DNA of 64,000 nt from Eubacterium sp. AF36-5BH (GTDB lineage Bacteria > Bacillota > Clostridia > Lachnospirales > Lachnospiraceae). This document shows, piece by piece, positions 1-64,000 of this stretch. Each line of letters starts with the position of its first letter. The first letter of the stretch is position 1. The DNA is taken from positions 47,395 to 111,394 of the forward strand of contig NZ_QTVG01000008.1 in assembly GCF_003460505.1 (NCBI RefSeq). The letters run 5' to 3'. The notes below the pieces were generated by a model. It was not told the origin of the DNA and did not search any database. It worked only from the letters and a program-made list of their open reading frames with translations. The position numbers and the translations under genes were made by a program.

Positions 1-68
1 ATATTAGTAGGGGCGTCACAGGATAAAGAACAAACATTTTTTACTTCTAGTTCTTCCAGATTACTCAT
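1..68 (-). CDS. partial small peptide gene, 5' end only
   Basis: An ATG at 68-66 follows a strong ribosome binding site (AGGAGG, minus strand, 75-81). Twenty-two codons are visible before the window ends. The reading begins MSNLEELEVKN and then contains two Cys and several Ser/Thr residues (CSLSCDAPT). The acidic start followed by Cys/Ser residues would suit a ribosomally made peptide precursor, but most of the gene is outside the window and I do not recognise a family. It lies 28 bp downstream of the large serine recombinase and is co-directional with it. Confidence 0.4.
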   Translation of the reverse strand, partial: MSNLEELEVKNVCSLSCDAPTN

Positions 69-96
69 ATCCAGTCCTCCTAGTTAAATGTTTATT

Positions 97-1743
97 TTAT
101 TTACATGTTACCTCAACATCGCTCATTCCTTTCAGAACAAATGTTAGTTTATATGGTTCTATTGTACCATCATCGAGCACCGTGCCTACTATAACTTTTT
201 TTACAATGCTCTCAAAAACAACTCTGTCAAATTCATCAAATACTTTTGCATCTTTTATATTATTACGAATTTCACACATTCGGTTTTTAATAGTTTTTTG
301 ATTCAAATTATTATCTGTTAGCATTCTCTTTTCATTTTTTAACTTTGAAATATTGTATGACAACTCTTCATATTTTTTATTGTAGGCTTCTTCATTAATT
401 TTATCATCCAACATCATATCGGTCAATTTATTACGTTTATCCTCTTGCTTTGCCAACGATTTATCTATGCGTTTTAACTTATTTACACAGTCATCACTGT
501 TTAAAGATTCTTCAATAGTTGCCAACAAATTGTCTAATACATCATCAAAATTATCTGCCATTAAACTCATCATCTCTAAAAAAGAATTTTCTATTATTGA
601 CTCATCAATTGCCCTACTATGCTCACACGCTGCTATTCCATTTCTTATTTGATTTGAACATTTCCATACTGGTTTTAATGTACTTCTTGATTGATGATGT
701 ATTCTTCTTGTATAAATTTCTCCACAAAAACCACATTCGCACATACTACTGAGAGCATACATTTTATTATTTCTTATACGTATTACAGGGTCATTATTTA
801 CCGCACTTCTGTATCTACCTTTTCTTATTTCCTGTGCTCTATCCCAAACCTCTCTTGATACTATAGGCTCATGATGATTCTCAATATAAAATTTGTCTTC
901 TTCACCTCTGTTTTCCAGACGTCTTTTTGAGATTGGATCAACAGTATATGTCTTTCCTAATAACAAATCTCCTTTATACTTTTCATTTTTTATTATTCCT
1001 ATTACACCACTATCAGTCCATTTACAAACTCCTTTTTTATTCAATCTACATTGTCTTTTTAGTTCTTTGGCAATTGATATTCCTCCCATACCTGACAAAT
1101 ATAAATCAAATATAAGCCGCACTGTTTCAGCTTCCTCTTCATTAACTGTAATAGACTTGTCTTCTTTATGATAATCATATCCAAGGCAACCATTAAATCC
1201 CATTAATTCTCCACGCCTCATCTTCATCTTGACTCCCATTTTTACATTAGCCGATAAGGATTCCACCTCATTCTGAGCAAGCGTTGATAATAAAGCTAAT
1301 TGCATCTCGCTTTCCATCGTTGAAGTATTTATATTTTCTTTTTCAAAAATAACTGTGACGCCTTTACTTTTAAGCATTCTAACATATTGTATGGTATCAA
1401 CTAAATTTCTTGAAAATCTTGATATTGATTTTGTAAGTATAATATCTATTTTTCCATTCATACAATCGTTAATCATTCTCAAAAAATCATCTCGTTTTTT
1501 TGTTTTAGTTCCTGTAATTCCCTCATCAGCATAAATGCCAACTAAAATCCATTCTTTACTTTGAGATATTTTTTCTTGATAATATTGCTTTTGTGACGTA
1601 AAACTATTTAGCTGTTCTTCATCATCTGTGCTTACCCTAACATAAGCCGCCACTCTTTTCCTATTAAATTCAAGTGCGTTTCCTTCAAATTTTCTATCTC
1701 TAATAACAGGTTCATCACTTGCTTTAATAACCTTGACATCCAT
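97..1743 (-). CDS. large serine recombinase (site-specific integrase)
   Basis: A 548-residue large serine recombinase that would integrate and excise a mobile element by making double-strand breaks with a serine nucleophile. The N-terminal resolvase domain shows YVRVST with the catalytic Ser at residue 38 and Arg at 36, then YADEGITG and SISRFSRN, the active-site arginine region. The middle is a recombinase domain. A zinc ribbon follows (CECGFCGEIY, then further Cys around residues 370-390), and a Lys/Glu-rich coiled coil lies at about 420-500. It is the last full gene of the left module; a terminator and a SHOCT-like peptide lie just upstream. It looks intact. No tRNA or attachment site is visible, so the element it serves cannot be bounded here, but the ICE to the right is a candidate. 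Confidence 0.93.
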   Translation of the reverse strand: MDVKVIKASDEPVIRDRKFEGNALEFNRKRVAAYVRVSTDDEEQLNSFTSQKQYYQEKISQSKEWILVGIYADEGITGTKTKKRDDFLRMINDCMNGKIDIILTKSISRFSRNLVDTIQYVRMLKSKGVTVIFEKENINTSTMESEMQLALLSTLAQNEVESLSANVKMGVKMKMRRGELMGFNGCLGYDYHKEDKSITVNEEEAETVRLIFDLYLSGMGGISIAKELKRQCRLNKKGVCKWTDSGVIGIIKNEKYKGDLLLGKTYTVDPISKRRLENRGEEDKFYIENHHEPIVSREVWDRAQEIRKGRYRSAVNNDPVIRIRNNKMYALSSMCECGFCGEIYTRRIHHQSRSTLKPVWKCSNQIRNGIAACEHSRAIDESIIENSFLEMMSLMADNFDDVLDNLLATIEESLNSDDCVNKLKRIDKSLAKQEDKRNKLTDMMLDDKINEEAYNKKYEELSYNISKLKNEKRMLTDNNLNQKTIKNRMCEIRNNIKDAKVFDEFDRVVFESIVKKVIVGTVLDDGTIEPYKLTFVLKGMSDVEVTCK

Positions 1744-1770
1744 TTTTGTGATCTCCTTTTTGTAATTTTC

Positions 1771-1792
1771 TTAAGTATATATATAAACTTAA
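1771..1792. repeat. inverted repeat upstream of the recombinase
   Basis: TTAAGT and ACTTAA arms are separated by a 10-base AT-rich spacer, 28 bases upstream of the recombinase start. This could be an operator or promoter element. AT-rich DNA makes chance palindromes common, so support is weak. Confidence 0.25.
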
Positions 1793-1807
1793 ATATGAAC
1801 AAACCTA

Positions 1808-1834
1808 CAGAAAAGCCAACATAAAATGTCGGCT
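1808..1834 (-). terminator. intrinsic terminator after the SHOCT-like gene
   Basis: On the minus strand AGCCGACAT pairs with ATGTTGGCT around a short loop and is followed by TTTTC. It sits directly after the stop of the small gene ending at 1840 and separates the toxin-containing operon from the recombinase gene. Confidence 0.65.
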
Positions 1835-1839
1835 CTTCT

Positions 1840-1995
1840 TTAAAAACTTACTATGTCATACTCATTCATCAGTTTTCTCTTAATTCTTGAATATTCATCC
1901 ATTGAAATGTATTCTTTTCTCATTATCCATCCTAAAACAGCCAGTTTTTTTGTTAACTCTAGTTCTTTTGATTTTTCATTATGTTGAATCTCCAT
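1840..1995 (-). CDS. small SHOCT-like protein
   Basis: A 51-residue protein starting at an ATG that overlaps the stop of the PemK/MazF gene (TAATG arrangement), which predicts translational coupling. The sequence has a Lys/Glu-rich start, then LGWIMRKEYISMDEYSRI and a basic tail. This matches the short SHOCT motif, in which a hydrophobic patch and an I/Y-x-x-x-E-Y segment form a small helical oligomerisation unit. Small SHOCT proteins are often found beside recombinase genes in Firmicute mobile elements. Function is unknown; a role as partner or regulator of the adjacent toxin or recombinase is inference. Confidence 0.65.
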   Translation of the reverse strand: MEIQHNEKSKELELTKKLAVLGWIMRKEYISMDEYSRIKRKLMNEYDIVSF

Positions 1996-2360
1996 TACAT
2001 ATCAACTCCAAGCTGTTTTATTATTGCGTCATTCACCTTTTTCATGACTTCTGATGTTTTTGGAATATGCCCAACTTTACTTATTATTTTCTTTTTTGCC
2101 ACAACTGTAATTTGTTCTACTAACAATAATGATTCTTCTTCAAAGTATCCTTTCACATCCTTTGGTGTAACCAATATATGTGTTATAAATTTTTTCTTTG
2201 GCACTCTGCTTGTGCAAGGACAAACTGACAATGTATTTGAGTATTTATTATTTTTATTATTGCTTACTACTACACACGGACGAACACCTGACTGTATCGA
2301 AGTTTTCGGATGTTGACCTAAATCCACATATATAACATCTCCTCTAATAATTTGCTTCAT
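1995..2360 (-). CDS. PemK/MazF-family toxin endoribonuclease
   Basis: A 121-residue protein with the PemK/MazF beta-barrel pattern: an N-terminal GDVIYVDLG, then GVRPCVVVSNN and a central strand leading to the SLLLVEQITVV segment. Family members cleave mRNA and are usually paired with an antitoxin. No classical antitoxin (MazE or AbrB type) is visible upstream. The start overlaps the end of the resolvase-like gene by 4 bases and the end overlaps the SHOCT gene, so all are co-translated. The neighbouring XRE or resolvase-like proteins could act as antitoxin or repressor, but the sequence does not decide this. It might be a regulatory PemK protein of the mobile element rather than an addiction toxin. 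Confidence 0.8.
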   Translation of the reverse strand: MKQIIRGDVIYVDLGQHPKTSIQSGVRPCVVVSNNKNNKYSNTLSVCPCTSRVPKKKFITHILVTPKDVKGYFEEESLLLVEQITVVAKKKIISKVGHIPKTSEVMKKVNDAIIKQLGVDM

Positions 2361-2737
2361 ACCTTTTCCCTCCTCTTAAGCTGTAAATTTAATTTTCCTT
2401 CGTCAACTGTTATTATCTGCCCTCCTGCCTGAATAACTTTTCCTATTTTCTGATAGGCATCTTCTATATTTTGTGAAATTGCTGCCATATTGCATACTAA
2501 AATTCCGTCTGCTTTTTCGTTCTGTATTTCTCTTACCATTTTATTAAAGTGCGTATTTACAACACTGCATCCCATAATGTTTTTGTGCATAATTTTAATA
2601 ATTCTCAAGTTATGTGCTTTAGCATATTCACTAATGTAACTAAGCTGTTTTTCTTCTTTCCAATCCACATTTTTATCTGTTGCATTCGTCACAGATAAGT
2701 ATGCAATCACATTTATACTTTTCTTTCTTTTACTCAT
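2357..2737 (-). CDS. resolvase-like protein lacking the catalytic serine
   Basis: A 126-residue protein with the fold pattern of a serine-recombinase catalytic domain only. The region that is YVRVST in the large recombinase reads YLSVTN here, so both the active-site Arg and Ser positions are changed (to Ser and Thr). The later segments (ADGILVCNMAAISQN, then GGQIITVDEG) follow the resolvase strand and helix order, but the SRFSRN arginines are absent. There is no DNA-binding domain. It is probably not catalytic; it may bind the full recombinase or act as a structural or regulatory subunit. It overlaps the PemK/MazF gene by 4 bases. Confidence 0.6.
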   Translation of the reverse strand: MSKRKKSINVIAYLSVTNATDKNVDWKEEKQLSYISEYAKAHNLRIIKIMHKNIMGCSVVNTHFNKMVREIQNEKADGILVCNMAAISQNIEDAYQKIGKVIQAGGQIITVDEGKLNLQLKRREKV

Positions 2738-2749
2738 TGTTTTCTCCTT

Positions 2750-3070
2750 TTAATTTGGTATTTCCTTTATCATTTGTACAAACTGCTGACTGAAATATGT
2801 CCTCATTTCCGGTGAGAGTTTTCTTAATTCTTCATCAACAGATATGTTTCCCTGTTTATTTTGTATAGCAAGAATTGTATTTGCATCCGTATCTAATTCC
2901 GTTACCAATGCATATAACAAATCTATGCTAATTCTTCTGGTTCCCTCTTCCACTTGCGTAATATGAGAAACACTTTTTCCAACAGCTTCGCTAAGCTCAT
3001 CTATTGTCATATTCTTATCTCTTCTTAACTGTCGGATAATAGAGCCGACGTTCCAACCTTCATATTTCAC
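2750..3070 (-). CDS. XRE-family HTH protein
   Basis: A 106-residue DNA-binding protein with one XRE helix-turn-helix: IIRQLRRDKNMTIDELSEA, then GKSVSHITQVEEGTR at about residues 10-50. A C-terminal helical tail (LSPEMRTYFSQQFVQMI) likely mediates dimerisation. The start is GTG at 3070 and overlaps the TGA of the upstream 43-residue gene (GTGA), a coupled arrangement. It belongs to the same operon as the resolvase-like proteins and the PemK/MazF toxin and could be the antitoxin or autorepressor. Confidence 0.8.
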   Translation of the reverse strand: MKYEGWNVGSIIRQLRRDKNMTIDELSEAVGKSVSHITQVEEGTRRISIDLLYALVTELDTDANTILAIQNKQGNISVDEELRKLSPEMRTYFSQQFVQMIKEIPN

Positions 3071-3198
3071 TTTACCTTCTCCTCTATGTACTCATCCGCT
3101 TCCTGCTCTGTCGGACAGGCAACTACTCGCCTGCCCGATGAGTCATAAACAACAACCTCTGAGGGATAAATTACTTTCTGATATTCCTTAACATTCAT
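3067..3198 (-). CDS. 43-residue conserved-looking small protein
   Basis: An ORF that starts inside the end of the upstream gene (11-base overlap) and stops in a GTGA overlap with the XRE gene. The reading is MNVKEYQKVIYPSEVVVYDS, then SGRRVVACPTEQEADEYIEEKVK. Tight coupling on both sides argues that it is real even though it is short. The central beta-rich part and the acidic helix resemble small accessory proteins of mobile elements. I do not recognise a family. Confidence 0.6.
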   Translation of the reverse strand: MNVKEYQKVIYPSEVVVYDSSGRRVVACPTEQEADEYIEEKVK

Positions 3199-3559
3199 AA
3201 TCGTAATTGACTGTTGCAAAACATCCCTCATCAAAAAGATAAACTCCTATTTCGTTTTCTTTCATTACTGAAAGAAATGCTTCTTTTTCAATAGGATCAT
3301 CACTTATGTCATTTAATGTTCTTAACACAATAAGGTTAATATTCTTATTTGCCATTTCATCTAAAAACTGATTAATAGTTTTTCTCTGAACTCCTGTTTC
3401 ACCACTTGCATCTAAAAACCAGTAATTCACATTTAGGAGTCTTTTCTTACATTCATATCCGATGCGTTTTGTAACATCAATTACTGTATTAAAATCCTTC
3501 TGTGATTTGATAAATATCACTCCATTTGCAACTTCTTTTCCATCAAAAATTTTCCACAT
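3188..3559 (-). CDS. second degraded resolvase-like protein
   Basis: A 123-residue protein that follows the resolvase N-domain outline: WFLDASGETGVQRKTINQF corresponds to the YADEGITGTKTKKRDDF region of the large recombinase, and INLIVLRTLNDISDDP to IDIILTKSISRFSRN. The catalytic arginines of the last motif are replaced, and no YVRVS motif is found near the N terminus. It is therefore probably not a recombinase. It is the first gene of the operon that includes the 43-residue protein, XRE, resolvase-like protein, PemK and SHOCT genes. A regulatory or excision-factor role is inference. Confidence 0.5.
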   Translation of the reverse strand: MWKIFDGKEVANGVIFIKSQKDFNTVIDVTKRIGYECKKRLLNVNYWFLDASGETGVQRKTINQFLDEMANKNINLIVLRTLNDISDDPIEKEAFLSVMKENEIGVYLFDEGCFATVNYDYEC

Positions 3560-3663
3560 AAATCTATATACCTACTTTCATATTATTTGACTAATCAATG
3601 TGCACGTTTCTTAATCACAATTAAACTTTACAACTTTTAAATTCTTATTTTTATGAGGTTTCA

Positions 3664-3693
3664 TACGTAGTAACTACGTATCATATGCGTAGT
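3664..3693. promoter_or_regulatory. operator-like inverted repeats
   Basis: A perfect 17-base palindrome (TACGTAGT-A-ACTACGTA) lies at 3664-3680. A third half-site in opposite orientation (GCGTAGT) lies at 3687-3693, so three ACGTAGT-type half-sites sit in 30 bases. They lie between the XRE repressor gene (ends at 3694) and the operon starting at 3559, the usual place for an XRE operator. Confidence 0.5.
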
Positions 3694-3990
3694 TTATATA
3701 TTTTCCAGAATTCCTTTTAATATTTTCATTGCTAATTCTTTCTTTTCTTCTGGAACATCAGTTAATAATTCACTACTCTTCCTTCCTATTATTAGATAAT
3801 CTAATGTTGTATCCAAAATAGATGCCATTTCTACAAAGGTCTCTATGGTTGTGCTATGATTTCCCAATTCTATTCCACTGTAGGTTCTATGGGATATATT
3901 TAGCTCTTCGGCAAAGCTCTCCTGTGTATAACCTTTTGCCTTTCTTAATTCTTTGATTCTTTTTCCGCTTTCTTTTACGTTATAGTTCAT
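3694..3990 (-). CDS. XRE-family repressor
   Basis: A 98-residue Cro/CI-type regulator. The HTH spans about residues 10-65: RIKELRKAKGYTQESFAEEL, then ISHRTYSGIELGNHSTTIET, followed by the typical LDTTLDYLIIG segment. It is transcribed in the same direction as the downstream module and separated from it by the palindromic half-sites at 3664-3693, which it is the best candidate to bind. A ribosome binding site (GGAAAGGAG type) precedes the ATG. Confidence 0.85.
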   Translation of the reverse strand: MNYNVKESGKRIKELRKAKGYTQESFAEELNISHRTYSGIELGNHSTTIETFVEMASILDTTLDYLIIGRKSSELLTDVPEEKKELAMKILKGILENI

Positions 3991-4074
3991 TATTTCTTTC
4001 TCCTTTCCTGGCAGATACCAGTTCAGGTAGAAAAAAACTAATTACTAATCATTTATCTGAAGTTCAGTTACGTA

Positions 4075-4131
4075 CAAAAAAAGACGCAAAGAGAAAGTCA
4101 GTTAATAAACTGATATCTTTCCCCTGCGTCT
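4075..4131 (-). terminator. long intrinsic terminator hairpin
   Basis: Minus strand: AGACGCA pairs with TGCGTCT, GAAAG with CTTTC, and ATCAGTT with AACTGA around an ATAA loop, followed directly by seven T. It ends the transcript carrying the Com-like gene, or acts as an attenuator ahead of the XRE repressor gene, which starts 85 bases further on. Confidence 0.75.
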
Positions 4132-4201
4132 CTGGTGCTCCTACGGTCACATATATATGTTTAACCGCATGCCCTTATCAGGTGGGCCTTATTATTCAAT
4201 T
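4132..4201 (-). other. possible structured RNA between the Com-like gene and the terminator
   Basis: The 70 bases between the Com-like stop and the terminator are richer in G and C than their surroundings. On the minus strand two short stems can form: GCCC with GGGC (4184-4187/4171-4174) and CGGT with ACCG (4064-4067 equivalents at 4164-4167/4144-4147) closing an ACATATATATGT hairpin, then the long terminator. I do not recognise a known riboswitch class. It could be a regulatory leader for the XRE gene or an RNA target of the Com-like protein. Confidence 0.3.
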
Positions 4202-4378
4202 TTATATATATATTTGTCCATGTAAAGAACATTTTTTTAAATATTTTTCAGTACATTTTTTAAATCTTAGAACTCTTCCACAACGATTACATTTAATTGC
4301 AATAGATAATTCGCCAGATGAATAATCAAATAATCTCTTTTTGCATTTCACACAACGTATCTGAATCATATTCTTCAA
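4202..4378 (-). CDS. Com-like zinc-ribbon protein
   Basis: A 58-residue protein starting at TTG 4378, nine bases after a GGAGG ribosome binding site (an in-frame ATG follows at 4369). The sequence IRCVKCKKRLFDYSSGEL then IAIKCNRCGRVLRFKK has paired C-x2-C motifs, the pattern of the Com family of small zinc-finger RNA-binding regulators (phage Mu Com activates translation of mom). Com-like proteins in Firmicutes often precede an adenine methyltransferase gene, but none follows here. A basic tail with two further Cys follows the ribbon. It appears to be an orphan copy. Confidence 0.65.
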   Translation of the reverse strand: MKNMIQIRCVKCKKRLFDYSSGELSIAIKCNRCGRVLRFKKCTEKYLKKCSLHGQIYI

Positions 4379-4753
4379 TCACTAACACCTCCATTTTAGA
4401 GGTTATAATCATACAACAACTTATCATACCACAACCTCTCATTAGAATGTCAGTCAAAAGGGAACGTCAAACTGAACATTTATACAATTTAGCTAATTTA
4501 TAGTAGCGATATAATATATTATAAGAACATACGTTCGATTAGTCAAGGAATTATTTTTCTAAAAATCATAAAATACTTTATAAGATAAGAATCAAATAAG
4601 ACGGTGAATGATACCCACCAAAATGATTTTGAGTTAGTTTTCTAAAGATAAATATCATAATAAATATTCCGGTTGTCATGTCCCTACTGTCCGATGAAAA
4701 GAAATCAATAAAGTTATGTGATTGGGAGATGAAATCTTATCACTTTCAACTCA
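4379..4753. other. gene-poor spacer
   Basis: AT-rich stretch between the Com-like gene and the end of the biosynthetic cluster. I see the ribosome binding site for the Com-like gene (4386-4392) and no convincing gene or hairpin in the rest. It is likely the scar or junction between two modules. Confidence 0.4.
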
Positions 4754-4909
4754 TTAATAAAGCCGCACCACAAAGTTTCTCGGTTCTTGACTATTTCGTT
4801 GAACCTTATTAATATCACCTAAGTCGATTATTTGAGGTTTACGTGTTCTCTCTTGAACACCGGTTTCCAAATCTCCAAAATTAGGGATTTCTGATGCAGG
4901 AATATTCAA
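4754..4909 (-). pseudogene. 51-codon open stretch directly after the GT2 stop
   Basis: Immediately after the TGA of the GT2 gene, and in the same frame, an open stretch begins with TTG and runs 51 codons (start NIPASEIPNFGDLETG, end NFVVRLY). It has no ribosome binding site of its own. It may be the tail of a different gene joined at a recombination point, or chance. No family recognised. Confidence 0.2.
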
Positions 4910-5812
4910 TCATAATCTAGATAGTTTTGTAAATAAACGTTTATCTTTATATGATATCTTAGTGTTTTTTCTATATTCTGATTTAACCTCCCTATAGAAT
5001 AATCCAATATTTCTTGATGCCTTTTTACAGTAATCCTCATCAGCTATACATATTACATTGTAGTAATACCATAAAATATGATATAAATACCATTTTTCTA
5101 ATTCTTCTTTTTCTTCTTTTTCCTTAAAAATAGAGCCACTTGATTTGATTCCATCAATACAACATTTGATGAGTTCATAATAGTAATCCCTCGCTGCATT
5201 AGCCATTATACTATCATCTCTACATCTGTAATTATATAATCCTTTATGATATACAACGCTCTTGTCTGCCTTCGCAACAAGTTTAGGTAATGTATATAAA
5301 TCTTCATGAATTTTTCCCACAGGAAATTCAATATCATCAAACAATTCTCTCTTAAATAATTTCCCCCAAACTTCAAAACATGACGTATACAGCATATGTA
5401 AAAGCATCTTATGTGAATTACCAATTATCACCTCTCCACTCTCAAAATGATGTCCAGATTTGACAATCGCTGTAATATCAGCATTATCCTCTTCCATCAA
5501 CCACACTAAAATTTCTAATGTTTTTTCATCAATCCAGTCATCTCCATCTACAAACATAATATATTCACCAGTAGATTTTTTTATTGCACAATTTCTAGCT
5601 GCAGATAAACCTTGATTTTCTTGATGTATAACAATTACTTGTTCATATTTATTCGAATACTCATCACATATGTTAACGCTTTTATCTGTTGAGCCATCGT
5701 CAACAAGTATTATCTCAATATTTTTATATGTTTGCTTTATCAAAGAATCAATACATTTGGTAACATAACACTCGATGTTGTATACAGGCACAATTATTGA
5801 CACTTTCTTCAT
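4910..5812 (-). CDS. family 2 glycosyltransferase
   Basis: A 300-residue GT-A fold enzyme expected to transfer a sugar from a nucleotide-sugar donor. The start is the usual VSIIVPVYNIECYVTKCIDS, followed by ILVDDGSTDKS and, near residue 90, the metal-binding DGDDW motif. A catalytic-base region (KIHEDLYTLPKL) is present in the middle. There are no membrane helices, so it is cytoplasmic or peripheral. It is the last gene of the cluster, 25 bases after the BtrH-like gene, and would decorate the product before or together with export. It could instead be a cell-surface glycosyltransferase carried along. Confidence 0.85.
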   Translation of the reverse strand: MKKVSIIVPVYNIECYVTKCIDSLIKQTYKNIEIILVDDGSTDKSVNICDEYSNKYEQVIVIHQENQGLSAARNCAIKKSTGEYIMFVDGDDWIDEKTLEILVWLMEEDNADITAIVKSGHHFESGEVIIGNSHKMLLHMLYTSCFEVWGKLFKRELFDDIEFPVGKIHEDLYTLPKLVAKADKSVVYHKGLYNYRCRDDSIMANAARDYYYELIKCCIDGIKSSGSIFKEKEEKEELEKWYLYHILWYYYNVICIADEDYCKKASRNIGLFYREVKSEYRKNTKISYKDKRLFTKLSRL

Positions 5813-5837
5813 AAATCACCACTTTCTATTGATATAT

Positions 5838-6890
5838 TCATACATTATAATTATCAAAAAAGTCATTTAACGCTCTTAAACTGATTTCTAATTGCTGAAA
5901 CAAACCCTTAACTTTCTCAACAATCAATTTGCCATGCTTTTTTTCTTTTTTTACATTATATTTCATAAAAAGAGTTCTTAATATAACAGTTTTGTGTGCC
6001 AAATCACTGAATTCATTATAAATCCTTTTTATTTCTTCGTTACTAGATATATACTGATTATCAATCATATATTCAATTCTGGCACACATTACATCGTTAA
6101 ATATATATATCAAATGTATCGTTTTATAATCGAGCCTAGAACCTTCACTTATACAATACTTCAAATATTCCACAATACGCTCTAAACACTCAATTCCATA
6201 TACTACTTCTTCACAAACTGTAAATAAATCAGATTCATCATTAATTGTATTCTCTTTCGAATTCAAAAAGTCAGAAATCATATTACGTGTTCTGTCAAAA
6301 TCAAAGGTATATTTTTCATTTCTAGAATACTGCAATAATAGAACATTCACCATATCTACACTATCTCGTTCCCTTATATATCCCATATTTGCATCAAATG
6401 CCATCCTAAAATCTAAATATGGAATTTCCTTAACAGAATAAATATGCTTAAAAAAATCTGCTGCAAGAACAACTTTCTTTTCTTCGTTATACCCCATTAC
6501 AAATATCTCATGTGAACTATGAATTTTCGTTTCACTTTCAAGCCACCAGGAATCTATGTAGTAGGTGTCAACCTCGGTAAAAATATATTTTTTTGCTCTA
6601 ATGCTATCTTTTATAATCTCAATAATGTTATCTGTTTTATATAATTCAATTATTTCGTTTTTCAACATAGGACACTGTTCATAGTACTCTGAGTTCATAT
6701 CATACTTAAAATCTCCCATGTAACCTTTTACATATTTGTTTGCATATATCCATAATGAAATGTAATTATTATATAACCAAATCTTATCGTCATTAACAGC
6801 TTTAAGAATACCATTTATGGCAGTATTCAAAGGATACGTCTTATATTTTGGTATTGTAAACGGTAAACTTATTGAATTATTATCACACAT
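5838..6890 (-). CDS. BtrH-like protein without the N-terminal cysteine
   Basis: A 350-residue protein that resembles the protein at 11109-12164 in length, gene position and layout: an N-terminal papain/C39-like half and a helical C-terminal half. The HEIFVMGYNEEKKVVLAAD segment fits the His...Asp strand pair of the BtrH/C39-like fold. The N-terminal motif that should hold the nucleophile Cys reads TYPLNTAIN here, with no Cys (the only early Cys is residue 2). It is therefore probably inactive as an acyltransferase and may be a binding partner or carrier chaperone. It lies between the ABC exporter genes and the terminal glycosyltransferase. Confidence 0.5.
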   Translation of the reverse strand: MCDNNSISLPFTIPKYKTYPLNTAINGILKAVNDDKIWLYNNYISLWIYANKYVKGYMGDFKYDMNSEYYEQCPMLKNEIIELYKTDNIIEIIKDSIRAKKYIFTEVDTYYIDSWWLESETKIHSSHEIFVMGYNEEKKVVLAADFFKHIYSVKEIPYLDFRMAFDANMGYIRERDSVDMVNVLLLQYSRNEKYTFDFDRTRNMISDFLNSKENTINDESDLFTVCEEVVYGIECLERIVEYLKYCISEGSRLDYKTIHLIYIFNDVMCARIEYMIDNQYISSNEEIKRIYNEFSDLAHKTVILRTLFMKYNVKKEKKHGKLIVEKVKGLFQQLEISLRALNDFFDNYNV

Positions 6891-6905
6891 ATGCTATTCC
6901 CCTTT

Positions 6906-8696
6906 TTATTTGTAATATTTTGCTTGCGTATTGTACATTTTATAATAAAGTCCTGAAGTGTTATTAATTAACTCTTCATGACTCCCTTCCTCAATAATTG
7001 CTCCTCCACTAAACACTATTATCCTGTCGCAGAATTTACATGAAGACAATCTATGAGAAATATATATCGCAGTTTTTTTATTTACTAATTTGTCAAAATT
7101 ATTATAAACTTCATATTCTGATATGGGATCAAGTGCAGCCGTTGGCTCATCCAATATTACTATTGGAGCATTTTTATACAGTGCCCTCGCAATTGCAAGT
7201 TTTTGAGCCTGTCCGCCTGAAGGCTCAACACCATCTTCAACAAACATTTTATATATATACGTATTGTCCTTGTTTTCAAGCTTATTAATCCACTCATCAA
7301 CTCCGGCTAATTTGTATATTTCACTTAAATCTTCGTTCCTCTCTTTAAATACTGTAACATTGTCTTTTATATTAAATGCAAATAATCTATAATCCTGAAA
7401 TACTACTGATAGCATATTCATATATTCTGCTGCATTGTATTCTCTGGCTTCTTTCCCATTAATAATTATTTTACCTTCATAGTTATCATATAATCGACAC
7501 AAAAGCTTAATAAACGTTGTCTTGCCTTCTCCGTTTTGCCCAACAATTGCAAGATGCTCTCCAGAATTTATTTTTAAGGATATGTTTTTTAAAATATATC
7601 TTTCAGTGTTTGGATATTTAAAACTAACATTATCAAACTCAATATCACATCTGCTAGGAGCATCTGTATTACAATCCACATGAATCAATTCTTCATTTTT
7701 TGATTTTACACTCTCAACAAAATCAATGTAATACTTTAATATTGATGATGTATAATTCATCCCCAAATAGGAATCTACTATTCCACTAATGGCATCTCCA
7801 AATTTTGAAGTGGCCTGGAATAAACTTGAAAACTCACCAATTGAAATCACTTTATTAAATATATTAACTGCTAACAATATATAAATTGAAGTATTACATA
7901 TGGCACGAAATACATTATTAATATTCCAAAAATTAACAAACTTTATATTGTATTTTTTGTTAGTGTTATATAACTTATCTACATATCCATCATATTTCTT
8001 TTCAAATAATTCAGATGCATCATATAAACGTATATCCTTAGCATATCTGCTTTCAAGTAATTCAGTATTAAAATATGTACTTCCTCTTTCAAGATTTCCC
8101 ATTTCAGAAAAGAGATTTTTTCTTACCTTATTAACCTTAGCGGTTGTATATGAATTCACAATAAATGAAATAATAACAGGAATCATCAATAATGGAATTC
8201 TAGTACAAACTAATGTAACAACACCCAGCGCAACAATAAAATTCGAAGCTATCCCAGCTAAAGAATTAATTAACCCATTTACCTGTCCGGTTTCATTTAA
8301 TGCCCTTTCTGCGTTTTTTATAACATCCAAAACCTCGGTATCTTCAGTATATTTAAACTTCATATTGACACAATTCATGCACAAATCTGTTTTGAAAATC
8401 CTATCAAATTTTTCCCCTATTCTGGCAATATTTTCTCCAACATATTTTATCATGGTCGCAATAATAAAATTGCCAATACAAATAAACGCTACCCAAAATA
8501 CTATCCAACTTATATTTCTCTTTGAACCATCAACAATTTCATCAATCAAATACTGTGTTCCTATAATTGAAATAAATGGCGAAACTGAATTGACAATTAT
8601 ATTCATTAGTAAAAACAGATAATATTTTTTGTCATTTTGCCATGCAAATTTACCAAAGAACTTAAAACAACGAATATTTTCTTTACTATTTTTCAT
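6906..8696 (-). CDS. ABC exporter half-transporter (TM domain + ATPase)
   Basis: A half-transporter of 596 residues using the ATG at 8696, which has a GGAGG ribosome binding site; a longer reading from 8783 lies inside the upstream gene. About six membrane helices occupy the first 320 residues, followed by a nucleotide-binding domain with Walker A GQNGEGKTT, Q-loop VVFQDYR, signature SGGQAQ and Walker B VILDEPTAALD. The residue before SGGQ is Pro instead of the usual Leu. It overlaps the upstream ABC gene by 11 bases, so the two most likely form a heterodimer that exports the cluster product. No peptidase domain is fused, unlike classical peptide exporters. Confidence 0.88.
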   Translation of the reverse strand: MKNSKENIRCFKFFGKFAWQNDKKYYLFLLMNIIVNSVSPFISIIGTQYLIDEIVDGSKRNISWIVFWVAFICIGNFIIATMIKYVGENIARIGEKFDRIFKTDLCMNCVNMKFKYTEDTEVLDVIKNAERALNETGQVNGLINSLAGIASNFIVALGVVTLVCTRIPLLMIPVIISFIVNSYTTAKVNKVRKNLFSEMGNLERGSTYFNTELLESRYAKDIRLYDASELFEKKYDGYVDKLYNTNKKYNIKFVNFWNINNVFRAICNTSIYILLAVNIFNKVISIGEFSSLFQATSKFGDAISGIVDSYLGMNYTSSILKYYIDFVESVKSKNEELIHVDCNTDAPSRCDIEFDNVSFKYPNTERYILKNISLKINSGEHLAIVGQNGEGKTTFIKLLCRLYDNYEGKIIINGKEAREYNAAEYMNMLSVVFQDYRLFAFNIKDNVTVFKERNEDLSEIYKLAGVDEWINKLENKDNTYIYKMFVEDGVEPSGGQAQKLAIARALYKNAPIVILDEPTAALDPISEYEVYNNFDKLVNKKTAIYISHRLSSCKFCDRIIVFSGGAIIEEGSHEELINNTSGLYYKMYNTQAKYYK

Positions 8697-10524
8697 CGTA
8701 TTGTCCTCCATCCATTTCATTTTTGTCTTTATAATATTGTGACTGCACTTCATACATATAAGCGTATTTTCCATTATTTGCAATTAATTCATCATGTGTA
8801 CCTTCTTCCACAATCTCTCCACCGTCAAACATCGCTATCTTGTCGCAGAATCTTGTACTTCCCAACCTATGAGAAATAAAAATAGCTGTTTTTCCTTGAA
8901 TCATATTATCGAATTCGCGATACATTTTATCTTCTGCAAGTGCATCTAAAGCTGCCGTAGGTTCATCTAAAATAATAACTTCTCCACCTTTGTACATTGC
9001 TCTAGCCATTGCTAGTCTTTGTTTTTCTCCTCCTGACAAATCAATTCCTTCTTTATCAAAAATTTTTAGCAAATTAGAATACAAATCTTTATCGTAACAA
9101 TCTATTTTGGATTTTAATCCACTCTGTTCAAGCACCTTTCTTACTTTGTCCATATCTGTATTCTTTTCTTCTTCAAAAGATATGTTTTCATAAATTGGCA
9201 TTGCAAAGCACTCTACATTTTGAAATACCGGAGAGAATAATTTGAAATATTCTTCTCGATTATATTCTTTTATATCTACACCATTTAAGAGAATTCTTCC
9301 CTGAGTAGGTTCATACAGTTTCATAATCAGTTTAATTAAAGTTGTTTTTCCCGCACCATTCACACCAACTATGGCAAGTTTTTCTCCGTCACTAATTTTT
9401 AAATTAATATTTTTCAATGCATAAATATCATGCCCCGGATATTTAAAACTCACATTCTGGAACTCAAAGGAATATTTGCCGTCATGAAAACTATGATTTT
9501 TCTCTTTATCAACAACGTTCTTTTTACTTTCTTCCCAGTTTAAAAAATTTCTGTAATCATTAATCAAAAGACAATTACCTCTGATGTTCGAGAAAATCCA
9601 GTTTACATATCCCACTGAATCATGAAAAGTGATTACCAAACCAACATATAGAATGAAATCTGATATCTGATAATTTCCTTGTATAACATTGTATACAAGC
9701 CATATGTACATAAGAGTTTTCTGCATTAATAATACCAATTCCATATCTACGCTGCATATAATCCATCTATTATGATGTTTTTTATTTAATTTGTTAAATA
9801 TATCGTTAGTACTATTTAATTCTCTACCAAAAATATCTGACATACTAAATATTCTAATATCCTTAGCAAAATCAAAGTTTTTGGTAACTCCTTCTAAATA
9901 TGTCATCTTACGCCATACCGGAGCCATTTTATCAGTAAACTTTTCTTTATCAAGTCTGGTAAAAAATGCTAATATTTTTGCAATGCCAAAAGAGATTATT
10001 ATAAAGAATATCATCACAAAGACATTTTGAATTCCAATCAATGTTGCAGATATTATCATTAAAGCACCTTGTGCAATAAAGTTTCTACTTTCAAATAATA
10101 CACCAAAAAAGCCTCTTCCCCTATACAATGCAGTTTTGGCTTTTTGTGCAAAATCTAAAAACTCTGGTGACTCCATATTTTTGAAATCAGTATGAAATAT
10201 TTTACTCATTCGAAGTTTTTCAAGATACCCTTCTGTTATACGATACTCATAATCAAATGCATTATTACTTATCGTACTAATAATGTTAAAAATCAATATT
10301 ACTGTACAAACAATAATTATATTGAAAATAATTTTATTCAACTCGAGATTTTGTTCAATAAAAGATAACACCAATTTGGGGGAATATGCCCACATTAACT
10401 TTGTAACTATGTTTGCCATTGGTTTAATTAATATAACAGCCAACAGTTTTTTATTGCTCTTCTTTGCGATTTGAAGTGCATACATAAAATTATTCAAAAA
10501 ACCATACGTTTTTTCTTTTTCCAT
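8686..10524 (-). CDS. ABC exporter half-transporter (TM domain + ATPase)
   Basis: A 612-residue half-transporter starting at ATG 10524 behind GAGGAG. Membrane helices fill the first 330 residues; the ATPase domain shows Walker A GVNGAGKTT, signature LSGGEKQR and Walker B VIILDEPTAALD. The motifs are all canonical, whereas the partner gene has a changed signature flank, which suggests a heterodimer with one standard and one altered site. It follows the second carrier-protein gene by 48 bases. By position it should export the finished or carrier-released product. Confidence 0.88.
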   Translation of the reverse strand: MEKEKTYGFLNNFMYALQIAKKSNKKLLAVILIKPMANIVTKLMWAYSPKLVLSFIEQNLELNKIIFNIIIVCTVILIFNIISTISNNAFDYEYRITEGYLEKLRMSKIFHTDFKNMESPEFLDFAQKAKTALYRGRGFFGVLFESRNFIAQGALMIISATLIGIQNVFVMIFFIIISFGIAKILAFFTRLDKEKFTDKMAPVWRKMTYLEGVTKNFDFAKDIRIFSMSDIFGRELNSTNDIFNKLNKKHHNRWIICSVDMELVLLMQKTLMYIWLVYNVIQGNYQISDFILYVGLVITFHDSVGYVNWIFSNIRGNCLLINDYRNFLNWEESKKNVVDKEKNHSFHDGKYSFEFQNVSFKYPGHDIYALKNINLKISDGEKLAIVGVNGAGKTTLIKLIMKLYEPTQGRILLNGVDIKEYNREEYFKLFSPVFQNVECFAMPIYENISFEEEKNTDMDKVRKVLEQSGLKSKIDCYDKDLYSNLLKIFDKEGIDLSGGEKQRLAMARAMYKGGEVIILDEPTAALDALAEDKMYREFDNMIQGKTAIFISHRLGSTRFCDKIAMFDGGEIVEEGTHDELIANNGKYAYMYEVQSQYYKDKNEMDGGQYDEK

Positions 10525-10572
10525 TGTTCTCCTCACTAGCTATCTTCAGATTTTTTTATAAATAGTTTTCTA

Positions 10573-10818
10573 TCAATTCTTAATTTTTATTATGTTTTCT
10601 ACGTAATTTACAAAATCCCCTACAGTTTTGTAATTTGAAGTAAGCATATTTTCATCATCAAATTCTATTCCAAAATTATCTTCGATTTCTACAATAATTG
10701 TGATAAAATTTAATGACTCTATTTCGATTTCTTTAAAAGTAGTGTCTAATCCAATATTATCCGTCAGTTCCCCTACTTCAATCATTAATTTAACAATCTC
10801 TTGCTCAATATTATTCAT
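10573..10818 (-). CDS. acyl/peptidyl carrier protein (second in cluster)
   Basis: An 81-residue four-helix carrier protein. The phosphopantetheine attachment motif reads EIESLNF, with Ser at residue 35, instead of the more usual DSL; Glu before the Ser is unusual but tolerated. The acidic recognition helix (IIVEIEDNFGIEFDDE) is typical. It is one of two carrier proteins in the cluster; the other (13368-13616) sits next to the ligase. It would carry an acyl or aminoacyl group on its phosphopantetheine arm. The roughly 290 bases upstream of it hold no convincing gene. Confidence 0.82.
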   Translation of the reverse strand: MNNIEQEIVKLMIEVGELTDNIGLDTTFKEIEIESLNFITIIVEIEDNFGIEFDDENMLTSNYKTVGDFVNYVENIIKIKN

Positions 10819-11108
10819 AGTTGTCTCCTTTTTTTACTAAAAACACTATTTTCAATTATGTTTTTTCTTCATCTATTAATTCATTATTTTTCTTTACTAG
10901 ATGTATTCTAGTTTTGTCGTTGTATCTTTCTAACTGTTTCAATTAAAGAACAAAAAAACATCCTGACAAACATTTTTTCTTCTTAACCATTTCAATAAAC
11001 TCTTTATAATCGTAATTTTTGAGATTTGATTATAACTCATTATATTTAAAAATATTTTTCCCATTTAACAATGTGTAGATTTCAAAAAATAATTTATTTT
11101 TTTATCCT

Positions 11109-12164
11109 TTACTCATCTGGGCTAACGTCTATATACTTAATATTTTCAATAAGTTTAACTACCTTTTCAAACAATTCTTCATCTCGTTTTCTGCATTTAC
11201 AAAAGTCTTCTTCAAGCTTTGTTAAACCATCACTTTTCCTTGCAAACTTATATAAAACAGACATTTTCAATTTTTCCCACTTGGCATAATCATCTTTTCT
11301 GGATGCCAAAAGACTTGCGATTTCATCCTTGTCTATATTTGCTTCTTTTAATAATATAAACAGCATATCATAATATACTTCTTTAAAGTTAAGTACTTTT
11401 GCATAAATTCTTGAGTAATTCGCAATATTTTCATTTTTCCTGTGAATAATATCGGTTTCTGGATATGACAAAATTCCTTTATTTTCTTTTGCCATTAACA
11501 ATTCTTCTCTATGAATTTTCAATGCTTCTTCATAATTATATGTATATTTGTTTTCAGTAATATATTCCATATCCCAATAATATGGAAACTCTTCTTTCTT
11601 AAGAATAGAGTTAAAAATTGCTTCTGCAATTTTATAAACACAATCAAAAGTTAATGCAAAATTCTTATACACCCCATCAATACCACCATCAATCTGCATA
11701 TTGTCTAGAACATAAAATACCTCTTTATCAATATCAAATCCTTTAATAATAAGAAAATGAACATGGTTGCGAACTTTATATTCTTCATAATATGGTAATT
11801 CTATAAGATCAACTGGTACAAGTATTCGGTGATCATTTTCTAGATTACTACAAATATTTTTTATAAACTCATTCTGGCTCTTGTACACATTTTTATTTAC
11901 TTTCACACCAAATCTAGGTTCTAGAATTTCTTTGACAAACTTATAGTAATTATTATTAAAGTTTCCGTTAAAATCATACCATTTAAAATAATAATTATAA
12001 TCAAAATTCTCATAAAAAATCGATGTTAATAAATATAAATTAAAATATTCTTTTTTTATAGAACCATACAAAATTGCCCATGGTTTATGAAAACAGGTTA
12101 ATTCCCTTGGACTATAATTATCATCATTAGGTACTATTTTTTTTTGAACAAACTTATTAACCAT
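11109..12164 (-). CDS. BtrH-like acyl-carrier-dependent acyltransferase
   Basis: A 351-residue protein with a papain/C39-like N-terminal half resembling BtrH, the enzyme that moves an aminoacyl group from a carrier protein to an amine in butirosin biosynthesis. The likely nucleophile is Cys24 in ELTCFHKPW, the His lies in NHVHFLIIKGFD (134/136) and the Asp in YVLDNMQ (154). The C-terminal half is helical and charged. It lies directly after the amino acid:carrier-protein ligase gene (39-base gap) and before the second carrier protein, which fits a role in transferring the carrier-bound amino acid to the product. A cysteine peptidase role is the main alternative. Confidence 0.6.
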   Translation of the reverse strand: MVNKFVQKKIVPNDDNYSPRELTCFHKPWAILYGSIKKEYFNLYLLTSIFYENFDYNYYFKWYDFNGNFNNNYYKFVKEILEPRFGVKVNKNVYKSQNEFIKNICSNLENDHRILVPVDLIELPYYEEYKVRNHVHFLIIKGFDIDKEVFYVLDNMQIDGGIDGVYKNFALTFDCVYKIAEAIFNSILKKEEFPYYWDMEYITENKYTYNYEEALKIHREELLMAKENKGILSYPETDIIHRKNENIANYSRIYAKVLNFKEVYYDMLFILLKEANIDKDEIASLLASRKDDYAKWEKLKMSVLYKFARKSDGLTKLEEDFCKCRKRDEELFEKVVKLIENIKYIDVSPDE

Positions 12165-12203
12165 AATTATCTTTGCATTATCTCCTTACTAACAACTGCC
12201 ATT

Positions 12204-13334
12204 TTAGTTTTTATATTCTTTTCTTATTAATTCTGGCCAGTTATTTGAATCTTCCCCATACTGGGATAAAAACGAAAGCACAAAACGTTCTAAACCAAAT
12301 CCTATACATCCTGTAACCGTATCTTTGTCTTTTATTTTAATATTAAAAGGATATGTAAACGCTGTTCCATGCAGATTAAATGATGCCACAGACATATACT
12401 TATCAACATCATACGAAACTTGCAATTCATACTTGCTCTTATCGAGTTGTTGAATTTTTTTAAATTTTTGCATTTTAGGCAATATGAATGAATCCGTTGC
12501 AACTATTATTTTGGAATCTACATTTACATATTTAATAAATTCTTTTATTTTACCTATCATTTTCTCCATAGAATTATTTATGAAGTCATTGTCCCCAATA
12601 AATACTATCTCTCTGACATGATAGTCTCTCATTCTTCCAAACTGAGAGAAATTAAATCTTCCCTCATTTCTAAAAACATTTTGCACAAATGTTACGACAG
12701 TATCCTTCTCAAGTATCCTATTCTTATATTCTTCATACACATGAAAACATGCAGATGGAGATAAAGCATACTGTGGATTGTTAATCACACTCTTATAATC
12801 ATAAAAGTTAATACTATCAATTTTTCCTAGGCTCTTCAAATTTTCTACTGCTGAGCAGCAGAAAATAGAGTACTGTGGAGATCTTTTCAAATATCCTGTT
12901 TTCTTGTAGCTTGAAACTGGAAGCATTACAGGATAAATCTTCTTAACAAAATCAGTTTTCTCATTACTAAATGCATCTTCAGCTATCTTCTCAAATACGG
13001 AATTAAAATAATTGAATAAAAATAGAGACTGATCACTGAATGAAATCATTCCATCATCAAAATAATGCACTGAAGAAAAGTCATTTTCATACTTAATAAC
13101 ATCAATCCTATTTTCAAATTCTTTCTGTTCTAAAGAACTGTTTGGAATATACTTATTAGCTAAGCTTATTATGTCATTAGTTAACTCACTTTCGTTTGTG
13201 TCATCTGAAACATTCAAAATCAACTTACAATTCTCAAATCGGACTCCTTCTATATTTTCAGAAACAAAACCAACTATTTTTTTAAATTCACTCAAAATAA
13301 CTTTATCATCAAGTTCTATCTCTATCTTTTTCAT
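12204..13334 (-). CDS. amino acid:[carrier protein] ligase (SerRS-like)
   Basis: A 376-residue class II aminoacyl-tRNA-synthetase-like enzyme with no tRNA-binding arm. Such homologues of the archaeal-type SerRS activate small amino acids and load them onto a carrier protein rather than tRNA. Class II motif 2 is FRNEGRFNFSQFGRMRDYHV (221-240) and motif 3 is TGCIGFGLERF. The three zinc ligands expected for this family can be placed at Cys196 (SPSACFH), Glu242 and Cys343, with spacings of 46 and 147, close to those of characterised relatives. It starts 33 bases after a carrier-protein gene, its presumed substrate. Amino acid choice (Gly or Ala in known members) cannot be read from sequence. Confidence 0.85.
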   Translation of the reverse strand: MKKIEIELDDKVILSEFKKIVGFVSENIEGVRFENCKLILNVSDDTNESELTNDIISLANKYIPNSSLEQKEFENRIDVIKYENDFSSVHYFDDGMISFSDQSLFLFNYFNSVFEKIAEDAFSNEKTDFVKKIYPVMLPVSSYKKTGYLKRSPQYSIFCCSAVENLKSLGKIDSINFYDYKSVINNPQYALSPSACFHVYEEYKNRILEKDTVVTFVQNVFRNEGRFNFSQFGRMRDYHVREIVFIGDNDFINNSMEKMIGKIKEFIKYVNVDSKIIVATDSFILPKMQKFKKIQQLDKSKYELQVSYDVDKYMSVASFNLHGTAFTYPFNIKIKDKDTVTGCIGFGLERFVLSFLSQYGEDSNNWPELIRKEYKN

Positions 13335-13367
13335 CTGCTATATCACCATCCATGCATATAAAAATAA

Positions 13368-13616
13368 TTAACTATTTTTTGCTTTTGTTACTACTTCAAT
13401 CAAGGTCTTTACATCTTTACAACTTCTAATATCAGCAAGATAATCATCCAAATCAATCTCAAATTTATCCTCTAATTCCAATACAAGCGATACAATACCC
13501 AATGAATCAATACCAATTTCCCTTGAAATAAGAGTATTCTCATCAACTACTATTCCTGATACTATTTCCGAAATGATAGTTTCTATACATTCAATTACAC
13601 CTTCTTTTATATCCAC
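13368..13616 (-). CDS. carrier protein, partner of the ligase
   Basis: An 82-residue phosphopantetheine carrier protein. The attachment motif is GIDSLGIVSL with Ser at residue 38, followed by the acidic helix LELEDKFEIDLDD. It is immediately upstream of the amino acid:carrier-protein ligase gene, the same pairing seen for characterised ligase and carrier couples. No phosphopantetheinyl transferase gene is in the cluster, so a housekeeping enzyme would have to activate it. Confidence 0.88.
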   Translation of the reverse strand: MDIKEGVIECIETIISEIVSGIVVDENTLISREIGIDSLGIVSLVLELEDKFEIDLDDYLADIRSCKDVKTLIEVVTKAKNS

Positions 13617-13630
13617 AGCATTCTCCCTCC

Positions 13631-14560
13631 TTATTCCTCTTTTAGTAGTCTGACAGACACTTCATCTATTCCACCCATTAATATTCCTTTATAATGTTTC
13701 TCCATAAAATAATTAATAAAATCTACTCTATTTTTGTACAGTCCTTCATCATCGAATGACGGAACATATAGTAGTTGACCATCAATATTAACAAATACCT
13801 CTGAACAATCCAATTCTCTTGCTAAATCTTCATATATCTGCATTGAAACTTTGTAATCATATTCCGTATTCTGATGTATTTCATTATTAACTTTATCTAA
13901 CTGAATAATATATAATTCAATTTCATTATTATCATTAAGTAGCACTAACCCGTCCTTCATATGCATTTGTTCAGGACTAAGCACTTTCTTTTGATCATAA
14001 CCATTGTCTTTTTCATCAGTCCCGAATATTTCATCACATAATTTTATGTCATACTGCTTTAATGTGCTTTTTCTTATCTTTATTCCTGTCTTATATGTAC
14101 CTACTACCTTGCACTTCTTTCCATCATAAGCTACTACTGTAGAACCGTTTGATAAAAATGCTGCTTTCTTTGCTAGACAAAGGTGCATTGATGTTGCTGT
14201 CTTTCCGCTTCCACTGCTTCCAAACAATAACAAAACTCTATTATCTACTACAACACTTGAAGCATGTAGAATATACATCCCTTTTTCTTGAAGATCACGT
14301 TTAATCAAAACATTCAAAATAACAATAACTGCATTATAAACATCATCATCTATTTTTTTTACTGAAAGAGTTAATCTGTTATTTGCCTTATCCCAATCGA
14401 CCTCAGCTGTGTCTGCAATTTTAATTACAAACTCCTTGCTATAATCTTTGTCTGAATTCTTTTCTAAATTATAATAAGCGGGCACTACCCTTTCTATTTC
14501 AAACTCACACTCACATATCATTTTTACTCTTGTTGTTTTCCAACTAATAATATTGTTCAC
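13631..14560 (-). CDS. HPr-kinase-like P-loop protein
   Basis: A 309-residue protein whose central part matches the HPr kinase/phosphorylase C-terminal fold: LHASSVVVDNRVLLLFGSSG followed by SGKT (P-loop about 114-121) and then a segment around VVAYDGKK. The true HPrK signature for binding HPr is not evident. HPrK-like ATPases occur in several peptide and radical SAM biosynthetic clusters, where their substrate is unknown. It is paired with a related protein at 15431-16378, with a SPASM radical SAM gene between them. It overlaps that gene by 17 bases. It may phosphorylate a small molecule or a carrier. Confidence 0.7.
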   Translation of the reverse strand: MNNIISWKTTRVKMICECEFEIERVVPAYYNLEKNSDKDYSKEFVIKIADTAEVDWDKANNRLTLSVKKIDDDVYNAVIVILNVLIKRDLQEKGMYILHASSVVVDNRVLLLFGSSGSGKTATSMHLCLAKKAAFLSNGSTVVAYDGKKCKVVGTYKTGIKIRKSTLKQYDIKLCDEIFGTDEKDNGYDQKKVLSPEQMHMKDGLVLLNDNNEIELYIIQLDKVNNEIHQNTEYDYKVSMQIYEDLARELDCSEVFVNIDGQLLYVPSFDDEGLYKNRVDFINYFMEKHYKGILMGGIDEVSVRLLKEE

Positions 14561-15434
14561 TTGTTTTACCTCCGTTCCGTACTGCTAGCTTACATTTTTC
14601 ACACAATTCTATACTTTTTTTATTTCTATCATAGATTTGTTTTCTAACTTTTGCATATTCTTCACTATTCCAAATTTCTGAAATAGTGTTTGTGGTAATA
14701 CTACCTAAAACCACTTCTGACCTCCAGTCCTGACAGCAAATTACAACTCTGCCGTCACTCAATATATGCATTCTTTCTAAAGGTCTGTTTTGTTCACATC
14801 CACATATTCCAGAATCACTGCAAACATTATTCTTATAAAAGGAATTATTACCAGCTCTGTCCAAATATCCCCAACGGTTAAATGTAATTCCATTATCTTT
14901 ACAATATTTTTCCATCAACTCATATTCTTCTTTATCAACCAAATCATGTTCTATCATCGTTATACTCATATTAGGAATAATCTCTTTTAATCCTGAATTC
15001 ATAAGCATATTAAGTTTTTGCCATGATTCATCATACTTTAATCCAGGCATCATCTGCTCATATGATTGTTTGTAATAACCAAAAAAACTAATTCTAAAAT
15101 CATATATTTCTAATTCTTTTAATTTATTAATACTTTCTTCTGTAATACATGAAATATTAGTGGATATCTCTATTTTGCAATTAGGACATTTTCGATTGAT
15201 TTTCTTAATCTTTTCTAAGAATCCCGGATCAAGAAATGGTTCATTATTTAAATATGGAATTAACAGCATATCCTTTTGCCCAACTTCTGAAATCAACTTA
15301 TCGAACAAGCTATCACTCATATATGTCTTAGTATTTGATATCTCTCTATAAGGACAAATAACACAATTCGCATTACAATAATTATGTAATTGAAATTCTA
15401 TTACACTTGGAAAATCTTTCATTTTATATATCAA
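14544..15434 (-). CDS. radical SAM/SPASM enzyme
   Basis: A 296-residue radical S-adenosylmethionine enzyme. The cluster-binding CNANCVIC motif (Cys20, 24, 27) is followed by NNEPFLDPGF and a C-terminal SPASM-like set of cysteines (CGCEQN, VICCQDWR, LCEKCKL) that would bind auxiliary iron-sulfur clusters. Enzymes of this type modify peptides or small molecules through a 5'-deoxyadenosyl radical. It overlaps both flanking HPrK-like genes (17 and 4 bases), so the three form a tightly coupled unit. No obvious peptide precursor lies nearby, so a non-peptide or carrier-bound substrate is possible. Confidence 0.88.
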   Translation of the reverse strand: MIYKMKDFPSVIEFQLHNYCNANCVICPYREISNTKTYMSDSLFDKLISEVGQKDMLLIPYLNNEPFLDPGFLEKIKKINRKCPNCKIEISTNISCITEESINKLKELEIYDFRISFFGYYKQSYEQMMPGLKYDESWQKLNMLMNSGLKEIIPNMSITMIEHDLVDKEEYELMEKYCKDNGITFNRWGYLDRAGNNSFYKNNVCSDSGICGCEQNRPLERMHILSDGRVVICCQDWRSEVVLGSITTNTISEIWNSEEYAKVRKQIYDRNKKSIELCEKCKLAVRNGGKTSEQYY

Positions 15435-16378
15435 CTCCCCAATACATATTTCTCTATATCATTACCCTGCCCACGAATCCATTCAATATTGAAATTTTTA
15501 CCAGTGCAAATCTGTTCGAGCAATTTGAATAAATACTCTGAATCTTTCTTTTTAAAGAAAAATGATGAATCTATAAATAGATTAGAAATTGTCTTTCTGT
15601 CTTCATGTATTGCAACAACTGATTTACCACGAATATACTGTACAAGTTCCTTGTAGACCTCAATCTGTAAAGCAGAATCTACTTTGTTTGATACCTCAAG
15701 TTCTTTTGTCTTTCCCATTCCAACAAAATAAATTTTAACTTTATTACATCTCAATGTATTTTTACTCAAGTCTACAAAGTCCGCTGTCCCCTTAACATAT
15801 TTATTAAAAATACATTCATTAGTGTTAGTCAGTTTTCTGTATAAATTTCTATCCAGATTATACAAAACATGCGATCTGAATGTTATCTGACTACCATAAT
15901 CCGAATAAACAACTGTAGCAGTATTATCATCATTTATTTTTAATTCTATATAATCGTTTGCTACAAGTTTTATATCATCATGTTTCATTGCAAGCAGATA
16001 TGCCATACTTGTCTTTCCAGAACCTTTTCCTCCAGAAAAAATTATCACTTCATCTCCCTTGACAACAGCTGAAGCATGTAAGCTTACAATATTTTCTCTC
16101 AAGTTTCTTTTTTGGTACAGAAGGAATATAATCGACTGAAGAATTGTCGAAGACAACAGTTCTTCCTCCTTTCCAAGCAAAACTATTTTATCTTCTCCAT
16201 ATCTAACTTCATTTATTTCTGCTTCAACAAATTCAATACTGAAATCAATCATTCCGCACCAATTATCCAGCACTTCTATTTTTCCCTTACCTAAAACTGA
16301 TTTTCCTTCCATTTTTTTTATAGTATCATTTTTTCCATTATATTTTATTATCATATTTCTATATTTAATATATTTCAT
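15431..16378 (-). CDS. second HPr-kinase-like P-loop protein
   Basis: About 315 residues from the ATG at 16378; a longer reading from 16408 has no ribosome binding site in front of it. The core LHASAVVKGDEVIIFSGGKG then SGKT (P-loop about 116-123) and LVANDYIELKI match the protein at 13631-14560 at the fold level, though the two differ strongly in sequence. It shares a 4-base ATGA overlap with the radical SAM gene. The two HPrK-like proteins may form a heteromer, or act on successive substrates. Confidence 0.68.
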   Translation of the reverse strand: MKYIKYRNMIIKYNGKNDTIKKMEGKSVLGKGKIEVLDNWCGMIDFSIEFVEAEINEVRYGEDKIVLLGKEEELLSSTILQSIIFLLYQKRNLRENIVSLHASAVVKGDEVIIFSGGKGSGKTSMAYLLAMKHDDIKLVANDYIELKINDDNTATVVYSDYGSQITFRSHVLYNLDRNLYRKLTNTNECIFNKYVKGTADFVDLSKNTLRCNKVKIYFVGMGKTKELEVSNKVDSALQIEVYKELVQYIRGKSVVAIHEDRKTISNLFIDSSFFFKKKDSEYLFKLLEQICTGKNFNIEWIRGQGNDIEKYVLGS

Positions 16379-16719
16379 CCTAATTTTTTGCCTTTCTGCC
16401 AAAGGCATTCACATGTTATGAAACATATGGACAACCTTCGCTTTTTTATTTTCTATTATCGTTTCCTTCCGATGCTATTTTTAAGACTAACACAGTAAAT
16501 AACATGTTTAGTTGAATGGCGTAGCTGTATAGCTGTGACCTCGCATACTTATATGTTGTCGTTCATCCGTTAAAGCATCACTGAATGGTGCATAACTGTA
16601 GCCTGATTAAGTGTTGTGCCAATATTCATTTTTTTCAAAACCAACTTTTTAGATGATTTATTTGCTATGACATCTATTTTATAGTTGTCTTCTACTTATT
16701 TGTTTCAAACTTAATCTTC
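16379..16719 (-). other. intergenic stretch with a short repeated peptide reading
   Basis: A 341-base gap inside the operon between the SGNH and HPrK-like genes. In one minus-strand frame about 32 codons read SGYSYAPFSDAL and later RGHSYTATPFN then a stop, showing two similar blocks (GxSYxPF), but no start codon precedes the first block. A 19-codon ORF (MNIGTTLNQATVMHHSVML) overlaps it in another frame with no ribosome binding site. It could be a decayed small gene. Nothing here is firmly supported. Confidence 0.25.
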
Positions 16720-17361
16720 CTAAATCTTTAACTCAAGAATTCTTATTATTGATTCATATACATTGTCAGCTATTAAAATATTTCCAAGTTCTGATAAATG
16801 GTGTGTTTCTTCAAACAGGTGAAAATTTTTTTCACTCTTTTGCATTAAGTCTAAAAATAAATCATATATATTAAGATATTCATACCCGTGTTCCATCAAT
16901 ACATGCTTAACAATCTCATTAAACTCAGCTACTTTGCCATTCAACTCCGAATGGTCTTTGATCGGTATAATTGAAATTCCGATTAACTTATTACAGCACT
17001 TGCTTATTTTATCTATAAGTGTTGAATAATCTTCTGTGAACACATCTGTCCCTTTTTTTTTTGCATCATTGTGTCCAATTAACAAAATAACCAAATCTGG
17101 AAATATTTCCTCAAATTCTTTATTAAATCTCTTCAATACATCAGACACACTATCACCACTGATTCCTTTGTTATAAAAGCTGAAATCTATATCTTTGTAA
17201 TGAACAAAAAGTCTTTTTGAAACAAACTCTGTATAATTACCTGTATAAGATGTAGAAAACATCTTTTGAGGAATAACAGAATTTTTAACACCTGTGCGAT
17301 TAGTAAAGCTATCGCCTAAAAAGACAATATTAATACACTTCTTTTCTGTTACTTCATACAT
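16720..17361 (-). CDS. SGNH/GDSL-family hydrolase
   Basis: A 213-residue esterase or deacetylase-like hydrolase. The family blocks are visible: block I FLGDSFT with the nucleophile Ser, block II Gly in ISGDSVSD, block III GHND and a C-terminal THHLSELGN block V with His. The usual Asp three residues before the His is replaced (sequence ETHHL). It has no signal peptide and overlaps the TruD-type gene by 13 bases, so it works in the cytoplasm with the pathway. A role removing or transferring an ester-linked or acetyl group from an intermediate is inference. Confidence 0.8.
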   Translation of the reverse strand: MYEVTEKKCINIVFLGDSFTNRTGVKNSVIPQKMFSTSYTGNYTEFVSKRLFVHYKDIDFSFYNKGISGDSVSDVLKRFNKEFEEIFPDLVILLIGHNDAKKKGTDVFTEDYSTLIDKISKCCNKLIGISIIPIKDHSELNGKVAEFNEIVKHVLMEHGYEYLNIYDLFLDLMQKSEKNFHLFEETHHLSELGNILIADNVYESIIRILELKI

Positions 17362-18389
17362 CTCTCATACTCCACTTCGCAAAGGAATTGCTTTACTGCC
17401 ATCGTAGCATAACAACCAGAAGGAAGGAAAAAATCTATATTAACCGCATACTTTCCCTCGTTCAGGCTATCTTCTTCTACGTTACCTACGTGAATTATTG
17501 TATCAATGAATGCATACCTATAAAAATATCGCAAAGACAATTCCATATTAGAATCCACATCATACCTTGGCACACACACTTTCTCATAATCCCTGTCAAC
17601 GTTAGCCAAACATTCGCCACTCTGTGGCATAACATAGGAAATCCCATCATAAATCTTTTCATAACACTGCATGTTTTTCTTGATATAATCTCCTAAATAA
17701 TTGTTATACATTTTTGATATAAATGCATTATAGTAGAATGACAACTTATTTTTATCCATCCCTACGAAAAAGCTCTGACTATCCTCAAACTCATGTGCGT
17801 TTTTACAATCATTAGGTGTCCCCTCTTTCATATACTGCATTGCAAGATCATATTTATTATTGTAAAGAGCTTCTCCAATTAAATGTGTACGCTTAGGCAT
17901 ATTAGGAATACCAAAACGTTGTGTATCATAATAATTGGGGAAGAATACTCTTCTTCTTAGCTTTGCTTTCATTTTTGTGGCAGTCTTCTCTGATACATTT
18001 CGCAACCTAATCTTAAATGAATTTCCCTGCAACTGTCCTATTCGAATAGGCCCGTCAAAATAGCCCATTCTTACTATGGTAATAAAACGTTCCCTACCAC
18101 TGTATTTTGAATTAAATTCTTCGATCTTATTCTGTATATCACATTCAATAGGCATAGATATCATTTGATATGTCACACCATCTTCATCCTTAAGACCTGC
18201 ATACCCCAACTTGTTCGAATCAATTACCCAAAAATTTGCCAGTTCTGAAATTGCCTCAAATGTTGTATATCCCTTTTTCCCAACTGACATAATAACATAC
18301 TTCATATTTTTCTTGGAAGATGATATTAGCAAAGCTTGACTCTCATTAACAATAAAATCTTCCGGTATTGATTTCATCTTTATTTTCAT
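17349..18389 (-). CDS. TruD-family pseudouridine synthase
   Basis: About 346 residues from the ATG at 18389, which has AGGAG six bases upstream; a longer reading from 18404 is less likely. Family motifs are clear: EDFIVNE near the start, YAGLKDEDGVTYQ with the catalytic Asp, GNSFKIRLRN, and PNYYDTQRFG. TruD normally isomerises U13 of tRNA-Glu in proteobacteria and archaea and is unusual in Firmicutes. TruD-like enzymes also start C-nucleoside antibiotic pathways such as pseudouridimycin. Here it sits between an SGNH hydrolase and a PHP phosphoesterase in a biosynthetic operon, so use in making a C-nucleoside building block is the more attractive reading. The insertion domain looks short compared with E. 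coli TruD. Confidence 0.87.
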   Translation of the reverse strand: MKIKMKSIPEDFIVNESQALLISSSKKNMKYVIMSVGKKGYTTFEAISELANFWVIDSNKLGYAGLKDEDGVTYQMISMPIECDIQNKIEEFNSKYSGRERFITIVRMGYFDGPIRIGQLQGNSFKIRLRNVSEKTATKMKAKLRRRVFFPNYYDTQRFGIPNMPKRTHLIGEALYNNKYDLAMQYMKEGTPNDCKNAHEFEDSQSFFVGMDKNKLSFYYNAFISKMYNNYLGDYIKKNMQCYEKIYDGISYVMPQSGECLANVDRDYEKVCVPRYDVDSNMELSLRYFYRYAFIDTIIHVGNVEEDSLNEGKYAVNIDFFLPSGCYATMAVKQFLCEVEYERCMK

Positions 18390-18866
18390 ATTATCTCCTG
18401 TCATAAAATGACTTTTGTCAAGAGTACACTAAAAGATACTCTTTCTTAACTCTAACCACATTTTTTTGTTTTCATTGGCAGAAAAAGTTACAATATGCAG
18501 TTTTTTCTTGCCTTGTCTTACGAATTAATAGTATCGGCTTCGTAACCTTGTATTTGTTATGTTGTCATATGTGATTACTTATGCCATATTGCCATTTTAT
18601 CTCACTATTAAATCTTTTATTTATACCCTATTGCTCCTCTACAGCTTCTTCCAGCTACTTCAATTAATAACAATTGCAAAGAACTATTACCTTTTGCAAA
18701 TCTCTCAAAATCATCATTTTCAACAATTAAAGATAATGCTACATGTGTCTCAAAACATTTTTATCGTTTCTCATTCCAAGATACTATTTTACAATATCAT
18801 TATCTAATCCAAGTTTCACCCAGGTTTTACCTTAATCGTTGTAAATGTGCGATTACTTCATATTAT
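18390..18866 (-). other. 477-base gap in the operon
   Basis: Unusually long gap within an otherwise tight operon. Apart from the possible frameshifted small ORF at 18617-18774, I see no hairpin with a T-run and no convincing promoter. The size suggests that a small gene has decayed here. Confidence 0.35.
18617..18774 (-). pseudogene. possible frameshifted small ORF
   Basis: An ATG at 18774 reads MRNDKNV and then runs out of frame. One base shift (a T missing in a TTTT run) would join it to a 40-odd codon frame (FETHVALSLIVENDDF then AKGNSSLQLLLIEVAGRS) that ends at a TAA at 18617. The joined product would be about 52 residues with a charged first half and a hydrophobic, Gly/Cys/Arg-containing tail. 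This could be a broken small gene, perhaps a precursor or carrier-type peptide, a sequencing error, or chance. Confidence 0.25.
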
Positions 18867-19712
18867 CTATAAGACATCTATAAGTAACGATCCATCTGTA
18901 TTTTTGACTTGTGTAGATATCTCATTTTCTTCTCTCCAGAATCCAATCATATCTGTTGGCTTATGGAAGTCACTTCCTGCAGATATCCATAAATTCTCTT
19001 TATGGCAAAGAGCCTCATACCACTTAATTTCTTCATCTGTAATATATAAACAGTAACACTCAATGCCTTTTAAGCCACATTTTGACAAACGTTCTATTAA
19101 CTGCTCCATTCTATCCTTAGACAAATTTACTCTATTAGGATGAGCAAGAACTGGTATTCCACCTGCATCAACTACAAGTTGTATAGCTTCTTCTGGCGTC
19201 ATACACTTTTTTTGTACATGAGCAACTCTACCCGCTACAAGATACTTACTATAAGCCTCTTCTTTTGTCTTCGCATATCCGAGTTCACATAAATAATAAG
19301 CAATGGCATTCATTGTAAGTTTCTTCTTTTCACGTATTATGTTCTTTACGTTAATACTATTATCAACCGTTTTCTCAAGAAGCTTTACAACATTCTTTAT
19401 TTCTTTCATTCTCATAATTTCCATTTTATACAATTCTGCATTCAGTTTCTGATTATGAATGTCAATATTATATCCCAAAATATGCAAAGAATATTCCTCT
19501 CCAAAAAAAGTATCCCTTGTACTTATTTCAAGCCCCGGAATAATCTTTATCCCCTCAATCTTCTCATTTCCTAACTGTTGATATGCTTTAACCGTATCGT
19601 GATCTGTTATGGAAATTACTCCTATCTTTTCTGCATATGCCTTCTCTATTAATTTTTGTGGACTATATTCTCCATCTGAAAAACTTGTATGCATATGTAA
19701 ATCATATCTCAT
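18867..19712 (-). CDS. PHP-domain phosphoesterase
   Basis: A 281-residue metal-dependent phosphoesterase of the PHP superfamily. The metal ligands are seen in DLHMHTSFSDGEYSP, ITDHDT, PVLAHPNR and GSDFHKP. Stand-alone PHP proteins of this length are often nucleotide or histidinol-type phosphatases, including 3',5'-nucleoside bisphosphate phosphatases. In this operon it lies next to a nucleotidyltransferase-like protein and a TruD-type enzyme, so removing phosphate from a nucleotide intermediate is a reasonable but unproven role. Confidence 0.87.
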   Translation of the reverse strand: MRYDLHMHTSFSDGEYSPQKLIEKAYAEKIGVISITDHDTVKAYQQLGNEKIEGIKIIPGLEISTRDTFFGEEYSLHILGYNIDIHNQKLNAELYKMEIMRMKEIKNVVKLLEKTVDNSINVKNIIREKKKLTMNAIAYYLCELGYAKTKEEAYSKYLVAGRVAHVQKKCMTPEEAIQLVVDAGGIPVLAHPNRVNLSKDRMEQLIERLSKCGLKGIECYCLYITDEEIKWYEALCHKENLWISAGSDFHKPTDMIGFWREENEISTQVKNTDGSLLIDVL

Positions 19713-19752
19713 CTTTAAATCTCCTTAAATGTAACGTTTTCCTAGGAGCATC

Positions 19753-20847
19753 TTATTGTAAATCGACTTTCTTATAGTCATTATTTGAAAAGTCAATGCT
19801 ATACTTCAAATCGAAAGCACTCTCGACAAAGCTTCTCTTTCTCTTTACTACATCTGTTGTTCCTAATATTGCTATTTCATCAACACCTTCCTTGTCAGTC
19901 TTAATCATTTCCATAATTCTCTCGTACTCTGTATTTGGATAGAACTGATTAAGATAGAATAATGTGAAATAAATTTCTCTGTTACAATCAAACTGACTTA
20001 CTTCCTTAATCCATTTTTCAAGCTTGTCAACTCCAATTGAACGAATTGTATTTTCAATGTCTATTAGTTTGTAAATCATACAATCACGTTTATCACTTAC
20101 CCAAAGGCTATGGCTTGCCTCTCTGCTGAAATGAATACACAAATGAAGTAAATGCCCTTCCCAACGTAATCCTCTAATCTTATAACCATTTTCTTCATAG
20201 ATAATTGTGCCATAATCAAAAACTTTTTCCGTTAAAGTTTCTTTATCTTTTCCATCATCTATTCTGAAGTTAATGTCAATCTTAAAGTAGGCTAACAACT
20301 CAAAATCTTCATTTTTCTTGTAATATGGAATCAAATCATGATGATGTAATCTTTGAATAATCTTATCTTTCTTCGATGCTTCACCTTTATCACTGTTTAA
20401 TGCTTGAATAAACCCTTCTTTTCTAAGTATTTCATCAATTTTCTTTAAATCTGCTTCATGAACAAGAATGTCTATATCGTTTGATCTCCGCATTCCAAGT
20501 TCATACAAAGAAGAGTTAAATATAACACCCTTTAGTCCTGCATATTTTACATTTTCTTTTTCAAACTCATCAAATATTTTCTGCATATAATCCATGTTCT
20601 CGCGTGTTAACACCTTGTTCAACTTTACAATAAGATCTAACTGCTTTCTTACTTCCTTAAACAAATATTTTGTACATGTTTCAGGCAATCCCATCATAAA
20701 ATATCCTGTTAACCTATGGTGAATTAATTGACCAATTATGTAACCCCAATCAACAGGTTCAGACAATATGTCTTCAATTCTCTTTATTTCACTTTCACTC
20801 TTATTAATAGCTGATGTTAATAAAATCAATTCGTTCTCTGCTCTCAT
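19753..20847 (-). CDS. nucleotidyltransferase-like family protein
   Basis: A 364-residue protein resembling the uncharacterised nucleotidyltransferase family found in many biosynthetic clusters. The key part is VKYAGLKGVIFNSSLY, then MRRSNDIDILVHEADLKKID, where the Asp-x-Asp pair would bind metal in the nucleotidyltransferase fold. A long helical C-terminal region follows. It starts 13 bases after a Nudix gene and precedes the PHP gene by 40 bases. The C-terminal part of the protein at 25457-27274 appears to be a distant relative. It might attach a nucleotide to the product as an activation or self-protection step. Confidence 0.65.
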   Translation of the reverse strand: MRAENELILLTSAINKSESEIKRIEDILSEPVDWGYIIGQLIHHRLTGYFMMGLPETCTKYLFKEVRKQLDLIVKLNKVLTRENMDYMQKIFDEFEKENVKYAGLKGVIFNSSLYELGMRRSNDIDILVHEADLKKIDEILRKEGFIQALNSDKGEASKKDKIIQRLHHHDLIPYYKKNEDFELLAYFKIDINFRIDDGKDKETLTEKVFDYGTIIYEENGYKIRGLRWEGHLLHLCIHFSREASHSLWVSDKRDCMIYKLIDIENTIRSIGVDKLEKWIKEVSQFDCNREIYFTLFYLNQFYPNTEYERIMEMIKTDKEGVDEIAILGTTDVVKRKRSFVESAFDLKYSIDFSNNDYKKVDLQ

Positions 20848-20860
20848 CTTTTTAATCCTC

Positions 20861-21280
20861 TTATAGCATTTGTATTAATTCTCTCATATATGAAACTAAT
20901 TCATCATCCTTCATTGCTAATATATCTTCTTTTGTCACCCATTTGTAGTCATCATGTTCCTCCAAATCAAGTTCAATATTTTCTGAATTATTTACTGTTC
21001 TGCATGAATAAATCAACGTAGTAAATATCTTATTTTTCTTTGTATCTATATTTGACTTTTCACAAAGTATTCTCTCAACAGTAACATCAAGATTCACCTC
21101 CTCCTTTGCCTCTCTCTCTGCAGCTACAGATGGAAATTCCAATTCTTCTACTGTTCCTCCTGGAATATCCCATTTTCCACCTTCGAAGTTTTCTTTTCCT
21201 CTTTTAATCATTGTTCTCCTGATTATTAAAATCTCATCCTTTAAATTTTTTACTAATGCATGTGCAATTAAATTGTGCAT
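20861..21280 (-). CDS. Nudix hydrolase
   Basis: A 139-residue Nudix hydrolase that would cleave a nucleoside diphosphate linked to another moiety. The Nudix box G-x5-E-x7-R-E-x2-E-E is complete in GGTVEELEFPSVAAE followed by REAKEEVNL. It is preceded by a membrane glycosyltransferase gene and followed by the nucleotidyltransferase-like gene, so it could act on a nucleotide-linked intermediate or recycle by-products. A general house-cleaning function cannot be excluded. Confidence 0.88.
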   Translation of the reverse strand: MHNLIAHALVKNLKDEILIIRRTMIKRGKENFEGGKWDIPGGTVEELEFPSVAAEREAKEEVNLDVTVERILCEKSNIDTKKNKIFTTLIYSCRTVNNSENIELDLEEHDDYKWVTKEDILAMKDDELVSYMRELIQML

Positions 21281-21319
21281 ATTGAGCCTCCTTAGTTTAT
21301 ATCTTTATTATTTTATTTA

Positions 21320-22579
21320 TTAAACTACTTTTTCAGTCTTGTACTTATTCTTTTGCGAATTCTTTCCTCCAAATATCCTTCCAAAAGTAATAATAGGTCC
21401 TGCCGAATGAATCAGTAGCCAAAATACAACTTCTCTTATTGCATATCTTATGTCTTTATGCTCTTTTTGATTAATATAACCATTCTCATACAATATTTTT
21501 TCTGCAATTATATTGGGACATATCACATAAAAAAGCGTTTCTGCCAGTAATATTGTAAAACAAACCACATTTCCTGATAGTGCCAGGTAAACCAGTAAGA
21601 TAACTGTTAATAACTCAAAAGCAAACCAGTTTAGTGCATTTTTAAAGTTCTGGCATGATGTAATGAACTGCTTTAACAAATTCTTTCTTTCATTTTTCTT
21701 ATCAATAAAATAATTAAATGCATATAAAGGACCATTAAACCAAACCGACTGTTGTTTTACATATACAGGTATATTATGTGCAAAATCGATTTTTTCCAAA
21801 AAAGGAATTGGATAAATCCTAATATTATTGTTGCTTAATTCGTATCCTAAAACATTATCTTCATTTATATAGCTTTCTGAAAATAAACCTATGTCATTTA
21901 TTGTTTTATTACAAAAAAACAAGCCATGACCTATTGTATAATTGAATTTCTTTATTCCAAACTCGTATTGACGTGCTGCTCTTGGTAATTCATAAGCTAA
22001 AGACCATCTATTCTGCCACATTACAGCATTTCTAATCATTCCTTTGCTATTGCAAATGGAATATGCGTACTGTTGAAAAACTCCATTTTTCAATTTGTTC
22101 TTATTTTTTAATACATAGTCTATAGTCTGTATTCCTATGGACGAGTCAACATTATATATTCCTACAATCGTTTCCTCTTCAACTTGCCTTAACGCATAAT
22201 TAATTTGGTGTGCCATTACACCATCTGAATTTGGATACAACATTATTTTACAATAATCCTCTATATCAAATTTATTTACTAATTCTTCTAGCAAATCGTA
22301 TGTCTTTATTTTTCCTTTTTCTTTATTGGTACAAACATAAATTACTTCTACTCCCTTTCTCATAAGTGGTAAAAAGTTCATAAAATATTTTTTTATTACA
22401 GCTTGTTCATTATATACAGGTATTATTATTGCTATATCTTTGTAATCATCCTTGCTCTCACCACAATTGAATGTTGAAGAAGCTTTTTTGATTATCTCTC
22501 GACTCTTTTGCAATCTATAAACTCCCAAGCCTCCACCTATCGCTAACAAAAAGCAATCAAAAATAATCAACCATAACAT
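21320..22579 (-). CDS. membrane-anchored family 2 glycosyltransferase
   Basis: A 419-residue protein with one N-terminal membrane helix (LWLIIFDCFLLAIGGGLG), a GT-A catalytic domain beginning IAIIIPVYNEQAVIKKY with IYNVDSS in the donor-binding position, and three or so C-terminal hydrophobic segments (ELLTVILLVYLAL, CFTILLAETLFYVI, VVFWLLIHSAGPII). The layout resembles processive or lipid-linked glycosyltransferases at the cytoplasmic membrane. It abuts the tandem kinase gene with no gap. It may glycosylate a membrane-associated intermediate or the exported product. Confidence 0.8.
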   Translation of the reverse strand: MLWLIIFDCFLLAIGGGLGVYRLQKSREIIKKASSTFNCGESKDDYKDIAIIIPVYNEQAVIKKYFMNFLPLMRKGVEVIYVCTNKEKGKIKTYDLLEELVNKFDIEDYCKIMLYPNSDGVMAHQINYALRQVEEETIVGIYNVDSSIGIQTIDYVLKNKNKLKNGVFQQYAYSICNSKGMIRNAVMWQNRWSLAYELPRAARQYEFGIKKFNYTIGHGLFFCNKTINDIGLFSESYINEDNVLGYELSNNNIRIYPIPFLEKIDFAHNIPVYVKQQSVWFNGPLYAFNYFIDKKNERKNLLKQFITSCQNFKNALNWFAFELLTVILLVYLALSGNVVCFTILLAETLFYVICPNIIAEKILYENGYINQKEHKDIRYAIREVVFWLLIHSAGPIITFGRIFGGKNSQKNKYKTEKVV

Positions 22580-23839
22580 TCATATCCCTCCCCCATAATC
22601 AGAGAAAAACTGATATATTATTTTCTTATTTTTTTCTATGACATTAATCAGTTCCAATAATTCCATCTGAAGATAATGCATTCTTCCGTAACAATCTGCA
22701 AATACTTCTTCTATACTTTTATCTGCATTAATCATTACAAACATCTGATTAGGCAACAACTGTGTAAGTAACCTTGACAGTTTTATTTCACCAGACCATA
22801 ATTCGATATTACTTTTAAAATGCTGTCTTGTTTTTGATATATCAGATGACTTTCGTTGTTCTATTTTTTCTCTTTCCATATACAAGAAAAAAATCTGATT
22901 AATTCTTATGTCCTGACTCACTTCTTTTATTTTCTTTATATAACTATCAATAAATGACATCCCATAATTCTTTTTAGCAGCAGAATAAAATGAATAAGCT
23001 ATATTTTCAAATATCCCATTATCGATAACTATTCTTTTTTTTGACTTATATCTTTGAACGGACTCAATAAAATATTCAATCTGATGCTTCAAAAACGATT
23101 CTTCATCGGTGCTACAATTAACCTTTCTTATTTCATCCGCAATATAAAAGCCATATAAAGAATAAATTTTGCATAAAGAGCTCTTTCCAACAGCAGACAT
23201 TCCATCAATGCTAAAGTTACAATTAATGTTATCAATTCTTAATGCTTTTTGTAATGCGTGTAAAAAATCAACTTTGCCTATCTCATATTTTTCATCATAT
23301 AAATCTATTTTATTCACTGTATTAGAATAGTTATATTCAATAATTTTATCTTTTAATTCTTCCTGAAACGTTGCAAGAAACTCCTCTTGAATATCAATGT
23401 ATTCTCTTTCTACATATACTGGTGCTGTACCCTTTATTAGCCTATTTGTTTCATAAGAACTGACAATAGCATCATATTTCTGGCTACAAATAATAACTCT
23501 GTTGGGTACTTTGTTTTTCCCCTTTGCCAAAGAATTAATATATGCACTATGAAATTCACTTCTTATATCTATATTTTGAATTTTAAATAACCAAAATGCA
23601 TAAGCGCTTAAAGAAATAATCGATCTATCCAAAATTGTATTATTTTCAGAATTCCCAATACGACTCTCATCCTGAATCATATATAAAAACTGTCTCTTAA
23701 ATGGATTCTCTTCGTTTATTATTTCGTATTCATCTGCAGCACAAAACTCAGGGTATCTTTTCATTATATTTTTTAACAATGATGTTTTACCAGTATTCAC
23801 ATTTCCATCTATTGCTACAATTATTCTAGTCATATGCAT
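22580..23839 (-). CDS. tandem P-loop kinase (two nucleoside-kinase-like domains)
   Basis: A 419-residue protein with two P-loop NTPase units in one chain. The first has Walker A GNVNTGKTS (12-20) and ILDRSIISLSAY near 70, resembling the DRS motif of deoxynucleoside kinases. The second has GMSAVGKSS (213-221) and VIDNGIFENIAYSF in the equivalent place, where the DRS-like motif is changed to DNG. One active and one altered half is a reasonable reading. It overlaps the radical SAM gene upstream by 14 bases. In a pathway with TruD- and Nudix-type enzymes it may phosphorylate a nucleoside or sugar intermediate. Confidence 0.65.
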   Translation of the reverse strand: MHMTRIIVAIDGNVNTGKTSLLKNIMKRYPEFCAADEYEIINEENPFKRQFLYMIQDESRIGNSENNTILDRSIISLSAYAFWLFKIQNIDIRSEFHSAYINSLAKGKNKVPNRVIICSQKYDAIVSSYETNRLIKGTAPVYVEREYIDIQEEFLATFQEELKDKIIEYNYSNTVNKIDLYDEKYEIGKVDFLHALQKALRIDNINCNFSIDGMSAVGKSSLCKIYSLYGFYIADEIRKVNCSTDEESFLKHQIEYFIESVQRYKSKKRIVIDNGIFENIAYSFYSAAKKNYGMSFIDSYIKKIKEVSQDIRINQIFFLYMEREKIEQRKSSDISKTRQHFKSNIELWSGEIKLSRLLTQLLPNQMFVMINADKSIEEVFADCYGRMHYLQMELLELINVIEKNKKIIYQFFSDYGGGI

Positions 23840-25376
23840 TTAACCTCTTTTGGCCATGAGATACCATTAACTGCAAATCAGAATTTTTCTTGGATACATA
23901 ATCATATACAAGACCACGACCTGCCTGCAGACGATAATAATAATTTTCAAATGTATCAAAATATTTTTCTTTAGCATATTCAAACAACTCATCTTCATTA
24001 TAATTGTCATATATTTCAGTGATATCTTTAAATAACAAGCAAGCAAAATCATTATATTCTTGTATCAGGTCATTAAAATGATTCATGCAAGGAGCATTCC
24101 ACTCATCATACTTATTTCCATATAGATTAATTAAATATAATGTGCTTGTACATACATTTTCATAGTCTCTAACATCAAACAAATCAAAGAATCTACACAA
24201 AACATTATAGATTTTTTCAACAGATGAATTTTCAAACTGATAATCATATGCAACATCAACTCTATCTCTTTCATCATTTCCTTTTATACGTTCCACTGAC
24301 AACAATCTCATTTTCTCAACAATGATTCCAAGCCTGTATAACTTGTTAAGCTTATACAAATAGTCAATATTTTCAATTACTTCCTGTACAGTAGCACTTG
24401 GATGAAATATAATAAAGCCTATATGATAACTAATTTTTAATTTGTCAAATGTCGCTAAAATTTTGTCATATTCATCAATTTTTTTATTGTACTTTTCAGA
24501 AAACGAATCTGATATATTCTCGATACCGATAAAAACTCTTCTTAATCCAGCTCTTTTTAATAATTTAAGTCTTTCCTCTCCGATAAAAGGTTGACATCTT
24601 AAATAAATCATAAATGATATATCTAGCCCTTTTTGTTCAATTAATTCAACAAATCGTTCTATACTCTTATCATCCCTTTCATTACACCAAAATACATTGT
24701 CATTAAATATGAACATTTTCTTCCCCATGTTTACATAACAATCTTCTATTTCTTCAACAACACTTTCTATACTTCTTGCAGAAAATGGACGTTTTACAAG
24801 ATTAATGTGACAAAAAGAACATGTTCCAAAGCATCCGTTTCTCCATATTAGATTTATATATTTACACTGTTCTGTTTTCTCAATATCTCTTGCAGGATTA
24901 GGAAGTTTATCTAGAGGAATATATGTATGTCTGCAATTTTCATAAAGGCTACCATCTGACATTCTAAACAAACCACCTATAAGTTTTTTGCCTTCACTTT
25001 TTCCATAAGCAATGGCAAAATCGCATCCATCTCCATATACAATCCCATCTACAAATTCATATTTCTTTATTAGTTGTTTTGCATTAATCTCTGCAAAATA
25101 CCCCATAATATATATCTTGCTATTTGGGCAAACCTCTTTTAATGCACTAAGTAATTTTGTTCCTTCATTGTAGTCCTGAAAATTGCATTTATATATGATT
25201 ACTGGATACTTTTCATTCTCAGATATTATCTTCGTCAAATTATCCATTCGATTTTTTTCAAGCAAAGCTAATTGAACATTATAATTATTTTCCCTTATGT
25301 AACTTGCCAAATAACCTGCTGTTAGTGACGCAGCTGACTGAGAAAAAAGAGTTCTATAAAATAATATTTTAAACAT
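23826..25376 (-). CDS. B12-binding-type radical SAM enzyme
   Basis: A 516-residue radical SAM enzyme with an N-terminal Rossmann-like domain of the cobalamin-binding type (residues 1-130, with GYFAEINAKQL and VDGIVYGDGCD) and then the iron-sulfur motif CFGTCSFC (Cys182, 186, 189). The classical DxHxxG cobalamin motif is not obvious, so B12 use is uncertain. A C-terminal helical region rich in Tyr/Asp follows. Enzymes of this class methylate unreactive carbons, rearrange rings or insert sulfur. It follows the SufS and SufU-like genes, so radical sulfur insertion is an attractive idea but only an inference. Confidence 0.82.
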   Translation of the reverse strand: MFKILFYRTLFSQSAASLTAGYLASYIRENNYNVQLALLEKNRMDNLTKIISENEKYPVIIYKCNFQDYNEGTKLLSALKEVCPNSKIYIMGYFAEINAKQLIKKYEFVDGIVYGDGCDFAIAYGKSEGKKLIGGLFRMSDGSLYENCRHTYIPLDKLPNPARDIEKTEQCKYINLIWRNGCFGTCSFCHINLVKRPFSARSIESVVEEIEDCYVNMGKKMFIFNDNVFWCNERDDKSIERFVELIEQKGLDISFMIYLRCQPFIGEERLKLLKRAGLRRVFIGIENISDSFSEKYNKKIDEYDKILATFDKLKISYHIGFIIFHPSATVQEVIENIDYLYKLNKLYRLGIIVEKMRLLSVERIKGNDERDRVDVAYDYQFENSSVEKIYNVLCRFFDLFDVRDYENVCTSTLYLINLYGNKYDEWNAPCMNHFNDLIQEYNDFACLLFKDITEIYDNYNEDELFEYAKEKYFDTFENYYYRLQAGRGLVYDYVSKKNSDLQLMVSHGQKRLNAYD

Positions 25377-25456
25377 TTTTCCCCCTATGTGTTAATTTCC
25401 AATTATTGTTTGTATTTACTGTTTCTATCCAAAAATTCTATTTGTTAACGTATGTT

Positions 25457-27274
25457 TTAAAAGAACCAGTTTGCCAAATAATCTGTCGAATAAGGAATAG
25501 GATGATATTCATTTTCCCCCAATTCTCCAAGTATCTTTCCAATTTCTTTCTTTACCATTTTTCTATTTATTCCATTTTCTACAGAATATACATCAATAAA
25601 GATTCCTATTTCGCATATGTATAATGTCCACATGGAATTAGTTAATTTAATAATGCTTTCATCAAATATATCAAAATCCTGATATATCTTTTTTAGGCCA
25701 ACATAAATTTCATCTATGCTTCCGACTTTCTCATCAAAAACAAACAAAGGTTGTAAATAAACACGTTCATTATCCGTTCCTGATTTTAGTCTATTTTCCA
25801 AATCCATTTTCTTGATTTGGTATACTTCCTGTGAATCAAATGGCCACTTTTTGTAGCAATACATATACTGTTCATCAACACATAATTCTTTTTTTATCTG
25901 TTCTTTCTTTTCATCTTTTAAATCATAATTTGTAAAGATAAACCCAAACAATACTGAAGCAAAAACATCAAGATTATTTTCTTTAATTTTTTTACCAATT
26001 ATGTTGAAATCAAGTTTTTTATGTTTTACCATCATGTATATATCATTGATATCTTTCATATATACATTTTTATGCTTATACGCATGGCACAAAGTAATTA
26101 TCAGCTGATCTTCTGGAATAATTTCTCCGTTTTTTATTTCAGGAACAAAGTAATCAATTCTTCCCATAGGAAATCCTGGAAAATTAACATCTACAATAAT
26201 CTTGTAACGACTATTCATTACTCTTTCCAAATGAAAATGACCAGAATAAGTATCCTTTCCATTTATCATTATTTTTTTTAAAGAGAACAATCCTGCACTG
26301 ATTTTATATCCATTGTTCAACAAATATTTAGCAAGTTTAAAAGCATCTGAAATGTTTGTTGCTATAAAATCGTAATCCAAATGAACTCTTATTCCTTCGC
26401 CTTCATATAACTCACTCGAATTAGCCCCCTTAGTCATAAATATATTCAGTCCTTTGGACTTTATATATGCATACACTCTTTCAAATTCACACTTTGTAAT
26501 ACTTTTACGATGAATACGATATATTATATCTTTCCATATTTCATTTTCACCGACCGAAATATTATATTTTTCCATATTGCCCAATACACCTTGGGATATT
26601 TTTTCTTTTCTTAAATATTGATAATCATCAGGTGTGATATCTTTCACAAGTTTTTTTAATAACTCCACTTCATCCTGTGACAGATAAGCTTTTGACACCT
26701 TTCCCCATTTTTCCTTATACTCTGTCGAATACTCAACCTTTTCTTCCTTTTTTTTAGTATCATTCACCTGCTTCCTCTCATTTTGTAGCTGACAATTTGT
26801 TTCCCACGAAACATTGCTTGCTACCATACATGCATCACAATCCAAATTCTGCAATGTATCAATCTCTTTTGTTGTTTCTTTAATACAGGTACTCAATTCT
26901 GAAGCGAGTGCATAAAGCATTTCAAACGGAAACGTCAAACAATTAATTCTGTTAACTAATTTGGGCACCTCAAATAAATCCAATAAGATTTGATTATTAT
27001 CCTTTATCTCCTTAAGTCTTGAAGTAATTTCATTTAAAACAAAATTAATAGGCTTATCATTGTATTTTTCAAATAAATAGTTTGCTGATGCATTGCATAA
27101 CTCACATCCTTCAACATAGAAACAAAACTCAATTATCCCATCATTATTTTCACCAACTAGTGATACATAATCACCACAAGCTACTCCATCTTTCTCCAAT
27201 ACATAATCTGGAATTATTAACCTATTGTATTTCATATTGCTATATTTCTGAATCATTTTAGAATAACTTTGCAT
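25457..27274 (-). CDS. fusion of SufU/IscU-like scaffold and nucleotidyltransferase-like domain
   Basis: A 605-residue two-part protein. Residues 1-140 match the SufU/IscU scaffold: the ligand set is Cys33-Gly-Asp35 (VACGDYVSL), Cys57 in VEGCELC and Cys113 in VNRINCLTF, the same order as in SufU. A Lys/Glu-rich linker follows, then a C-terminal half with MTKGANSSELYEGEG and VHLDYDFIA, which resembles the nucleotidyltransferase-like family also seen at 19753-20847. It ends one base before the coding start of the cysteine-desulfurase neighbour, so the pair are co-expressed. The fusion suggests that persulfide sulfur is passed from the desulfurase to a substrate activated by the second domain. 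Confidence 0.65.
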   Translation of the reverse strand: MQSYSKMIQKYSNMKYNRLIIPDYVLEKDGVACGDYVSLVGENNDGIIEFCFYVEGCELCNASANYLFEKYNDKPINFVLNEITSRLKEIKDNNQILLDLFEVPKLVNRINCLTFPFEMLYALASELSTCIKETTKEIDTLQNLDCDACMVASNVSWETNCQLQNERKQVNDTKKKEEKVEYSTEYKEKWGKVSKAYLSQDEVELLKKLVKDITPDDYQYLRKEKISQGVLGNMEKYNISVGENEIWKDIIYRIHRKSITKCEFERVYAYIKSKGLNIFMTKGANSSELYEGEGIRVHLDYDFIATNISDAFKLAKYLLNNGYKISAGLFSLKKIMINGKDTYSGHFHLERVMNSRYKIIVDVNFPGFPMGRIDYFVPEIKNGEIIPEDQLIITLCHAYKHKNVYMKDINDIYMMVKHKKLDFNIIGKKIKENNLDVFASVLFGFIFTNYDLKDEKKEQIKKELCVDEQYMYCYKKWPFDSQEVYQIKKMDLENRLKSGTDNERVYLQPLFVFDEKVGSIDEIYVGLKKIYQDFDIFDESIIKLTNSMWTLYICEIGIFIDVYSVENGINRKMVKKEIGKILGELGENEYHPIPYSTDYLANWFF

Positions 27275-27275
27275 A

Positions 27276-28448
27276 TTACACCTCTTTCAACACTCTACAC
27301 AAATTTTCTATATTCATCTCGCTTACGCCAATACCAAAGGAAATTCTGTTTATTGCAAATTCTCCCATCTTTCTGATAGATGGCTGTGCACACATGTTAC
27401 CTGATCTAATTATAATATTATTTTCGGCCAGACTGTATTCAATATCGTGTGCATTTTTTTTGTCATTCACAAAAGAAATCAGCGATTTACAATCATTTAC
27501 TTTGGACACAACTCGTACATTCGGATTTGAAACTAATACATCATAAACCTTACTAATACAATAATTATCAATTTCATTTATTCTGTCATAGCCAATATCA
27601 TTTACAAATTCACAAGCTTTTGCCCATGCACTTATTAAGCCTATATCAACTGTACCTGCCTCAAATTTCTTTTCACATTTCTTCCATGTATCCTCAAGGG
27701 CAACCGTTTCAACCATTCCTCCTCCCAAAAACAAAGGAGGAATCTCATCAATAAATTCCTTCTTAATAAAAGCACCCGCTATATTTTTAGGTCCATACAT
27801 CTTATGCGAACTTAAAAAATGTGCCGTAATTCTGTCATTCTTTACAATTGAACTATGTGCAACCGTCTGTGACTCATCTACAAAGATATATGACTTCGAA
27901 AAAATGCCACACACCTTTTCCACGTCTACCTTAAAACCGTTTGTATTTGATGCACTCGATACTGCAACAATTTTTACTTTTTGCTTTATCCTTTCCAGAT
28001 AACTCCAATCGATTTCATCATTAATTGTAAGTGGCATTTCAATAAAAATTGCACCTGTGCGTTTTGCTAAATATTTCCACGGCAAAATATTACTGTGATG
28101 TTCATATGGTCCAATAAGTATAACATCCATCGGACGTATTATTTCGCCTAATGACAAAGCTATAATATTAATTAACTCTGTTACATTTTTTCCATATATC
28201 AATTTATAATCACATGAAACATTAAAGTGATTAAATATACTCTTTTCAGAATTTATATATGTATTGTATGCTTTGTCTGCCAGAATATTATTACCTTTCC
28301 CATAATAAATTCCAATATTGTTTTGATATTCTACCCAACTCTCAATTACCTTTTGTGGCATAAATGTAGTTGCAGCATAATCAAAATAATCTACCTTTTT
28401 ATCTTTAAAATATGAAACATATTCATCAATAGTCTTCATTGCATTCAT
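27276..28448 (-). CDS. SufS-like cysteine desulfurase
   Basis: About 390 residues from the ATG at 28448, which has AGAAGG six bases upstream; a GTG at 28466 behind GGGAGG is the alternative. It is a fold-type I PLP enzyme of the class V aminotransferase group. The PLP Lys lies in SSHKMYGPKN and the conserved active-site Cys in RSGNMCAQP, as in SufS/CsdA-type enzymes. The reaction would be cysteine to alanine with sulfur held as persulfide. It is the first gene of the biosynthetic operon and is followed directly by the SufU-like fusion, the normal acceptor for this class. It could serve iron-sulfur assembly, but the fused acceptor and location suggest a dedicated pathway role. Confidence 0.87.
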   Translation of the reverse strand: MNAMKTIDEYVSYFKDKKVDYFDYAATTFMPQKVIESWVEYQNNIGIYYGKGNNILADKAYNTYINSEKSIFNHFNVSCDYKLIYGKNVTELINIIALSLGEIIRPMDVILIGPYEHHSNILPWKYLAKRTGAIFIEMPLTINDEIDWSYLERIKQKVKIVAVSSASNTNGFKVDVEKVCGIFSKSYIFVDESQTVAHSSIVKNDRITAHFLSSHKMYGPKNIAGAFIKKEFIDEIPPLFLGGGMVETVALEDTWKKCEKKFEAGTVDIGLISAWAKACEFVNDIGYDRINEIDNYCISKVYDVLVSNPNVRVVSKVNDCKSLISFVNDKKNAHDIEYSLAENNIIIRSGNMCAQPSIRKMGEFAINRISFGIGVSEMNIENLCRVLKEV

Positions 28449-28466
28449 TTGTAACCTTCTGGTCAC

Positions 28467-29041
28467 ATAACCTCCCTATTATATTATAATTTTTACTGGC
28501 TTTGACGTATTTTATTTACCTCTAAAACAGAGCCAAGTATGCTGAATATCGCACTTTTTGACATCGACTATTGTACTTGAAATTATAAATAGTTCCTCCT
28601 TTCTTTTGGCACTGTTTTTGATTGCTATATCCATCGTCTCAAGGATTTCTTTGATAATTTCTACGCCTAATTTATCAAAAAGTGTATCTTTTGATATCCT
28701 GTCTTATATCTATTCAATACAAAATTCTGTTATTTTCAATTAGACATCTGCCATTTATTATACATATCTTATTTTCTATTCCGTTTAAAATGTCATAATT
28801 TGTCGTTTATCTGTAATAAAAAATACTCTATAGTTAGTTTTCAAATCAATAAACGGCATAATATTATAATATTTCTGACCATGTATGAACATTATGAGGA
28901 TAACTTATAGAATTAGATTGTAAATGAGAAATTTTATGATTCCATGCGCTATTTAACGAATAGGCTAAAAATACTTTATGTAACTTAGAAGAAATTAATA
29001 AGAAATTCCATATGCTGACTCATTACTAGAAAATTATCGAG
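28467..29041. other. upstream region of the biosynthetic operon
   Basis: AT-rich region before the first biosynthetic gene. A TATAAT-type sequence (about 28485-28495, minus strand) lies some 20 bases before the operon start, without a clear -35 box, so it is only a possible promoter. The rest holds a decayed open frame (28512-28703) and no other gene. Confidence 0.35.
28512..28703 (-). pseudogene. 63-codon gene remnant without a start
   Basis: An open frame between two TAA codons with no start near its 5' end; an internal ATG would give 40 residues. The reading (SKDTLFDKLGVEIIKEIL, then DVKKCDIQHTWLCFRGK at the end) is protein-like with an amphipathic helix, so it may be the tail of a lost gene. 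No family recognised. Confidence 0.25.
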
Positions 29042-29167
29042 CTATTTGCAACAATATAGTTCACCGTCTTCCGGCTCAATACAATCATCTAAAATAAATG
29101 CACACCTGATCAAGGGTCTGCCTTCTGCTCCAGAACATGCCTGTCCATTTCTTTGTATATCCATCAT
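29042..29167 (-). CDS. small Cys-rich ORF, likely a remnant
   Basis: A 41-codon ORF starting ATGATG at 29167 without a ribosome binding site. It contains five cysteines (ACSG, IRCAF, DDCIE, LYCCK). The frame is open for a few codons upstream of the ATG, which suggests that it is the end of a larger, lost gene. Base composition is a little richer in GC than the surroundings. Function unknown. Confidence 0.2.
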   Translation of the reverse strand: MMDIQRNGQACSGAEGRPLIRCAFILDDCIEPEDGELYCCK

Positions 29168-29287
29168 TGCTAAATAGCCATTTTTTTATTTAACACTTAC
29201 TATCAACCAAATAATTTTTTCTATATACAAATATTCAATAATGAATATTTCGGTCTTGATGGTTCTTCCGCAAGAATATTCATCAAT

Positions 29288-29323
29288 AAAAAAAGCAGAG
29301 CACATACCATCTACATACTCTGC
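29288..29323 (-). terminator. intrinsic terminator of the regulator operon
   Basis: On the minus strand GCAGAG pairs with CTCTGC around a 17-base loop and is followed by TTTTTTT. It is located about 55 bases after the end of the histidine kinase reading frame, so it ends the response regulator and kinase transcript. Confidence 0.7.
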
Positions 29324-29376
29324 CTCAACGACCTATACTTATTAACAACAACATATTGATCTATAACTTTTTATTT

Positions 29377-30642
29377 TCAAGATATCATTCTATATAAGCT
29401 AACATCAACCTCAAATTTTTCTCCTTTATCTGCAAATTCTATATAACCATCATACTTATTTACAATGGACTTTATACTGGATACCCCAATTCCATGATTA
29501 TGAACATCACGTTTACTGCTTTTATTTATATTCACAGGCTCCTTAGTTTTGCTATTACATACCTTAATAAACAATGTATTCTTCTGATGAAACATATCTA
29601 TCTTAATCCATCTTTTTTCCTTCCTTATCTTTTCACATGCTTCCATGGCATTGTCCAATATGTTTCCCAACAGAATTCCTGCATCTTTATAATTTAGACT
29701 GACAGCTTTTGACACTTTAATATTGACATCTGTCTTTATCTCCAACTGTTTCGCCTGACTGATTTTATGATTCATTATCGTGTTGATAACCACATTAGAT
29801 GTAAATATCTTTTTGTCACTCTGATCCAGTTCCTTCATAATTTTATAAATTTCTTCTGAAACCTCATTCTGCTCTTTCGCTTTTCCACATATCGCTAACA
29901 ACATATTTTTTAAATCATGTTTTATTTTCCGCACTTCTCTATTGCTTTGTTCTACTTCCTGATAATATTGTTCTTTTGCTTATGCTTCCTGTAACAACAT
30001 TTCTTTTTCATAGTTATCCGATAATGTATCTATTACTTTAAGAAACATTTTAAACATTAAAACATTACTGGTAATTGTCATAATAATTATAACCAAACAC
30101 ATTATATTAACTAAACCATTTTTACTATTTTGAACAATATTGATAGCAATACAACATATGACAATACTTGAAAGCGGAATAATAACTAGAAATTTGCCTG
30201 TGTCAAAAGACAATTTGGGAAGTTTCATTTCCTTAATTCCACAGATAACATAAACTATCAAAAAACGGATGAATTCACAAATGAAAGAACTACCATAATA
30301 ACGGATAAAGTATGGAATCATCTCTCCTGAAATATTTAAAATAAAAAAACCGATTAGTTCTGCCACAATTCCAAATCCTATGTACAAAACTGGTAGGATA
30401 ATATGATAAGAAATACTATATGAAAATGAGAGATTATATAGATACATTATTAATATACATAAAATAAGATTCATACTTTGATTATGAAACTGGTTTACTA
30501 CACTTATCAATATAATACAACCACAAAAAAGACTAATGCAATATTTCTTTTCCATGTTTCTTTTTTCACTGAAACAATTGAAATATTTAAAAATAATCAA
30601 ATAGTCAATTAAATTTATTACAATATCGTAAATTATACTCAT
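29377..30642 (-). pseudogene. AgrC-like sensor histidine kinase split by an in-frame stop
   Basis: The coding frame has about six or seven membrane helices (residues 1-190) and then ends at a TAA (29980-29982) just after LLQEA. The same frame continues directly with AKEQYYQEVEQSNREVRKIK and the H-box HDLKNML, the N-box GNILDNAMEAC and a G-box HGIGVSS. So a single nonsense change separates the membrane sensor from the kinase core; the second part could restart at GTG 29934. The layout is that of Agr-type GHKL kinases which sense cyclic peptides. Without readthrough the sensor would be uncoupled. It overlaps the response regulator gene by 4 bases. A sequencing error is possible. Confidence 0.8.
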
Positions 30643-31346
30643 ACCTTCCCCCTTAAGTAATCTAAATGTTTTTTCTTGAGTTCCTTTTTATAATTTCTGC
30701 TTAAATATAACTTCTTTCCGTCCTGTAAGATTACATTTTCTCCTATAATGCCTTCAATCTTTGAAATATTTACAATCAAAGATTTATTCAGTAAACCAAA
30801 TGTTTCGGTATCTAACCGTGACCATATTTCTACCAGCGTCATATTACACTGATATCTTTTTTCATCGGTTGTATAAACCCATACTTTTCTGCCCTCTTTT
30901 TCTAAATAACTAATATTCGAAAATGCAATGCTGTAATTATTTTTTCTGTAAGAAAACACAAAGCTTTTCTTTGCTACACCCAGATATTTCTTTGTTTTCT
31001 CCAGCACCTTTTTTATTTTTTCAAAAGTCAGAGGCTTTTCAATAAAATCAAACGTTATCGTTTCAAATACATCAAATACATACTGAGAATGACTTGTCAT
31101 AAAAATAATTAAGGCATTTGCATTGTCTTCCCGAAATTTTTTTGCAAAATCTATTCCTGACATTTCTTTCATCTCAATATCTAATATATATACGTCAAAA
31201 ACTTCATCCTGCTCTGTTATGTACCGCTGTAATTCTTCCGCACAAAAAAACACCTCATATTCCAGTGATTTATCATGAATAGTTTCAATATATTCTTCAA
31301 TCTGTTCAATTATTGCCCTGTCATCATCACAAACCGCAATTCTCAT
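30639..31346 (-). CDS. LytTR response regulator (AgrA-like)
   Basis: A 235-residue regulator from the ATG at 31346 (ribosome binding site GGGGG); the longer reading from 31409 lacks support. The receiver domain shows CDDD near the start, the phospho-acceptor Asp in YILDIEM and Lys in IEKPLTFEK; a LytTR DNA-binding domain follows from about residue 130 (ISYLEKEGRKVWVYT, then GLLNKSLIVNISKI). It overlaps the AgrC-like gene by 4 bases and is its likely partner. The likely target is direct repeats upstream of agr or cluster promoters. Confidence 0.9.
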   Translation of the reverse strand: MRIAVCDDDRAIIEQIEEYIETIHDKSLEYEVFFCAEELQRYITEQDEVFDVYILDIEMKEMSGIDFAKKFREDNANALIIFMTSHSQYVFDVFETITFDFIEKPLTFEKIKKVLEKTKKYLGVAKKSFVFSYRKNNYSIAFSNISYLEKEGRKVWVYTTDEKRYQCNMTLVEIWSRLDTETFGLLNKSLIVNISKIEGIIGENVILQDGKKLYLSRNYKKELKKKHLDYLRGKV

Positions 31347-31429
31347 CTTCTGTCCCCCTTTTTTGCCCTTAATTATACCATAATTCAACACTAAATGCAT
31401 CCTTAACAAGAGTTTCGTCCAAAAACCTT

Positions 31430-32134
31430 CTATGTTGTGTTCATAAAATAATTCAGATGTTTTTCCTTGACCAACATCTTATAATCTCGTGCAATATATA
31501 ATGTTTCTCCATTTATCAGATGAATTTCATCTCTTATAATTTCATCAACCATGGATAGATTGACAATACAAGAACGATTAATTTTAGCAAACATACCTGT
31601 TGAGAGTTGCTCCAAGATTTCTTCCATTGTTATATTACATTCATACATATGCTCTGAATTTGTATGAATATATGCTTTTCGTTTTATCTTTTCTATGTAA
31701 ATAATATTCTGATATGGAAGTGCATACTGATTTTTGTTATGCATAAATACAAAATTAGTTTTAGAAACAAAGATATAATTGGATACCTTATCTACAACTT
31801 TTTTAAATTTTTCAAATGTTACGGGTTTTACTATAAAATCAAAAGTATTCACATCGAACACATCTGTAACATATTTAGGATAACTAGTCATAAAAATAAT
31901 CAACGCATATTGATTAACCTGCCTAATTTTTTCAGCTAATTGTATCCCTGATGCAGTTGCTATTTCTATATCTAAAAAATATACATCAAAATCTAATTCT
32001 AACATATGACTGTAAAACTCTTCTGCTGAAAAATACACTTCATATACAATAGATATATCTTTTAATTTTTCTATATACGACTCTACTTGTTCTACAACAA
32101 ATTCATCGTCATCACAAACTGCCAAGCGTAACAT
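31430..32134 (-). CDS. second LytTR response regulator
   Basis: A 234-residue paralogue of the regulator next to it, with the same receiver (CDDDEFV, DVYFLDIEI, FIVKPVTFEK) and LytTR domain (IIYIEKIKRKAYIHT, then AKINRSCIVNLSMV). The two genes are tandem copies 83 bases apart. There is only one kinase gene and it is broken, so one regulator may have taken on another input or act as a decoy. It follows an XRE regulator gene by 17 bases. Confidence 0.9.
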   Translation of the reverse strand: MLRLAVCDDDEFVVEQVESYIEKLKDISIVYEVYFSAEEFYSHMLELDFDVYFLDIEIATASGIQLAEKIRQVNQYALIIFMTSYPKYVTDVFDVNTFDFIVKPVTFEKFKKVVDKVSNYIFVSKTNFVFMHNKNQYALPYQNIIYIEKIKRKAYIHTNSEHMYECNITMEEILEQLSTGMFAKINRSCIVNLSMVDEIIRDEIHLINGETLYIARDYKMLVKEKHLNYFMNTT

Positions 32135-32151
32135 CTCTCTTCCCCCTTTAA

Positions 32152-32382
32152 TTAATCATCTTCACAATCTTCAAAATATTCTGAATTGAAGAATTCCGCC
32201 ATTGTTATTCTTAAACCATTACATATCTTATTAATTGTCGCAACAGTCGTATTTGTACCTGACAATATATTTTTGAGTGTAGACTTTGGAATGGCAGAAC
32301 GTGACGCTAAAGTATAATAAGTAATATTCTGTTCACTACATAAATCTGATATTCTTTTACAGATTGCTTCATTTGATGTCAT
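32152..32382 (-). CDS. small XRE-family regulator
   Basis: A 76-residue protein that is almost entirely one HTH domain (ISDLCSEQNITYYTLASRSA, then IPKSTLKNILSGTN) with an acidic tail. It is the first gene of the minus-strand regulator operon, divergent from agrD. Two copies of a CTATATATAG-like sequence (about 32393-32402 and 32441-32450) lie in the intergenic region and may be its operator. Confidence 0.85.
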   Translation of the reverse strand: MTSNEAICKRISDLCSEQNITYYTLASRSAIPKSTLKNILSGTNTTVATINKICNGLRITMAEFFNSEYFEDCEDD

Positions 32383-32511
32383 AGCACTCCTCCCATATAT
32401 AGTCCTATTAAGATTTTACTTGTTAGTTTTCAAAATTAGGTCTATATATAGTGCTAGTATGTTACAATATTTTATTTGTTTTTTGTGAAAAGATTACATA
32501 TAAACTACATT

Positions 32512-32541
32512 TTGTTACATTTTTAATTTTCAATGGATAAT
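32512..32541 (+). promoter_or_regulatory. possible agrD promoter
   Basis: TTGTTA and GATAAT are separated by 18 bases, 40 bases before the agrD start. A ribosome binding site AAGGAGG follows at about 32570-32576. It is a reasonable sigma-A match in a very AT-rich region, so support is moderate. Confidence 0.4.
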
Positions 32542-32580
32542 CTATGGTAATCTCTATTAAAAATATAAGGAGGTTCTATT

Positions 32581-32745
32581 ATGATTAAGATTAAAAATTT
32601 AATTACAAAAACAAATGTTAAAATGCTTTCTTCACTTGCTACATTTGCATTAGTTATTACTACAATGGCATCCAATCAGAGATGTTGGTATGTATTACAT
32701 GAAGAAAAATTGCCTGAAAACAGTAAAAAACTTAGGAAATTTTAA
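32581..32745 (+). CDS. agrD: AgrD-like cyclic lactone autoinducer precursor
   Basis: A 54-residue precursor with a basic amphipathic N terminus (MIKIKNLITKTNVKMLSS), a hydrophobic membrane segment, and then the signal region NQRCWYVL followed by the conserved charged tail HEEKLPENSKKL. By comparison with staphylococcal AgrD (Cys plus four residues, then the acidic tail) the mature signal is predicted to end in a five-residue thiolactone ring, Cys35-Trp-Tyr-Val-Leu39. It starts behind AAGGAGG and lies two bases before agrB. It is too short for simple gene finders. Confidence 0.9.
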   Translation: MIKIKNLITKTNVKMLSSLATFALVITTMASNQRCWYVLHEEKLPENSKKLRKF

Positions 32746-32747
32746 TT

Positions 32748-33326
32748 ATGGCAATATCAGATTATTTAGTTAATAAAATGGTGGAAAAAAATATTATTAA
32801 TGAAGATAGAAAAATTTATATTTATGGATTGAACAGTGGTTTTACGATACTTATAAATATCATAACAGCATTATTTCTTTCATGCGTCGTTCGCAAGACA
32901 GATATTTTACTATTCTTTCTTATTTCGTTTGTACCATTACGTTCATACTGTGGGGGAATACACTGTAAATCTCGTTATCTTTGCTATATATATTCCAACA
33001 TTATCATTACCAGTTTGCTGGTTATTCAGAATTATTTTTACGAAAATATTGTCATTTTTCTGGTAATATCCTTTGTGAATTTTCTTTACTTGTTTTGTAC
33101 AAAAACAAAAGGTAACCAGGTGCGTTCTTTGGATGACTATGAAATTATTCAATATACTAAGATAAAGCGTATCATTTTATTAATAATTGTTTGCGTGGGA
33201 ATTATCTTATTTTTAACAGAATATTTTCTATATTCTACTACATTTTTTACATCTATTAATCTGTCAGCCATTCTGGTTGTTTTTGAAAAAATGAAAAACA
33301 AAAAATGTTGTATACATAATATTTAA
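32748..33326 (+). CDS. agrB: AgrB-like peptide-processing membrane protease
   Basis: A 192-residue integral membrane cysteine protease that cuts and cyclises AgrD. The active-site pair is visible in RSYCGGIHCKSRYLCY: His about 72, Cys about 79, seven residues apart as in AgrB. Four to six hydrophobic segments surround it. It is co-transcribed with agrD, and a strong terminator follows. The components for signal production therefore look intact, whereas the sensor kinase gene is broken. Confidence 0.92.
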   Translation: MAISDYLVNKMVEKNIINEDRKIYIYGLNSGFTILINIITALFLSCVVRKTDILLFFLISFVPLRSYCGGIHCKSRYLCYIYSNIIITSLLVIQNYFYENIVIFLVISFVNFLYLFCTKTKGNQVRSLDDYEIIQYTKIKRIILLIIVCVGIILFLTEYFLYSTTFFTSINLSAILVVFEKMKNKKCCIHNI

Positions 33327-33358
33327 TTGCAATTAAATAATCTGTACAAAAAATATGT

Positions 33359-33408
33359 AAACTGGTAATATCCAATGTTCTTACAACGAATATTACCAGT
33401 TTTTATTC
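33359..33408 (+). terminator. terminator after agrB
   Basis: AAACTGGTAATAT pairs with ATATTACCAGTTT around an 18-base loop, followed by TTTTTATT. On the opposite strand a weaker T-run also follows. It lies 33 bases after the agrB stop and separates the agr locus from the ICE module. Confidence 0.75.
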
Positions 33409-33498
33409 TCTTTAACTAAAAATCAAGCTGCTCATAATTGAGAATAATAAAAATTATATTATCTGTTTCCAGATCTAAAATCAAACTAAAAGCTTAAT

Positions 33499-34173
33499 CT
33501 ATCTTATTGGCAAACCTTCTTCCTTATCAGACACCTGCATAAATTCATCTTTTTTTATGGGATGAGCACTATCTACAGCTTTTGCCTTTTCTTCCTTGTA
33601 TGTTTCAACAATCTCTCTATATAATCTTTCTCTAAACTCTTTTGTTATTGGGAAACATATATCCTGATATACTGCCTTTCCGTCCTTATCTGTCTGTTTT
33701 GTTTTGTAAGAAGGCATTGCCACAAATACATCATTTTTGCCCTGAATGACAGATACATTATTGATTACGAAACTGTCATCAAGATATATTCTTGCCAGTC
33801 CTTTTATGTTATTTCCTTCTCTCTCATACGGTGTTACCTTTACAGCAAATGATGGCATTTCCAGCTCATTTGCTTCTTTTGTCACCTCTCTGTTTTCATT
33901 TCCTGCGTTTTTATATCCATCAAGTATTGCATCATATAATTCTGTTCTAAACTCTCTTGTGATTGGATTACATATATCTTTATAAATATAATTATTTTTT
34001 TCATCCACCTCACTGCTTCTGTACCTTGGCATAGATACGAACAGATTGCCTTCACTGTTTTCAAGGATTGCGATGTTTGTCACTTTAAATGACTCTCCAA
34101 ATACTACTGTCGCAAATCCTCTTAAATTTCCTTCATTTTTTCTTACCTTATTTACTTTTACTGTATATTTCAT
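33499..34173 (-). CDS. tandem SpoVG-domain protein of the ICE
   Basis: A 224-residue protein with two SpoVG-like nucleic-acid-binding domains: residues 1-85 (RGFATVVFGESFKVTNIAI, VSMPRYRS, DICNPITREFR) and about 105-190 (KGLARIYLDDSFVINNVSV, VAMPSYKT, DICFPITKEFR). SpoVG proteins bind RNA or DNA and are common in Firmicute ICEs. The two domains are more like each other at key positions than expected by chance, pointing to internal duplication. It follows the helicase C-part gene, suggesting it belongs to the ICE module. Confidence 0.85.
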   Translation of the reverse strand: MKYTVKVNKVRKNEGNLRGFATVVFGESFKVTNIAILENSEGNLFVSMPRYRSSEVDEKNNYIYKDICNPITREFRTELYDAILDGYKNAGNENREVTKEANELEMPSFAVKVTPYEREGNNIKGLARIYLDDSFVINNVSVIQGKNDVFVAMPSYKTKQTDKDGKAVYQDICFPITKEFRERLYREIVETYKEEKAKAVDSAHPIKKDEFMQVSDKEEGLPIR

Positions 34174-34245
34174 TTTCTACTCCTTTTCTGCATAAATTAT
34201 TATTATGCTATGTTTTAAAATTTCTTGTTACTAAAATAGGGACAG

Positions 34246-35235
34246 CTATCTGCCATCCCTGTTACTTTCATCAGGATATTCACTCATATCCTGTGTTTTA
34301 CTGTCTTTGTTTACGGTATATGTGTTTTTCACATTCTCTGATACTTTCAAATTTGACTGTTCTGACACACATATTTCTTCATCAATGTTCTTTTCCAAAT
34401 CAAGCATTGCATTTAATTCTGCCTGCCTCTTTTGCTTGTCACTTAATTCTTTCTCATAGGCAAAAGGCTTCTCATACTCGCTCTTTGAGGACTCCATATC
34501 TCTCTTATACTGTTCAATCTTCTTTTTGAGAAATTCTTCATTTTCATTTAAGTTATTAAACAGGTTGTCAAGTTTTATCATATTTCCCACGGGGCTTGTT
34601 GACATTTCAGCATTATACTCTGTCTTTCCACGAAGTATCATATAATTAATATCCATATAGTTCTTTTCTACTAACAGTGTAAAGCCTCTAAAACTTCCAA
34701 TCTCATAAGTATCTCCGCTTTTGCTCTTGCTTACTGCTTCAAGCAATGCAGTGCCGCCTTCACTTCGCTCATCATATGTAATCTTACCTATGGTTATGGC
34801 AAATTCATCACCTTTTAATAATTCCTTATCTCTTGCTTCAATGTCATATTTTACACACTTAAGTTTTTCTTCTGCAGCTTTAATCAGTTTCGGATACTTA
34901 ATCATAAAGTTATCCTGAAAAGTATATCTCTGGCTGTCGTAATTAGCCTTTAACAGCTTTAATCTCTGCAATTCATTATCAATTTCCATCTTTTCCTTTA
35001 TCAGTGGATTACCTGTTGCAACTGCCTTTATCTCTGCATAAGACAATGTTGCCTCATCTATATCTTCACATGTTCTTGATACTGCCTTGCTTGTCATTAC
35101 CTGACTTATAAATCTCTGTTTGTTCTCCACAAGTGACCATGAATATGCATCAAAAGTTTCCTTTGTAACATATCTGTATACTGCAACTTCTTTATTCAAA
35201 TTGCCCTGTCTTATTCCTCGTCCCTCTCTCTGTTC
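34246..35235 (-). pseudogene. C-terminal part of the split ArdC-methylase-helicase gene
   Basis: Host coding sequence that continues the large protein at 45612-51341. From 35235 it reads EQREGRGIRQGNLNKEVAVY, i.e. the rest of helicase motif VI and the following conserved part, then TFDAYSWSLVENKQRFISQV and a long coiled-coil tail to the stop at 34246. It rejoins in frame with codon 1910 of the front part. A TTG at 35199 could start a 317-residue fragment. The 10.4 kb mobile element lies between the two parts. This fragment lacks the ATP-binding motifs, so it is not an active helicase by itself. Confidence 0.85.
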
Positions 35236-37097
35236 AATACTAGTCGGTCATTTTTTGCGGACAGTTCAATACATGCCTGTCTGTTTCGCTCCCTGCTCCT
35301 GCGTTTGCTCTCGTTTGATTTCTCCCTCTGTATCTTCTTGGCACAAGCAGGACAATACTTCGATATGCCAGAGCGGGGAACATATTCAACACCGCACACC
35401 GTACAATTCTTAGGCTTTAACGCAGTCCACCGCTTTGTCGGTGTGATATGTAATTCACCGACAAAGCCGATGAATTTATAATAAATCTTGATTTCCTGCC
35501 GCACCATTCCGTCTGTAAGTTTCTCACGTTCCGAAACAAGTATCTTGTCTATAAGTGCGTTTATGATGGTTGCGTCCAGTTCCTTAATGCCTTGATAGTT
35601 GCGGATTAGGGAGAGGAAATCACGGACACCCTGCGTCTTCTCATAGCTGTCGCTGAGCGTTTCCGTTACCTCTTTCAGCCTTGCTTCAATTTCAAGCTGT
35701 TCTTTCTGGTATTTTCCCGACATCATCTCAAAATTCCGCTCGGTAATACGCTCCATCACCTTATCTTCATAGAGTGAGGAAAACAGCCTGTCCAGTTCTG
35801 CAAGGCGTTTGTTCAGTTTTCTTTGCTCCTTTTCCAGTGCCTTTGCCTTGCTCTGGTCTGTTTCCGTGAGCCGCTTTTCAATCGCCCTCACTGCCTTTTC
35901 ATCATTGACTGCCATATCCGCAAATCGGTTGATGTCGGTGAGGACAGCGTTGAACAAGTCCCTCGCTTCAATGCTGTGTGCGGTACACATGATATTACCG
36001 TATCTGCCATAATTATTGCAGGAATATTGTACGCAGTCGATGATGTCGGGGCGTTTCCTCCTGTTGGCACTCATAGCCCGCATCGCATAGCCGCAGTCCG
36101 CACACTTAATAACGCCTGCAAAGATGTTCTCAAAGCCGCCCTTGTTTTCTGGTAATCTGCGGCTTGTAATAAGCTGCTGTACGGTATCAAATTCCTCCTG
36201 CGTGACTATCCCCTCATGGGTGTCTGGTATCACTTCCCATTCTTCGGGCAGCTTAGAGGGGCGTTTCTTGCTTTTCATGTTGGCGGCAATCCGCTTGTAG
36301 CCTGCAAGGTTTCCCGCATATATCGGGCTTCTTAAAATGCCCCTTACGCTGTTCTCGCTCCAAATATAACGGTTCTCCTCATTCTCCTCAAAATACCTCT
36401 CATAGCCTGTTGCCCCCTGCTCCGCCGCATAAGCGGCGGGGCGTAAGATATGCTGTTTGTTGATGTGCTTGCGGATTTTGGCGATTCCGTTGCCCGCTAA
36501 CGCAAGGTCAAATATTTCCCTTACCACATGGGCAACTTTGTCATCTATCAGCAGATGGTTGTGGTCGGCGGGGTCTTTGACGTAACCGTATGGTGCTGTC
36601 GTCCCCATGAATTTCCCCTGCTGAAACCTCGCTCGGTACGCCGATTTTATCTTGACCGACACATCGGCGGAATACATTTCGTTTAGGATGTTGCGGAAAG
36701 GCGTGATGTCCATAGCGGATTTATTGAGCGTGTCCACGCCGTCATTGACCGCTATATACCTCACATTATGCTCTGGGAAAAACACTTCCAGATACAGTCC
36801 GCAATCAAGATAGTTCCTCCCCAGACGAGATAAATCTTTCGTGATAACGCAGTTTATCAGACCGCTTTCAATGTCCTTAATCATGTTCTGGAAACTTGGT
36901 CTTTGGAAATTTGTACCAGAGTAACCGTCGTCCACATACGTTTTTGCTAAGTGCCATCCCTGCTTTTTCACATAATCCGTGAGGATGGATTTCTGTGTCG
37001 CAATGCTCGCACTCTCGTTATCCGTGCCATCGTCTTTTGACAAGCGGCAGTACATGCCGACTTCATAAATCTTGTTCTCCATTCTTATTCCTGCCAT
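35211..37097 (-). CDS. TnpX/TndX-type large serine recombinase
   Basis: A 628-residue recombinase. Catalytic domain: MYCRLSKDDG with Ser20, VDDGYSGTNFQRPSF, and DLSRLGRN. Then the recombinase domain (APYGYVKDPADHNHL) and zinc ribbon (CADCGYAMRA ... CNNYG), a coiled coil, and a C-terminal region with CTVCGVEYV and CPACAKK plus a basic stretch. The last seven residues (NRERDEE) and the stop codon are encoded by the interrupted host gene, so the normal end of this protein depends on the insertion site. It is the element's integrase and excisionase. Confidence 0.93.
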   Translation of the reverse strand: MAGIRMENKIYEVGMYCRLSKDDGTDNESASIATQKSILTDYVKKQGWHLAKTYVDDGYSGTNFQRPSFQNMIKDIESGLINCVITKDLSRLGRNYLDCGLYLEVFFPEHNVRYIAVNDGVDTLNKSAMDITPFRNILNEMYSADVSVKIKSAYRARFQQGKFMGTTAPYGYVKDPADHNHLLIDDKVAHVVREIFDLALAGNGIAKIRKHINKQHILRPAAYAAEQGATGYERYFEENEENRYIWSENSVRGILRSPIYAGNLAGYKRIAANMKSKKRPSKLPEEWEVIPDTHEGIVTQEEFDTVQQLITSRRLPENKGGFENIFAGVIKCADCGYAMRAMSANRRKRPDIIDCVQYSCNNYGRYGNIMCTAHSIEARDLFNAVLTDINRFADMAVNDEKAVRAIEKRLTETDQSKAKALEKEQRKLNKRLAELDRLFSSLYEDKVMERITERNFEMMSGKYQKEQLEIEARLKEVTETLSDSYEKTQGVRDFLSLIRNYQGIKELDATIINALIDKILVSEREKLTDGMVRQEIKIYYKFIGFVGELHITPTKRWTALKPKNCTVCGVEYVPRSGISKYCPACAKKIQREKSNESKRRSRERNRQACIELSAKNDRLVLNRERDEE

Positions 37098-37151
37098 ACT
37101 GTAAAACCTCCATATCTGTCCTATCTGTTTTCATGTTCCATTGCGTACATT

Positions 37152-37343
37152 CTAAGCGGACAGCCCCTCATTGTCGAAGGTGTCGCCCTCGGCAATCTTC
37201 TTCCGAATATCCTCGGAAATAATCGGGATAAACGCTTCTGTGACTGTCTGCGTGCCGACATATTCACGGCTGATTATCATCTGAACTGGTGCTTTCGGCA
37301 CGATACGCTTTCTCTTTTTATCTGCTTTCTTATCCTCGCCCAT
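37152..37343 (-). CDS. small basic protein of the element
   Basis: A 63-residue protein from the ATG at 37343 (AAAGGAAG ribosome binding site); a longer reading from 37403 is unlikely. It has a Lys/Arg-rich start (GEDKKADKKRKRIVP) and then MIISREYVGTQTVTEAFIPI and an acidic end. Located between the recombinase and the PC4-like gene. I do not recognise a family; an accessory role in excision is possible because small basic proteins beside recombinases often act that way. Confidence 0.55.
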   Translation of the reverse strand: MGEDKKADKKRKRIVPKAPVQMIISREYVGTQTVTEAFIPIISEDIRKKIAEGDTFDNEGLSA

Positions 37344-37413
37344 ACTTAAATCTTCCTTTCCAGACAGGGCAGGAGAACGTCTGGAAACGCCCCGCCCTGT
37401 CAATCAGATACCA

Positions 37414-37644
37414 TCAATCCCCGCTGTTTACTTCTTTCTGTAATGCTTCAAGGAGTGCTGCTGCTTCATCAGCGTTCAACGTGATACCCTTTCCGCACTT
37501 CTCACGGTTCGGGGAAAAGCTGCGGATGTCATATTTCGGCTCTCTTCCGTTCCATGAGATAAGATTGATTTCTTTTGTGTAGCCGCTGTCGCCCTTAGAC
37601 AATACGGCGATTTCCTTTACAATCTCATACTGGATTTCTTTCAT
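37414..37644 (-). CDS. YdbC/PC4-like DNA-binding protein
   Basis: A 76-residue protein matching the YdbC/PC4 pattern: a beta sheet with INLISWNGREPKYDIRSF, then GKGITLNADEAAALLEAL as the C-terminal helix. PC4-like proteins bind single-stranded DNA and dimerise. It is encoded in mobile elements of this type, between ParB and recombinase genes. Likely role: helping replication, transfer or regulation of the element. Confidence 0.8.
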   Translation of the reverse strand: MKEIQYEIVKEIAVLSKGDSGYTKEINLISWNGREPKYDIRSFSPNREKCGKGITLNADEAAALLEALQKEVNSGD

Positions 37645-37689
37645 TCTTCATACCTCAATTTTCTGCATTTACCTCCCGAAAAGAGAAGA

Positions 37690-38544
37690 TTAGCGGCTGT
37701 CCCTGCCCCGTTTCCTCTGCAATTCACGCTCCAAAAGTTTAATGATGGTTTCCTCCATCTGCTTCGGCGTTGTGTTCTTCGGAAAATACTTTTTCAGCTT
37801 GCTTGTGTTGATTTTCAAGGTTTCTTTCTGGTTTCCCTTTTCCTCCGTCATAATTGCAAATATCGTATCCATGTCAAGCCGCCCGCTCTGGCTTAGGCTT
37901 TTCATCCGCTGTGCCTGTGAGAGTGAGGGCGTTGCTTCTTCGCTCTCCATCGTGGCAAAGAGGTTTTCCTGCTCGTCTTTCTTCAAAAAGGACAGTTCCA
38001 CCGCAGGCGTGAGGGCGATTTTCCCCTCGTCCACCATCCGCAAAATCGGCGGTATCAGTTCCGTCAAACGGATAAATCTTTGTACGGTCATCCTGCCTAC
38101 GCCGAAGCCCTGTGCCACCTTGTCGTCCGTCCGCAACTTCGTCACAACTTGTGACGAGGTTAAGTCTGTGCGGAAACCCTGCCGCTTCATGGCTTCGGAT
38201 TTCATCTTGTAGGCAAACGCCCGCTCTGATGGCAGGATATTCTCACGCTGTAAATTACTGTCTACAAGGGTGATGATGGCTCGGTCACGGTCTAAGGGCA
38301 GGACAAACGCAGGCACGGTATTTATCCCTGCAAGTTCAGACGCACGGACACGCCGCTGCCCTGCAATCACTTCATAGCCGTTCCCGTCCTCTTTCGGGCG
38401 TGTGATTATCGGCGTGACAATGCCAAATTCCTTGATGCTTTCCGCTAATTCTGACAGCGTTTCATCCTCTGCCACATGAAACGGATTGTCGGGAAACGGG
38501 TACAAGTCTTTGGTCTTTAACACCTTAAAATCCTGTTTCTTCAT
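37690..38544 (-). CDS. ParB/Spo0J-like protein
   Basis: A 284-residue ParB family protein. The CTPase/nuclease domain shows YPFPDNPFHV, ESIKEFGIVTPIITRP and VIAGQRRVRASELAG; a helix-turn-helix (AQGFGVGRMTVQRFIRLTEL) follows and a basic C-terminal region ends the protein. ParB binds parS-like sites and acts in partition or regulation. No ParA partner is present in the element, as in many mobile elements where ParB-like proteins have a regulatory role. It starts eight bases after the MobV gene ends. Confidence 0.87.
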   Translation of the reverse strand: MKKQDFKVLKTKDLYPFPDNPFHVAEDETLSELAESIKEFGIVTPIITRPKEDGNGYEVIAGQRRVRASELAGINTVPAFVLPLDRDRAIITLVDSNLQRENILPSERAFAYKMKSEAMKRQGFRTDLTSSQVVTKLRTDDKVAQGFGVGRMTVQRFIRLTELIPPILRMVDEGKIALTPAVELSFLKKDEQENLFATMESEEATPSLSQAQRMKSLSQSGRLDMDTIFAIMTEEKGNQKETLKINTSKLKKYFPKNTTPKQMEETIIKLLERELQRKRGRDSR

Positions 38545-38552
38545 TCACATAT

Positions 38553-39407
38553 CTACCTTTCTTTCGCTCTGCTTTTATGGTTTTTCTGCAATTCTTCCAA
38601 CACTTCGGGCGGTATCTTTGAGAGCAGCCGCCCCATCTGCTCGTTGGTTCTCTGCAACTCAAATATCTTCTGGTTCGCTTTCTGCACCTTTAGTTCCTGC
38701 TCATACTTTTCATCACGCATACGCCCCGCATAGTCTGATTCCTGCCCGATTTGCTCCTTTAGGCTATTGATATAGGCACTCTGCTTACTGATTTCCTTTG
38801 AGAATTTCTCCACGTCTGGGAGCCATGCCGCAATCAGTTCCAGAGCCTTGTCACGCTTCTTCCCTGCATTAAAGGCGTTGATGTCGGACAGTGCAGACAC
38901 AATTTCCTCATACTGTTTATCAAGCCTGCCGCCCAACTTATAGAGCCATGTGGGGACATGTTTCCGCTTCGTTTCCATTGAGGACTGACCTCTTTCAAGC
39001 TGATTCCACCGTGAGGACATCCGCTCATGGTAGGCGGTCTGCCATTCGGACAGGCTCTTTTGATTGCCTAAAATTGTTTTGGCAGACAGCTTATTGTCTG
39101 GTGTAATCGGCACAAAACAGAGGTGCATATGCGGCGTTCTCTCGTCCATGTGGACGACTGCGGAGAGGATATTTTTCTCCCCGACACGCTCTGAAATGAA
39201 ATCCAGAGCCATCGTAAAATACGCTTTCTGTTCTTTGGGCGGCAGGCTGTTCATAAATTCTGGCGAAGCCGTGATAAGCGTTTCCACCATCATCACGCTA
39301 TCTTTCCTCGTCCTGCACCCTGCTTCGGCTACCATGCGGTTAATCTCTTTCTTGTAGGTGTACCTCGGCGGATTCACAAGATGGTAGTTATCTTTCGAGC
39401 GTTCCAT
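38553..39407 (-). CDS. MobV-family relaxase (start unclear)
   Basis: A 284-residue plasmid mobilisation relaxase from its first ATG. The metal-binding motif is HMDERTPHMHL (HUH type), and a coiled-coil tail follows. The family's conserved N terminus is missing from this reading but is present upstream in the same frame, inside the end of repA: residues reading GGVAACERHNERKKEAYKSN and PDID precede the first ATG. That extension is open back to 39542 (45 codons) but contains no ATG, GTG or TTG. So the true product either starts internally and lacks its N terminus, or is made by frameshifting from repA (see the site at 39437-39443). Confidence 0.82.
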   Translation of the reverse strand: MERSKDNYHLVNPPRYTYKKEINRMVAEAGCRTRKDSVMMVETLITASPEFMNSLPPKEQKAYFTMALDFISERVGEKNILSAVVHMDERTPHMHLCFVPITPDNKLSAKTILGNQKSLSEWQTAYHERMSSRWNQLERGQSSMETKRKHVPTWLYKLGGRLDKQYEEIVSALSDINAFNAGKKRDKALELIAAWLPDVEKFSKEISKQSAYINSLKEQIGQESDYAGRMRDEKYEQELKVQKANQKIFELQRTNEQMGRLLSKIPPEVLEELQKNHKSRAKER

Positions 39408-39409
39408 AT

Positions 39410-40441
39410 CTATATCTGGATTGCTTTTATAGGCTTCTTTTTTACGCTCGTTGTGGCGTTCGCAAGCCGCAACGCCGCCCGCTTTGCAAGCGAAATCTGC
39501 CTGCCGTGTTTTTTGCGGCTGTACTGATAAACGATATGGTTCTCATTTAAAAATGTGGTGCGGTATTCATTGAGCCATTTCGTAATCACCGTGGGTATGG
39601 TTTCCGTTTCCCTCATAGCGGCTAACAGCTCCGTTGCCGTGCCTGCCCATTCTTCCTTATCCCTCATAAAATCCACCAACCGAAAAAGGACGTCTGGTAT
39701 CGTTTCTTTCGCAAGCTGCTCCTGCGTTTTTCTCTCCACAAGTTCCCAACTGCAATCACGGAAACGCAGCGTGTATTCCTGATAGGGCGTGTCCCTGCCC
39801 GTCACATACAGCTTGGCGGTGTCGGATGCCCGTTTCTCCTTTTCCAGAACAAAGGTAGCGTCCGCACTCCCCGTTAAGCCTGTCGTCCCAGACACCTTGT
39901 TGAACACATCGCTGTCATTCTGCTTTCGGATGTGGTGTACGACAATGACCGCCAATGAATGCCTGTCGGCAAAGTCTTTGATTAGTGAGATGTCCCCATA
40001 GTCGCTTGCGTAGGCATTGTCTTTTGAAGCTGTACGGACTTTCTGCAAAGTGTCAATGACAATAAGCCTGCTGTTTGGGTAATCTTTCAGATAATCTTCA
40101 AGCTGCACGATAAGACCGTCTGACAGCTTGCAGCTTGCCACGGCAAAGTGAAGCCGCCTGCTCGCTTCGTTCGTCAATCGGAACAGCCTGTCCTGTATAC
40201 GGCAGAACGTGTCCTCAAGGCAGAGGTAAAGCACGTCGCCCTCCATTGTCGGCATATCCCACAAGGGAAGTCCCTGCGACACGCATAAACATAGCTTCAG
40301 CATGAGCCAGCTCTTTCCTATCTTCTGTGAGCCGCAGAACAGCGACAAGCCTGTGGGGATAAGGCTGTCCACCACAAAGGACGGCTTCTCAAGCGGTTCA
40401 TAAAGGAGCGTTTCGGCGTTGACTGTCTGTAACTTCTGCAT
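39410..40441 (-). CDS. RepA-like AAA ATPase
   Basis: A 343-residue RecA/DnaB-like ATPase. Walker A is GSQKIGKSW at about 37-45, Walker B RLIVIDTLQ, then VIVVHHIRKQND and GSADATFVL as in RepA hexameric helicases of mobile elements. The C-terminal part (TATELLAAMRE to RQISLAKRAAL) resembles a winged helix. It probably supports replication or unwinding of the excised element. The end of the gene overlaps the MobV frame, and the start overlaps a 28-residue ORF. Confidence 0.85.
   Translation of the reverse strand: MQKLQTVNAETLLYEPLEKPSFVVDSLIPTGLSLFCGSQKIGKSWLMLKLCLCVSQGLPLWDMPTMEGDVLYLCLEDTFCRIQDRLFRLTNEASRRLHFAVASCKLSDGLIVQLEDYLKDYPNSRLIVIDTLQKVRTASKDNAYASDYGDISLIKDFADRHSLAVIVVHHIRKQNDSDVFNKVSGTTGLTGSADATFVLEKEKRASDTAKLYVTGRDTPYQEYTLRFRDCSWELVERKTQEQLAKETIPDVLFRLVDFMRDKEEWAGTATELLAAMRETETIPTVITKWLNEYRTTFLNENHIVYQYSRKKHGRQISLAKRAALRLANATTSVKKKPIKAIQI
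39437..39443 (-). promoter_or_regulatory. candidate -1 frameshift site in repA
   Basis: The repA frame reads GTA AAA AAG, giving the heptamer A AAA AAG, the classic dnaX-type slippery sequence. A -1 slip moves translation from repA into the MobV frame within a conserved MobV stretch (KKEAYKSN). No strong downstream stem loop is obvious. Confidence 0.35.
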
Positions 40442-40484
40442 GGCTTTCCTCCTTTCGGGCGGTGTTTTTGTTTTCGTTGCACAT
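40398..40484 (-). CDS. 28-residue leader ORF before repA
   Basis: ATG at 40484 behind a strong AAGGAGG, ending 43 bases inside repA in another frame (MCNENKNTARKEESHA then EVTDSQRRN). The repA ribosome binding site (GGAGGAA) lies within it. This fits a short translated leader that couples to repA; a free peptide function is less likely. Confidence 0.4.
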   Translation of the reverse strand: MCNENKNTARKEESHAEVTDSQRRNAPL

Positions 40485-40596
40485 AGGCGTTGACCTCCTT
40501 AAAAATAGATTTACTCCCACGAAGAAAAAGTGAGAGTATGTAATGCCGCCAATCCCACACAAATAAAAAACAGATTTCTTTTTCGGGCGGTGTCGG

Positions 40597-41070
40597 TCAC
40601 GGTTGGAGATACTTCCTCATTTCCGCCTTTACTTTCTCCTTTGCAATCGCAACAGATTTCTGTATTGCCGAAGCGGTGCAATGCTCCATAGCGGCGATTT
40701 GGTAAAAATTGAACTCATACTCGTAGTAGAGCAGGAAACGCCGCCTTTGTATCTCTGGCAGTCCGTCAACCGCCTTACAGAGCAGTTCTGCCCGTTCTGC
40801 CTCAATCATTTGTTCCTCTATGCTCTTAGGCAGCTTCAACGCCCGCCTGTTCAGCGTTTCGTCCCATACTTCCGAAAACTCCCTGTGCCGCTCGTCCCAT
40901 TGGAGGAGATTCCTGTTCCTGCGTTCCATCTGCCGAAACTCCATAAAGAACTGTTCCGACACTTCCAACTCGTGGGATTTGCCCTGCCCGTCCTTAAAGC
41001 TGATAAAATACCTTGTGCCGCTTTCCGTGGATTCCTCCCGAAGCGTGTACGCCTTAACTCTGTATGCCAT
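40597..41070 (-). CDS. sigma-70-like region 4 protein
   Basis: About 157 residues from the ATG at 41070 (AGGAGG ribosome binding site). The N-terminal part is beta-rich (RVKAYTLREESTESGTRYFI); the C-terminal part looks like sigma region 4 (LPEIQRRRFLLYYEYEFNFY, then CTASAIQKSVAIAKEKVK). There is no sigma region 2. Such proteins are common in Firmicute ICEs and IMEs and probably regulate element transcription. It is one of three such proteins in a row. Confidence 0.75.
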   Translation of the reverse strand: MAYRVKAYTLREESTESGTRYFISFKDGQGKSHELEVSEQFFMEFRQMERRNRNLLQWDERHREFSEVWDETLNRRALKLPKSIEEQMIEAERAELLCKAVDGLPEIQRRRFLLYYEYEFNFYQIAAMEHCTASAIQKSVAIAKEKVKAEMRKYLQP

Positions 41071-41146
41071 CCCGCTTGCCTCCTGCAAAAAATAAGTGAG
41101 GGGATTTCCATCCCTCACCCAGTAGCCCGCAGGACGGCAGGCTGTT

Positions 41147-41578
41147 TTAGACGCTATAAAATTTTCGTAGCTTCTTCCGCAGATGGTCTAACCTCGCATA
41201 GATGGCACCAGTCGTCAAATGCACGAGCGGGGCAATCTCCTTTGTGGAATACCCCTGCATTTTCAGCAGGACGATTTTCAAGGTACGCCCGTCCACCGCG
41301 ACTAATACTTGATAGAGATTTTCGCTCTCAATCTCGTCCAGTAACTCCGCAACCGTACCCACTTCCGTCTGCCGCTCCCTGTCTGCCATGTCCTCAAGGT
41401 ATTCCGCAATGTCATTCGTCCATCGGTAAAACCGCCTGTTGGAATTGAAGTCTGCCCTGTCCGCAATGCGTATCTGCTCAATGGTCGCTTCATCAACGCC
41501 GCACTCACGCAGCAGCTTTTCCTCCGCTTCTTTCCAGATACGCCATTTCCTGTCCTCCCGTCCGTGGTTATATGCCAT
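41147..41578 (-). CDS. sigma-like regulator
   Basis: About 143 residues from ATG 41578; an upstream reading to 41632 lacks a ribosome binding site. It starts AYNHGREDRKWRIWKEAEE and ends with a helix-turn-helix of sigma region 4 type (IVLLKMQGYSTKEIAPLVHL, then TTGAIYARLDHLRKKLRK). Function is probably in transcriptional control of the element. It lies between two other sigma-like genes. Confidence 0.72.
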   Translation of the reverse strand: MAYNHGREDRKWRIWKEAEEKLLRECGVDEATIEQIRIADRADFNSNRRFYRWTNDIAEYLEDMADRERQTEVGTVAELLDEIESENLYQVLVAVDGRTLKIVLLKMQGYSTKEIAPLVHLTTGAIYARLDHLRKKLRKFYSV

Positions 41579-41673
41579 GCTTCTTTTCCTCCAATCAGAA
41601 TTGATTGAGAGGGCAGAGAAAAACCCCCTCATTTTCCCAAAGGAAAAAACAAGGGGGCTGAACGCCTTAAATT

Positions 41674-42183
41674 TTAATTTTCTATTATCTTTCTTAGTTT
41701 TCTTAGGATTCTGGCTTTGCGTTTGTTCACAACGCTCTGGGTTATGCCGAACCTCGCCCCGACTTCACGCTCAGAAAGTCCGTCAAAAAAGATTGCCTGT
41801 ATCAATTCCTGTTCACTATCCGACAGCAAAGGCAGGGCGGCTTTCAGCCTGTCCACCATAACCGCATTGACAACGGTTTCCGCAATGTCTGCCGCTTCAT
41901 CAGCGATAAAGTCTAAAGGCTTCCCCTCGCTGTCCGTAAATCCATCCAGAGAAAGCAGGCTGTTCTTCGTATCTAATTTTTTCAGATAACGCCACCGTTC
42001 CTTATCTCGGTAGAAGTCCGTGTATTGCTCCCTCACGACTTCAAGCAGACAGCCTTGAATGGGGATAAACAGCTTGTCCATATAGGTCTGGTCGGATTCC
42101 CTGCGGCGGCAGAAATCCGTATAGGACAGTTCCACATATCTGCCGCTTTCCTTGATATATACCTTTCTCGGTGCGTATTTCAC
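41674..42183 (-). CDS. RNA polymerase sigma-70-like protein
   Basis: A 169-residue protein starting at GTG 42183, behind GGGAGG. It resembles sigma-like ORFs of Tn916-type elements: an N-terminal RKVYIKESGRYVELSY segment, a middle helical region and a region 4 HTH (LIQAIFFDGLSEREVGARFG, then ITQSVVNKRKARILRKL). Expected to control transcription of the downstream mobilisation genes. Terminator hairpins for the upstream tet(O) unit lie just before it. Confidence 0.83.
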   Translation of the reverse strand: MKYAPRKVYIKESGRYVELSYTDFCRRRESDQTYMDKLFIPIQGCLLEVVREQYTDFYRDKERWRYLKKLDTKNSLLSLDGFTDSEGKPLDFIADEAADIAETVVNAVMVDRLKAALPLLSDSEQELIQAIFFDGLSEREVGARFGITQSVVNKRKARILRKLRKIIEN

Positions 42184-42296
42184 TGTAAGTACCTCCCATC
42201 TGAATTTTTGAAATGTTCAAAATCCAGATGGAGAGGTGGCGAACGACACCTAACACCACTAATAGCCCTATGGCACTTTCCAACAAAAATCGACAA

Positions 42297-42330
42297 AAGA
42301 AAAACCGCAAAGGCTCTATGACCTTTACGG
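42297..42330 (-). terminator. intrinsic terminator
   Basis: CCGTAAAGG pairs with CCTTTGCGG around an 8-base loop, followed by TTTTTCTTTT on the minus strand. Confidence 0.65.
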
Positions 42331-42504
42331 TTATGGGAAATATTAATTCTGTTGTATGGAGATTGTACTTCTACATTCAAGGCAGGAAGTGCCGTTGCAT
42401 AGGCAGAAATTTTTTTAACTGGTTTCCTGCCGTTCTCTGATATGCTATGTATTGATAAATTTTGCTTCGTATGAGCAGATAGATAACTGCCCGAAAAAAG
42501 GACA

Positions 42505-42543
42505 TAAAAAAATCCCTCCAAATTTAAAAACAAATTCAGAGGG
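42505..42543 (-). terminator. intrinsic terminator
   Basis: CCCTCTGAATTT pairs with AAATTTGGAGGG with mismatches, followed by ATTTTTTT on the minus strand. Confidence 0.55.
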
Positions 42544-42621
42544 TAATTTAGGGTATAACAAAATAACCCACCCGAATATCGTTTTTTTTATTTGGTGAGT
42601 TTGTTCTTTCAAATACGAAAC

Positions 42622-42668
42622 AAAAAGAGCCGATGATTCGTGAATTGTTCCACAATTTCATCGGCTCT
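42622..42668 (-). terminator. terminator after the KTR gene
   Basis: AGAGCCGATGA pairs with TCATCGGCTCT around a 20-base loop, followed by TTTTTG on the minus strand, six bases after the KTR gene stop. Confidence 0.7.
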
Positions 42669-42673
42669 GCGTC

Positions 42674-42847
42674 TTAAGCGTCTGGCTCTTTGATGACAGT
42701 TATCTTCAAGTTGTCAACTTTAATCAATCTTTCTTGTCTGCATTTTGGACAATAAAGGGGATAATTCTCCAAAACAGTGTCCTTCCTAATTTTATTACGG
42801 GTTTTGCTCCCACAAACAGGACACAATATCCATTCGCATTTCATCAT
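42674..42847 (-). CDS. cysteine-rich KTR-domain protein
   Basis: A 57-residue zinc-ribbon protein: start MMKCEWILCPVCGSKTR, then PLYCPKCRQERLIKVD. Two C-x2-C pairs and the conserved K-T-R mark the cysteine-rich KTR family, often found directly downstream of tet genes of the ribosome-protection type. It starts 51 bases after tet(O) and is followed by a terminator, so it is co-transcribed. Its function is unknown. Confidence 0.85.
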   Translation of the reverse strand: MMKCEWILCPVCGSKTRNKIRKDTVLENYPLYCPKCRQERLIKVDNLKITVIKEPDA

Positions 42848-42898
42848 AATTAGTCTCTAATCCTTTCAAATCTCATTTTATATGACTTTTGCAAGCTG

Positions 42899-44818
42899 TT
42901 AAGCTAACTTGTGGAACATATGCCGAACCTTATCTATACGGCTATTCGGGCGGCGGGGTTGGCAAATAAATTTACCAATAGCTGGCTGGTATCCTTTTAA
43001 CTCTGTCAAGCAGACTCCCTGCCCATTTGTGAAATAAGTTAAATCGTTCCTGTATTCTTGAATACATCTAGCAGGGATTTCTCCTTTCAGAATGACCTCG
43101 TCATTCTTTATCTGAGTACTTACAATATCTGCACAATACCTTGGAGCATCATGATACGCCCGTGAGAGATATTCCTGCGGTGCATAAATTTCAAAGTGGA
43201 GATATGGCTCTAATAGTTCTGTCCCTGCTTTTTTTAAAGCCTGCTCCAATACGATAGGGGAAAGCAGCCGAAAGTCTGCGGGGGTACTTACAGGACTATA
43301 ATACAATCCATATTCAAAACAGATTTTACAGTCTGTCACTTTCCATCCATACAGCCCCTGCTCGCAGCCATAAAGAACCCCCTCCATAACCGCATTTTGG
43401 AACGATTGATTTAAATATCCAAGTGAAACTCTGCTTTCATACTGCACTCCGCTTCCAATAGGGAGCGGCTCTATGGACAACCCGACAGAAGCCCAGAAAG
43501 GATTTGGCGGGACTTCTATGTGGATGGTATATTCTGCTTTTCTAAGCGGTCTTTCCATATATATAACAGTAGGCTCTTTTATTTCTGCCTCCACATGATA
43601 TTTTTCCTCAAGGATGGCACAAATGACTTCCATCTGCACATTCCCCAAAAAAGATAACATAATCTCATGGGTAACAGTATCAATGTCAAAATGCAAAAGA
43701 GGGTCTGTATCAGCAATCTCTGCGAGGGCATTTAACAGGGCTTCCCTTTGCTCCGGCTTTTGCGGCTCTACCGTTGTCCGAAGTAATGGCATGGGATTAT
43801 CAATCCGTGTTTTGTGAGGCAGGAGTTTTTCATTTCCCAGGATATCGTTCAGTTTCAAAGTATCATCAGCTAAAATAACAATTTCTCCCGGACAGGCATG
43901 GTCAGCCGGGACGATTTCACCATTTGACGGAATACACATCTCTGTGATTTTTATTTTCTCTTTTTCAGATATTCTAATAACATCCCTCAAATGCAATGTT
44001 CCGCTATATATACGCACATAAACAAAACGCCGCCTTTTCTCTGAATATTCAATCTTAAAAACCTGCCCGCATAGTTCAGATTGACCTTCAGGCGTTGATG
44101 AATAAAATTTACTGGCAATTACTTCTATAAGCTGCCGAATCCCCAGATTGTTTTTAGCGCTTCCGTGATAAACGGGAAATAACGTTCCGTTTTGGAATCT
44201 CCTGTTTTCTTCCTGTTCCAGTTCTGACATTTTAAACGGTTTCCCTGACATATATTTCTCTAATAGTTCATCGTTTCCCATAATTACCGCATCCCACTGT
44301 TCCATATCGTCATTGTCCGTTACATTTATATGGGGATGCTGCCCAACCTTTTGCTTCACTATAATTTCCGAAGAAAGCTTTGCTTTCATTTCCCGATATA
44401 CCATTGGCAAATCAATCCCCTCTTGGTCAATTTTATTGATGAAAAAAATTGTCGGAATCTTCATTATCTGTAGTGCATGAAACAGTATACGGGTCTGTGC
44501 CTGTATGCCATCCTTTGCAGAAACTAATAATACTGCTCCGTCTAATACGGATAAAGAACGGTATACTTCCGCCAAAAAATCCATATGGCCTGGCGTATCT
44601 ATAATGTTGACTTTTACATCCTCCCACTGAAAAGATGTCACTGCTGTCTGGATAGTGATTCCCCTTTGACGCTCCAAATTCATTGTATCTGTCCTTGTTG
44701 TGCCTTCATCTACGCTCCCTAGTTCTGCAATTGCACCACTGGTATACAATAAACTTTCCGTTAATGTTGTCTTTCCTGCGTCAACGTGAGCCAGAATGCC
44801 TAAGTTAATTATTTTCAT
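42899..44818 (-). CDS. tet(O): tetracycline resistance ribosomal protection protein Tet(O)
   Basis: A 639-residue GTPase related to EF-G that dislodges tetracycline from the ribosome. G-domain motifs: AHVDAGKT at 10-17, DTPGHMDF, and NKID; the effector loop TTRTDTM and C-terminal domain IV loop ([12 protein letters not shown]) are intact, and the end is [14 protein letters not shown]. Both the N-terminal and C-terminal parts match Tet(O) as I remember it, rather than Tet(M), Tet(W) or Tet(32). The central part (about residues 300-390) is the region where mosaics usually differ, so a mosaic allele cannot be excluded by eye. It has AGGAGG eight bases before the ATG and an attenuator leader. Confidence 0.93.
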
Positions 44819-44860
44819 GTGATTTTCCTCCTATCAACACCCAAAAAAGGGCATAAAAAT

Positions 44861-44890
44861 ACCCAGTGATAAATACTCCTATCACTGGGT
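44861..44890 (-). terminator. attenuator terminator in the tet(O) leader
   Basis: A perfect ACCCAGTGAT/ATCACTGGGT stem with a 10-base loop is followed by ATTTTTATG, 43 bases before tet(O). This matches the transcription attenuator of tet(M)-like genes. A second stem (GCCCCAAAACA type, about 44911-44938) lies upstream and may act as the anti-terminator partner. Confidence 0.75.
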
Positions 44891-45042
44891 AAATAACTCC
44901 AATAGCCCCAAAACACTTATATGTTTTCGGGCATATAAAATTACATGATAAAAGTATTCTTAAACTGGGTACAAAAAACTAAGCCCCATATTAAAAGTGA
45001 AACGAGACTGCTACTTTTTGTTCCCACTATCAAATTGACAGT

Positions 45043-45066
45043 TTATTTAAGAATACCTTGCCGCAT
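45043..45066 (-). CDS. tet(O) leader peptide
   Basis: A seven-codon ORF (MRQGILK) with an AAGGAG site 10 bases before its ATG, near the 5' end of the tet(O) transcript. Ribosome movement through this leader in tetracycline is thought to let RNA polymerase pass the downstream hairpin, as for tet(M). Confidence 0.55.
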   Translation of the reverse strand: MRQGILK

Positions 45067-45098
45067 ATTTATTAACTCCTTGTATAATACTGAATCTA

Positions 45099-45127
45099 AT
45101 TATATTCCTTAACCCTTTATTTGTCAA
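45099..45127 (-). promoter_or_regulatory. tet(O) promoter
   Basis: A perfect sigma-A promoter on the minus strand: TTGACA (45127-45122), 17-base spacer, TATAAT (45104-45099). It lies 33 bases upstream of the leader ORF. Confidence 0.85.
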
Positions 45128-45142
45128 GCTGACAAACTAAAG

Positions 45143-45172
45143 CAGAAAAAGCGGCAGGATTTCCCCCTGCCA
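45143..45172 (-). terminator. terminator after TnpV
   Basis: GGCAGG pairs with CCTGCC around a 7-base loop, followed by GCTTTTTC on the minus strand, 13 bases after the tnpV stop. Confidence 0.65.
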
Positions 45173-45184
45173 CTAATCATCTGT

Positions 45185-45559
45185 TTATGCAAAAATAATT
45201 TCCTTTTCCACAATCTCCCTCGCACAAGCCCTTATGTTATTGAGGCATCCTGTCCATTCTAAGGCGTTTTCTGCCTTTAGCTGTTCCGTTATGCCCTGTG
45301 CCTGTTTCATACCCTCTATGAGCCTTTCAAAGCGTTCCTGTGCCTGTCTGTTGATGTCGGCAAGGTAGGCGTTTAGCCTGCCGCTTGTAAGAAGATTGGT
45401 GTATGTAACTTTACGGTACTGTTTTAGATAATCTAAATGCCGTTGCCCCCAGATGCCTATTGCCTGTTCTTCTTCGGCGGGTACAGTTAAGCACGGTATC
45501 AAATAATCCCCTTGCCTTTCGTATTTGCCGCCCAGTTCCTCAAATAATGATTTTGCCAT
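45185..45559 (-). CDS. tnpV: TnpV-like transposon protein
   Basis: A 124-residue protein of the TnpV family ([59 protein letters not shown]). It starts behind GGAGG near the right end of the element, and its ATG overlaps the last codons of the interrupted helicase frame in another register. TnpV is a regular part of Tn4451-type elements but its role is unproven. A more distant copy is encoded at 50201-50569. Confidence 0.85.
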
Positions 45560-45611
45560 TGTCTGTTACCTCCACATTCTTTTTTATTTTGAATGTCCGC
45601 AAAATCCGTCC

Positions 45612-48600
45612 TACATCTGACGGTTTCCAGGGGCAGTCTATATGGTGCATTGCTACAAGATGTGTCTGAACATTTACTCCCGTACCACATTTATCTGTTG
45701 AGCCTATAAGTATCTTCTTTTTACCTGTTCTCATTTCCTTAAATAAGATATCTCTTTGTGCATCCGTTTTTGCATCATGAATAAATGCTATTTCATTTTC
45801 GGGTATTCCTTTTTTTACAAGTTCAGACTTTACGTAATTATATACATCAAAATCTTTTCCTCCGGGCGTTCCAATATCTGAAAAAACAAGCTGACAGCCT
45901 ATTTTTTCTTCACTGTTCGCCCTGCCATATTCGTAGAACACATTTTCTACCACCTTATTAAGTTTTCCGTCAGGATTGTTTGGAGCATCCTTATCAAGAA
46001 GTCTTGCATCCGTTCCAAGCAATCTTGCCTCGTGAGTTATCTTTAAAAAGTTATCAACACTGGAGTCTACGCCACCATTTCTGATACGCTCTGCCCTTAC
46101 CACAAAATCTTCCATTACCTGTTTGACATACCAGTCCGGCTCTGATTCCACAATGATGTACTTTCCATCTCTTAATTTAGGAACTTCAAGCTCCAACATA
46201 TCCTGTGTCTGTACATCAGCAACCTGTTTAAATATGTTCATAAGCTCCGGCAGATTGGTAAACTTATTAAATCTGCTTTTCATACGAAAACCGCTTCCTT
46301 CAACTGTAAGTTCAAGTGCTGTTGTAATCTCACCGAAGTTTGCTGCCCATGAATCAAAATGATATATTCCCTTTTCTTCCAATGTATCCTTCTGCAGATA
46401 ACTTTGCATTACATACATTTCACACATTGTATTGCTTATAGGTGTTCCAGTGGCAAATACAATTCCTCTTCCCGGATTTATCTCATTTATATACTGACAT
46501 TTAAGCTGCATGTCTGTTGCTTTCTTTGCTCCCGAACTGCTGATTCCTGATACATTATTAATCTTTGAAAATATGGCAAGGTTTTTGTAATTATGTGCTT
46601 CATCCACCATAAGACAGTCGATGCCTAATTCTTCAAATGTAATCAGGTCATCTTTTCTCTGCTCATCTGTAAGAGTCTTTAACTGCTCTTTTAGTCTTTT
46701 TTTCTGAGCTTCCATTTGTTTTACAGTCCATCTTTCACCATTCTTTTCTTTTGTCTCATCTATGGCATAAGAAATCTGTTCTATCTGCTCATTTAACATT
46801 CTTTCCTTTCTCTCTTTTGAGATTGGAATTTTTTCAAATTGGGAATGGGACATAATAATGCAGTCATAATCTCCCGTGGCTATTCTTGATATAAACTGCT
46901 GTCTTCTGCTTTTTTCAAAATCACGTTCTGTTGCAACCAGTATGTTTGCAGACGGATACAAACGTAAAAATTCAGATGCAGTCTGATTTATTAATGCTTT
47001 AGGAACAATCATTGCTGTTTTGTTTGCAAGACCTAATCTTTTCTGTTCCATACACGCTGCCATCATTTCAAATGATTTTCCTGCTCCAACACAATGGGCA
47101 AGCAGTGTATTTCCTCCAAACAATATTCTTGCCACTGCATTTTTCTGATGAGTTCTTAATTCAATCTCAGGATTCATTCCCGGAAAAGTCAGGCTTGAAC
47201 CGTCATATTCACGAAGTCTTGTATTATTGAATGTCTGATTATAATAATCTACATATTTCTTTCTTCTTTCCGGTTCTGCAAATATCCACTCCTTAAATTT
47301 CTCCTTAATCAGATTTTGTTTTTCCCTTGCAAGCATTGTTTCATTTTTATTTACAACATAATGATATTTACCGTCACCGTCATCCACCCTGTCTTTTACA
47401 GTTACGGTCTTTAAATTAAGGCTTGCTTCAAAAATAGAATAAGCATCCATGCGGCTTGTTCCATATGTTTTGGAAGCTGCCACAGAATGCTTATCCATTG
47501 ATTTATTTTCTATAAACCATTCCATACTGTATTTATTCAGATGAACCATTATTCCTGATGAATAATAAGCACTTCTTATTGCTTTTGCACGTCTCGGTGT
47601 TCCTAGAAGTTCATAAACAAATTTCTCATAATCCTGTTCTTCAATCCATGTTGTACCTATCCTTACATCTATTTCAGATGCATCCAAATCTTTAGGCTGA
47701 ACCTTTTTAAGTTCTTCTGCATTTATTCTAAATATTTCAGGAGTTTCTTCAGCATACTTTTCTGCCAATGTAAGCTTACTTCTTACGTTTCCTGACAAAT
47801 ATTCGTCTGCCGTCTCCCACCCCTCATCCATATTGTTTTCATTATATCTTGAGGGATTTAAAAAGATTAGTCCTCTTAGTTCTTCTATTAGTTTTTGGCT
47901 CTCTGCATCATCTGACCTATTCTCATCTGAAAAATTGTTATTTTTATCTTCGTCATATCCATTTATGTCAGGTGTATATATACTAAGCATAAACGGAATG
48001 TTTACCTCTCCAAATTCACTGATTGAAATATTAAGGGCTTCCACTGCAGTTTCAACTCTGTCTATCGTCACCTCCGGTTTAATTGTCTGTTTATAAAACA
48101 TGTCAGCCTTTGTAACCTCACCGTCTTCATCCACGTTTTCAAGAGAACACAGAAGAGGATAGTCAGCATCATCACGAAATGCCCTGTTATTTGCCTTTGA
48201 TGTAATCGCACCGTATTTATTTATGAACTCATCATACTTATCATTTAATATCTCCTGACAGTTTTTTAATTCTTCCTCACTGCATCCTTTAGTCTGTATG
48301 TCAATAAGATTTCTTGTAAGTTTTCTTATCTCATCAAGTACTTTTATCCTTTCCTCAGCTGTCCTTGGATACTCCTTTAAATACATCTGGGAGTTTTGTC
48401 TGAAATACAACTTACCGTCTAAAAAAGTATATGTAAAATTTCTGACATCCGGATTTGCCTCAATTATCTCCTCATTTTCTTCCGGTTCTTCAATTTCAAA
48501 GTCTGTTACGGTTGCCTCAAGTTTTCCTATTGCACTACTTAAGCTTTCATAGATATTGAAATTTTCTTTATGATTTATACATATGGTATATTTGCTTTTA

Positions 48601-51341
48601 CCTCCAAATCTTCCTGTATCATACTCCATTGTCCCAAGCATCATATCAGGGTGCTCCACAAAATATGAATTAACCGGTATGCCCTCTTTCGTATATCCAA
48701 GATGTACCCAGTCAGGTTCAATGTCTATCTGTCGTTCCCTTTTTTTAAAAAACAAAATGTCTGATGTTACTTCCGTTCCTGCATTTTCTTTAAATGCCGT
48801 ATTGGGAAGTCTTATTGCACCGATTAATTCTGCCCTCTGTGCAAGGTATCTTCTTACATTCGGGTTTGCCTTGTCCATTGTGCCCTTCGTTGTAATAAAT
48901 GCCGCTATTCCTCCCGGTCTTATCTGGTCTAACGCCTTTGTCAGAAAATAATCATGTACACGAAAGTTTAACTTATTGTACTTTGGATCATATACTTTAT
49001 AATCTCCAAAGGGTACATTACCGACTGCAGCATCAAAAAAGTTATCCGGAAACTTTGTATCTTCAAATCCTGCAATTGTGATGCTTGCGTTCTGATATAA
49101 CTGTTTTGCTATTCTTCCTGTAACATCGTCCATTTCCACACCGTAAAGTTTACAGTTTTGCATTGCATCAGGCATACTTCCGAAAAAGTTTCCAATACCC
49201 ATAGACGGTTCAAGAATGTTTCCCTTTGTTACTCCAAAGTTTGCAAGTGCCTGATTAATGCACATGGCAATGTCAGGAGAAGTGTAAAAAGCATTATTAA
49301 CACTTGCTCTTGCATTTTCATATTCTGCCGGGGTAAGAATTTCTTTTAATTCTTTATACTCCCTTCTCCATAAATCATTCTTTTCGTCAAACACTTCCGG
49401 GATTCCGCCCCACCCTGCATACTGTGAAAGTATTTTCTGCTCATCATCTGTTGCAATTCTTTCTTCTTTTTCAATCTGCTTTAATGTTTTTATTGCTTCA
49501 ACATTCCACTGATACCTTGTTTTAGAACCTCCTGTTTCAATTTCCCACAGATTGTAATGAAAGTCTTTCTTTTCAATGTCTCGTTCCATGTCAGGTATAG
49601 GCTTTTTACCCATTTCAAACACTTCATCCGGAATATCATACTCACCGATTATTTCTTCCTCAATTATCTCCTGATAATATTCTCCTTTGTTTATCAGAAC
49701 CCTTAATTCTTCCTCAACAGTATTCCAGCTTACATATCCTTCTTTTTCTCCTTCAGCATCTCTCCACTGAAATTTCATTCCCTGAGGCTTAAAAGTATCA
49801 TATCCATGTAAACCATAGCCATTAATTGGCCAGCCTGCTCCTCCAAGACCAAATTCCTTTTTTATAAGTTTTGCTCTTTCTGATGGGCTGTCCACTGTCT
49901 GATATATTTTGTATACTCTTTCCTTTCCTCCCACAAATCCGGTTCCTCTTAAGAGAACTGAAACAATGTAATCATGAGGAACTACACGTTCTTTTTTCGG
50001 TTCCATATAGGTATATTTTTTTCTTTGATTAGGCAAAGTTTTTTTACTGTCTGCAACTGTTATTTCTTTAGTATTATCATCAAATAAAAAGGAAGCCTGC
50101 TCAAAGCCTGCTTCCCTTGATACTCCAAATGAATTAATTTCATCCAGTTCTTTATTTAATTCTTCATTTATCTTTCCGTCAGAATTTTCAGATTTATTTT
50201 CTAGTGAAATCTGTACACTATCTGATTTAGAACCACTTCCTCTGCCATCATCTTTGCCTGATTCCTTAGTTTCCACATTCCCATTGTTGAAGTAAGATTC
50301 TGAGATTTGTGTTTCTTTAAGTAATCCGTCATCAGCGTGTCTATCAGACTGTTTGCCTCCGTGTCCACTTCCTTCATTTTCTCTGCCAGTCTTCCCAGCC
50401 GATACAGTGTGTTGTATCTGTTCCTCTCGTTTTCCTTCAGATACTCTGCTGCCATCATTCCGTACTTTCCTATCTGTGTCATGCTTATTTCCTGCTCCTG
50501 TGGCAATTCCAGATTCGGATACAGCATTCCGTCTGCTCCCTCGTGATAAGTTATTCTCTTTTCTTTCATTTGTGACGCTCCTTTCTTTTTCTATTCGTCT
50601 TACTCTGTAATTAAACTCTTTAAGAACACTACAGGATACGTCACATACAAGGGAACCAAAGCGGTAAATATCATCTTCATCAGATATATTTATTATAAAA
50701 CTCATGTCCTGTTCTTCAGCGGACATGTCAAATCCACATCTTGTACCTACTGCATATAAAACGCTTTCATATAACATTTTTTCAACAGTAAGCCCCTGCG
50801 TTTCATTATCTCCACCATTAATCACACCACCTGTAATCCAGTTAAGTTCAGAAATCTCTGCTTCGGATTTCTCTTTCATTATAGATCGTATGTTCTCCTT
50901 TGTATAGTTCTTTAAGAGATTCTTTAAACTTTTTCTGTCATCATTTAAATAAGGCTCAATCTTTCCTTCTTCTGTCAGTTCGTCCACCAGACTTTTTAGA
51001 TTATCACCATTCAAATCCCATGTTAGTTTAACGTTCTTTCCTCCTGTATCAGATATATCAAAAATGTATCGCATATGTGTTTTTAAAATCTTTGACGGAA
51101 ATATTGCAATTCCCCTGCTTCCTCTTTTTACATATCTGCCTACCTTTTTCCATGAATCATAATCTCCTACCAGAGTTGCATTTGGTCGCTGTGCATAAAC
51201 CATAAGTATGTTGTCAAACTCATATCTGTAAATTCTTCCTGCTATTCTTAAAAAGTTTTTCCAGTTGTCTGCACTGGATACAATGTCATGAATATACTCG
51301 TCATACAGTCTTTGTACCTTGTAATCAGCACTCATTTTCAA
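45612..51341 (-). pseudogene. front part of the split ArdC-methylase-helicase gene
   Basis: Codons 1-1910 of a very large ICE protein. Order: an ArdC-like N-terminal domain ([39 protein letters not shown]); a hydrophilic linker at about 255-390; an N6-adenine methylase-like domain with GNVPFGDY near residue 777; and an SF2 helicase with [11 protein letters not shown] near 1420 and [11 protein letters not shown] near 1580, then [13 protein letters not shown]. The mobile element begins after DV, just before motif VI. The reading continues 23 residues into the element ([15 protein letters not shown]...) and stops at 45540. Thus the split protein keeps motifs I-V but has a substitute for motif VI. 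Such proteins are thought to protect or process transferred DNA. Confidence 0.85.
50201..50569 (-). CDS. TnpV-like protein encoded inside the helicase linker
   Basis: A 122-residue ORF on the same strand as, and in a different frame from, the big ICE gene. It has its own AAGGAG site eight bases before the ATG. The sequence ([55 protein letters not shown], ending [11 protein letters not shown]) follows the TnpV family pattern and aligns with the TnpV at 45185-45559. In the helicase frame the same DNA encodes a low-complexity Ser/Gly/Arg/Lys linker. So both readings look used, an example of overprinting. Annotation pipelines often discard such nested frames. Confidence 0.65.
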
Positions 51342-51903
51342 TCACCCCTTTCAAGGCATCTCTTATATCCTTTCCGTCAATTTCATCGCCAAGGCAGTCC
51401 CAACCTTCAGCTGTCTCTCTGGCAAACAGTTCAATACGTGGCACATCCCCGCAAAGCTCTACAATACGTTTCCTTATTTCATCAGGCTTTTTGCTGTGTG
51501 CCATTACTCTTGCATCACATATCTGACTTACAGCTTTGGAAACACGTTTAGGATGTCCTTTGGTTCCGATTAGACATACTTCTGAATTAGACCTTGTCCA
51601 AAATCCTAACCCCATAAAATAAGTGTCTTTTTTCTTATTTCTCTTTACCCAGTTAAAACCACAGGTTTTATATGTAAATCCCCAGCTCTCCATTACGGAA
51701 ATTCCCTCTTTAAGACATGGAAACGTAATCCATAAAAATAATACACAATCATCATCTGCAATATTAGCTACCGGAAGTGAACGTATGTCATCAATATTCA
51801 TTGTATGGTAATGATTTTCTGCACTTCTTCCCTGACCTTTTTTTGAATACACACGATACTGCCAAGGGGGATCAGCGTAAATCACTTTATATTTTTTACC
51901 CAT
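51325..51903 (-). CDS. MT-A70-family adenine methyltransferase
   Basis: A 192-residue N6-adenine methyltransferase of the MT-A70 family, starting at ATG 51903 with AGAAGG eight bases upstream (a GTG at 51912 is the alternative). The catalytic motif is IYADPPWQY; the SAM-binding region [12 protein letters not shown] and the [16 protein letters not shown] segment are typical. It overlaps the ArdC-methylase-helicase gene by 17 bases. It may modify the ICE DNA to evade restriction in new hosts. Confidence 0.88.
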
Positions 51904-51904
51904 G

Positions 51905-52255
51905 CTACGCACCTTCTTTCGATTCTAAAAGTTTCAAATATACATTGTATTCTTCTGTATCAAGATTTACAGAAAATTCTTTTTCACCTTTTTTCATATT
52001 TCTGTTTATCTTTTTTATCAGTCTTAACATTACAAAATTTTCTTTTGACATTTTCATACTTTCCTCAAAGTCAATGTTTGTGTCTTCATTAATAGTTTTC
52101 TGTTGTTTTACTATATGTTCTGAAATCTTACTTCGTAATTTATGAGCCTTATTTAAAGATACTTTAATTTGATTGCTGTCTCCTTTGCTTTTATTCCATT
52201 CCTTATGAAGTTCGCTTATCAAAAACTCCATGTTTTTAATATATGTTTCTCTCAT
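51905..52255 (-). CDS. hypothetical helical ICE protein
   Basis: A 116-residue, Lys/Glu-rich and largely helical protein (ISELHKEWNKSKGDSNQIKV, KAHKLRSKISEHIVKQQKT, LRLIKKINRNMKKGEKEF). No family recognised. Its stop lies next to the start of the MT-A70 gene, whose ribosome binding site it contains, so the two are coupled. It lies between the cell-wall hydrolase and the methyltransferase genes in the ICE module. Confidence 0.6.
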   Translation of the reverse strand: MRETYIKNMEFLISELHKEWNKSKGDSNQIKVSLNKAHKLRSKISEHIVKQQKTINEDTNIDFEESMKMSKENFVMLRLIKKINRNMKKGEKEFSVNLDTEEYNVYLKLLESKEGA

Positions 52256-52311
52256 TTGTCCTCCTGTTCCAAAAGAAGCAGAACAATTTATGCTCTGCTT
52301 CCTTAATAATT

Positions 52312-54012
52312 TTAATTTTTCTTCTTTTTATCCGGTCTTCCTATCATAACCAGACCACCATTATGATAATCCTGCATAACAACTCCAGTTGCCTCATCCA
52401 CTGCTTCAACCATTTTTCCGTCTCCGACATAAATTCCTACATGACTTATATTTTTATATCTTCCGTTATTTGAATAACTGTAGAATATAAGGTCTCCCGG
52501 CTTTAGGTTTTCTTCTTTCACAGTACAGTCATTATCACTGCACCACTTAGCCTCAGATGCTGCCGTATTTGAACCGTCCGTCATTACAGATATGCCGGCA
52601 CTGTTCCATGAATAATATGCCAAAGATGAACAGTCAAAATGTGTCCCTGAATTTCTAAGTGGCTGACTGTACGGATAACCTACTTTTGACAATGCAAAAC
52701 TCACTGCTGTTTTTGCTTTTTCATCAGTTATCTTGTTTAAAATCTCATTAATCTCATTCTGCGTAAGCAATGACTTTTTATTCCCTCCGGTTTGTGTTCC
52801 CGTACTGCCACTGGTAATACCCAGTGAAGACAGATTTTCAGGACTCATCAGGGAATTAAGCATACTTATTTCATCATCACTCATTCCATACTCTGTTTCC
52901 ATTTGATGATATGTTTTTAAAGTAACATTTACATAAAGAACTTTTTTCTTTTCTTTATTACCACTTTCATTTTTAATCTTTTCTTCTCCCGTTGATGTGG
53001 TGTATGAACACATATCATCAAACACTGTTTTAAGATTTGCCTTCGCTGTATCATTCATAACCGTTGCAGTATTTCCTACACCGTATTTAACCATATATAC
53101 ACTCATGACATCATAGTAATTGGATGGTGCGGATGATGTTCCCTCATAATCCACGTATACGATTTTTCCAATATCACAGTCCTTATGTTCGGTAACCATA
53201 GTATTGATGTCTCTGTTAAACTCAGCAACATACTGGCTTGTGACTGTCATAACGGTATCTCCATTCTCTAATGGTGGAAAGAATATAGAAAATGGAGAGT
53301 TATATATAACCGCTATAACTACGGCTACCAACGCTGTGGCAATGGCAACTATGGAAAACAGAAGTAAAACAATTGGAAGTAAAACAGCACCAATCTTTAT
53401 CATAACTGTCTTCATTATGTCAGATACACCAGACTTCTGATTTTCACTGTTTAACGATGTTGTCATTCCTGTACTTCTTAATTTTTCCACAAAAAAAGCA
53501 ACCTTTCTGCTTTTGGAAGCTGAATGACTGCCTCTATCACTACTGCTGTTTGATTTACCGGATTTTACTTTATTTCCTCCTGTTGTATCTTTCTTTACAC
53601 TATTTTCCCTCTTGCGTATTTGCTTTTCCTTTGCATAACTGTCTTCTTTGTGTGTCTGACTGTGTATTTTTCTATTTTCACTTTTCTGCTTTTCTCTTAC
53701 ATTTTTTTCAGACTGCTCTTTTACACGTTTTCGCTTTGCTTTCTCTTTTACAGTTTTAGTTGTCTTACTTGCTGTTTTTCTAATGGGAGTTGTAACAACT
53801 GCCGCAGTAACCAGTGCATTTTCTACTTCCTCACTGCCTTCCATTTGGTCTAGCGTGGTTTTTACTCCCGTTCTTACTGCCATATCTGTTCCTTGTCTTA
53901 GGACTTTCTTTTTATCTTTAATGACTTTTCTTTTATCTGTATCATTTCTACGGAAATTTGGCATATCACGGCTATGGATATGCCTTTCCTTTTTCTCTTT
54001 CCTCTTTTCCAT
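52312..54012 (-). CDS. NlpC/P60 cell-wall hydrolase of the ICE
   Basis: A 566-residue protein with a long basic cytoplasmic N terminus (1-200), one membrane segment (about 210-240, GAVLLPIVLLLFSIVAIATA), a middle domain and a C-terminal NlpC/P60 peptidase with the catalytic Cys in HFDCSSLAYYSW (near 462) and His in ISHVGIYVGDG (near 525). A similar protein in Tn916-type and other Gram-positive ICEs opens peptidoglycan for the transfer channel. It is the last of the visible transfer genes before the methyltransferase region. Confidence 0.87.
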   Translation of the reverse strand: MEKRKEKKERHIHSRDMPNFRRNDTDKRKVIKDKKKVLRQGTDMAVRTGVKTTLDQMEGSEEVENALVTAAVVTTPIRKTASKTTKTVKEKAKRKRVKEQSEKNVREKQKSENRKIHSQTHKEDSYAKEKQIRKRENSVKKDTTGGNKVKSGKSNSSSDRGSHSASKSRKVAFFVEKLRSTGMTTSLNSENQKSGVSDIMKTVMIKIGAVLLPIVLLLFSIVAIATALVAVVIAVIYNSPFSIFFPPLENGDTVMTVTSQYVAEFNRDINTMVTEHKDCDIGKIVYVDYEGTSSAPSNYYDVMSVYMVKYGVGNTATVMNDTAKANLKTVFDDMCSYTTSTGEEKIKNESGNKEKKKVLYVNVTLKTYHQMETEYGMSDDEISMLNSLMSPENLSSLGITSGSTGTQTGGNKKSLLTQNEINEILNKITDEKAKTAVSFALSKVGYPYSQPLRNSGTHFDCSSLAYYSWNSAGISVMTDGSNTAASEAKWCSDNDCTVKEENLKPGDLIFYSYSNNGRYKNISHVGIYVGDGKMVEAVDEATGVVMQDYHNGGLVMIGRPDKKKKN

Positions 54013-54031
54013 TTTTCCTCCTGCATAAAGA

Positions 54032-54066
54032 AAGCCACTACAAAGTTTTTAGCTTTGTAATGGCTT
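54032..54066. terminator. hairpin upstream of nlpC
   Basis: AAGCCACTACAAAG pairs with CTTTGTAATGGCTT (one mismatch) around a 7-base loop, followed on the minus strand by TTTCTTTATG. It lies just before the nlpC ribosome binding site, where it could terminate cargo transcripts or attenuate nlpC. It also marks the inner border of the cargo patch. Confidence 0.5.
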
Positions 54067-54276
54067 AACAATTTTTAAGTGATGTTATATATTTTTTTAA
54101 TTCATAGGTTTTCTTATAAAATACAACAATTGCGATTTTCTATCTTTTGATGATTTTCTGTTATTTCATGAAACTTAAATATTGACAAGATTACCATATT
54201 TCTGTTCTGCGTTCAAACAAAATATCATACATTAAACCTGGGTTCCCCTTATATTAACTGCAATGACTAACAAGTA

Positions 54277-55149
54277 TCAATTATTGTACTTATAGGCCAA
54301 ATTATTAAGTTCATCAATCAATTTTTGATTATTAATTTTTCTTGCTAAAGGCATATAAATTTCAATAGTTTCTTTCGCTTTTGCTACTTTTTTGTTTTCA
54401 TCAATGTAATCTATTGTTCGCATATTGTGAAGTCTTTCAGCAAGTTTAATCAAAATCACTTCATTTGATTCTTGATTATCAATTCGTTTAACTATATTCC
54501 ATATGTCGTATGGCAATTCATTTTCTAAATTGGCATCATTCCCTTTGGTCGACACATCACAAAACATGCCTGCTAAAATAATATCTTGTTCCGCCCCTAA
54601 TTCAGCTAACAAGATTGAAACATTTATAGGATGCGTAACATACTCCTCACCCGAATATCTTTTTTTGTCTTTATAAGCATTGCATGCTACTTTAAAAACC
54701 TCTGATAATTTTTTGGGGGCAAAAGCAATACTATTTTTATCCATTGTTTCTTCCAGTAGTTCAAGCAATTCCTCTTTGCTCATACCAATTTTTGTAGTTT
54801 GCAAAAAAATATGATTCATATAACTACCTCCTATACAATCAATTTCTAATTTCATTGTTTTAAGGAGTGATGGTGGAAATCCAAATTCTCTATTGAACGA
54901 CTTAGAAAAAGCACTATGTGACTGCCATCCATATTTTATTGCAACGTCAATTATACGCATCCCCAACAAAATATCTTCACATGCCCTAATAAGTCTACGT
55001 CGGCAAACATACTCCATAACGGTTTCATTCGTATATCGCTTAAACATACGAATAAAATGATACTCAGAATACCCAGCTATCTCTGCCAATCTTTTTATAT
55101 TTAATGATTCTTCTAAATGTTCTTCAATATATTTTAGTACGTGATTCAT
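54277..55149 (-). CDS. AraC-type regulator fused to a degenerate RelA/SpoT-like HD domain
   Basis: About 290 residues from the ATG at 55149 (AGAGG site; GTG/ATG alternatives at 55158/55155). Residues 1-100 form an AraC-type double HTH (NIKRLAEIAGYSEYHFIRMF, then IIDVAIKYGWQSHSAFSKSF). Residues about 150-290 resemble the HD domain of (p)ppGpp hydrolases (YVTHPINVSILLAELGAEQD, LIKLAERLHNMRT). The HD pair reads CD (MFCDVSTKG) and the later metal ligand reads KLAE instead of KLAD, so hydrolysis is doubtful. The module may sense a nucleotide and act as a transcription switch. It lies in a cargo patch inserted in the transfer operon. Confidence 0.7.
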   Translation of the reverse strand: MNHVLKYIEEHLEESLNIKRLAEIAGYSEYHFIRMFKRYTNETVMEYVCRRRLIRACEDILLGMRIIDVAIKYGWQSHSAFSKSFNREFGFPPSLLKTMKLEIDCIGGSYMNHIFLQTTKIGMSKEELLELLEETMDKNSIAFAPKKLSEVFKVACNAYKDKKRYSGEEYVTHPINVSILLAELGAEQDIILAGMFCDVSTKGNDANLENELPYDIWNIVKRIDNQESNEVILIKLAERLHNMRTIDYIDENKKVAKAKETIEIYMPLARKINNQKLIDELNNLAYKYNN

Positions 55150-55338
55150 AACCATCACCTCTCAACTCCACGTGGTAGTTATATATTAAATCATTTCTTT
55201 CGCTTTAACTGTTCCCAAATTGCTGATTCTTCTAACAAAATTACATATAATCTCACCATCAACTGCAAATTTTTACATCACTTTATATTCTCGATAATTT
55301 TGAATTTGTCTCTTCGGCAAATTGAAAACTTCGAGTGA

Positions 55339-55773
55339 TTATATATAGCCTCTTTTCTTTGCCTCAGCTATCAATTTAGGCTGAATTAATGGATATGTCC
55401 AATTATCAACCAAATCATCTACAATAATAATTTTTTCTATTTCACTATTTATATTTCCAAAAGAAGTAATATCAGCAATAAAAAGCATTCCAAACGTTTC
55501 ATCATCTATATTTTCATTCACTCTTGTCTTGCCTTTCACTGAATACACGCATATTGGCTTTATTTCAAAATTAACAGCTCCCGTTTCTTCTTGCAATTCT
55601 CTCTTTGCTGTTTCTAAAATAGGTTCATCTGCTTCTCTGTGTCCACCTGGAACTTCATAGGTATCTCTCTCCCAATGTTTACAAAAAACCCACTTCCCGT
55701 CAAATTTTGAAATAATGACCGCAAATTTTAATAAATTATCATTAATACTATCATAAAACTGTACTTCAACCAA
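55339..55773 (-). CDS. Nudix hydrolase (cargo)
   Basis: A 144-residue Nudix protein starting at TTG 55773, 10-11 bases after GGAGG. The Nudix box is complete (GGHREADEPILETAK then RELQEETGAV). It starts with a beta-rich domain (FAVIISKFDGKWVFCKHWER). Substrate unknown. It is part of the cargo patch with the AraC-HD, DUF4238 and GIY-YIG genes, all AT-rich and co-directional. Confidence 0.85.
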   Translation of the reverse strand: MVEVQFYDSINDNLLKFAVIISKFDGKWVFCKHWERDTYEVPGGHREADEPILETAKRELQEETGAVNFEIKPICVYSVKGKTRVNENIDDETFGMLFIADITSFGNINSEIEKIIIVDDLVDNWTYPLIQPKLIAEAKKRGYI

Positions 55774-55807
55774 ACTACATATACCTCCGTAGAATTCAAA
55801 AAATCTA

Positions 55808-56818
55808 TCAACACATAAAAAATCTATTGCGATTTATATCACTCAATTCAGGCTCTTTTTTTAGTATATCGTTTGCCAAATCAAATTTTTCTTCTTTACA
55901 GAAAACATATCTATAACTTTGTTGCACTTGTAAAGCGTTATAAAAAATAACATTTTCTTCGTCTATTTTACAAAAATGCTTATGAAGAACTCCATCCGTT
56001 GAGAAGTAGTCCCTATCACGTAAAACAAGTATCAATCGTGAATTTATTGGAAATGCAATTTCTATTCCCCGGCTTCCATATCCCATTTGTCCACAATGTC
56101 CATATCGTACCACCGGATTATCCGAAGTATAAAATGGCATCCCAGTTTCATTAATTAACACCATCCAATATTTATCCCTAAATACTAATGCTAACTTTGT
56201 AATATTTTCTTCATCCAATATCATCTGTGCATGAAGCAATTTCTTCTGATTTTCGTCATTCCATTCTAGTCTAATATTATTTAATAATTCTCTTTCTTCT
56301 TCCGATTTAGCCATTTTTTTCATTAGTAGTAATGGCATTCTTTCATACGTTTCAATGATTACTTGCCTAAATTCCTTTGTTCTCACTTGTTGCAATGCAA
56401 GATATAACGAAATTTTATCCATTTGTTCATCGTTAAGAATTTCCATTTCTAACAATCGTACAGGATTTGCCATCATATAAGTTGATGTAATTTGTGCAAC
56501 AGAATCAAACAAAAAAGTTTCTACATTTTCTGCAAAAAAATGCTCAATATGTTGAGTGTCAATCTCTTGCATCAACTTTTCCATCTCAGGATCTATCTTA
56601 AAATTGGGATCTTTTTCTTCTGCTTTTTTTCTCAACTGCTCAAAATCTACATCGTAAAAATATCTTTCCGATGCATAATCTTCAACATTTCCCGGTCTAA
56701 TTTGAATTTTTTCTTTATCAAAAATATTAAAACGATATGTTTTTCCCTTTTGTTTTGCAAATGTATGCAAATATCTCTGTGGAACATAATGTTCATTTTT
56801 TACTTTTTGTTGTACCAT
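55808..56818 (-). CDS. DUF4238 family protein
   Basis: About 336 residues from ATG 56818 (GGAGG site); the reading to 56863 is probably too long. The N-terminal signature KNEHYVPQRYLHTFAKQKGK with the later FYTSDNPVVRYG segment marks the DUF4238 family, found sporadically in bacteria and often near mobile or defence genes. The biochemical function is unknown. It precedes the Nudix gene by about 35 bases. Confidence 0.8.
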   Translation of the reverse strand: MVQQKVKNEHYVPQRYLHTFAKQKGKTYRFNIFDKEKIQIRPGNVEDYASERYFYDVDFEQLRKKAEEKDPNFKIDPEMEKLMQEIDTQHIEHFFAENVETFLFDSVAQITSTYMMANPVRLLEMEILNDEQMDKISLYLALQQVRTKEFRQVIIETYERMPLLLMKKMAKSEEERELLNNIRLEWNDENQKKLLHAQMILDEENITKLALVFRDKYWMVLINETGMPFYTSDNPVVRYGHCGQMGYGSRGIEIAFPINSRLILVLRDRDYFSTDGVLHKHFCKIDEENVIFYNALQVQQSYRYVFCKEEKFDLANDILKKEPELSDINRNRFFMC

Positions 56819-56917
56819 ATCACCAACTCCTCCACCGTTTATACTGTAATAGTACCTAAACAATAAAGTATCTTTAGCTTATTACTCTTCATTTTTTTGT
56901 ATTGTTATTCCTTTACC

Positions 56918-57697
56918 TCAAAGGTCTTTTATACAATTATTTTTTATATCAATACATCTCATATTCATCACTGAATCCATATACGTTGTCATTCCACCGG
57001 ATGTTCTGTTTTGAAGAAAATTGTAAATCAACGGACTACTTGTAATTTGTAATTCTTTTTCATATAACTCGTCAATCGCTTCGCTATCTACAGGTATCAA
57101 AAAAATCCTTGTTGTATCTAAACACCCAAACGAATCAATTGATATAATTGAACTATTAACGCTTCCCCATATTAATCTATCAAACTGTTTTACCGTGCTC
57201 CAATGTTTTAATATTCTTCGGCGTAATGTTTGCTTTCTGGTAATTCCTATATAGATTCTTTTATATTCACCTAATACAAGCATATATATTCCTGGTTTTT
57301 TCATATCTTCGTGATTTAGAGAATAGTATTCTTTAAACTCACTTCCATCTGTCAACAAAAATTCATTTAGTTTTTCTTCAAAATTTTTGCCCACATACTT
57401 ATAATACTCCATATTCATATCAAAATTTTTTAAAGCCTGTTCTCTATGTTTTTCGCACCATTCATCTGTATATGTTAATCCTTTTTTGTCTAATGCTAAA
57501 TCATATCTTGGCACTTTTCCTTCATCAATATCCGACTTATTTATTTCGTATGCTTTTGGATTATTTTTAAAATAAAATGACGTTCGCTTATCTATAACCG
57601 CATAATTTTCCCTCGTTAGTTTATTATATTTACTGTTATTTACCAAATAATCGAAATGGATTACAGGTTCTGAATTTTCATAAATTATTTTTCCCAT
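56918..57697 (-). CDS. GIY-YIG-like nuclease-fold protein
   Basis: About 259 residues from ATG 57697 (AAGGAGG site). A GIY-YIG core can be seen in KPGIYMLVLGEYKRIYIGIT followed by RKQTLRRRILKHW, at about 140-170, with an Arg and a C-terminal region with Glu near YEKELQ. The N-terminal 130 residues match nothing I know. The GIY-YIG fold is used by homing endonucleases and some defence nucleases. It is the first gene of the cargo patch, next to virB4. Confidence 0.6.
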   Translation of the reverse strand: MGKIIYENSEPVIHFDYLVNNSKYNKLTRENYAVIDKRTSFYFKNNPKAYEINKSDIDEGKVPRYDLALDKKGLTYTDEWCEKHREQALKNFDMNMEYYKYVGKNFEEKLNEFLLTDGSEFKEYYSLNHEDMKKPGIYMLVLGEYKRIYIGITRKQTLRRRILKHWSTVKQFDRLIWGSVNSSIISIDSFGCLDTTRIFLIPVDSEAIDELYEKELQITSSPLIYNFLQNRTSGGMTTYMDSVMNMRCIDIKNNCIKDL

Positions 57698-57797
57698 TAC
57701 TCCTCCTTTACCCAATACAATTTATTGGTTTGTTAAAATAGAATCACATATTTATCTGATACAATTTTAACATAGGTTATTCCTTTTATCTACTCAC

Positions 57798-60176
57798 TTA
57801 ACTATTGATACTTTCCTTATTTGCTATTCTTTCATGGATATTTGTATTATACAATTTATAAAGCTCTGTGTCTTTGCTGATAGTATTATCAAACGGAATA
57901 ATCACGTTTCCACACTTAATAAGTCCCATGCCTGACGGTGCATTGCTTACAAATTCAAGCTGTGACTCTGATACACCTACCACTTCCGCTATTTTTTCTG
58001 CATCTGTGTTTGCCTGTTTTAATATTGCCACAAACTCACTGTTTGCAAGCATAGTCGTTGCAGTATAGTTCTGCAAAAGGTCAATAACATTCTGTGTTAT
58101 GCCTGTGCATAGTCCACCCTGCTTTCTTACCTTTTTCCATAGCTGCTGTAAATACTTTGCACTGTACTCTGAATTTAAGAGAACATGAAATTCGTCTATG
58201 TAAAGCCATGTTGCCCTGCCTTTTTGTCCGTTCTCAACAATTCTCTGCTGAATTGCTTCCATCATAATAAGCATAGATACCGGGGCAAGGTCCTGTCCTA
58301 AGTCTCTTATTCCATAAACAGTAAATCTGTTATTCATATCCACGTTTGTCTGATTATTAAAAATGTTTAAGGAACCTTTTACAAAGATTTCAAGAGAAAG
58401 GGCAATATCCTTAGCTATCTTTCTTTCATCTGCATCTGTCTGGTTTAATAGTCTTTCATAAAAATCAGACATTACCGGAATATACTTTTCTCTGCTTCTT
58501 GCGATATCCAAATACATCTCTGTTAAGCACCTGTCAATAATAGAACGCTGCTGCGGTGTAAGCGGTTTATTAAGACACTGTTCACACAAGCCAAACATAA
58601 ATGAACATTTTTCCCTAATCCATCCTTTTGAGTCTCTGGCATCCAGATTCCACACGTCCATATCAAGAGGATTTACATAGTTATCCGTATACGTTGATAA
58701 ATTAACAACTGTTCCTCCGTACGTCTTTGCAATGTCAAAGTATTCATGCATCGGATCAATTACGATTACATCATCTTCTCCTTTTAAAAAAACACTTCCC
58801 ATTTCCATTTTGCTGAAAAAGGATTTTCCTGAACCGGGAACACCAAATACAAACCCGTTTCCATTTATAAGCTTCTTTCTGTTTCCAACATTGATATTCT
58901 TTGACACCTGATTGATACCGTAATAATTGCCGCCTTCGTCATTTAATTCCTGCACGTTAAATGGAACTAAACCTGCAAGTGAATTGGTAAGCATTGTTCT
59001 CATTGTTTCAATCTGTCTTACACCAATTGGAAGTATGGTATTTAATGCTTCCCTCTGCATAAACTGATTTGTGTCGATTGTAACTCCATTACCTTTTCCA
59101 ATTGTCACAATTGTTTCACAGGCACTTTCCAGTTCTTCCTTACTGTCTGCCATAACGATTATATTAACGGAAGTATAAAACATGCTCTCATCATTTTCCC
59201 TTACGTTGTTCATCATGTCTTCAATGTCTTTTTTCTCCATCCTCTTTGCATAAGAAATCTCTGTTGAAAAATCATTGTTTCTGTTTCTTACCTGTTGCTG
59301 TTTTATAATATCTGATTCTACTCCCAGATACTTTTTCTGTAAAACCCTAATGGTCATATCTTTTGGAACCGGAACAACATCTATGCTTGTTATCATATGT
59401 ACCGGAAGCATTGTGATTGTATTAAGAAGTTCTTCTGACAAACTCTTTGGATATTTTTTGAAAAATAATGCCCGGCAAAACTTGTTTTCTGTCTCAAAAT
59501 AATCCTGATGAAACTTAATCATTCCATTGCACAAATCATTTCTGAAATCTCTTCCCACACGTTTTGCTTCCCTTATGTCAAAATCAAACTCATCTTCTTT
59601 TCCAATGTTGTAAAAATCATGCAGCACATGGAGTCTTTCATTTCCTGTTAACGCTTTAATACCTGTTCCAAGTTCATTAAATGCTTTTCTTATATTTACC
59701 TCAATGGTTGCAAACTGTGCCCCTGCTTCTTCAAATGTTTTTCTCTCAACAGTTACGGTCAGATATCTTTCCTGCTCTATTCCCTGTCTTCCTTCCTTTA
59801 TCTTCTCCTCTATGATTTTGTTATATATTTTTCTGAAATCATCAAAACCGTCATTTAAGTATGGAAGAAGTATGTACTTTCTCAAATCCTGCATGTCTTT
59901 ATTTTTATTATTGATTGTAATCTTAAAAGAACAGTCAAAAGAATTTAAGAATTTACAGTATCTCTGCAGTATTTCTTCCTGCTCGTCATAAGTTGCAGTT
60001 GTATAATTAATATCCATAAACTTGTATGTTTTTGAATATTTATTCTGCTGTACCTTAAAGATTCCGCTTTCAGATACTTCCATTATTTCTATTGTTTCCT
60101 GTATGGATTTAGGACTTTTGTAAAGCGGTTCAGATGCTTTCTTTAATTTCTTAAACCCATCCGTAAATAATCCCAT
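57798..60176 (-). CDS. virB4: VirB4-type conjugation ATPase
   Basis: A 792-residue type IV secretion ATPase of the Gram-positive ICE type. Walker A is GVPGSGKSFFS near residue 447 and Walker B TWLYIDEFHVLL near 659; conserved segments VIVIDPMHEY and GGLCTGITQNVIDLL are present. It powers assembly and transport of the conjugation channel at the membrane. It starts 12 bases after the PrgI gene. Confidence 0.93.
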   Translation of the reverse strand: MGLFTDGFKKLKKASEPLYKSPKSIQETIEIMEVSESGIFKVQQNKYSKTYKFMDINYTTATYDEQEEILQRYCKFLNSFDCSFKITINNKNKDMQDLRKYILLPYLNDGFDDFRKIYNKIIEEKIKEGRQGIEQERYLTVTVERKTFEEAGAQFATIEVNIRKAFNELGTGIKALTGNERLHVLHDFYNIGKEDEFDFDIREAKRVGRDFRNDLCNGMIKFHQDYFETENKFCRALFFKKYPKSLSEELLNTITMLPVHMITSIDVVPVPKDMTIRVLQKKYLGVESDIIKQQQVRNRNNDFSTEISYAKRMEKKDIEDMMNNVRENDESMFYTSVNIIVMADSKEELESACETIVTIGKGNGVTIDTNQFMQREALNTILPIGVRQIETMRTMLTNSLAGLVPFNVQELNDEGGNYYGINQVSKNINVGNRKKLINGNGFVFGVPGSGKSFFSKMEMGSVFLKGEDDVIVIDPMHEYFDIAKTYGGTVVNLSTYTDNYVNPLDMDVWNLDARDSKGWIREKCSFMFGLCEQCLNKPLTPQQRSIIDRCLTEMYLDIARSREKYIPVMSDFYERLLNQTDADERKIAKDIALSLEIFVKGSLNIFNNQTNVDMNNRFTVYGIRDLGQDLAPVSMLIMMEAIQQRIVENGQKGRATWLYIDEFHVLLNSEYSAKYLQQLWKKVRKQGGLCTGITQNVIDLLQNYTATTMLANSEFVAILKQANTDAEKIAEVVGVSESQLEFVSNAPSGMGLIKCGNVIIPFDNTISKDTELYKLYNTNIHERIANKESINS

Positions 60177-60188
60177 GTTATTTCCTCC

Positions 60189-60659
60189 TTATAAAAATTT
60201 ACAGCCACAGGCAATGCCTATGGCTGCAATTACTGACACGATGCTTACTGCAAGCACCACAATCATTTTCTTTTTTGTTTTGTTAAACTCTGATTTATTA
60301 TCCGTTTCCGTCTTTCTTTTTTCTTCCTCAATCTGTGCTGCGATTTTCTTTAACTCCTCTGCATTTTCCGTAGACTTATAAAGTAACGGTTTTGCTTTAA
60401 ACATAAACTGTATTCTTTTTTTCATTACCTGCATAAAGCTCATTCCGTTGTATGTATAAAATCCGCTTAAAGCTATTGGAGCCACCACCGGAATGGCTAT
60501 ATATGCTGACAACGTAAGACCTACTTTTTTATATGTAAGGAATACTATTATTCCACCCACCAGCACACTTAGAATTGAAGCTATAAGCTGTTTTGCTGTA
60601 AGTCCTAACACAACCGATTCCTGAAATTTATCTATATCTTTATTTATTTCTACTGACAT
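60189..60659 (-). CDS. PrgI-family membrane protein
   Basis: A 156-residue protein with two membrane segments at the N terminus (IASILSVLVGGIIVFLT and AYIAIPVVAPIALSGF), a basic middle and a third segment at the C terminus. This layout fits the PrgI/VirB3-like family that sits before VirB4 in Gram-positive conjugation operons. Its stop and the next gene are separated by 12 bases. Confidence 0.85.
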   Translation of the reverse strand: MSVEINKDIDKFQESVVLGLTAKQLIASILSVLVGGIIVFLTYKKVGLTLSAYIAIPVVAPIALSGFYTYNGMSFMQVMKKRIQFMFKAKPLLYKSTENAEELKKIAAQIEEEKRKTETDNKSEFNKTKKKMIVVLAVSIVSVIAAIGIACGCKFL

Positions 60660-61058
60660 TTATTTCACCTGCCCTTTTTCATGTTCTTTATCTCTGTTAC
60701 GCTCAAAGTTTTTTTCATATTCAGCCATCTGTTTGGGGCATAACTCTCGTAGTTTATCCACATTGAAAACATAAAGCGGATACTCGCAAAAACCGCTTTT
60801 TAATGTAATTCCCGTGAAATCTCCTAAATAATTTTCTTCCAAAAACTTTTCCATCTCCGGCATGTTATTTGTATCAACATATCCGCAGTATTTAGGTACT
60901 TCCACTAAATTAACAGTTATGTTTCCATAAGGTTCCGGATATTCACCCTCTGTATTTACCAGTTCAAGATAAATATTGCCATTGTCTGTATACTGGCTCA
61001 TTGAAAGTTCTACATTTACATCTCCCCATTTAGATTCATAATTCATCTTTTTGTTCAT
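60660..61058 (-). CDS. DUF4313 protein of the ICE
   Basis: A 132-residue protein (WGDVNVELSMSQYTDNGNIY, EPYGNITVNLVEVPKYCGYV, then EYPLYVFNVDKLRELCPKQM) of the DUF4313 type, a frequent gene between VirB6-like and PrgI genes in Firmicute ICEs. It has no membrane segment. Function unknown; its place suggests a soluble transfer or regulatory role. It adjoins the PrgI gene with no gap. Confidence 0.8.
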   Translation of the reverse strand: MNKKMNYESKWGDVNVELSMSQYTDNGNIYLELVNTEGEYPEPYGNITVNLVEVPKYCGYVDTNNMPEMEKFLEENYLGDFTGITLKSGFCEYPLYVFNVDKLRELCPKQMAEYEKNFERNRDKEHEKGQVK

Positions 61059-61076
61059 CTTCTCTCCTCCTAACTT

Positions 61077-61919
61077 TTATAATCCTAATGCCCTGCTTGT
61101 AAGATTTTGTGCACCCTTTACCGTTCCTACTGTAAGTGCGATTGTAAATGTCATTTCACACAGATATATAAGTGTCTGAGTCCAGTCAGCATATTCTCCC
61201 GTAAATGACGGAAGTCCTGCACTTATTAGTGCATTGCACACTACTATAGCCAGTGCCATTGTCACAGCCTCAAACACAATTGATAAAAAGTACTTTGCAT
61301 ATGAAACCGCCGTATGGCTTACCATTCTGTTTCCACTGACTGTTGAAAATGCAATTGCTCCAAAAGGTACTAAAATCAGTATCTTTAGGAATCTGAAATA
61401 CACTGTATATATCAGGAAAAATCCACACACTATGATGACAATGGAAAGTATTGATGCAAGTATCAGCATTACCAGACTTGAACCAAAGCCAAGATTTTTT
61501 ATAATCTCAGCCTGTCCGCTGTCTATGGTAAGCTCTGCCATTTCTCCTGCTCCGACAAGTTTTACCAGATTGCCTGCGGAGGTAAAAAATGCTTTCATTA
61601 TTGTTACATTGTTTGCTACAAGCCATTCTGCTATTCCTATTCTCATAAGCATACGAAGAATAACTTCAAACCTCATGTCCTCTTTTACATCCACACTCTC
61701 CGAGCAAAAACCAATAACAAAGAACAGTACAACCAGCGAAGAACCGACACCTACAAAAATTGGTTCCAGATTCTGTATTACTCCCCACGGACCCCCGCTT
61801 TTGAAACTGACCGGTGACTGTCCTAAGAGAGCAAATACAAGTGATATCTGATTGTTCCAGAATCCAAAGACCATCTCAAGCAAATCAAGTATCTGCTGTC
61901 CCAGATTAAAAATATCCAA
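61077..61919 (-). CDS. VirB6/TrbL-like membrane channel protein
   Basis: A 280-residue polytopic membrane protein with five or six hydrophobic segments (SLVVLFFVIGFCSESV, SSLVMLILASILSIVIIV, CGFFLIYTVYFRF, LSIVFEAVTMALAIVV, LIYLCEMTFTIALTVG). The length and topology match VirB6/TrbL-like inner-membrane channel proteins in Gram-positive ICEs. It lies 18 bases upstream of DUF4313 in the transfer operon. Confidence 0.82.
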   Translation of the reverse strand: MDIFNLGQQILDLLEMVFGFWNNQISLVFALLGQSPVSFKSGGPWGVIQNLEPIFVGVGSSLVVLFFVIGFCSESVDVKEDMRFEVILRMLMRIGIAEWLVANNVTIMKAFFTSAGNLVKLVGAGEMAELTIDSGQAEIIKNLGFGSSLVMLILASILSIVIIVCGFFLIYTVYFRFLKILILVPFGAIAFSTVSGNRMVSHTAVSYAKYFLSIVFEAVTMALAIVVCNALISAGLPSFTGEYADWTQTLIYLCEMTFTIALTVGTVKGAQNLTSRALGL

Positions 61920-61952
61920 CTTTCATCACCTCTTTTCTTCCGTTTTTAGATT

Positions 61953-62306
61953 CTAAAATCCAAGAATTCCAAGAACTGATGATATTCCTGCCATCATTAT
62001 TCCTGCTACAATTCCTTTAAGGGCAGAATTCATTGTGGACGAATCCTGTTGCTGATATGCCTGTGCAAACTCCATTACGTTTTTAGCAAGAATTATTACA
62101 CCGATTGCTCCGATAATTGCCAGTATCAATGTTTTAAGATTATCAAGCGGTTTTGTTACAGAGCTTGTATCCGTTGCTAATACATTTGTACATTCAATCG
62201 TTGTCATCATTAATGCTCCAGATAATGCCGGAATCACATTGTTTTTAATTTTTGCACCAACTGTCTCTTTCTTATCTTTCATTTTCTTAACTAAATCTCT
62301 TATCAT
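61953..62306 (-). CDS. Maff2-family membrane protein
   Basis: A 117-residue protein with a basic start, a signal-like hydrophobic stretch (VIPALSGALMMTTIE), a second (LILAIIGAIGVIILAKNVM), a QQQDSS linker and a last hydrophobic segment. This is the pattern of Maff2, a small membrane protein placed between VirD4 and VirB6-like genes in Firmicute conjugative elements, thought to be the pilin-like (VirB2-type) component. Confidence 0.85.
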   Translation of the reverse strand: MIRDLVKKMKDKKETVGAKIKNNVIPALSGALMMTTIECTNVLATDTSSVTKPLDNLKTLILAIIGAIGVIILAKNVMEFAQAYQQQDSSTMNSALKGIVAGIMMAGISSVLGILGF

Positions 62307-62323
62307 AATCTCTTACTCCTTTT

Positions 62324-63954
62324 CTAACTTCTAAATTTGTTTCTCATTTCTTCCACCGATGTCTCAGGATAAAAATATTCAAGAATCCTTTTAACCGGAA
62401 TTCCTTCTTTCATTGCTGCCTTTGCTTCTTCCTTTTGTTCCTTTGAAAAGTTCCAGTTAAGTATTCGGTTTGTAACTGTGTCATCTTTTAATGCTTTTCT
62501 TTTTACCGTGTTTTTTTCACCACCTGAAGCATCATCATCCTGATACTCAAGTTCATATGCCATTTCCTTTTCTGCAGGACTTTTTTTCTCGTTACTTTGA
62601 GCTTTACTTAATCTCTTTTCAATTCCGTCATTACCAAGCAGCATGAATTGTTCCAGTGTCATTTCATCTATGTACACGTTTTCACCTTTTTCCTTTAGCT
62701 TTTCAAAATATGCCAATGACTGTTTATTAAGGATTTCAAAAGGAGGACCGACAAAAGTCGAATCCTCCTTAGGTGTGTGTATATAAGGTTTTCCTTTACC
62801 GTCAGCAGTCTGTTCAAACGCAGGATGCTTAAACGGTATAAATTTATTATCCACAATGGGATCAAATCCTCTGATAAATATAAGACACTTTTTATTGTCA
62901 AATTTTCTTGCCTCATCAGGTGTCATAAGTTCTCTTCCAAGCACATCATAATTTCTTGAGCTGCTTCCCTGACGTCCTCTTGTTTCTCCGCTTGACCTCT
63001 TATCAATGGTTCCCTTTCCAAGAAGCTCTGATATATACTTATGGGTACTCTGCTCATTACCTCCAAGATAAATAAGCGTGTCGCAGTTTCCTGGAATTGT
63101 TTCCCACGTTTCCTTAAACAATGCTTTAATCTGTGCAAGGTTCTGTATGATGATTACAGAACTTATTTCCCTGCTTCGCATTGTTGACAGTAATGAACAA
63201 TAGTCATCCGGCAGAGCAACGTTTGCAAATTCATCCAACATAAAAGTAACATGTATAGGTAATCTTCCACCGAAATTGAAATCTGCCTGATAGTATAGTT
63301 CCTGAAATATCTGTGTATACAGCATTCCTATAATAAAGTTGTAGGATTTATCCGAATCAGGAATAACACAAAACAGTGCAGTCTTGGTTTCACAATCTCC
63401 ATTAACTCCGATTCCAATATCAGCAAGATTCATTTCATCTCTTGAAAGAATCCTTAGTACCTTCTTATTTTCAAGAAAAGCAAGTCTTGAATTGGCACTG
63501 ATAATAATAGAACGGACAGTATCTCCTGCCCCTCTCATACATTTGTTGTACTGCTTTACAGCAGGATGATTTGAGCCAAGCGTACTTGTCTCTTCCAAAG
63601 CTTTCATTATGGCATCAAGCTGTGATGGCTTACCCTTTTCCTTTACTTCAGCTTTTCCCATAAGTTTAAGCACTGTTTCAAAGTTTCTTCTTTTAGGCGG
63701 AACCTCAAGCCACACATAATAAAACAACGCCTGAAGGAACATTCCCTCGGCTTTTTCCCAAAACGGATCAGCTGATGTTGCACCTTTAGGCGTTGTATTT
63801 GCAATTAGGTTTGTTATAAGTTTTATTACATCTGTTTCTTCTCTTATATAAAAAAACGGGTTATAACAGTCTGACTGGTCCATATCTATAAGATTGATGA
63901 CCTTTATGTTATATCCGTTATTCTTTAGCATCTCTCCCGTGCTTCTTAATATTT
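62324..63954 (-). CDS. virD4: VirD4-type coupling protein, 5' part missing
   Basis: The C-terminal 535 residues of a type IV coupling protein that delivers relaxosome to the channel. Walker B is in FMLDEFANVALP; conserved parts SADPFWEKAEGMFLQAL, LPDDYCSLLSTMRSREIS and DNKKCLIFIRGFDPI are present. The Walker A part and membrane anchor are upstream. The frame extends four codons (ILRSTGE type) beyond the ATG at 63931, and then an in-frame TAA and unrelated sequence begin, although relatives continue with a GDPKGE-type motif. So the gene is interrupted near 63954; it may be restored if the interrupter is a splicing intron. Confidence 0.85.
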
Positions 63955-64000
63955 ATAGCAATAGGTAAGGATTTGATATTATCTCCACCTTTTCCCCTGC
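63955..64000 (-). mobile_element. probable 3' end of a group II intron
   Basis: Just upstream of the coupling-protein exon, the minus strand reads a GGGGAAAAGGTGG stretch and ends CCTTACCTATTGCTAT. The final bases look like the 3' end of bacterial group II introns (domain VI, ...ACCTATTGCTAT) and the break falls inside a conserved codon run. Only 46 bases are visible and domain V is outside, so identification is tentative. Confidence 0.4.

What the first reader, a model, noticed from the sequence alone, without database searches (positions are those of the whole stretch)
4910..28466. A 23.5 kb undescribed biosynthetic cluster combining sulfur mobilisation, pseudouridine synthase, aminoacyl carrier loading and radical SAM chemistry
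Seen: one direction, mostly overlapping or closely spaced genes encoding SufS-like, SufU-like fusion, two radical SAM enzymes, tandem kinase, two glycosyltransferases, Nudix, nucleotidyltransferase-like, PHP, TruD, SGNH, two HPrK-like proteins, two carrier proteins, an amino acid:carrier-protein ligase, two BtrH-like proteins and an ABC exporter pair. Known: each family has roles in nucleoside, peptide or aminoglycoside-type pathways. Inference: the set makes an exported aminoacylated nucleoside-like compound that may contain sulfur. I know of no described cluster with this combination, but this was not searched.
Basis: partly seen in the sequence, partly recalled or inferred. Interest (0 to 1): 0.9.

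Follow-up and report, generated by a model that had tools for sequence, protein, structure and literature searches.

The report
Mobile gene cluster for modified nucleoside
A quorum-sensing-linked block of 21 genes carried on a transferable DNA element probably makes and exports an unknown small molecule built from the RNA building block pseudouridine, decorated with amino acids and possibly sulfur, through a combination of enzymes for which we found no described precedent.

Summary
In detail: 21 same-strand genes at 4910-28466 encode nearly all the families named, and the catalytic motifs checked are present; the "HPrK-like" and second "BtrH-like" labels are weak. It is cargo of a conjugative element: the flanking DNA occurs in genome G001 around a different 8.9 kb cargo, and an agrBDC/LytTR block lies upstream.
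TruD belongs to a KDED-motif clade separate from canonical TruD (116 of 120 listed hits), TruD is absent from 391 sampled class genomes, and a clade member sits in a malayamycin-like set. This supports a pseudouridine (C-nucleoside) core. The desulfurase and the SufU-nucleotidyltransferase fusion adjoin in 6 of 6 loci, with radical SAM genes nearby in 5 and nucleoside-type kinases in 4. This resembles albomycin/4'-thiothymidine logic. An amino acid:carrier ligase, carrier and BtrH-like gene lie close together in 3 of 4 other loci.
Best reading: a new variant of TruD-type nucleoside clusters, with a sulfur module of its own. No product, activity or sulfur content was shown.

The parts
27276..28466 (-). 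SufS-type cysteine desulfurase (g21)
   Evidence: TIGR01979 SufS 248 bits, under its cut-off of 475; PF00266 over cut-off; PDB SufS E 2e-44; Lys222 and Cys359 invariant in 7
25457..27274 (-). SufU-like scaffold fused to polymerase-beta-type nucleotidyltransferase (g20)
23826..25376 (-). Radical SAM protein with weak B12-type N-terminal half (g19); no DxHxxG motif
   Evidence: PF04055 3e-14; PF02310 16.5 bits, under cut-off; NCBIfam B12/rSAM families under cut-off
22580..23839 (-). Tandem deoxynucleoside-kinase-fold protein (g18), two Walker A motifs
21320..22579 (-). Glycosyltransferase-2-like protein (g17)
   Evidence: PF13641 28.8 of 27 bits; homologue near TruD in Gloeothece L015, E 4e-15
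20861..21280 (-). Nudix hydrolase, MutT-like (g16)
   Evidence: PF00293 4e-16; MutT models under cut-off; motif present but for its last Gly
19753..20847 (-). NTP_transf_5 nucleotidyltransferase (g15)
   Evidence: PF14907 2e-30; 42% homologue in L044
18867..19712 (-). PHP phosphoesterase/exoribonuclease, RNase RNM-like (g14)
   Evidence: NF047791 164 of 375 bits, NF041577 159 of 400; PDB 7ug9 5'-3' exoribonuclease E 4e-35
17349..18404 (-). TruD-family pseudouridine synthase, KDED clade (g13)
   Evidence: PF01142 2e-42; tree and motif
16720..17361 (-). SGNH hydrolase (g12)
   Evidence: PF13472 1e-17; GDS, GHND, HHLSELG motifs
15431..16408 (-). P-loop protein, HPrK-like by reader (g11)
   Evidence: Walker A only; weak match to a neighbour of SufS in L003, E 6e-6
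14544..15434 (-). Radical SAM / SPASM protein (g10)
   Evidence: PF04055 5e-9, PF13186 4e-15
13631..14560 (-). P-loop protein, HprK-related (g09)
   Evidence: TIGR04355 7e-7, far under cut-off; homologue third gene after SufS in L003, E 2e-14
13368..13616 (-). Carrier protein b (g08), DSL serine
   Evidence: PF00550 24.8 of 20.8 bits
12204..13334 (-). Amino acid:carrier protein ligase-like (g07)
   Evidence: PDB 3mey aa:CP ligase E 4.7e-15, a type-2 SerRS 4.9e-15; NF005479 107 of 357 bits
11109..12164 (-). BtrH-like acyltransferase candidate (g06)
   Evidence: PF14399 35.9 of 29.7 bits; Cys24 and His134/136 present
10573..10818 (-). Carrier protein a (g05), ESL serine
   Evidence: PF00550 1e-10
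8686..10536 (-). ABC exporter half (g04)
   Evidence: PF00005 3e-31
6906..8783 (-). ABC exporter half (g03)
   Evidence: PF00005 2e-30, PF00664
5838..6890 (-). BtrH-like protein without N-terminal-region Cys (g02)
   Evidence: PF14399 under cut-off; homologue in G001 cluster L057 E 2e-30
4910..5812 (-). Glycosyltransferase 2 (g01)
   Evidence: PF00535 1e-41
29377..30642 (-). AgrC-like sensor, read as two ORFs (29377-29934, 29980-30642) because of one in-frame stop
   Evidence: One ORF of 419 aa in G001 L057
30639..32134 (-). Two LytTR response regulators (30639-31409, 31430-32134)
   Evidence: PF04397 and PF00072
32581..32745 (+). AgrD-like signal precursor
   Evidence: identified by eye; near-identical peptide in G001 L057
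32748..33326 (+). AgrB
   Evidence: PF04647 1e-27

Best explanation
A mobile, probably agr-controlled biosynthetic cluster that makes and exports an aminoacylated C-nucleoside. Proposed route: (1) the KDED-type TruD makes pseudouridine, on RNA or on a free nucleotide; the neighbouring RNase RNM-like PHP enzyme may free it from RNA or trim 3'/5' phosphates. (2) The tandem nucleoside-kinase-fold protein phosphorylates or activates the nucleoside; Nudix and nucleotidyltransferases manage its nucleotide state. (3) A radical SAM enzyme remodels the sugar or base; SufS passes cysteine sulfur to the SufU half of the fusion, which either rebuilds an Fe-S cluster that the radical SAM enzyme spends as sulfur donor, or hands sulfur to a nucleotidylated substrate held by the fused transferase half. 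(4) The aa:CP ligase loads an amino acid on the carriers and BtrH-like proteins pass it to the nucleoside. (5) Glycosyltransferases and SGNH finish it, and the ABC pair exports. Shown: gene content, motifs, predicted folds, linkage, mobile context, TruD clade. Inferred: every reaction, the order, the product, its sulfur, and the control by agr.
Against: No pseudouridimycin-type oxidase/aminotransferase or malayamycin-type enolpyruvyl transferase is present. Nothing shows sulfur in the product. L001 has the SufS-SufU pair, with no radical SAM or nucleoside-type kinase in the 11 ORFs scanned or by motif in 7 more, one of which is an ABC ATPase. The radical SAM proteins beside the pair differ between loci (MoaA-like, SPASM, other), so no single conserved sulfur-inserting enzyme is identified. 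The kinase resembles AbmG by fold only, tied with many dNK; a profile search does not list AbmG. TruD clade members P0004, P0005 and P0007-P0010 share no longest-contig length with SufU hits. The carrier and sulfur modules also occur without each other and without TruD. g07 is as close to a SerRS as to the aa:CP ligase. The AgrC-like gene has an in-frame stop here. A Cys-rich 41-aa ORF before g21 (29042-29167) leaves a peptide precursor open.
Confidence: 0.45

Rival explanations
1. A C-nucleoside cluster in which SufS and SufU-nucleotidyltransferase only maintain Fe-S clusters of the radical SAM enzymes; the product has no sulfur.
For: SufU fold and ligands; radical SAM enzymes near the pair in 5 of 6 loci; two radical SAM enzymes in the window.
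Against: Radical SAM clusters seldom carry their own SufS/SufU (general knowledge, not tested); the fused nucleotidyltransferase half has no evident place in plain Fe-S assembly; a ThiI-type PP-loop protein joins the pair in L005 and L006.
Confidence: 0.25
2. A thiotemplated peptide or RiPP-like product in which TruD and nucleotide enzymes are accessory (for example a nucleotide-linked peptide).
For: aaCP ligase, carrier and BtrH-like genes lie in L046 with NTP_transf_5-, HprK- and radical SAM-like genes and a small ORF of PqqD size (PqqD is my reading, not scanned); the same agr block in G001 precedes a radical SAM/subtilase cluster; a Cys-rich 41-aa ORF lies at 29042-29167.
Against: That ORF has no match in the 60 loci held and no other gap ORF stands out; TruD, kinase, Nudix and PHP would be unexplained; no lasso B/C domains.
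Confidence: 0.15
3. A tRNA-modifying or anti-phage conflict locus: TruD, a MenT-like nucleotidyltransferase, an RNase-like PHP, a desulfurase and an aaRS-like protein all act on RNA or its precursors in other settings.
For: Family and fold resemblances; the desulfurase matches SspA/DndA models.
Against: TruD is outside the canonical clade; carriers, BtrH, SGNH and ABC exporters fit no such system that I know; PADLOC on 10 of the 21 proteins gave the desulfurase and two weak partial hits.
Confidence: 0.08
4. A cell-surface polymer or capsule-modification locus.
For: Two GT2 proteins, SGNH hydrolase, ABC pair; heptose-type sugar genes beside the SufS-SufU pair in L005/L006.
Against: No polymerase, flippase or chain-length domain among the 21; TruD, aaCP ligase and desulfurase unexplained.
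Confidence: 0.05

Closest known systems
Pseudouridimycin cluster (pum/sap, Streptomyces)
   Same: TruD-like synthase PumJ makes the C-nucleoside; a kinase homologue (PumH), attached amino acids, an exporter (PMC8724604, PMC7955054: passages; PMC10127198: passages and Discussion)
   Different: There amide ligases, flavin oxidase and aminotransferase; here carrier proteins, aaCP ligase and BtrH-like proteins, radical SAM and SufS/SufU.
Malayamycin cluster (mal, Streptomyces)
   Same: TruD-like synthase, radical SAM (MalJ), a kinase (MalE) and phosphorylated intermediates (PMC8724604, PMC7955054: passages)
   Different: No enolpyruvyl transferase, 2OG oxygenase or carbamoyltransferase here
Albomycin thionucleoside (abm) and 4'-thiothymidine (thmA-C)
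   Same: Radical SAM + dCK-type nucleoside kinase (AbmG/ThmB), in thm also an NTP hydrolase; AbmM uses its own Fe-S cluster as sulfur donor (PMC12691670: passages and section 7; PMC9032320: passages)
   Different: No SufS/SufU pair or TruD in the passages read; AbmM/ThmA not comparable here; kinase alike by fold only
Bradyrhizobium amino acid:[carrier protein] ligase (Bll0957)
   Same: Class-II aaRS core, E 5e-15 to 3mey, next to a small carrier protein
   Different: A type-2 SerRS scores nearly the same; NF005479 cut-off not reached; amino acid unknown. The genus of Bll0957 is recalled
BtrH/BtrI of butirosin
   Same: BtrH_N domain over the Pfam cut-off, near carriers
   Different: Acceptor and acyl group unknown; second copy lacks the Cys. 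BtrH function is recalled
SufS-SufU of Bacillus subtilis
   Different: SufU fused to a MenT-like nucleotidyltransferase; no SufB/C/D among the 21 proteins

Membership tests
TruD-type C-nucleoside clusters (pum, mal) | TruD-family synthase of a non-canonical, biosynthesis-linked clade | tested here: met
   KDED motif and tree position; clade member in a malayamycin-like set. Quick tree, support 89 for the 120-row side; PumJ and the mal TruD are not in the tree
TruD-type C-nucleoside clusters (pum, mal) | Nucleoside 5'-oxidase + aminotransferase (pum) or enolpyruvyl transferase (mal) | tested here: not met
   None in the Pfam scans of the 21 proteins; the class-V aminotransferase-fold protein is a SufS
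TruD-type C-nucleoside clusters (pum, mal) | Kinase of the PumH/PolQ2/MalE family | not testable with these tools
TruD-type C-nucleoside clusters (pum, mal) | C-nucleoside product | not testable with these tools
   Needs chemistry
Thionucleoside clusters (abm, thm) | Radical SAM next to a dCK-type kinase | tested here: met
   g19 and g18 overlap by 14 nt; fold
Thionucleoside clusters (abm, thm) | Homology of the radical SAM enzyme to AbmM or ThmA | not testable with these tools
Thionucleoside clusters (abm, thm) | Kinase homologous to AbmG | tested here: inconclusive
Housekeeping SUF Fe-S operon | sufB, sufC, sufD with sufS, sufU | tested here: not met
   No SufB/C/D domain among the 21 proteins
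tRNA-modifying TruD | Canonical TruD clade | tested here: not met
   activity itself not testable
Lasso peptide clusters | Precursor plus B and C proteins | tested here: not met
   No B/C domains; precursor not excluded
Closthioamide-type thioamide assembly | Adenine nucleotide alpha-hydrolase (PP-loop) thioamidation enzyme | tested here: not met
   None; the enzyme class is from an abstract in a search listing and recall
Agr quorum-sensing system | AgrB, AgrD, AgrC, LytTR regulator together | tested here: met
   AgrC interrupted by a stop in this copy

The most novel reading that the evidence does not exclude
The SufS + SufU-nucleotidyltransferase pair is a dedicated 'sulfur recharge' module for radical SAM enzymes that spend their own Fe-S cluster to put sulfur into nucleosides. 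In this cluster it is joined to a TruD-derived core, giving the first thio-C-nucleosides, finished by carrier-bound amino acids, spread by conjugation and switched on by quorum sensing.
Probability: 0.25. Interest if true: 0.92.

Novelty: new variant of a known kind. Interest (0 to 1): 0.78.

Why it matters
The TruD-type nucleoside antibiotics described in the papers read come from Streptomyces; this would put one on a conjugative element of a very different host, behind an agr block, with another ligation chemistry (carriers instead of amide ligases). Two open questions become testable: where the free pseudouridine comes from in such pathways (called open in the Discussion of PMC10127198), because an RNase-like PHP gene lies next to truD; and how a radical SAM enzyme that spends its Fe-S cluster could turn over, because a SufS/SufU pair is found with radical SAM genes. 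It also gives a context for aa:CP ligases, whose role is little known (recall).

Tried and rejected
Megablast of the 23.6 kb against plasmids and phages: no match. TruD and SufU-fusion scans of viral contigs: no relative. TruD scan of genome contigs: no relative, but with patterns from one sequence. SufU-fusion in plasmids by tblastn: none. The A1 profile over 391 class genomes matched 6 genomes with partial hits over the NTP_transf_5 part only. No tRNA genes in the window. Precursor peptides: small ORFs in four gaps were listed; one, 41 aa with 5 Cys at 29042-29167, has no match in the 60 loci held and is left open. Part of the first gap (28591-28692) is a remnant of a transposase-like gene that G001 holds twice (ISLre2-like by recall). 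Defence reading: little support. Foldseek rows such as CorA, axoneme and PPK2 were passed over as poor. PDB sequence searches for g15 gave nothing and for g09 only two chance-level hits. G331's weak aaCP hit (E 5e-4) was not followed. Linkage through equal longest-contig lengths could not be checked, as no metagenome scan was allowed. Paper searches for the combination; some searches asked about parts of it.

Limits: the tree is a quick one with long branches and skewed composition; P0001 was replaced by the window's own TruD; the clade with P0002-P0010 also holds P0018. Of 37 phylum genomes with TruD-family hits, 20 loci were read. Of 23 canonical loci, 22 entered the tree and L038 was read by hand. 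Of 363 TruD hits only the 120 listed were examined. The window's host may be no kin of G001, so 'class' and 'relatives' are those of G001.
Full report
Observation. The 21 ORFs at 4910-28466 are real, all on the minus strand, and carry nearly all the families named. Seventeen of 20 junctions lie between -98 and +80 nt; three gaps of 290-462 nt remain. The motifs checked are present in the desulfurase, SufU half, both nucleotidyltransferases, both radical SAM proteins, both halves of the kinase, TruD, PHP, SGNH, Nudix (last Gly replaced) and both carriers; g19 lacks the B12 motif DxHxxG. Two labels are weak: the HPrK-like pair and the second BtrH-like protein.

Setting. The window's assembly is not held; the nearest genome, G001, shares 32% of the window's sampled words. 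Window 1-4546 matches G001:362447-366992 at 99%, and 33570-35248 matches G001:375850-377519 at 95%, so in G001 the same element carries about 8.9 kb where the window has about 29 kb. A VirB4-like transfer ATPase of the CD1110 family, serine recombinases and a Tet(M/W/O/S)-type gene lie in the rest of the window. Upstream of the cluster are agrB, an AgrD-like ORF, a split agrC and two LytTR regulators. A second G001 place has the same block (80% DNA identity, nearly the same AgrD), and there it precedes a radical SAM / ABC / subtilase cluster with a g02 homologue. A 366-base stretch before the first cluster gene is also conserved (72%). The cluster thus looks like exchangeable cargo behind a conserved agr block. 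That agr controls it is inferred.

TruD. None of 391 genomes sampled from G001's class has a TruD family member, while the control rings in 7 of 14 known genomes; none of 194 relatives matched the window's TruD (no positive control). In the wider phylum 37 of 398 match; the 20 loci read are canonical. The window's TruD and its homologues carry K-D-E-D in 116 of 120 listed hits (three others K-D-x-D, one without the pattern), where 23 of 23 canonical TruDs carry K-D-R/K. The tree puts the 22 canonical rows on one side of a branch and the window with P0002-P0010 (and P0018) in one clade. In Mesorhizobium a KDED TruD sits among radical SAM, 2OG oxygenase, methyltransferase, aminotransferase, carbamoyltransferase, phosphatase and EPSP-synthase-like genes (the last read as two ORFs) and a P-loop protein under its cut-offs, close to the malayamycin set described in PMC8724604. 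In Gloeothece a KDED TruD sits near a homologue of g17. One clade member is from a Streptomyces rimosus subspecies; another S. rimosus strain makes pseudouridimycin (PMC7955054). PumJ itself could not be compared. That paper already predicts unknown C-nucleoside clusters around pumJ relatives in diverse microbes, so the kind was foreseen.

Amino acid part. g07 matches the aa:CP ligase 3mey, and a type-2 SerRS almost as well. Homologues occur in 5 of 381 class genomes, one of them weak. Four loci were read: in L044 and L046 a carrier and a BtrH-like gene adjoin the ligase, in L045 they lie 3.7 kb from it, in L047 no carrier was found and a BtrH-like hit lies 6.8 kb away. L044 also has an ABC pair, CYTH, an AMP-binding/carrier protein and a 42% homologue of g15. 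So the window joins two modules that also occur apart, plus TruD.

Linkage. TruD P0002, SufU P0121 and kinase P0145 have the same longest-contig length (37790), as do TruD P0006 and SufU P0123 (35284): the cluster probably exists elsewhere at 62-92% protein identity. The contigs were not seen, and the other TruD clade members show no such coincidence.

Verdict. A real, rare, mobile biosynthetic cluster; most likely product an exported aminoacylated C-nucleoside, sulfur possible. New variant of TruD-type nucleoside clusters with a sulfur module of its own. Reactions and product are unproven.

Noticed in passing
window 29377-30642: The AgrC-like sensor gene is split into two ORFs by one in-frame stop, while the near relative in G001 is one ORF of 419 aa.
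   Followed up: partly
window 42899-44818: Intact Tet(M/W/O/S)-type ribosomal protection gene on the same element, in a stretch of higher GC (35200-44818: 0.46, against 0.30 in the cluster).
   Followed up: no
window about 35.2-45.6 kb: The segment with the Tet-type gene is absent from the matching element in G001, and the large gene on both sides of it is one ORF there.
   Followed up: no
window 29042-29167: Cys-rich 41-aa ORF (5 Cys) between agrC and g21 on the cluster strand; no match in 60 loci held.
   Followed up: partly
L057 (G001:981134-994115): The same agr block precedes a radical SAM, ABC exporter, subtilase and 684-aa g02-like gene: another unknown cluster behind the same regulators.
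   Followed up: partly
L005, L006: Near-identical clusters combine SufS, SufU-nucleotidyltransferase, TMK-like kinase, radical SAM, ThiI-like PP-loop protein and heptose-type sugar genes.
   Followed up: partly
L044 (G289:C31): Unknown carrier-protein cluster: aaCP ligase, carrier, BtrH-like, CYTH, ABC pair, AMP-binding/carrier protein, AdoHcyase-like and PPDK-like proteins and NTP_transf_5.
   Followed up: partly
L046 (G439:C164): aaCP ligase, carrier and BtrH-like genes beside NTP_transf_5-, HprK- and radical SAM-like genes: possibly amino acid addition in a peptide pathway.
   Followed up: no
L014 (Mesorhizobium loti plasmid): Malayamycin-like gene set on a rhizobial plasmid; its EPSP-synthase-like gene reads as two ORFs.
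   Followed up: no
window 28591-28692: 102-base remnant matching a transposase-like gene present twice in G001.
   Followed up: yes
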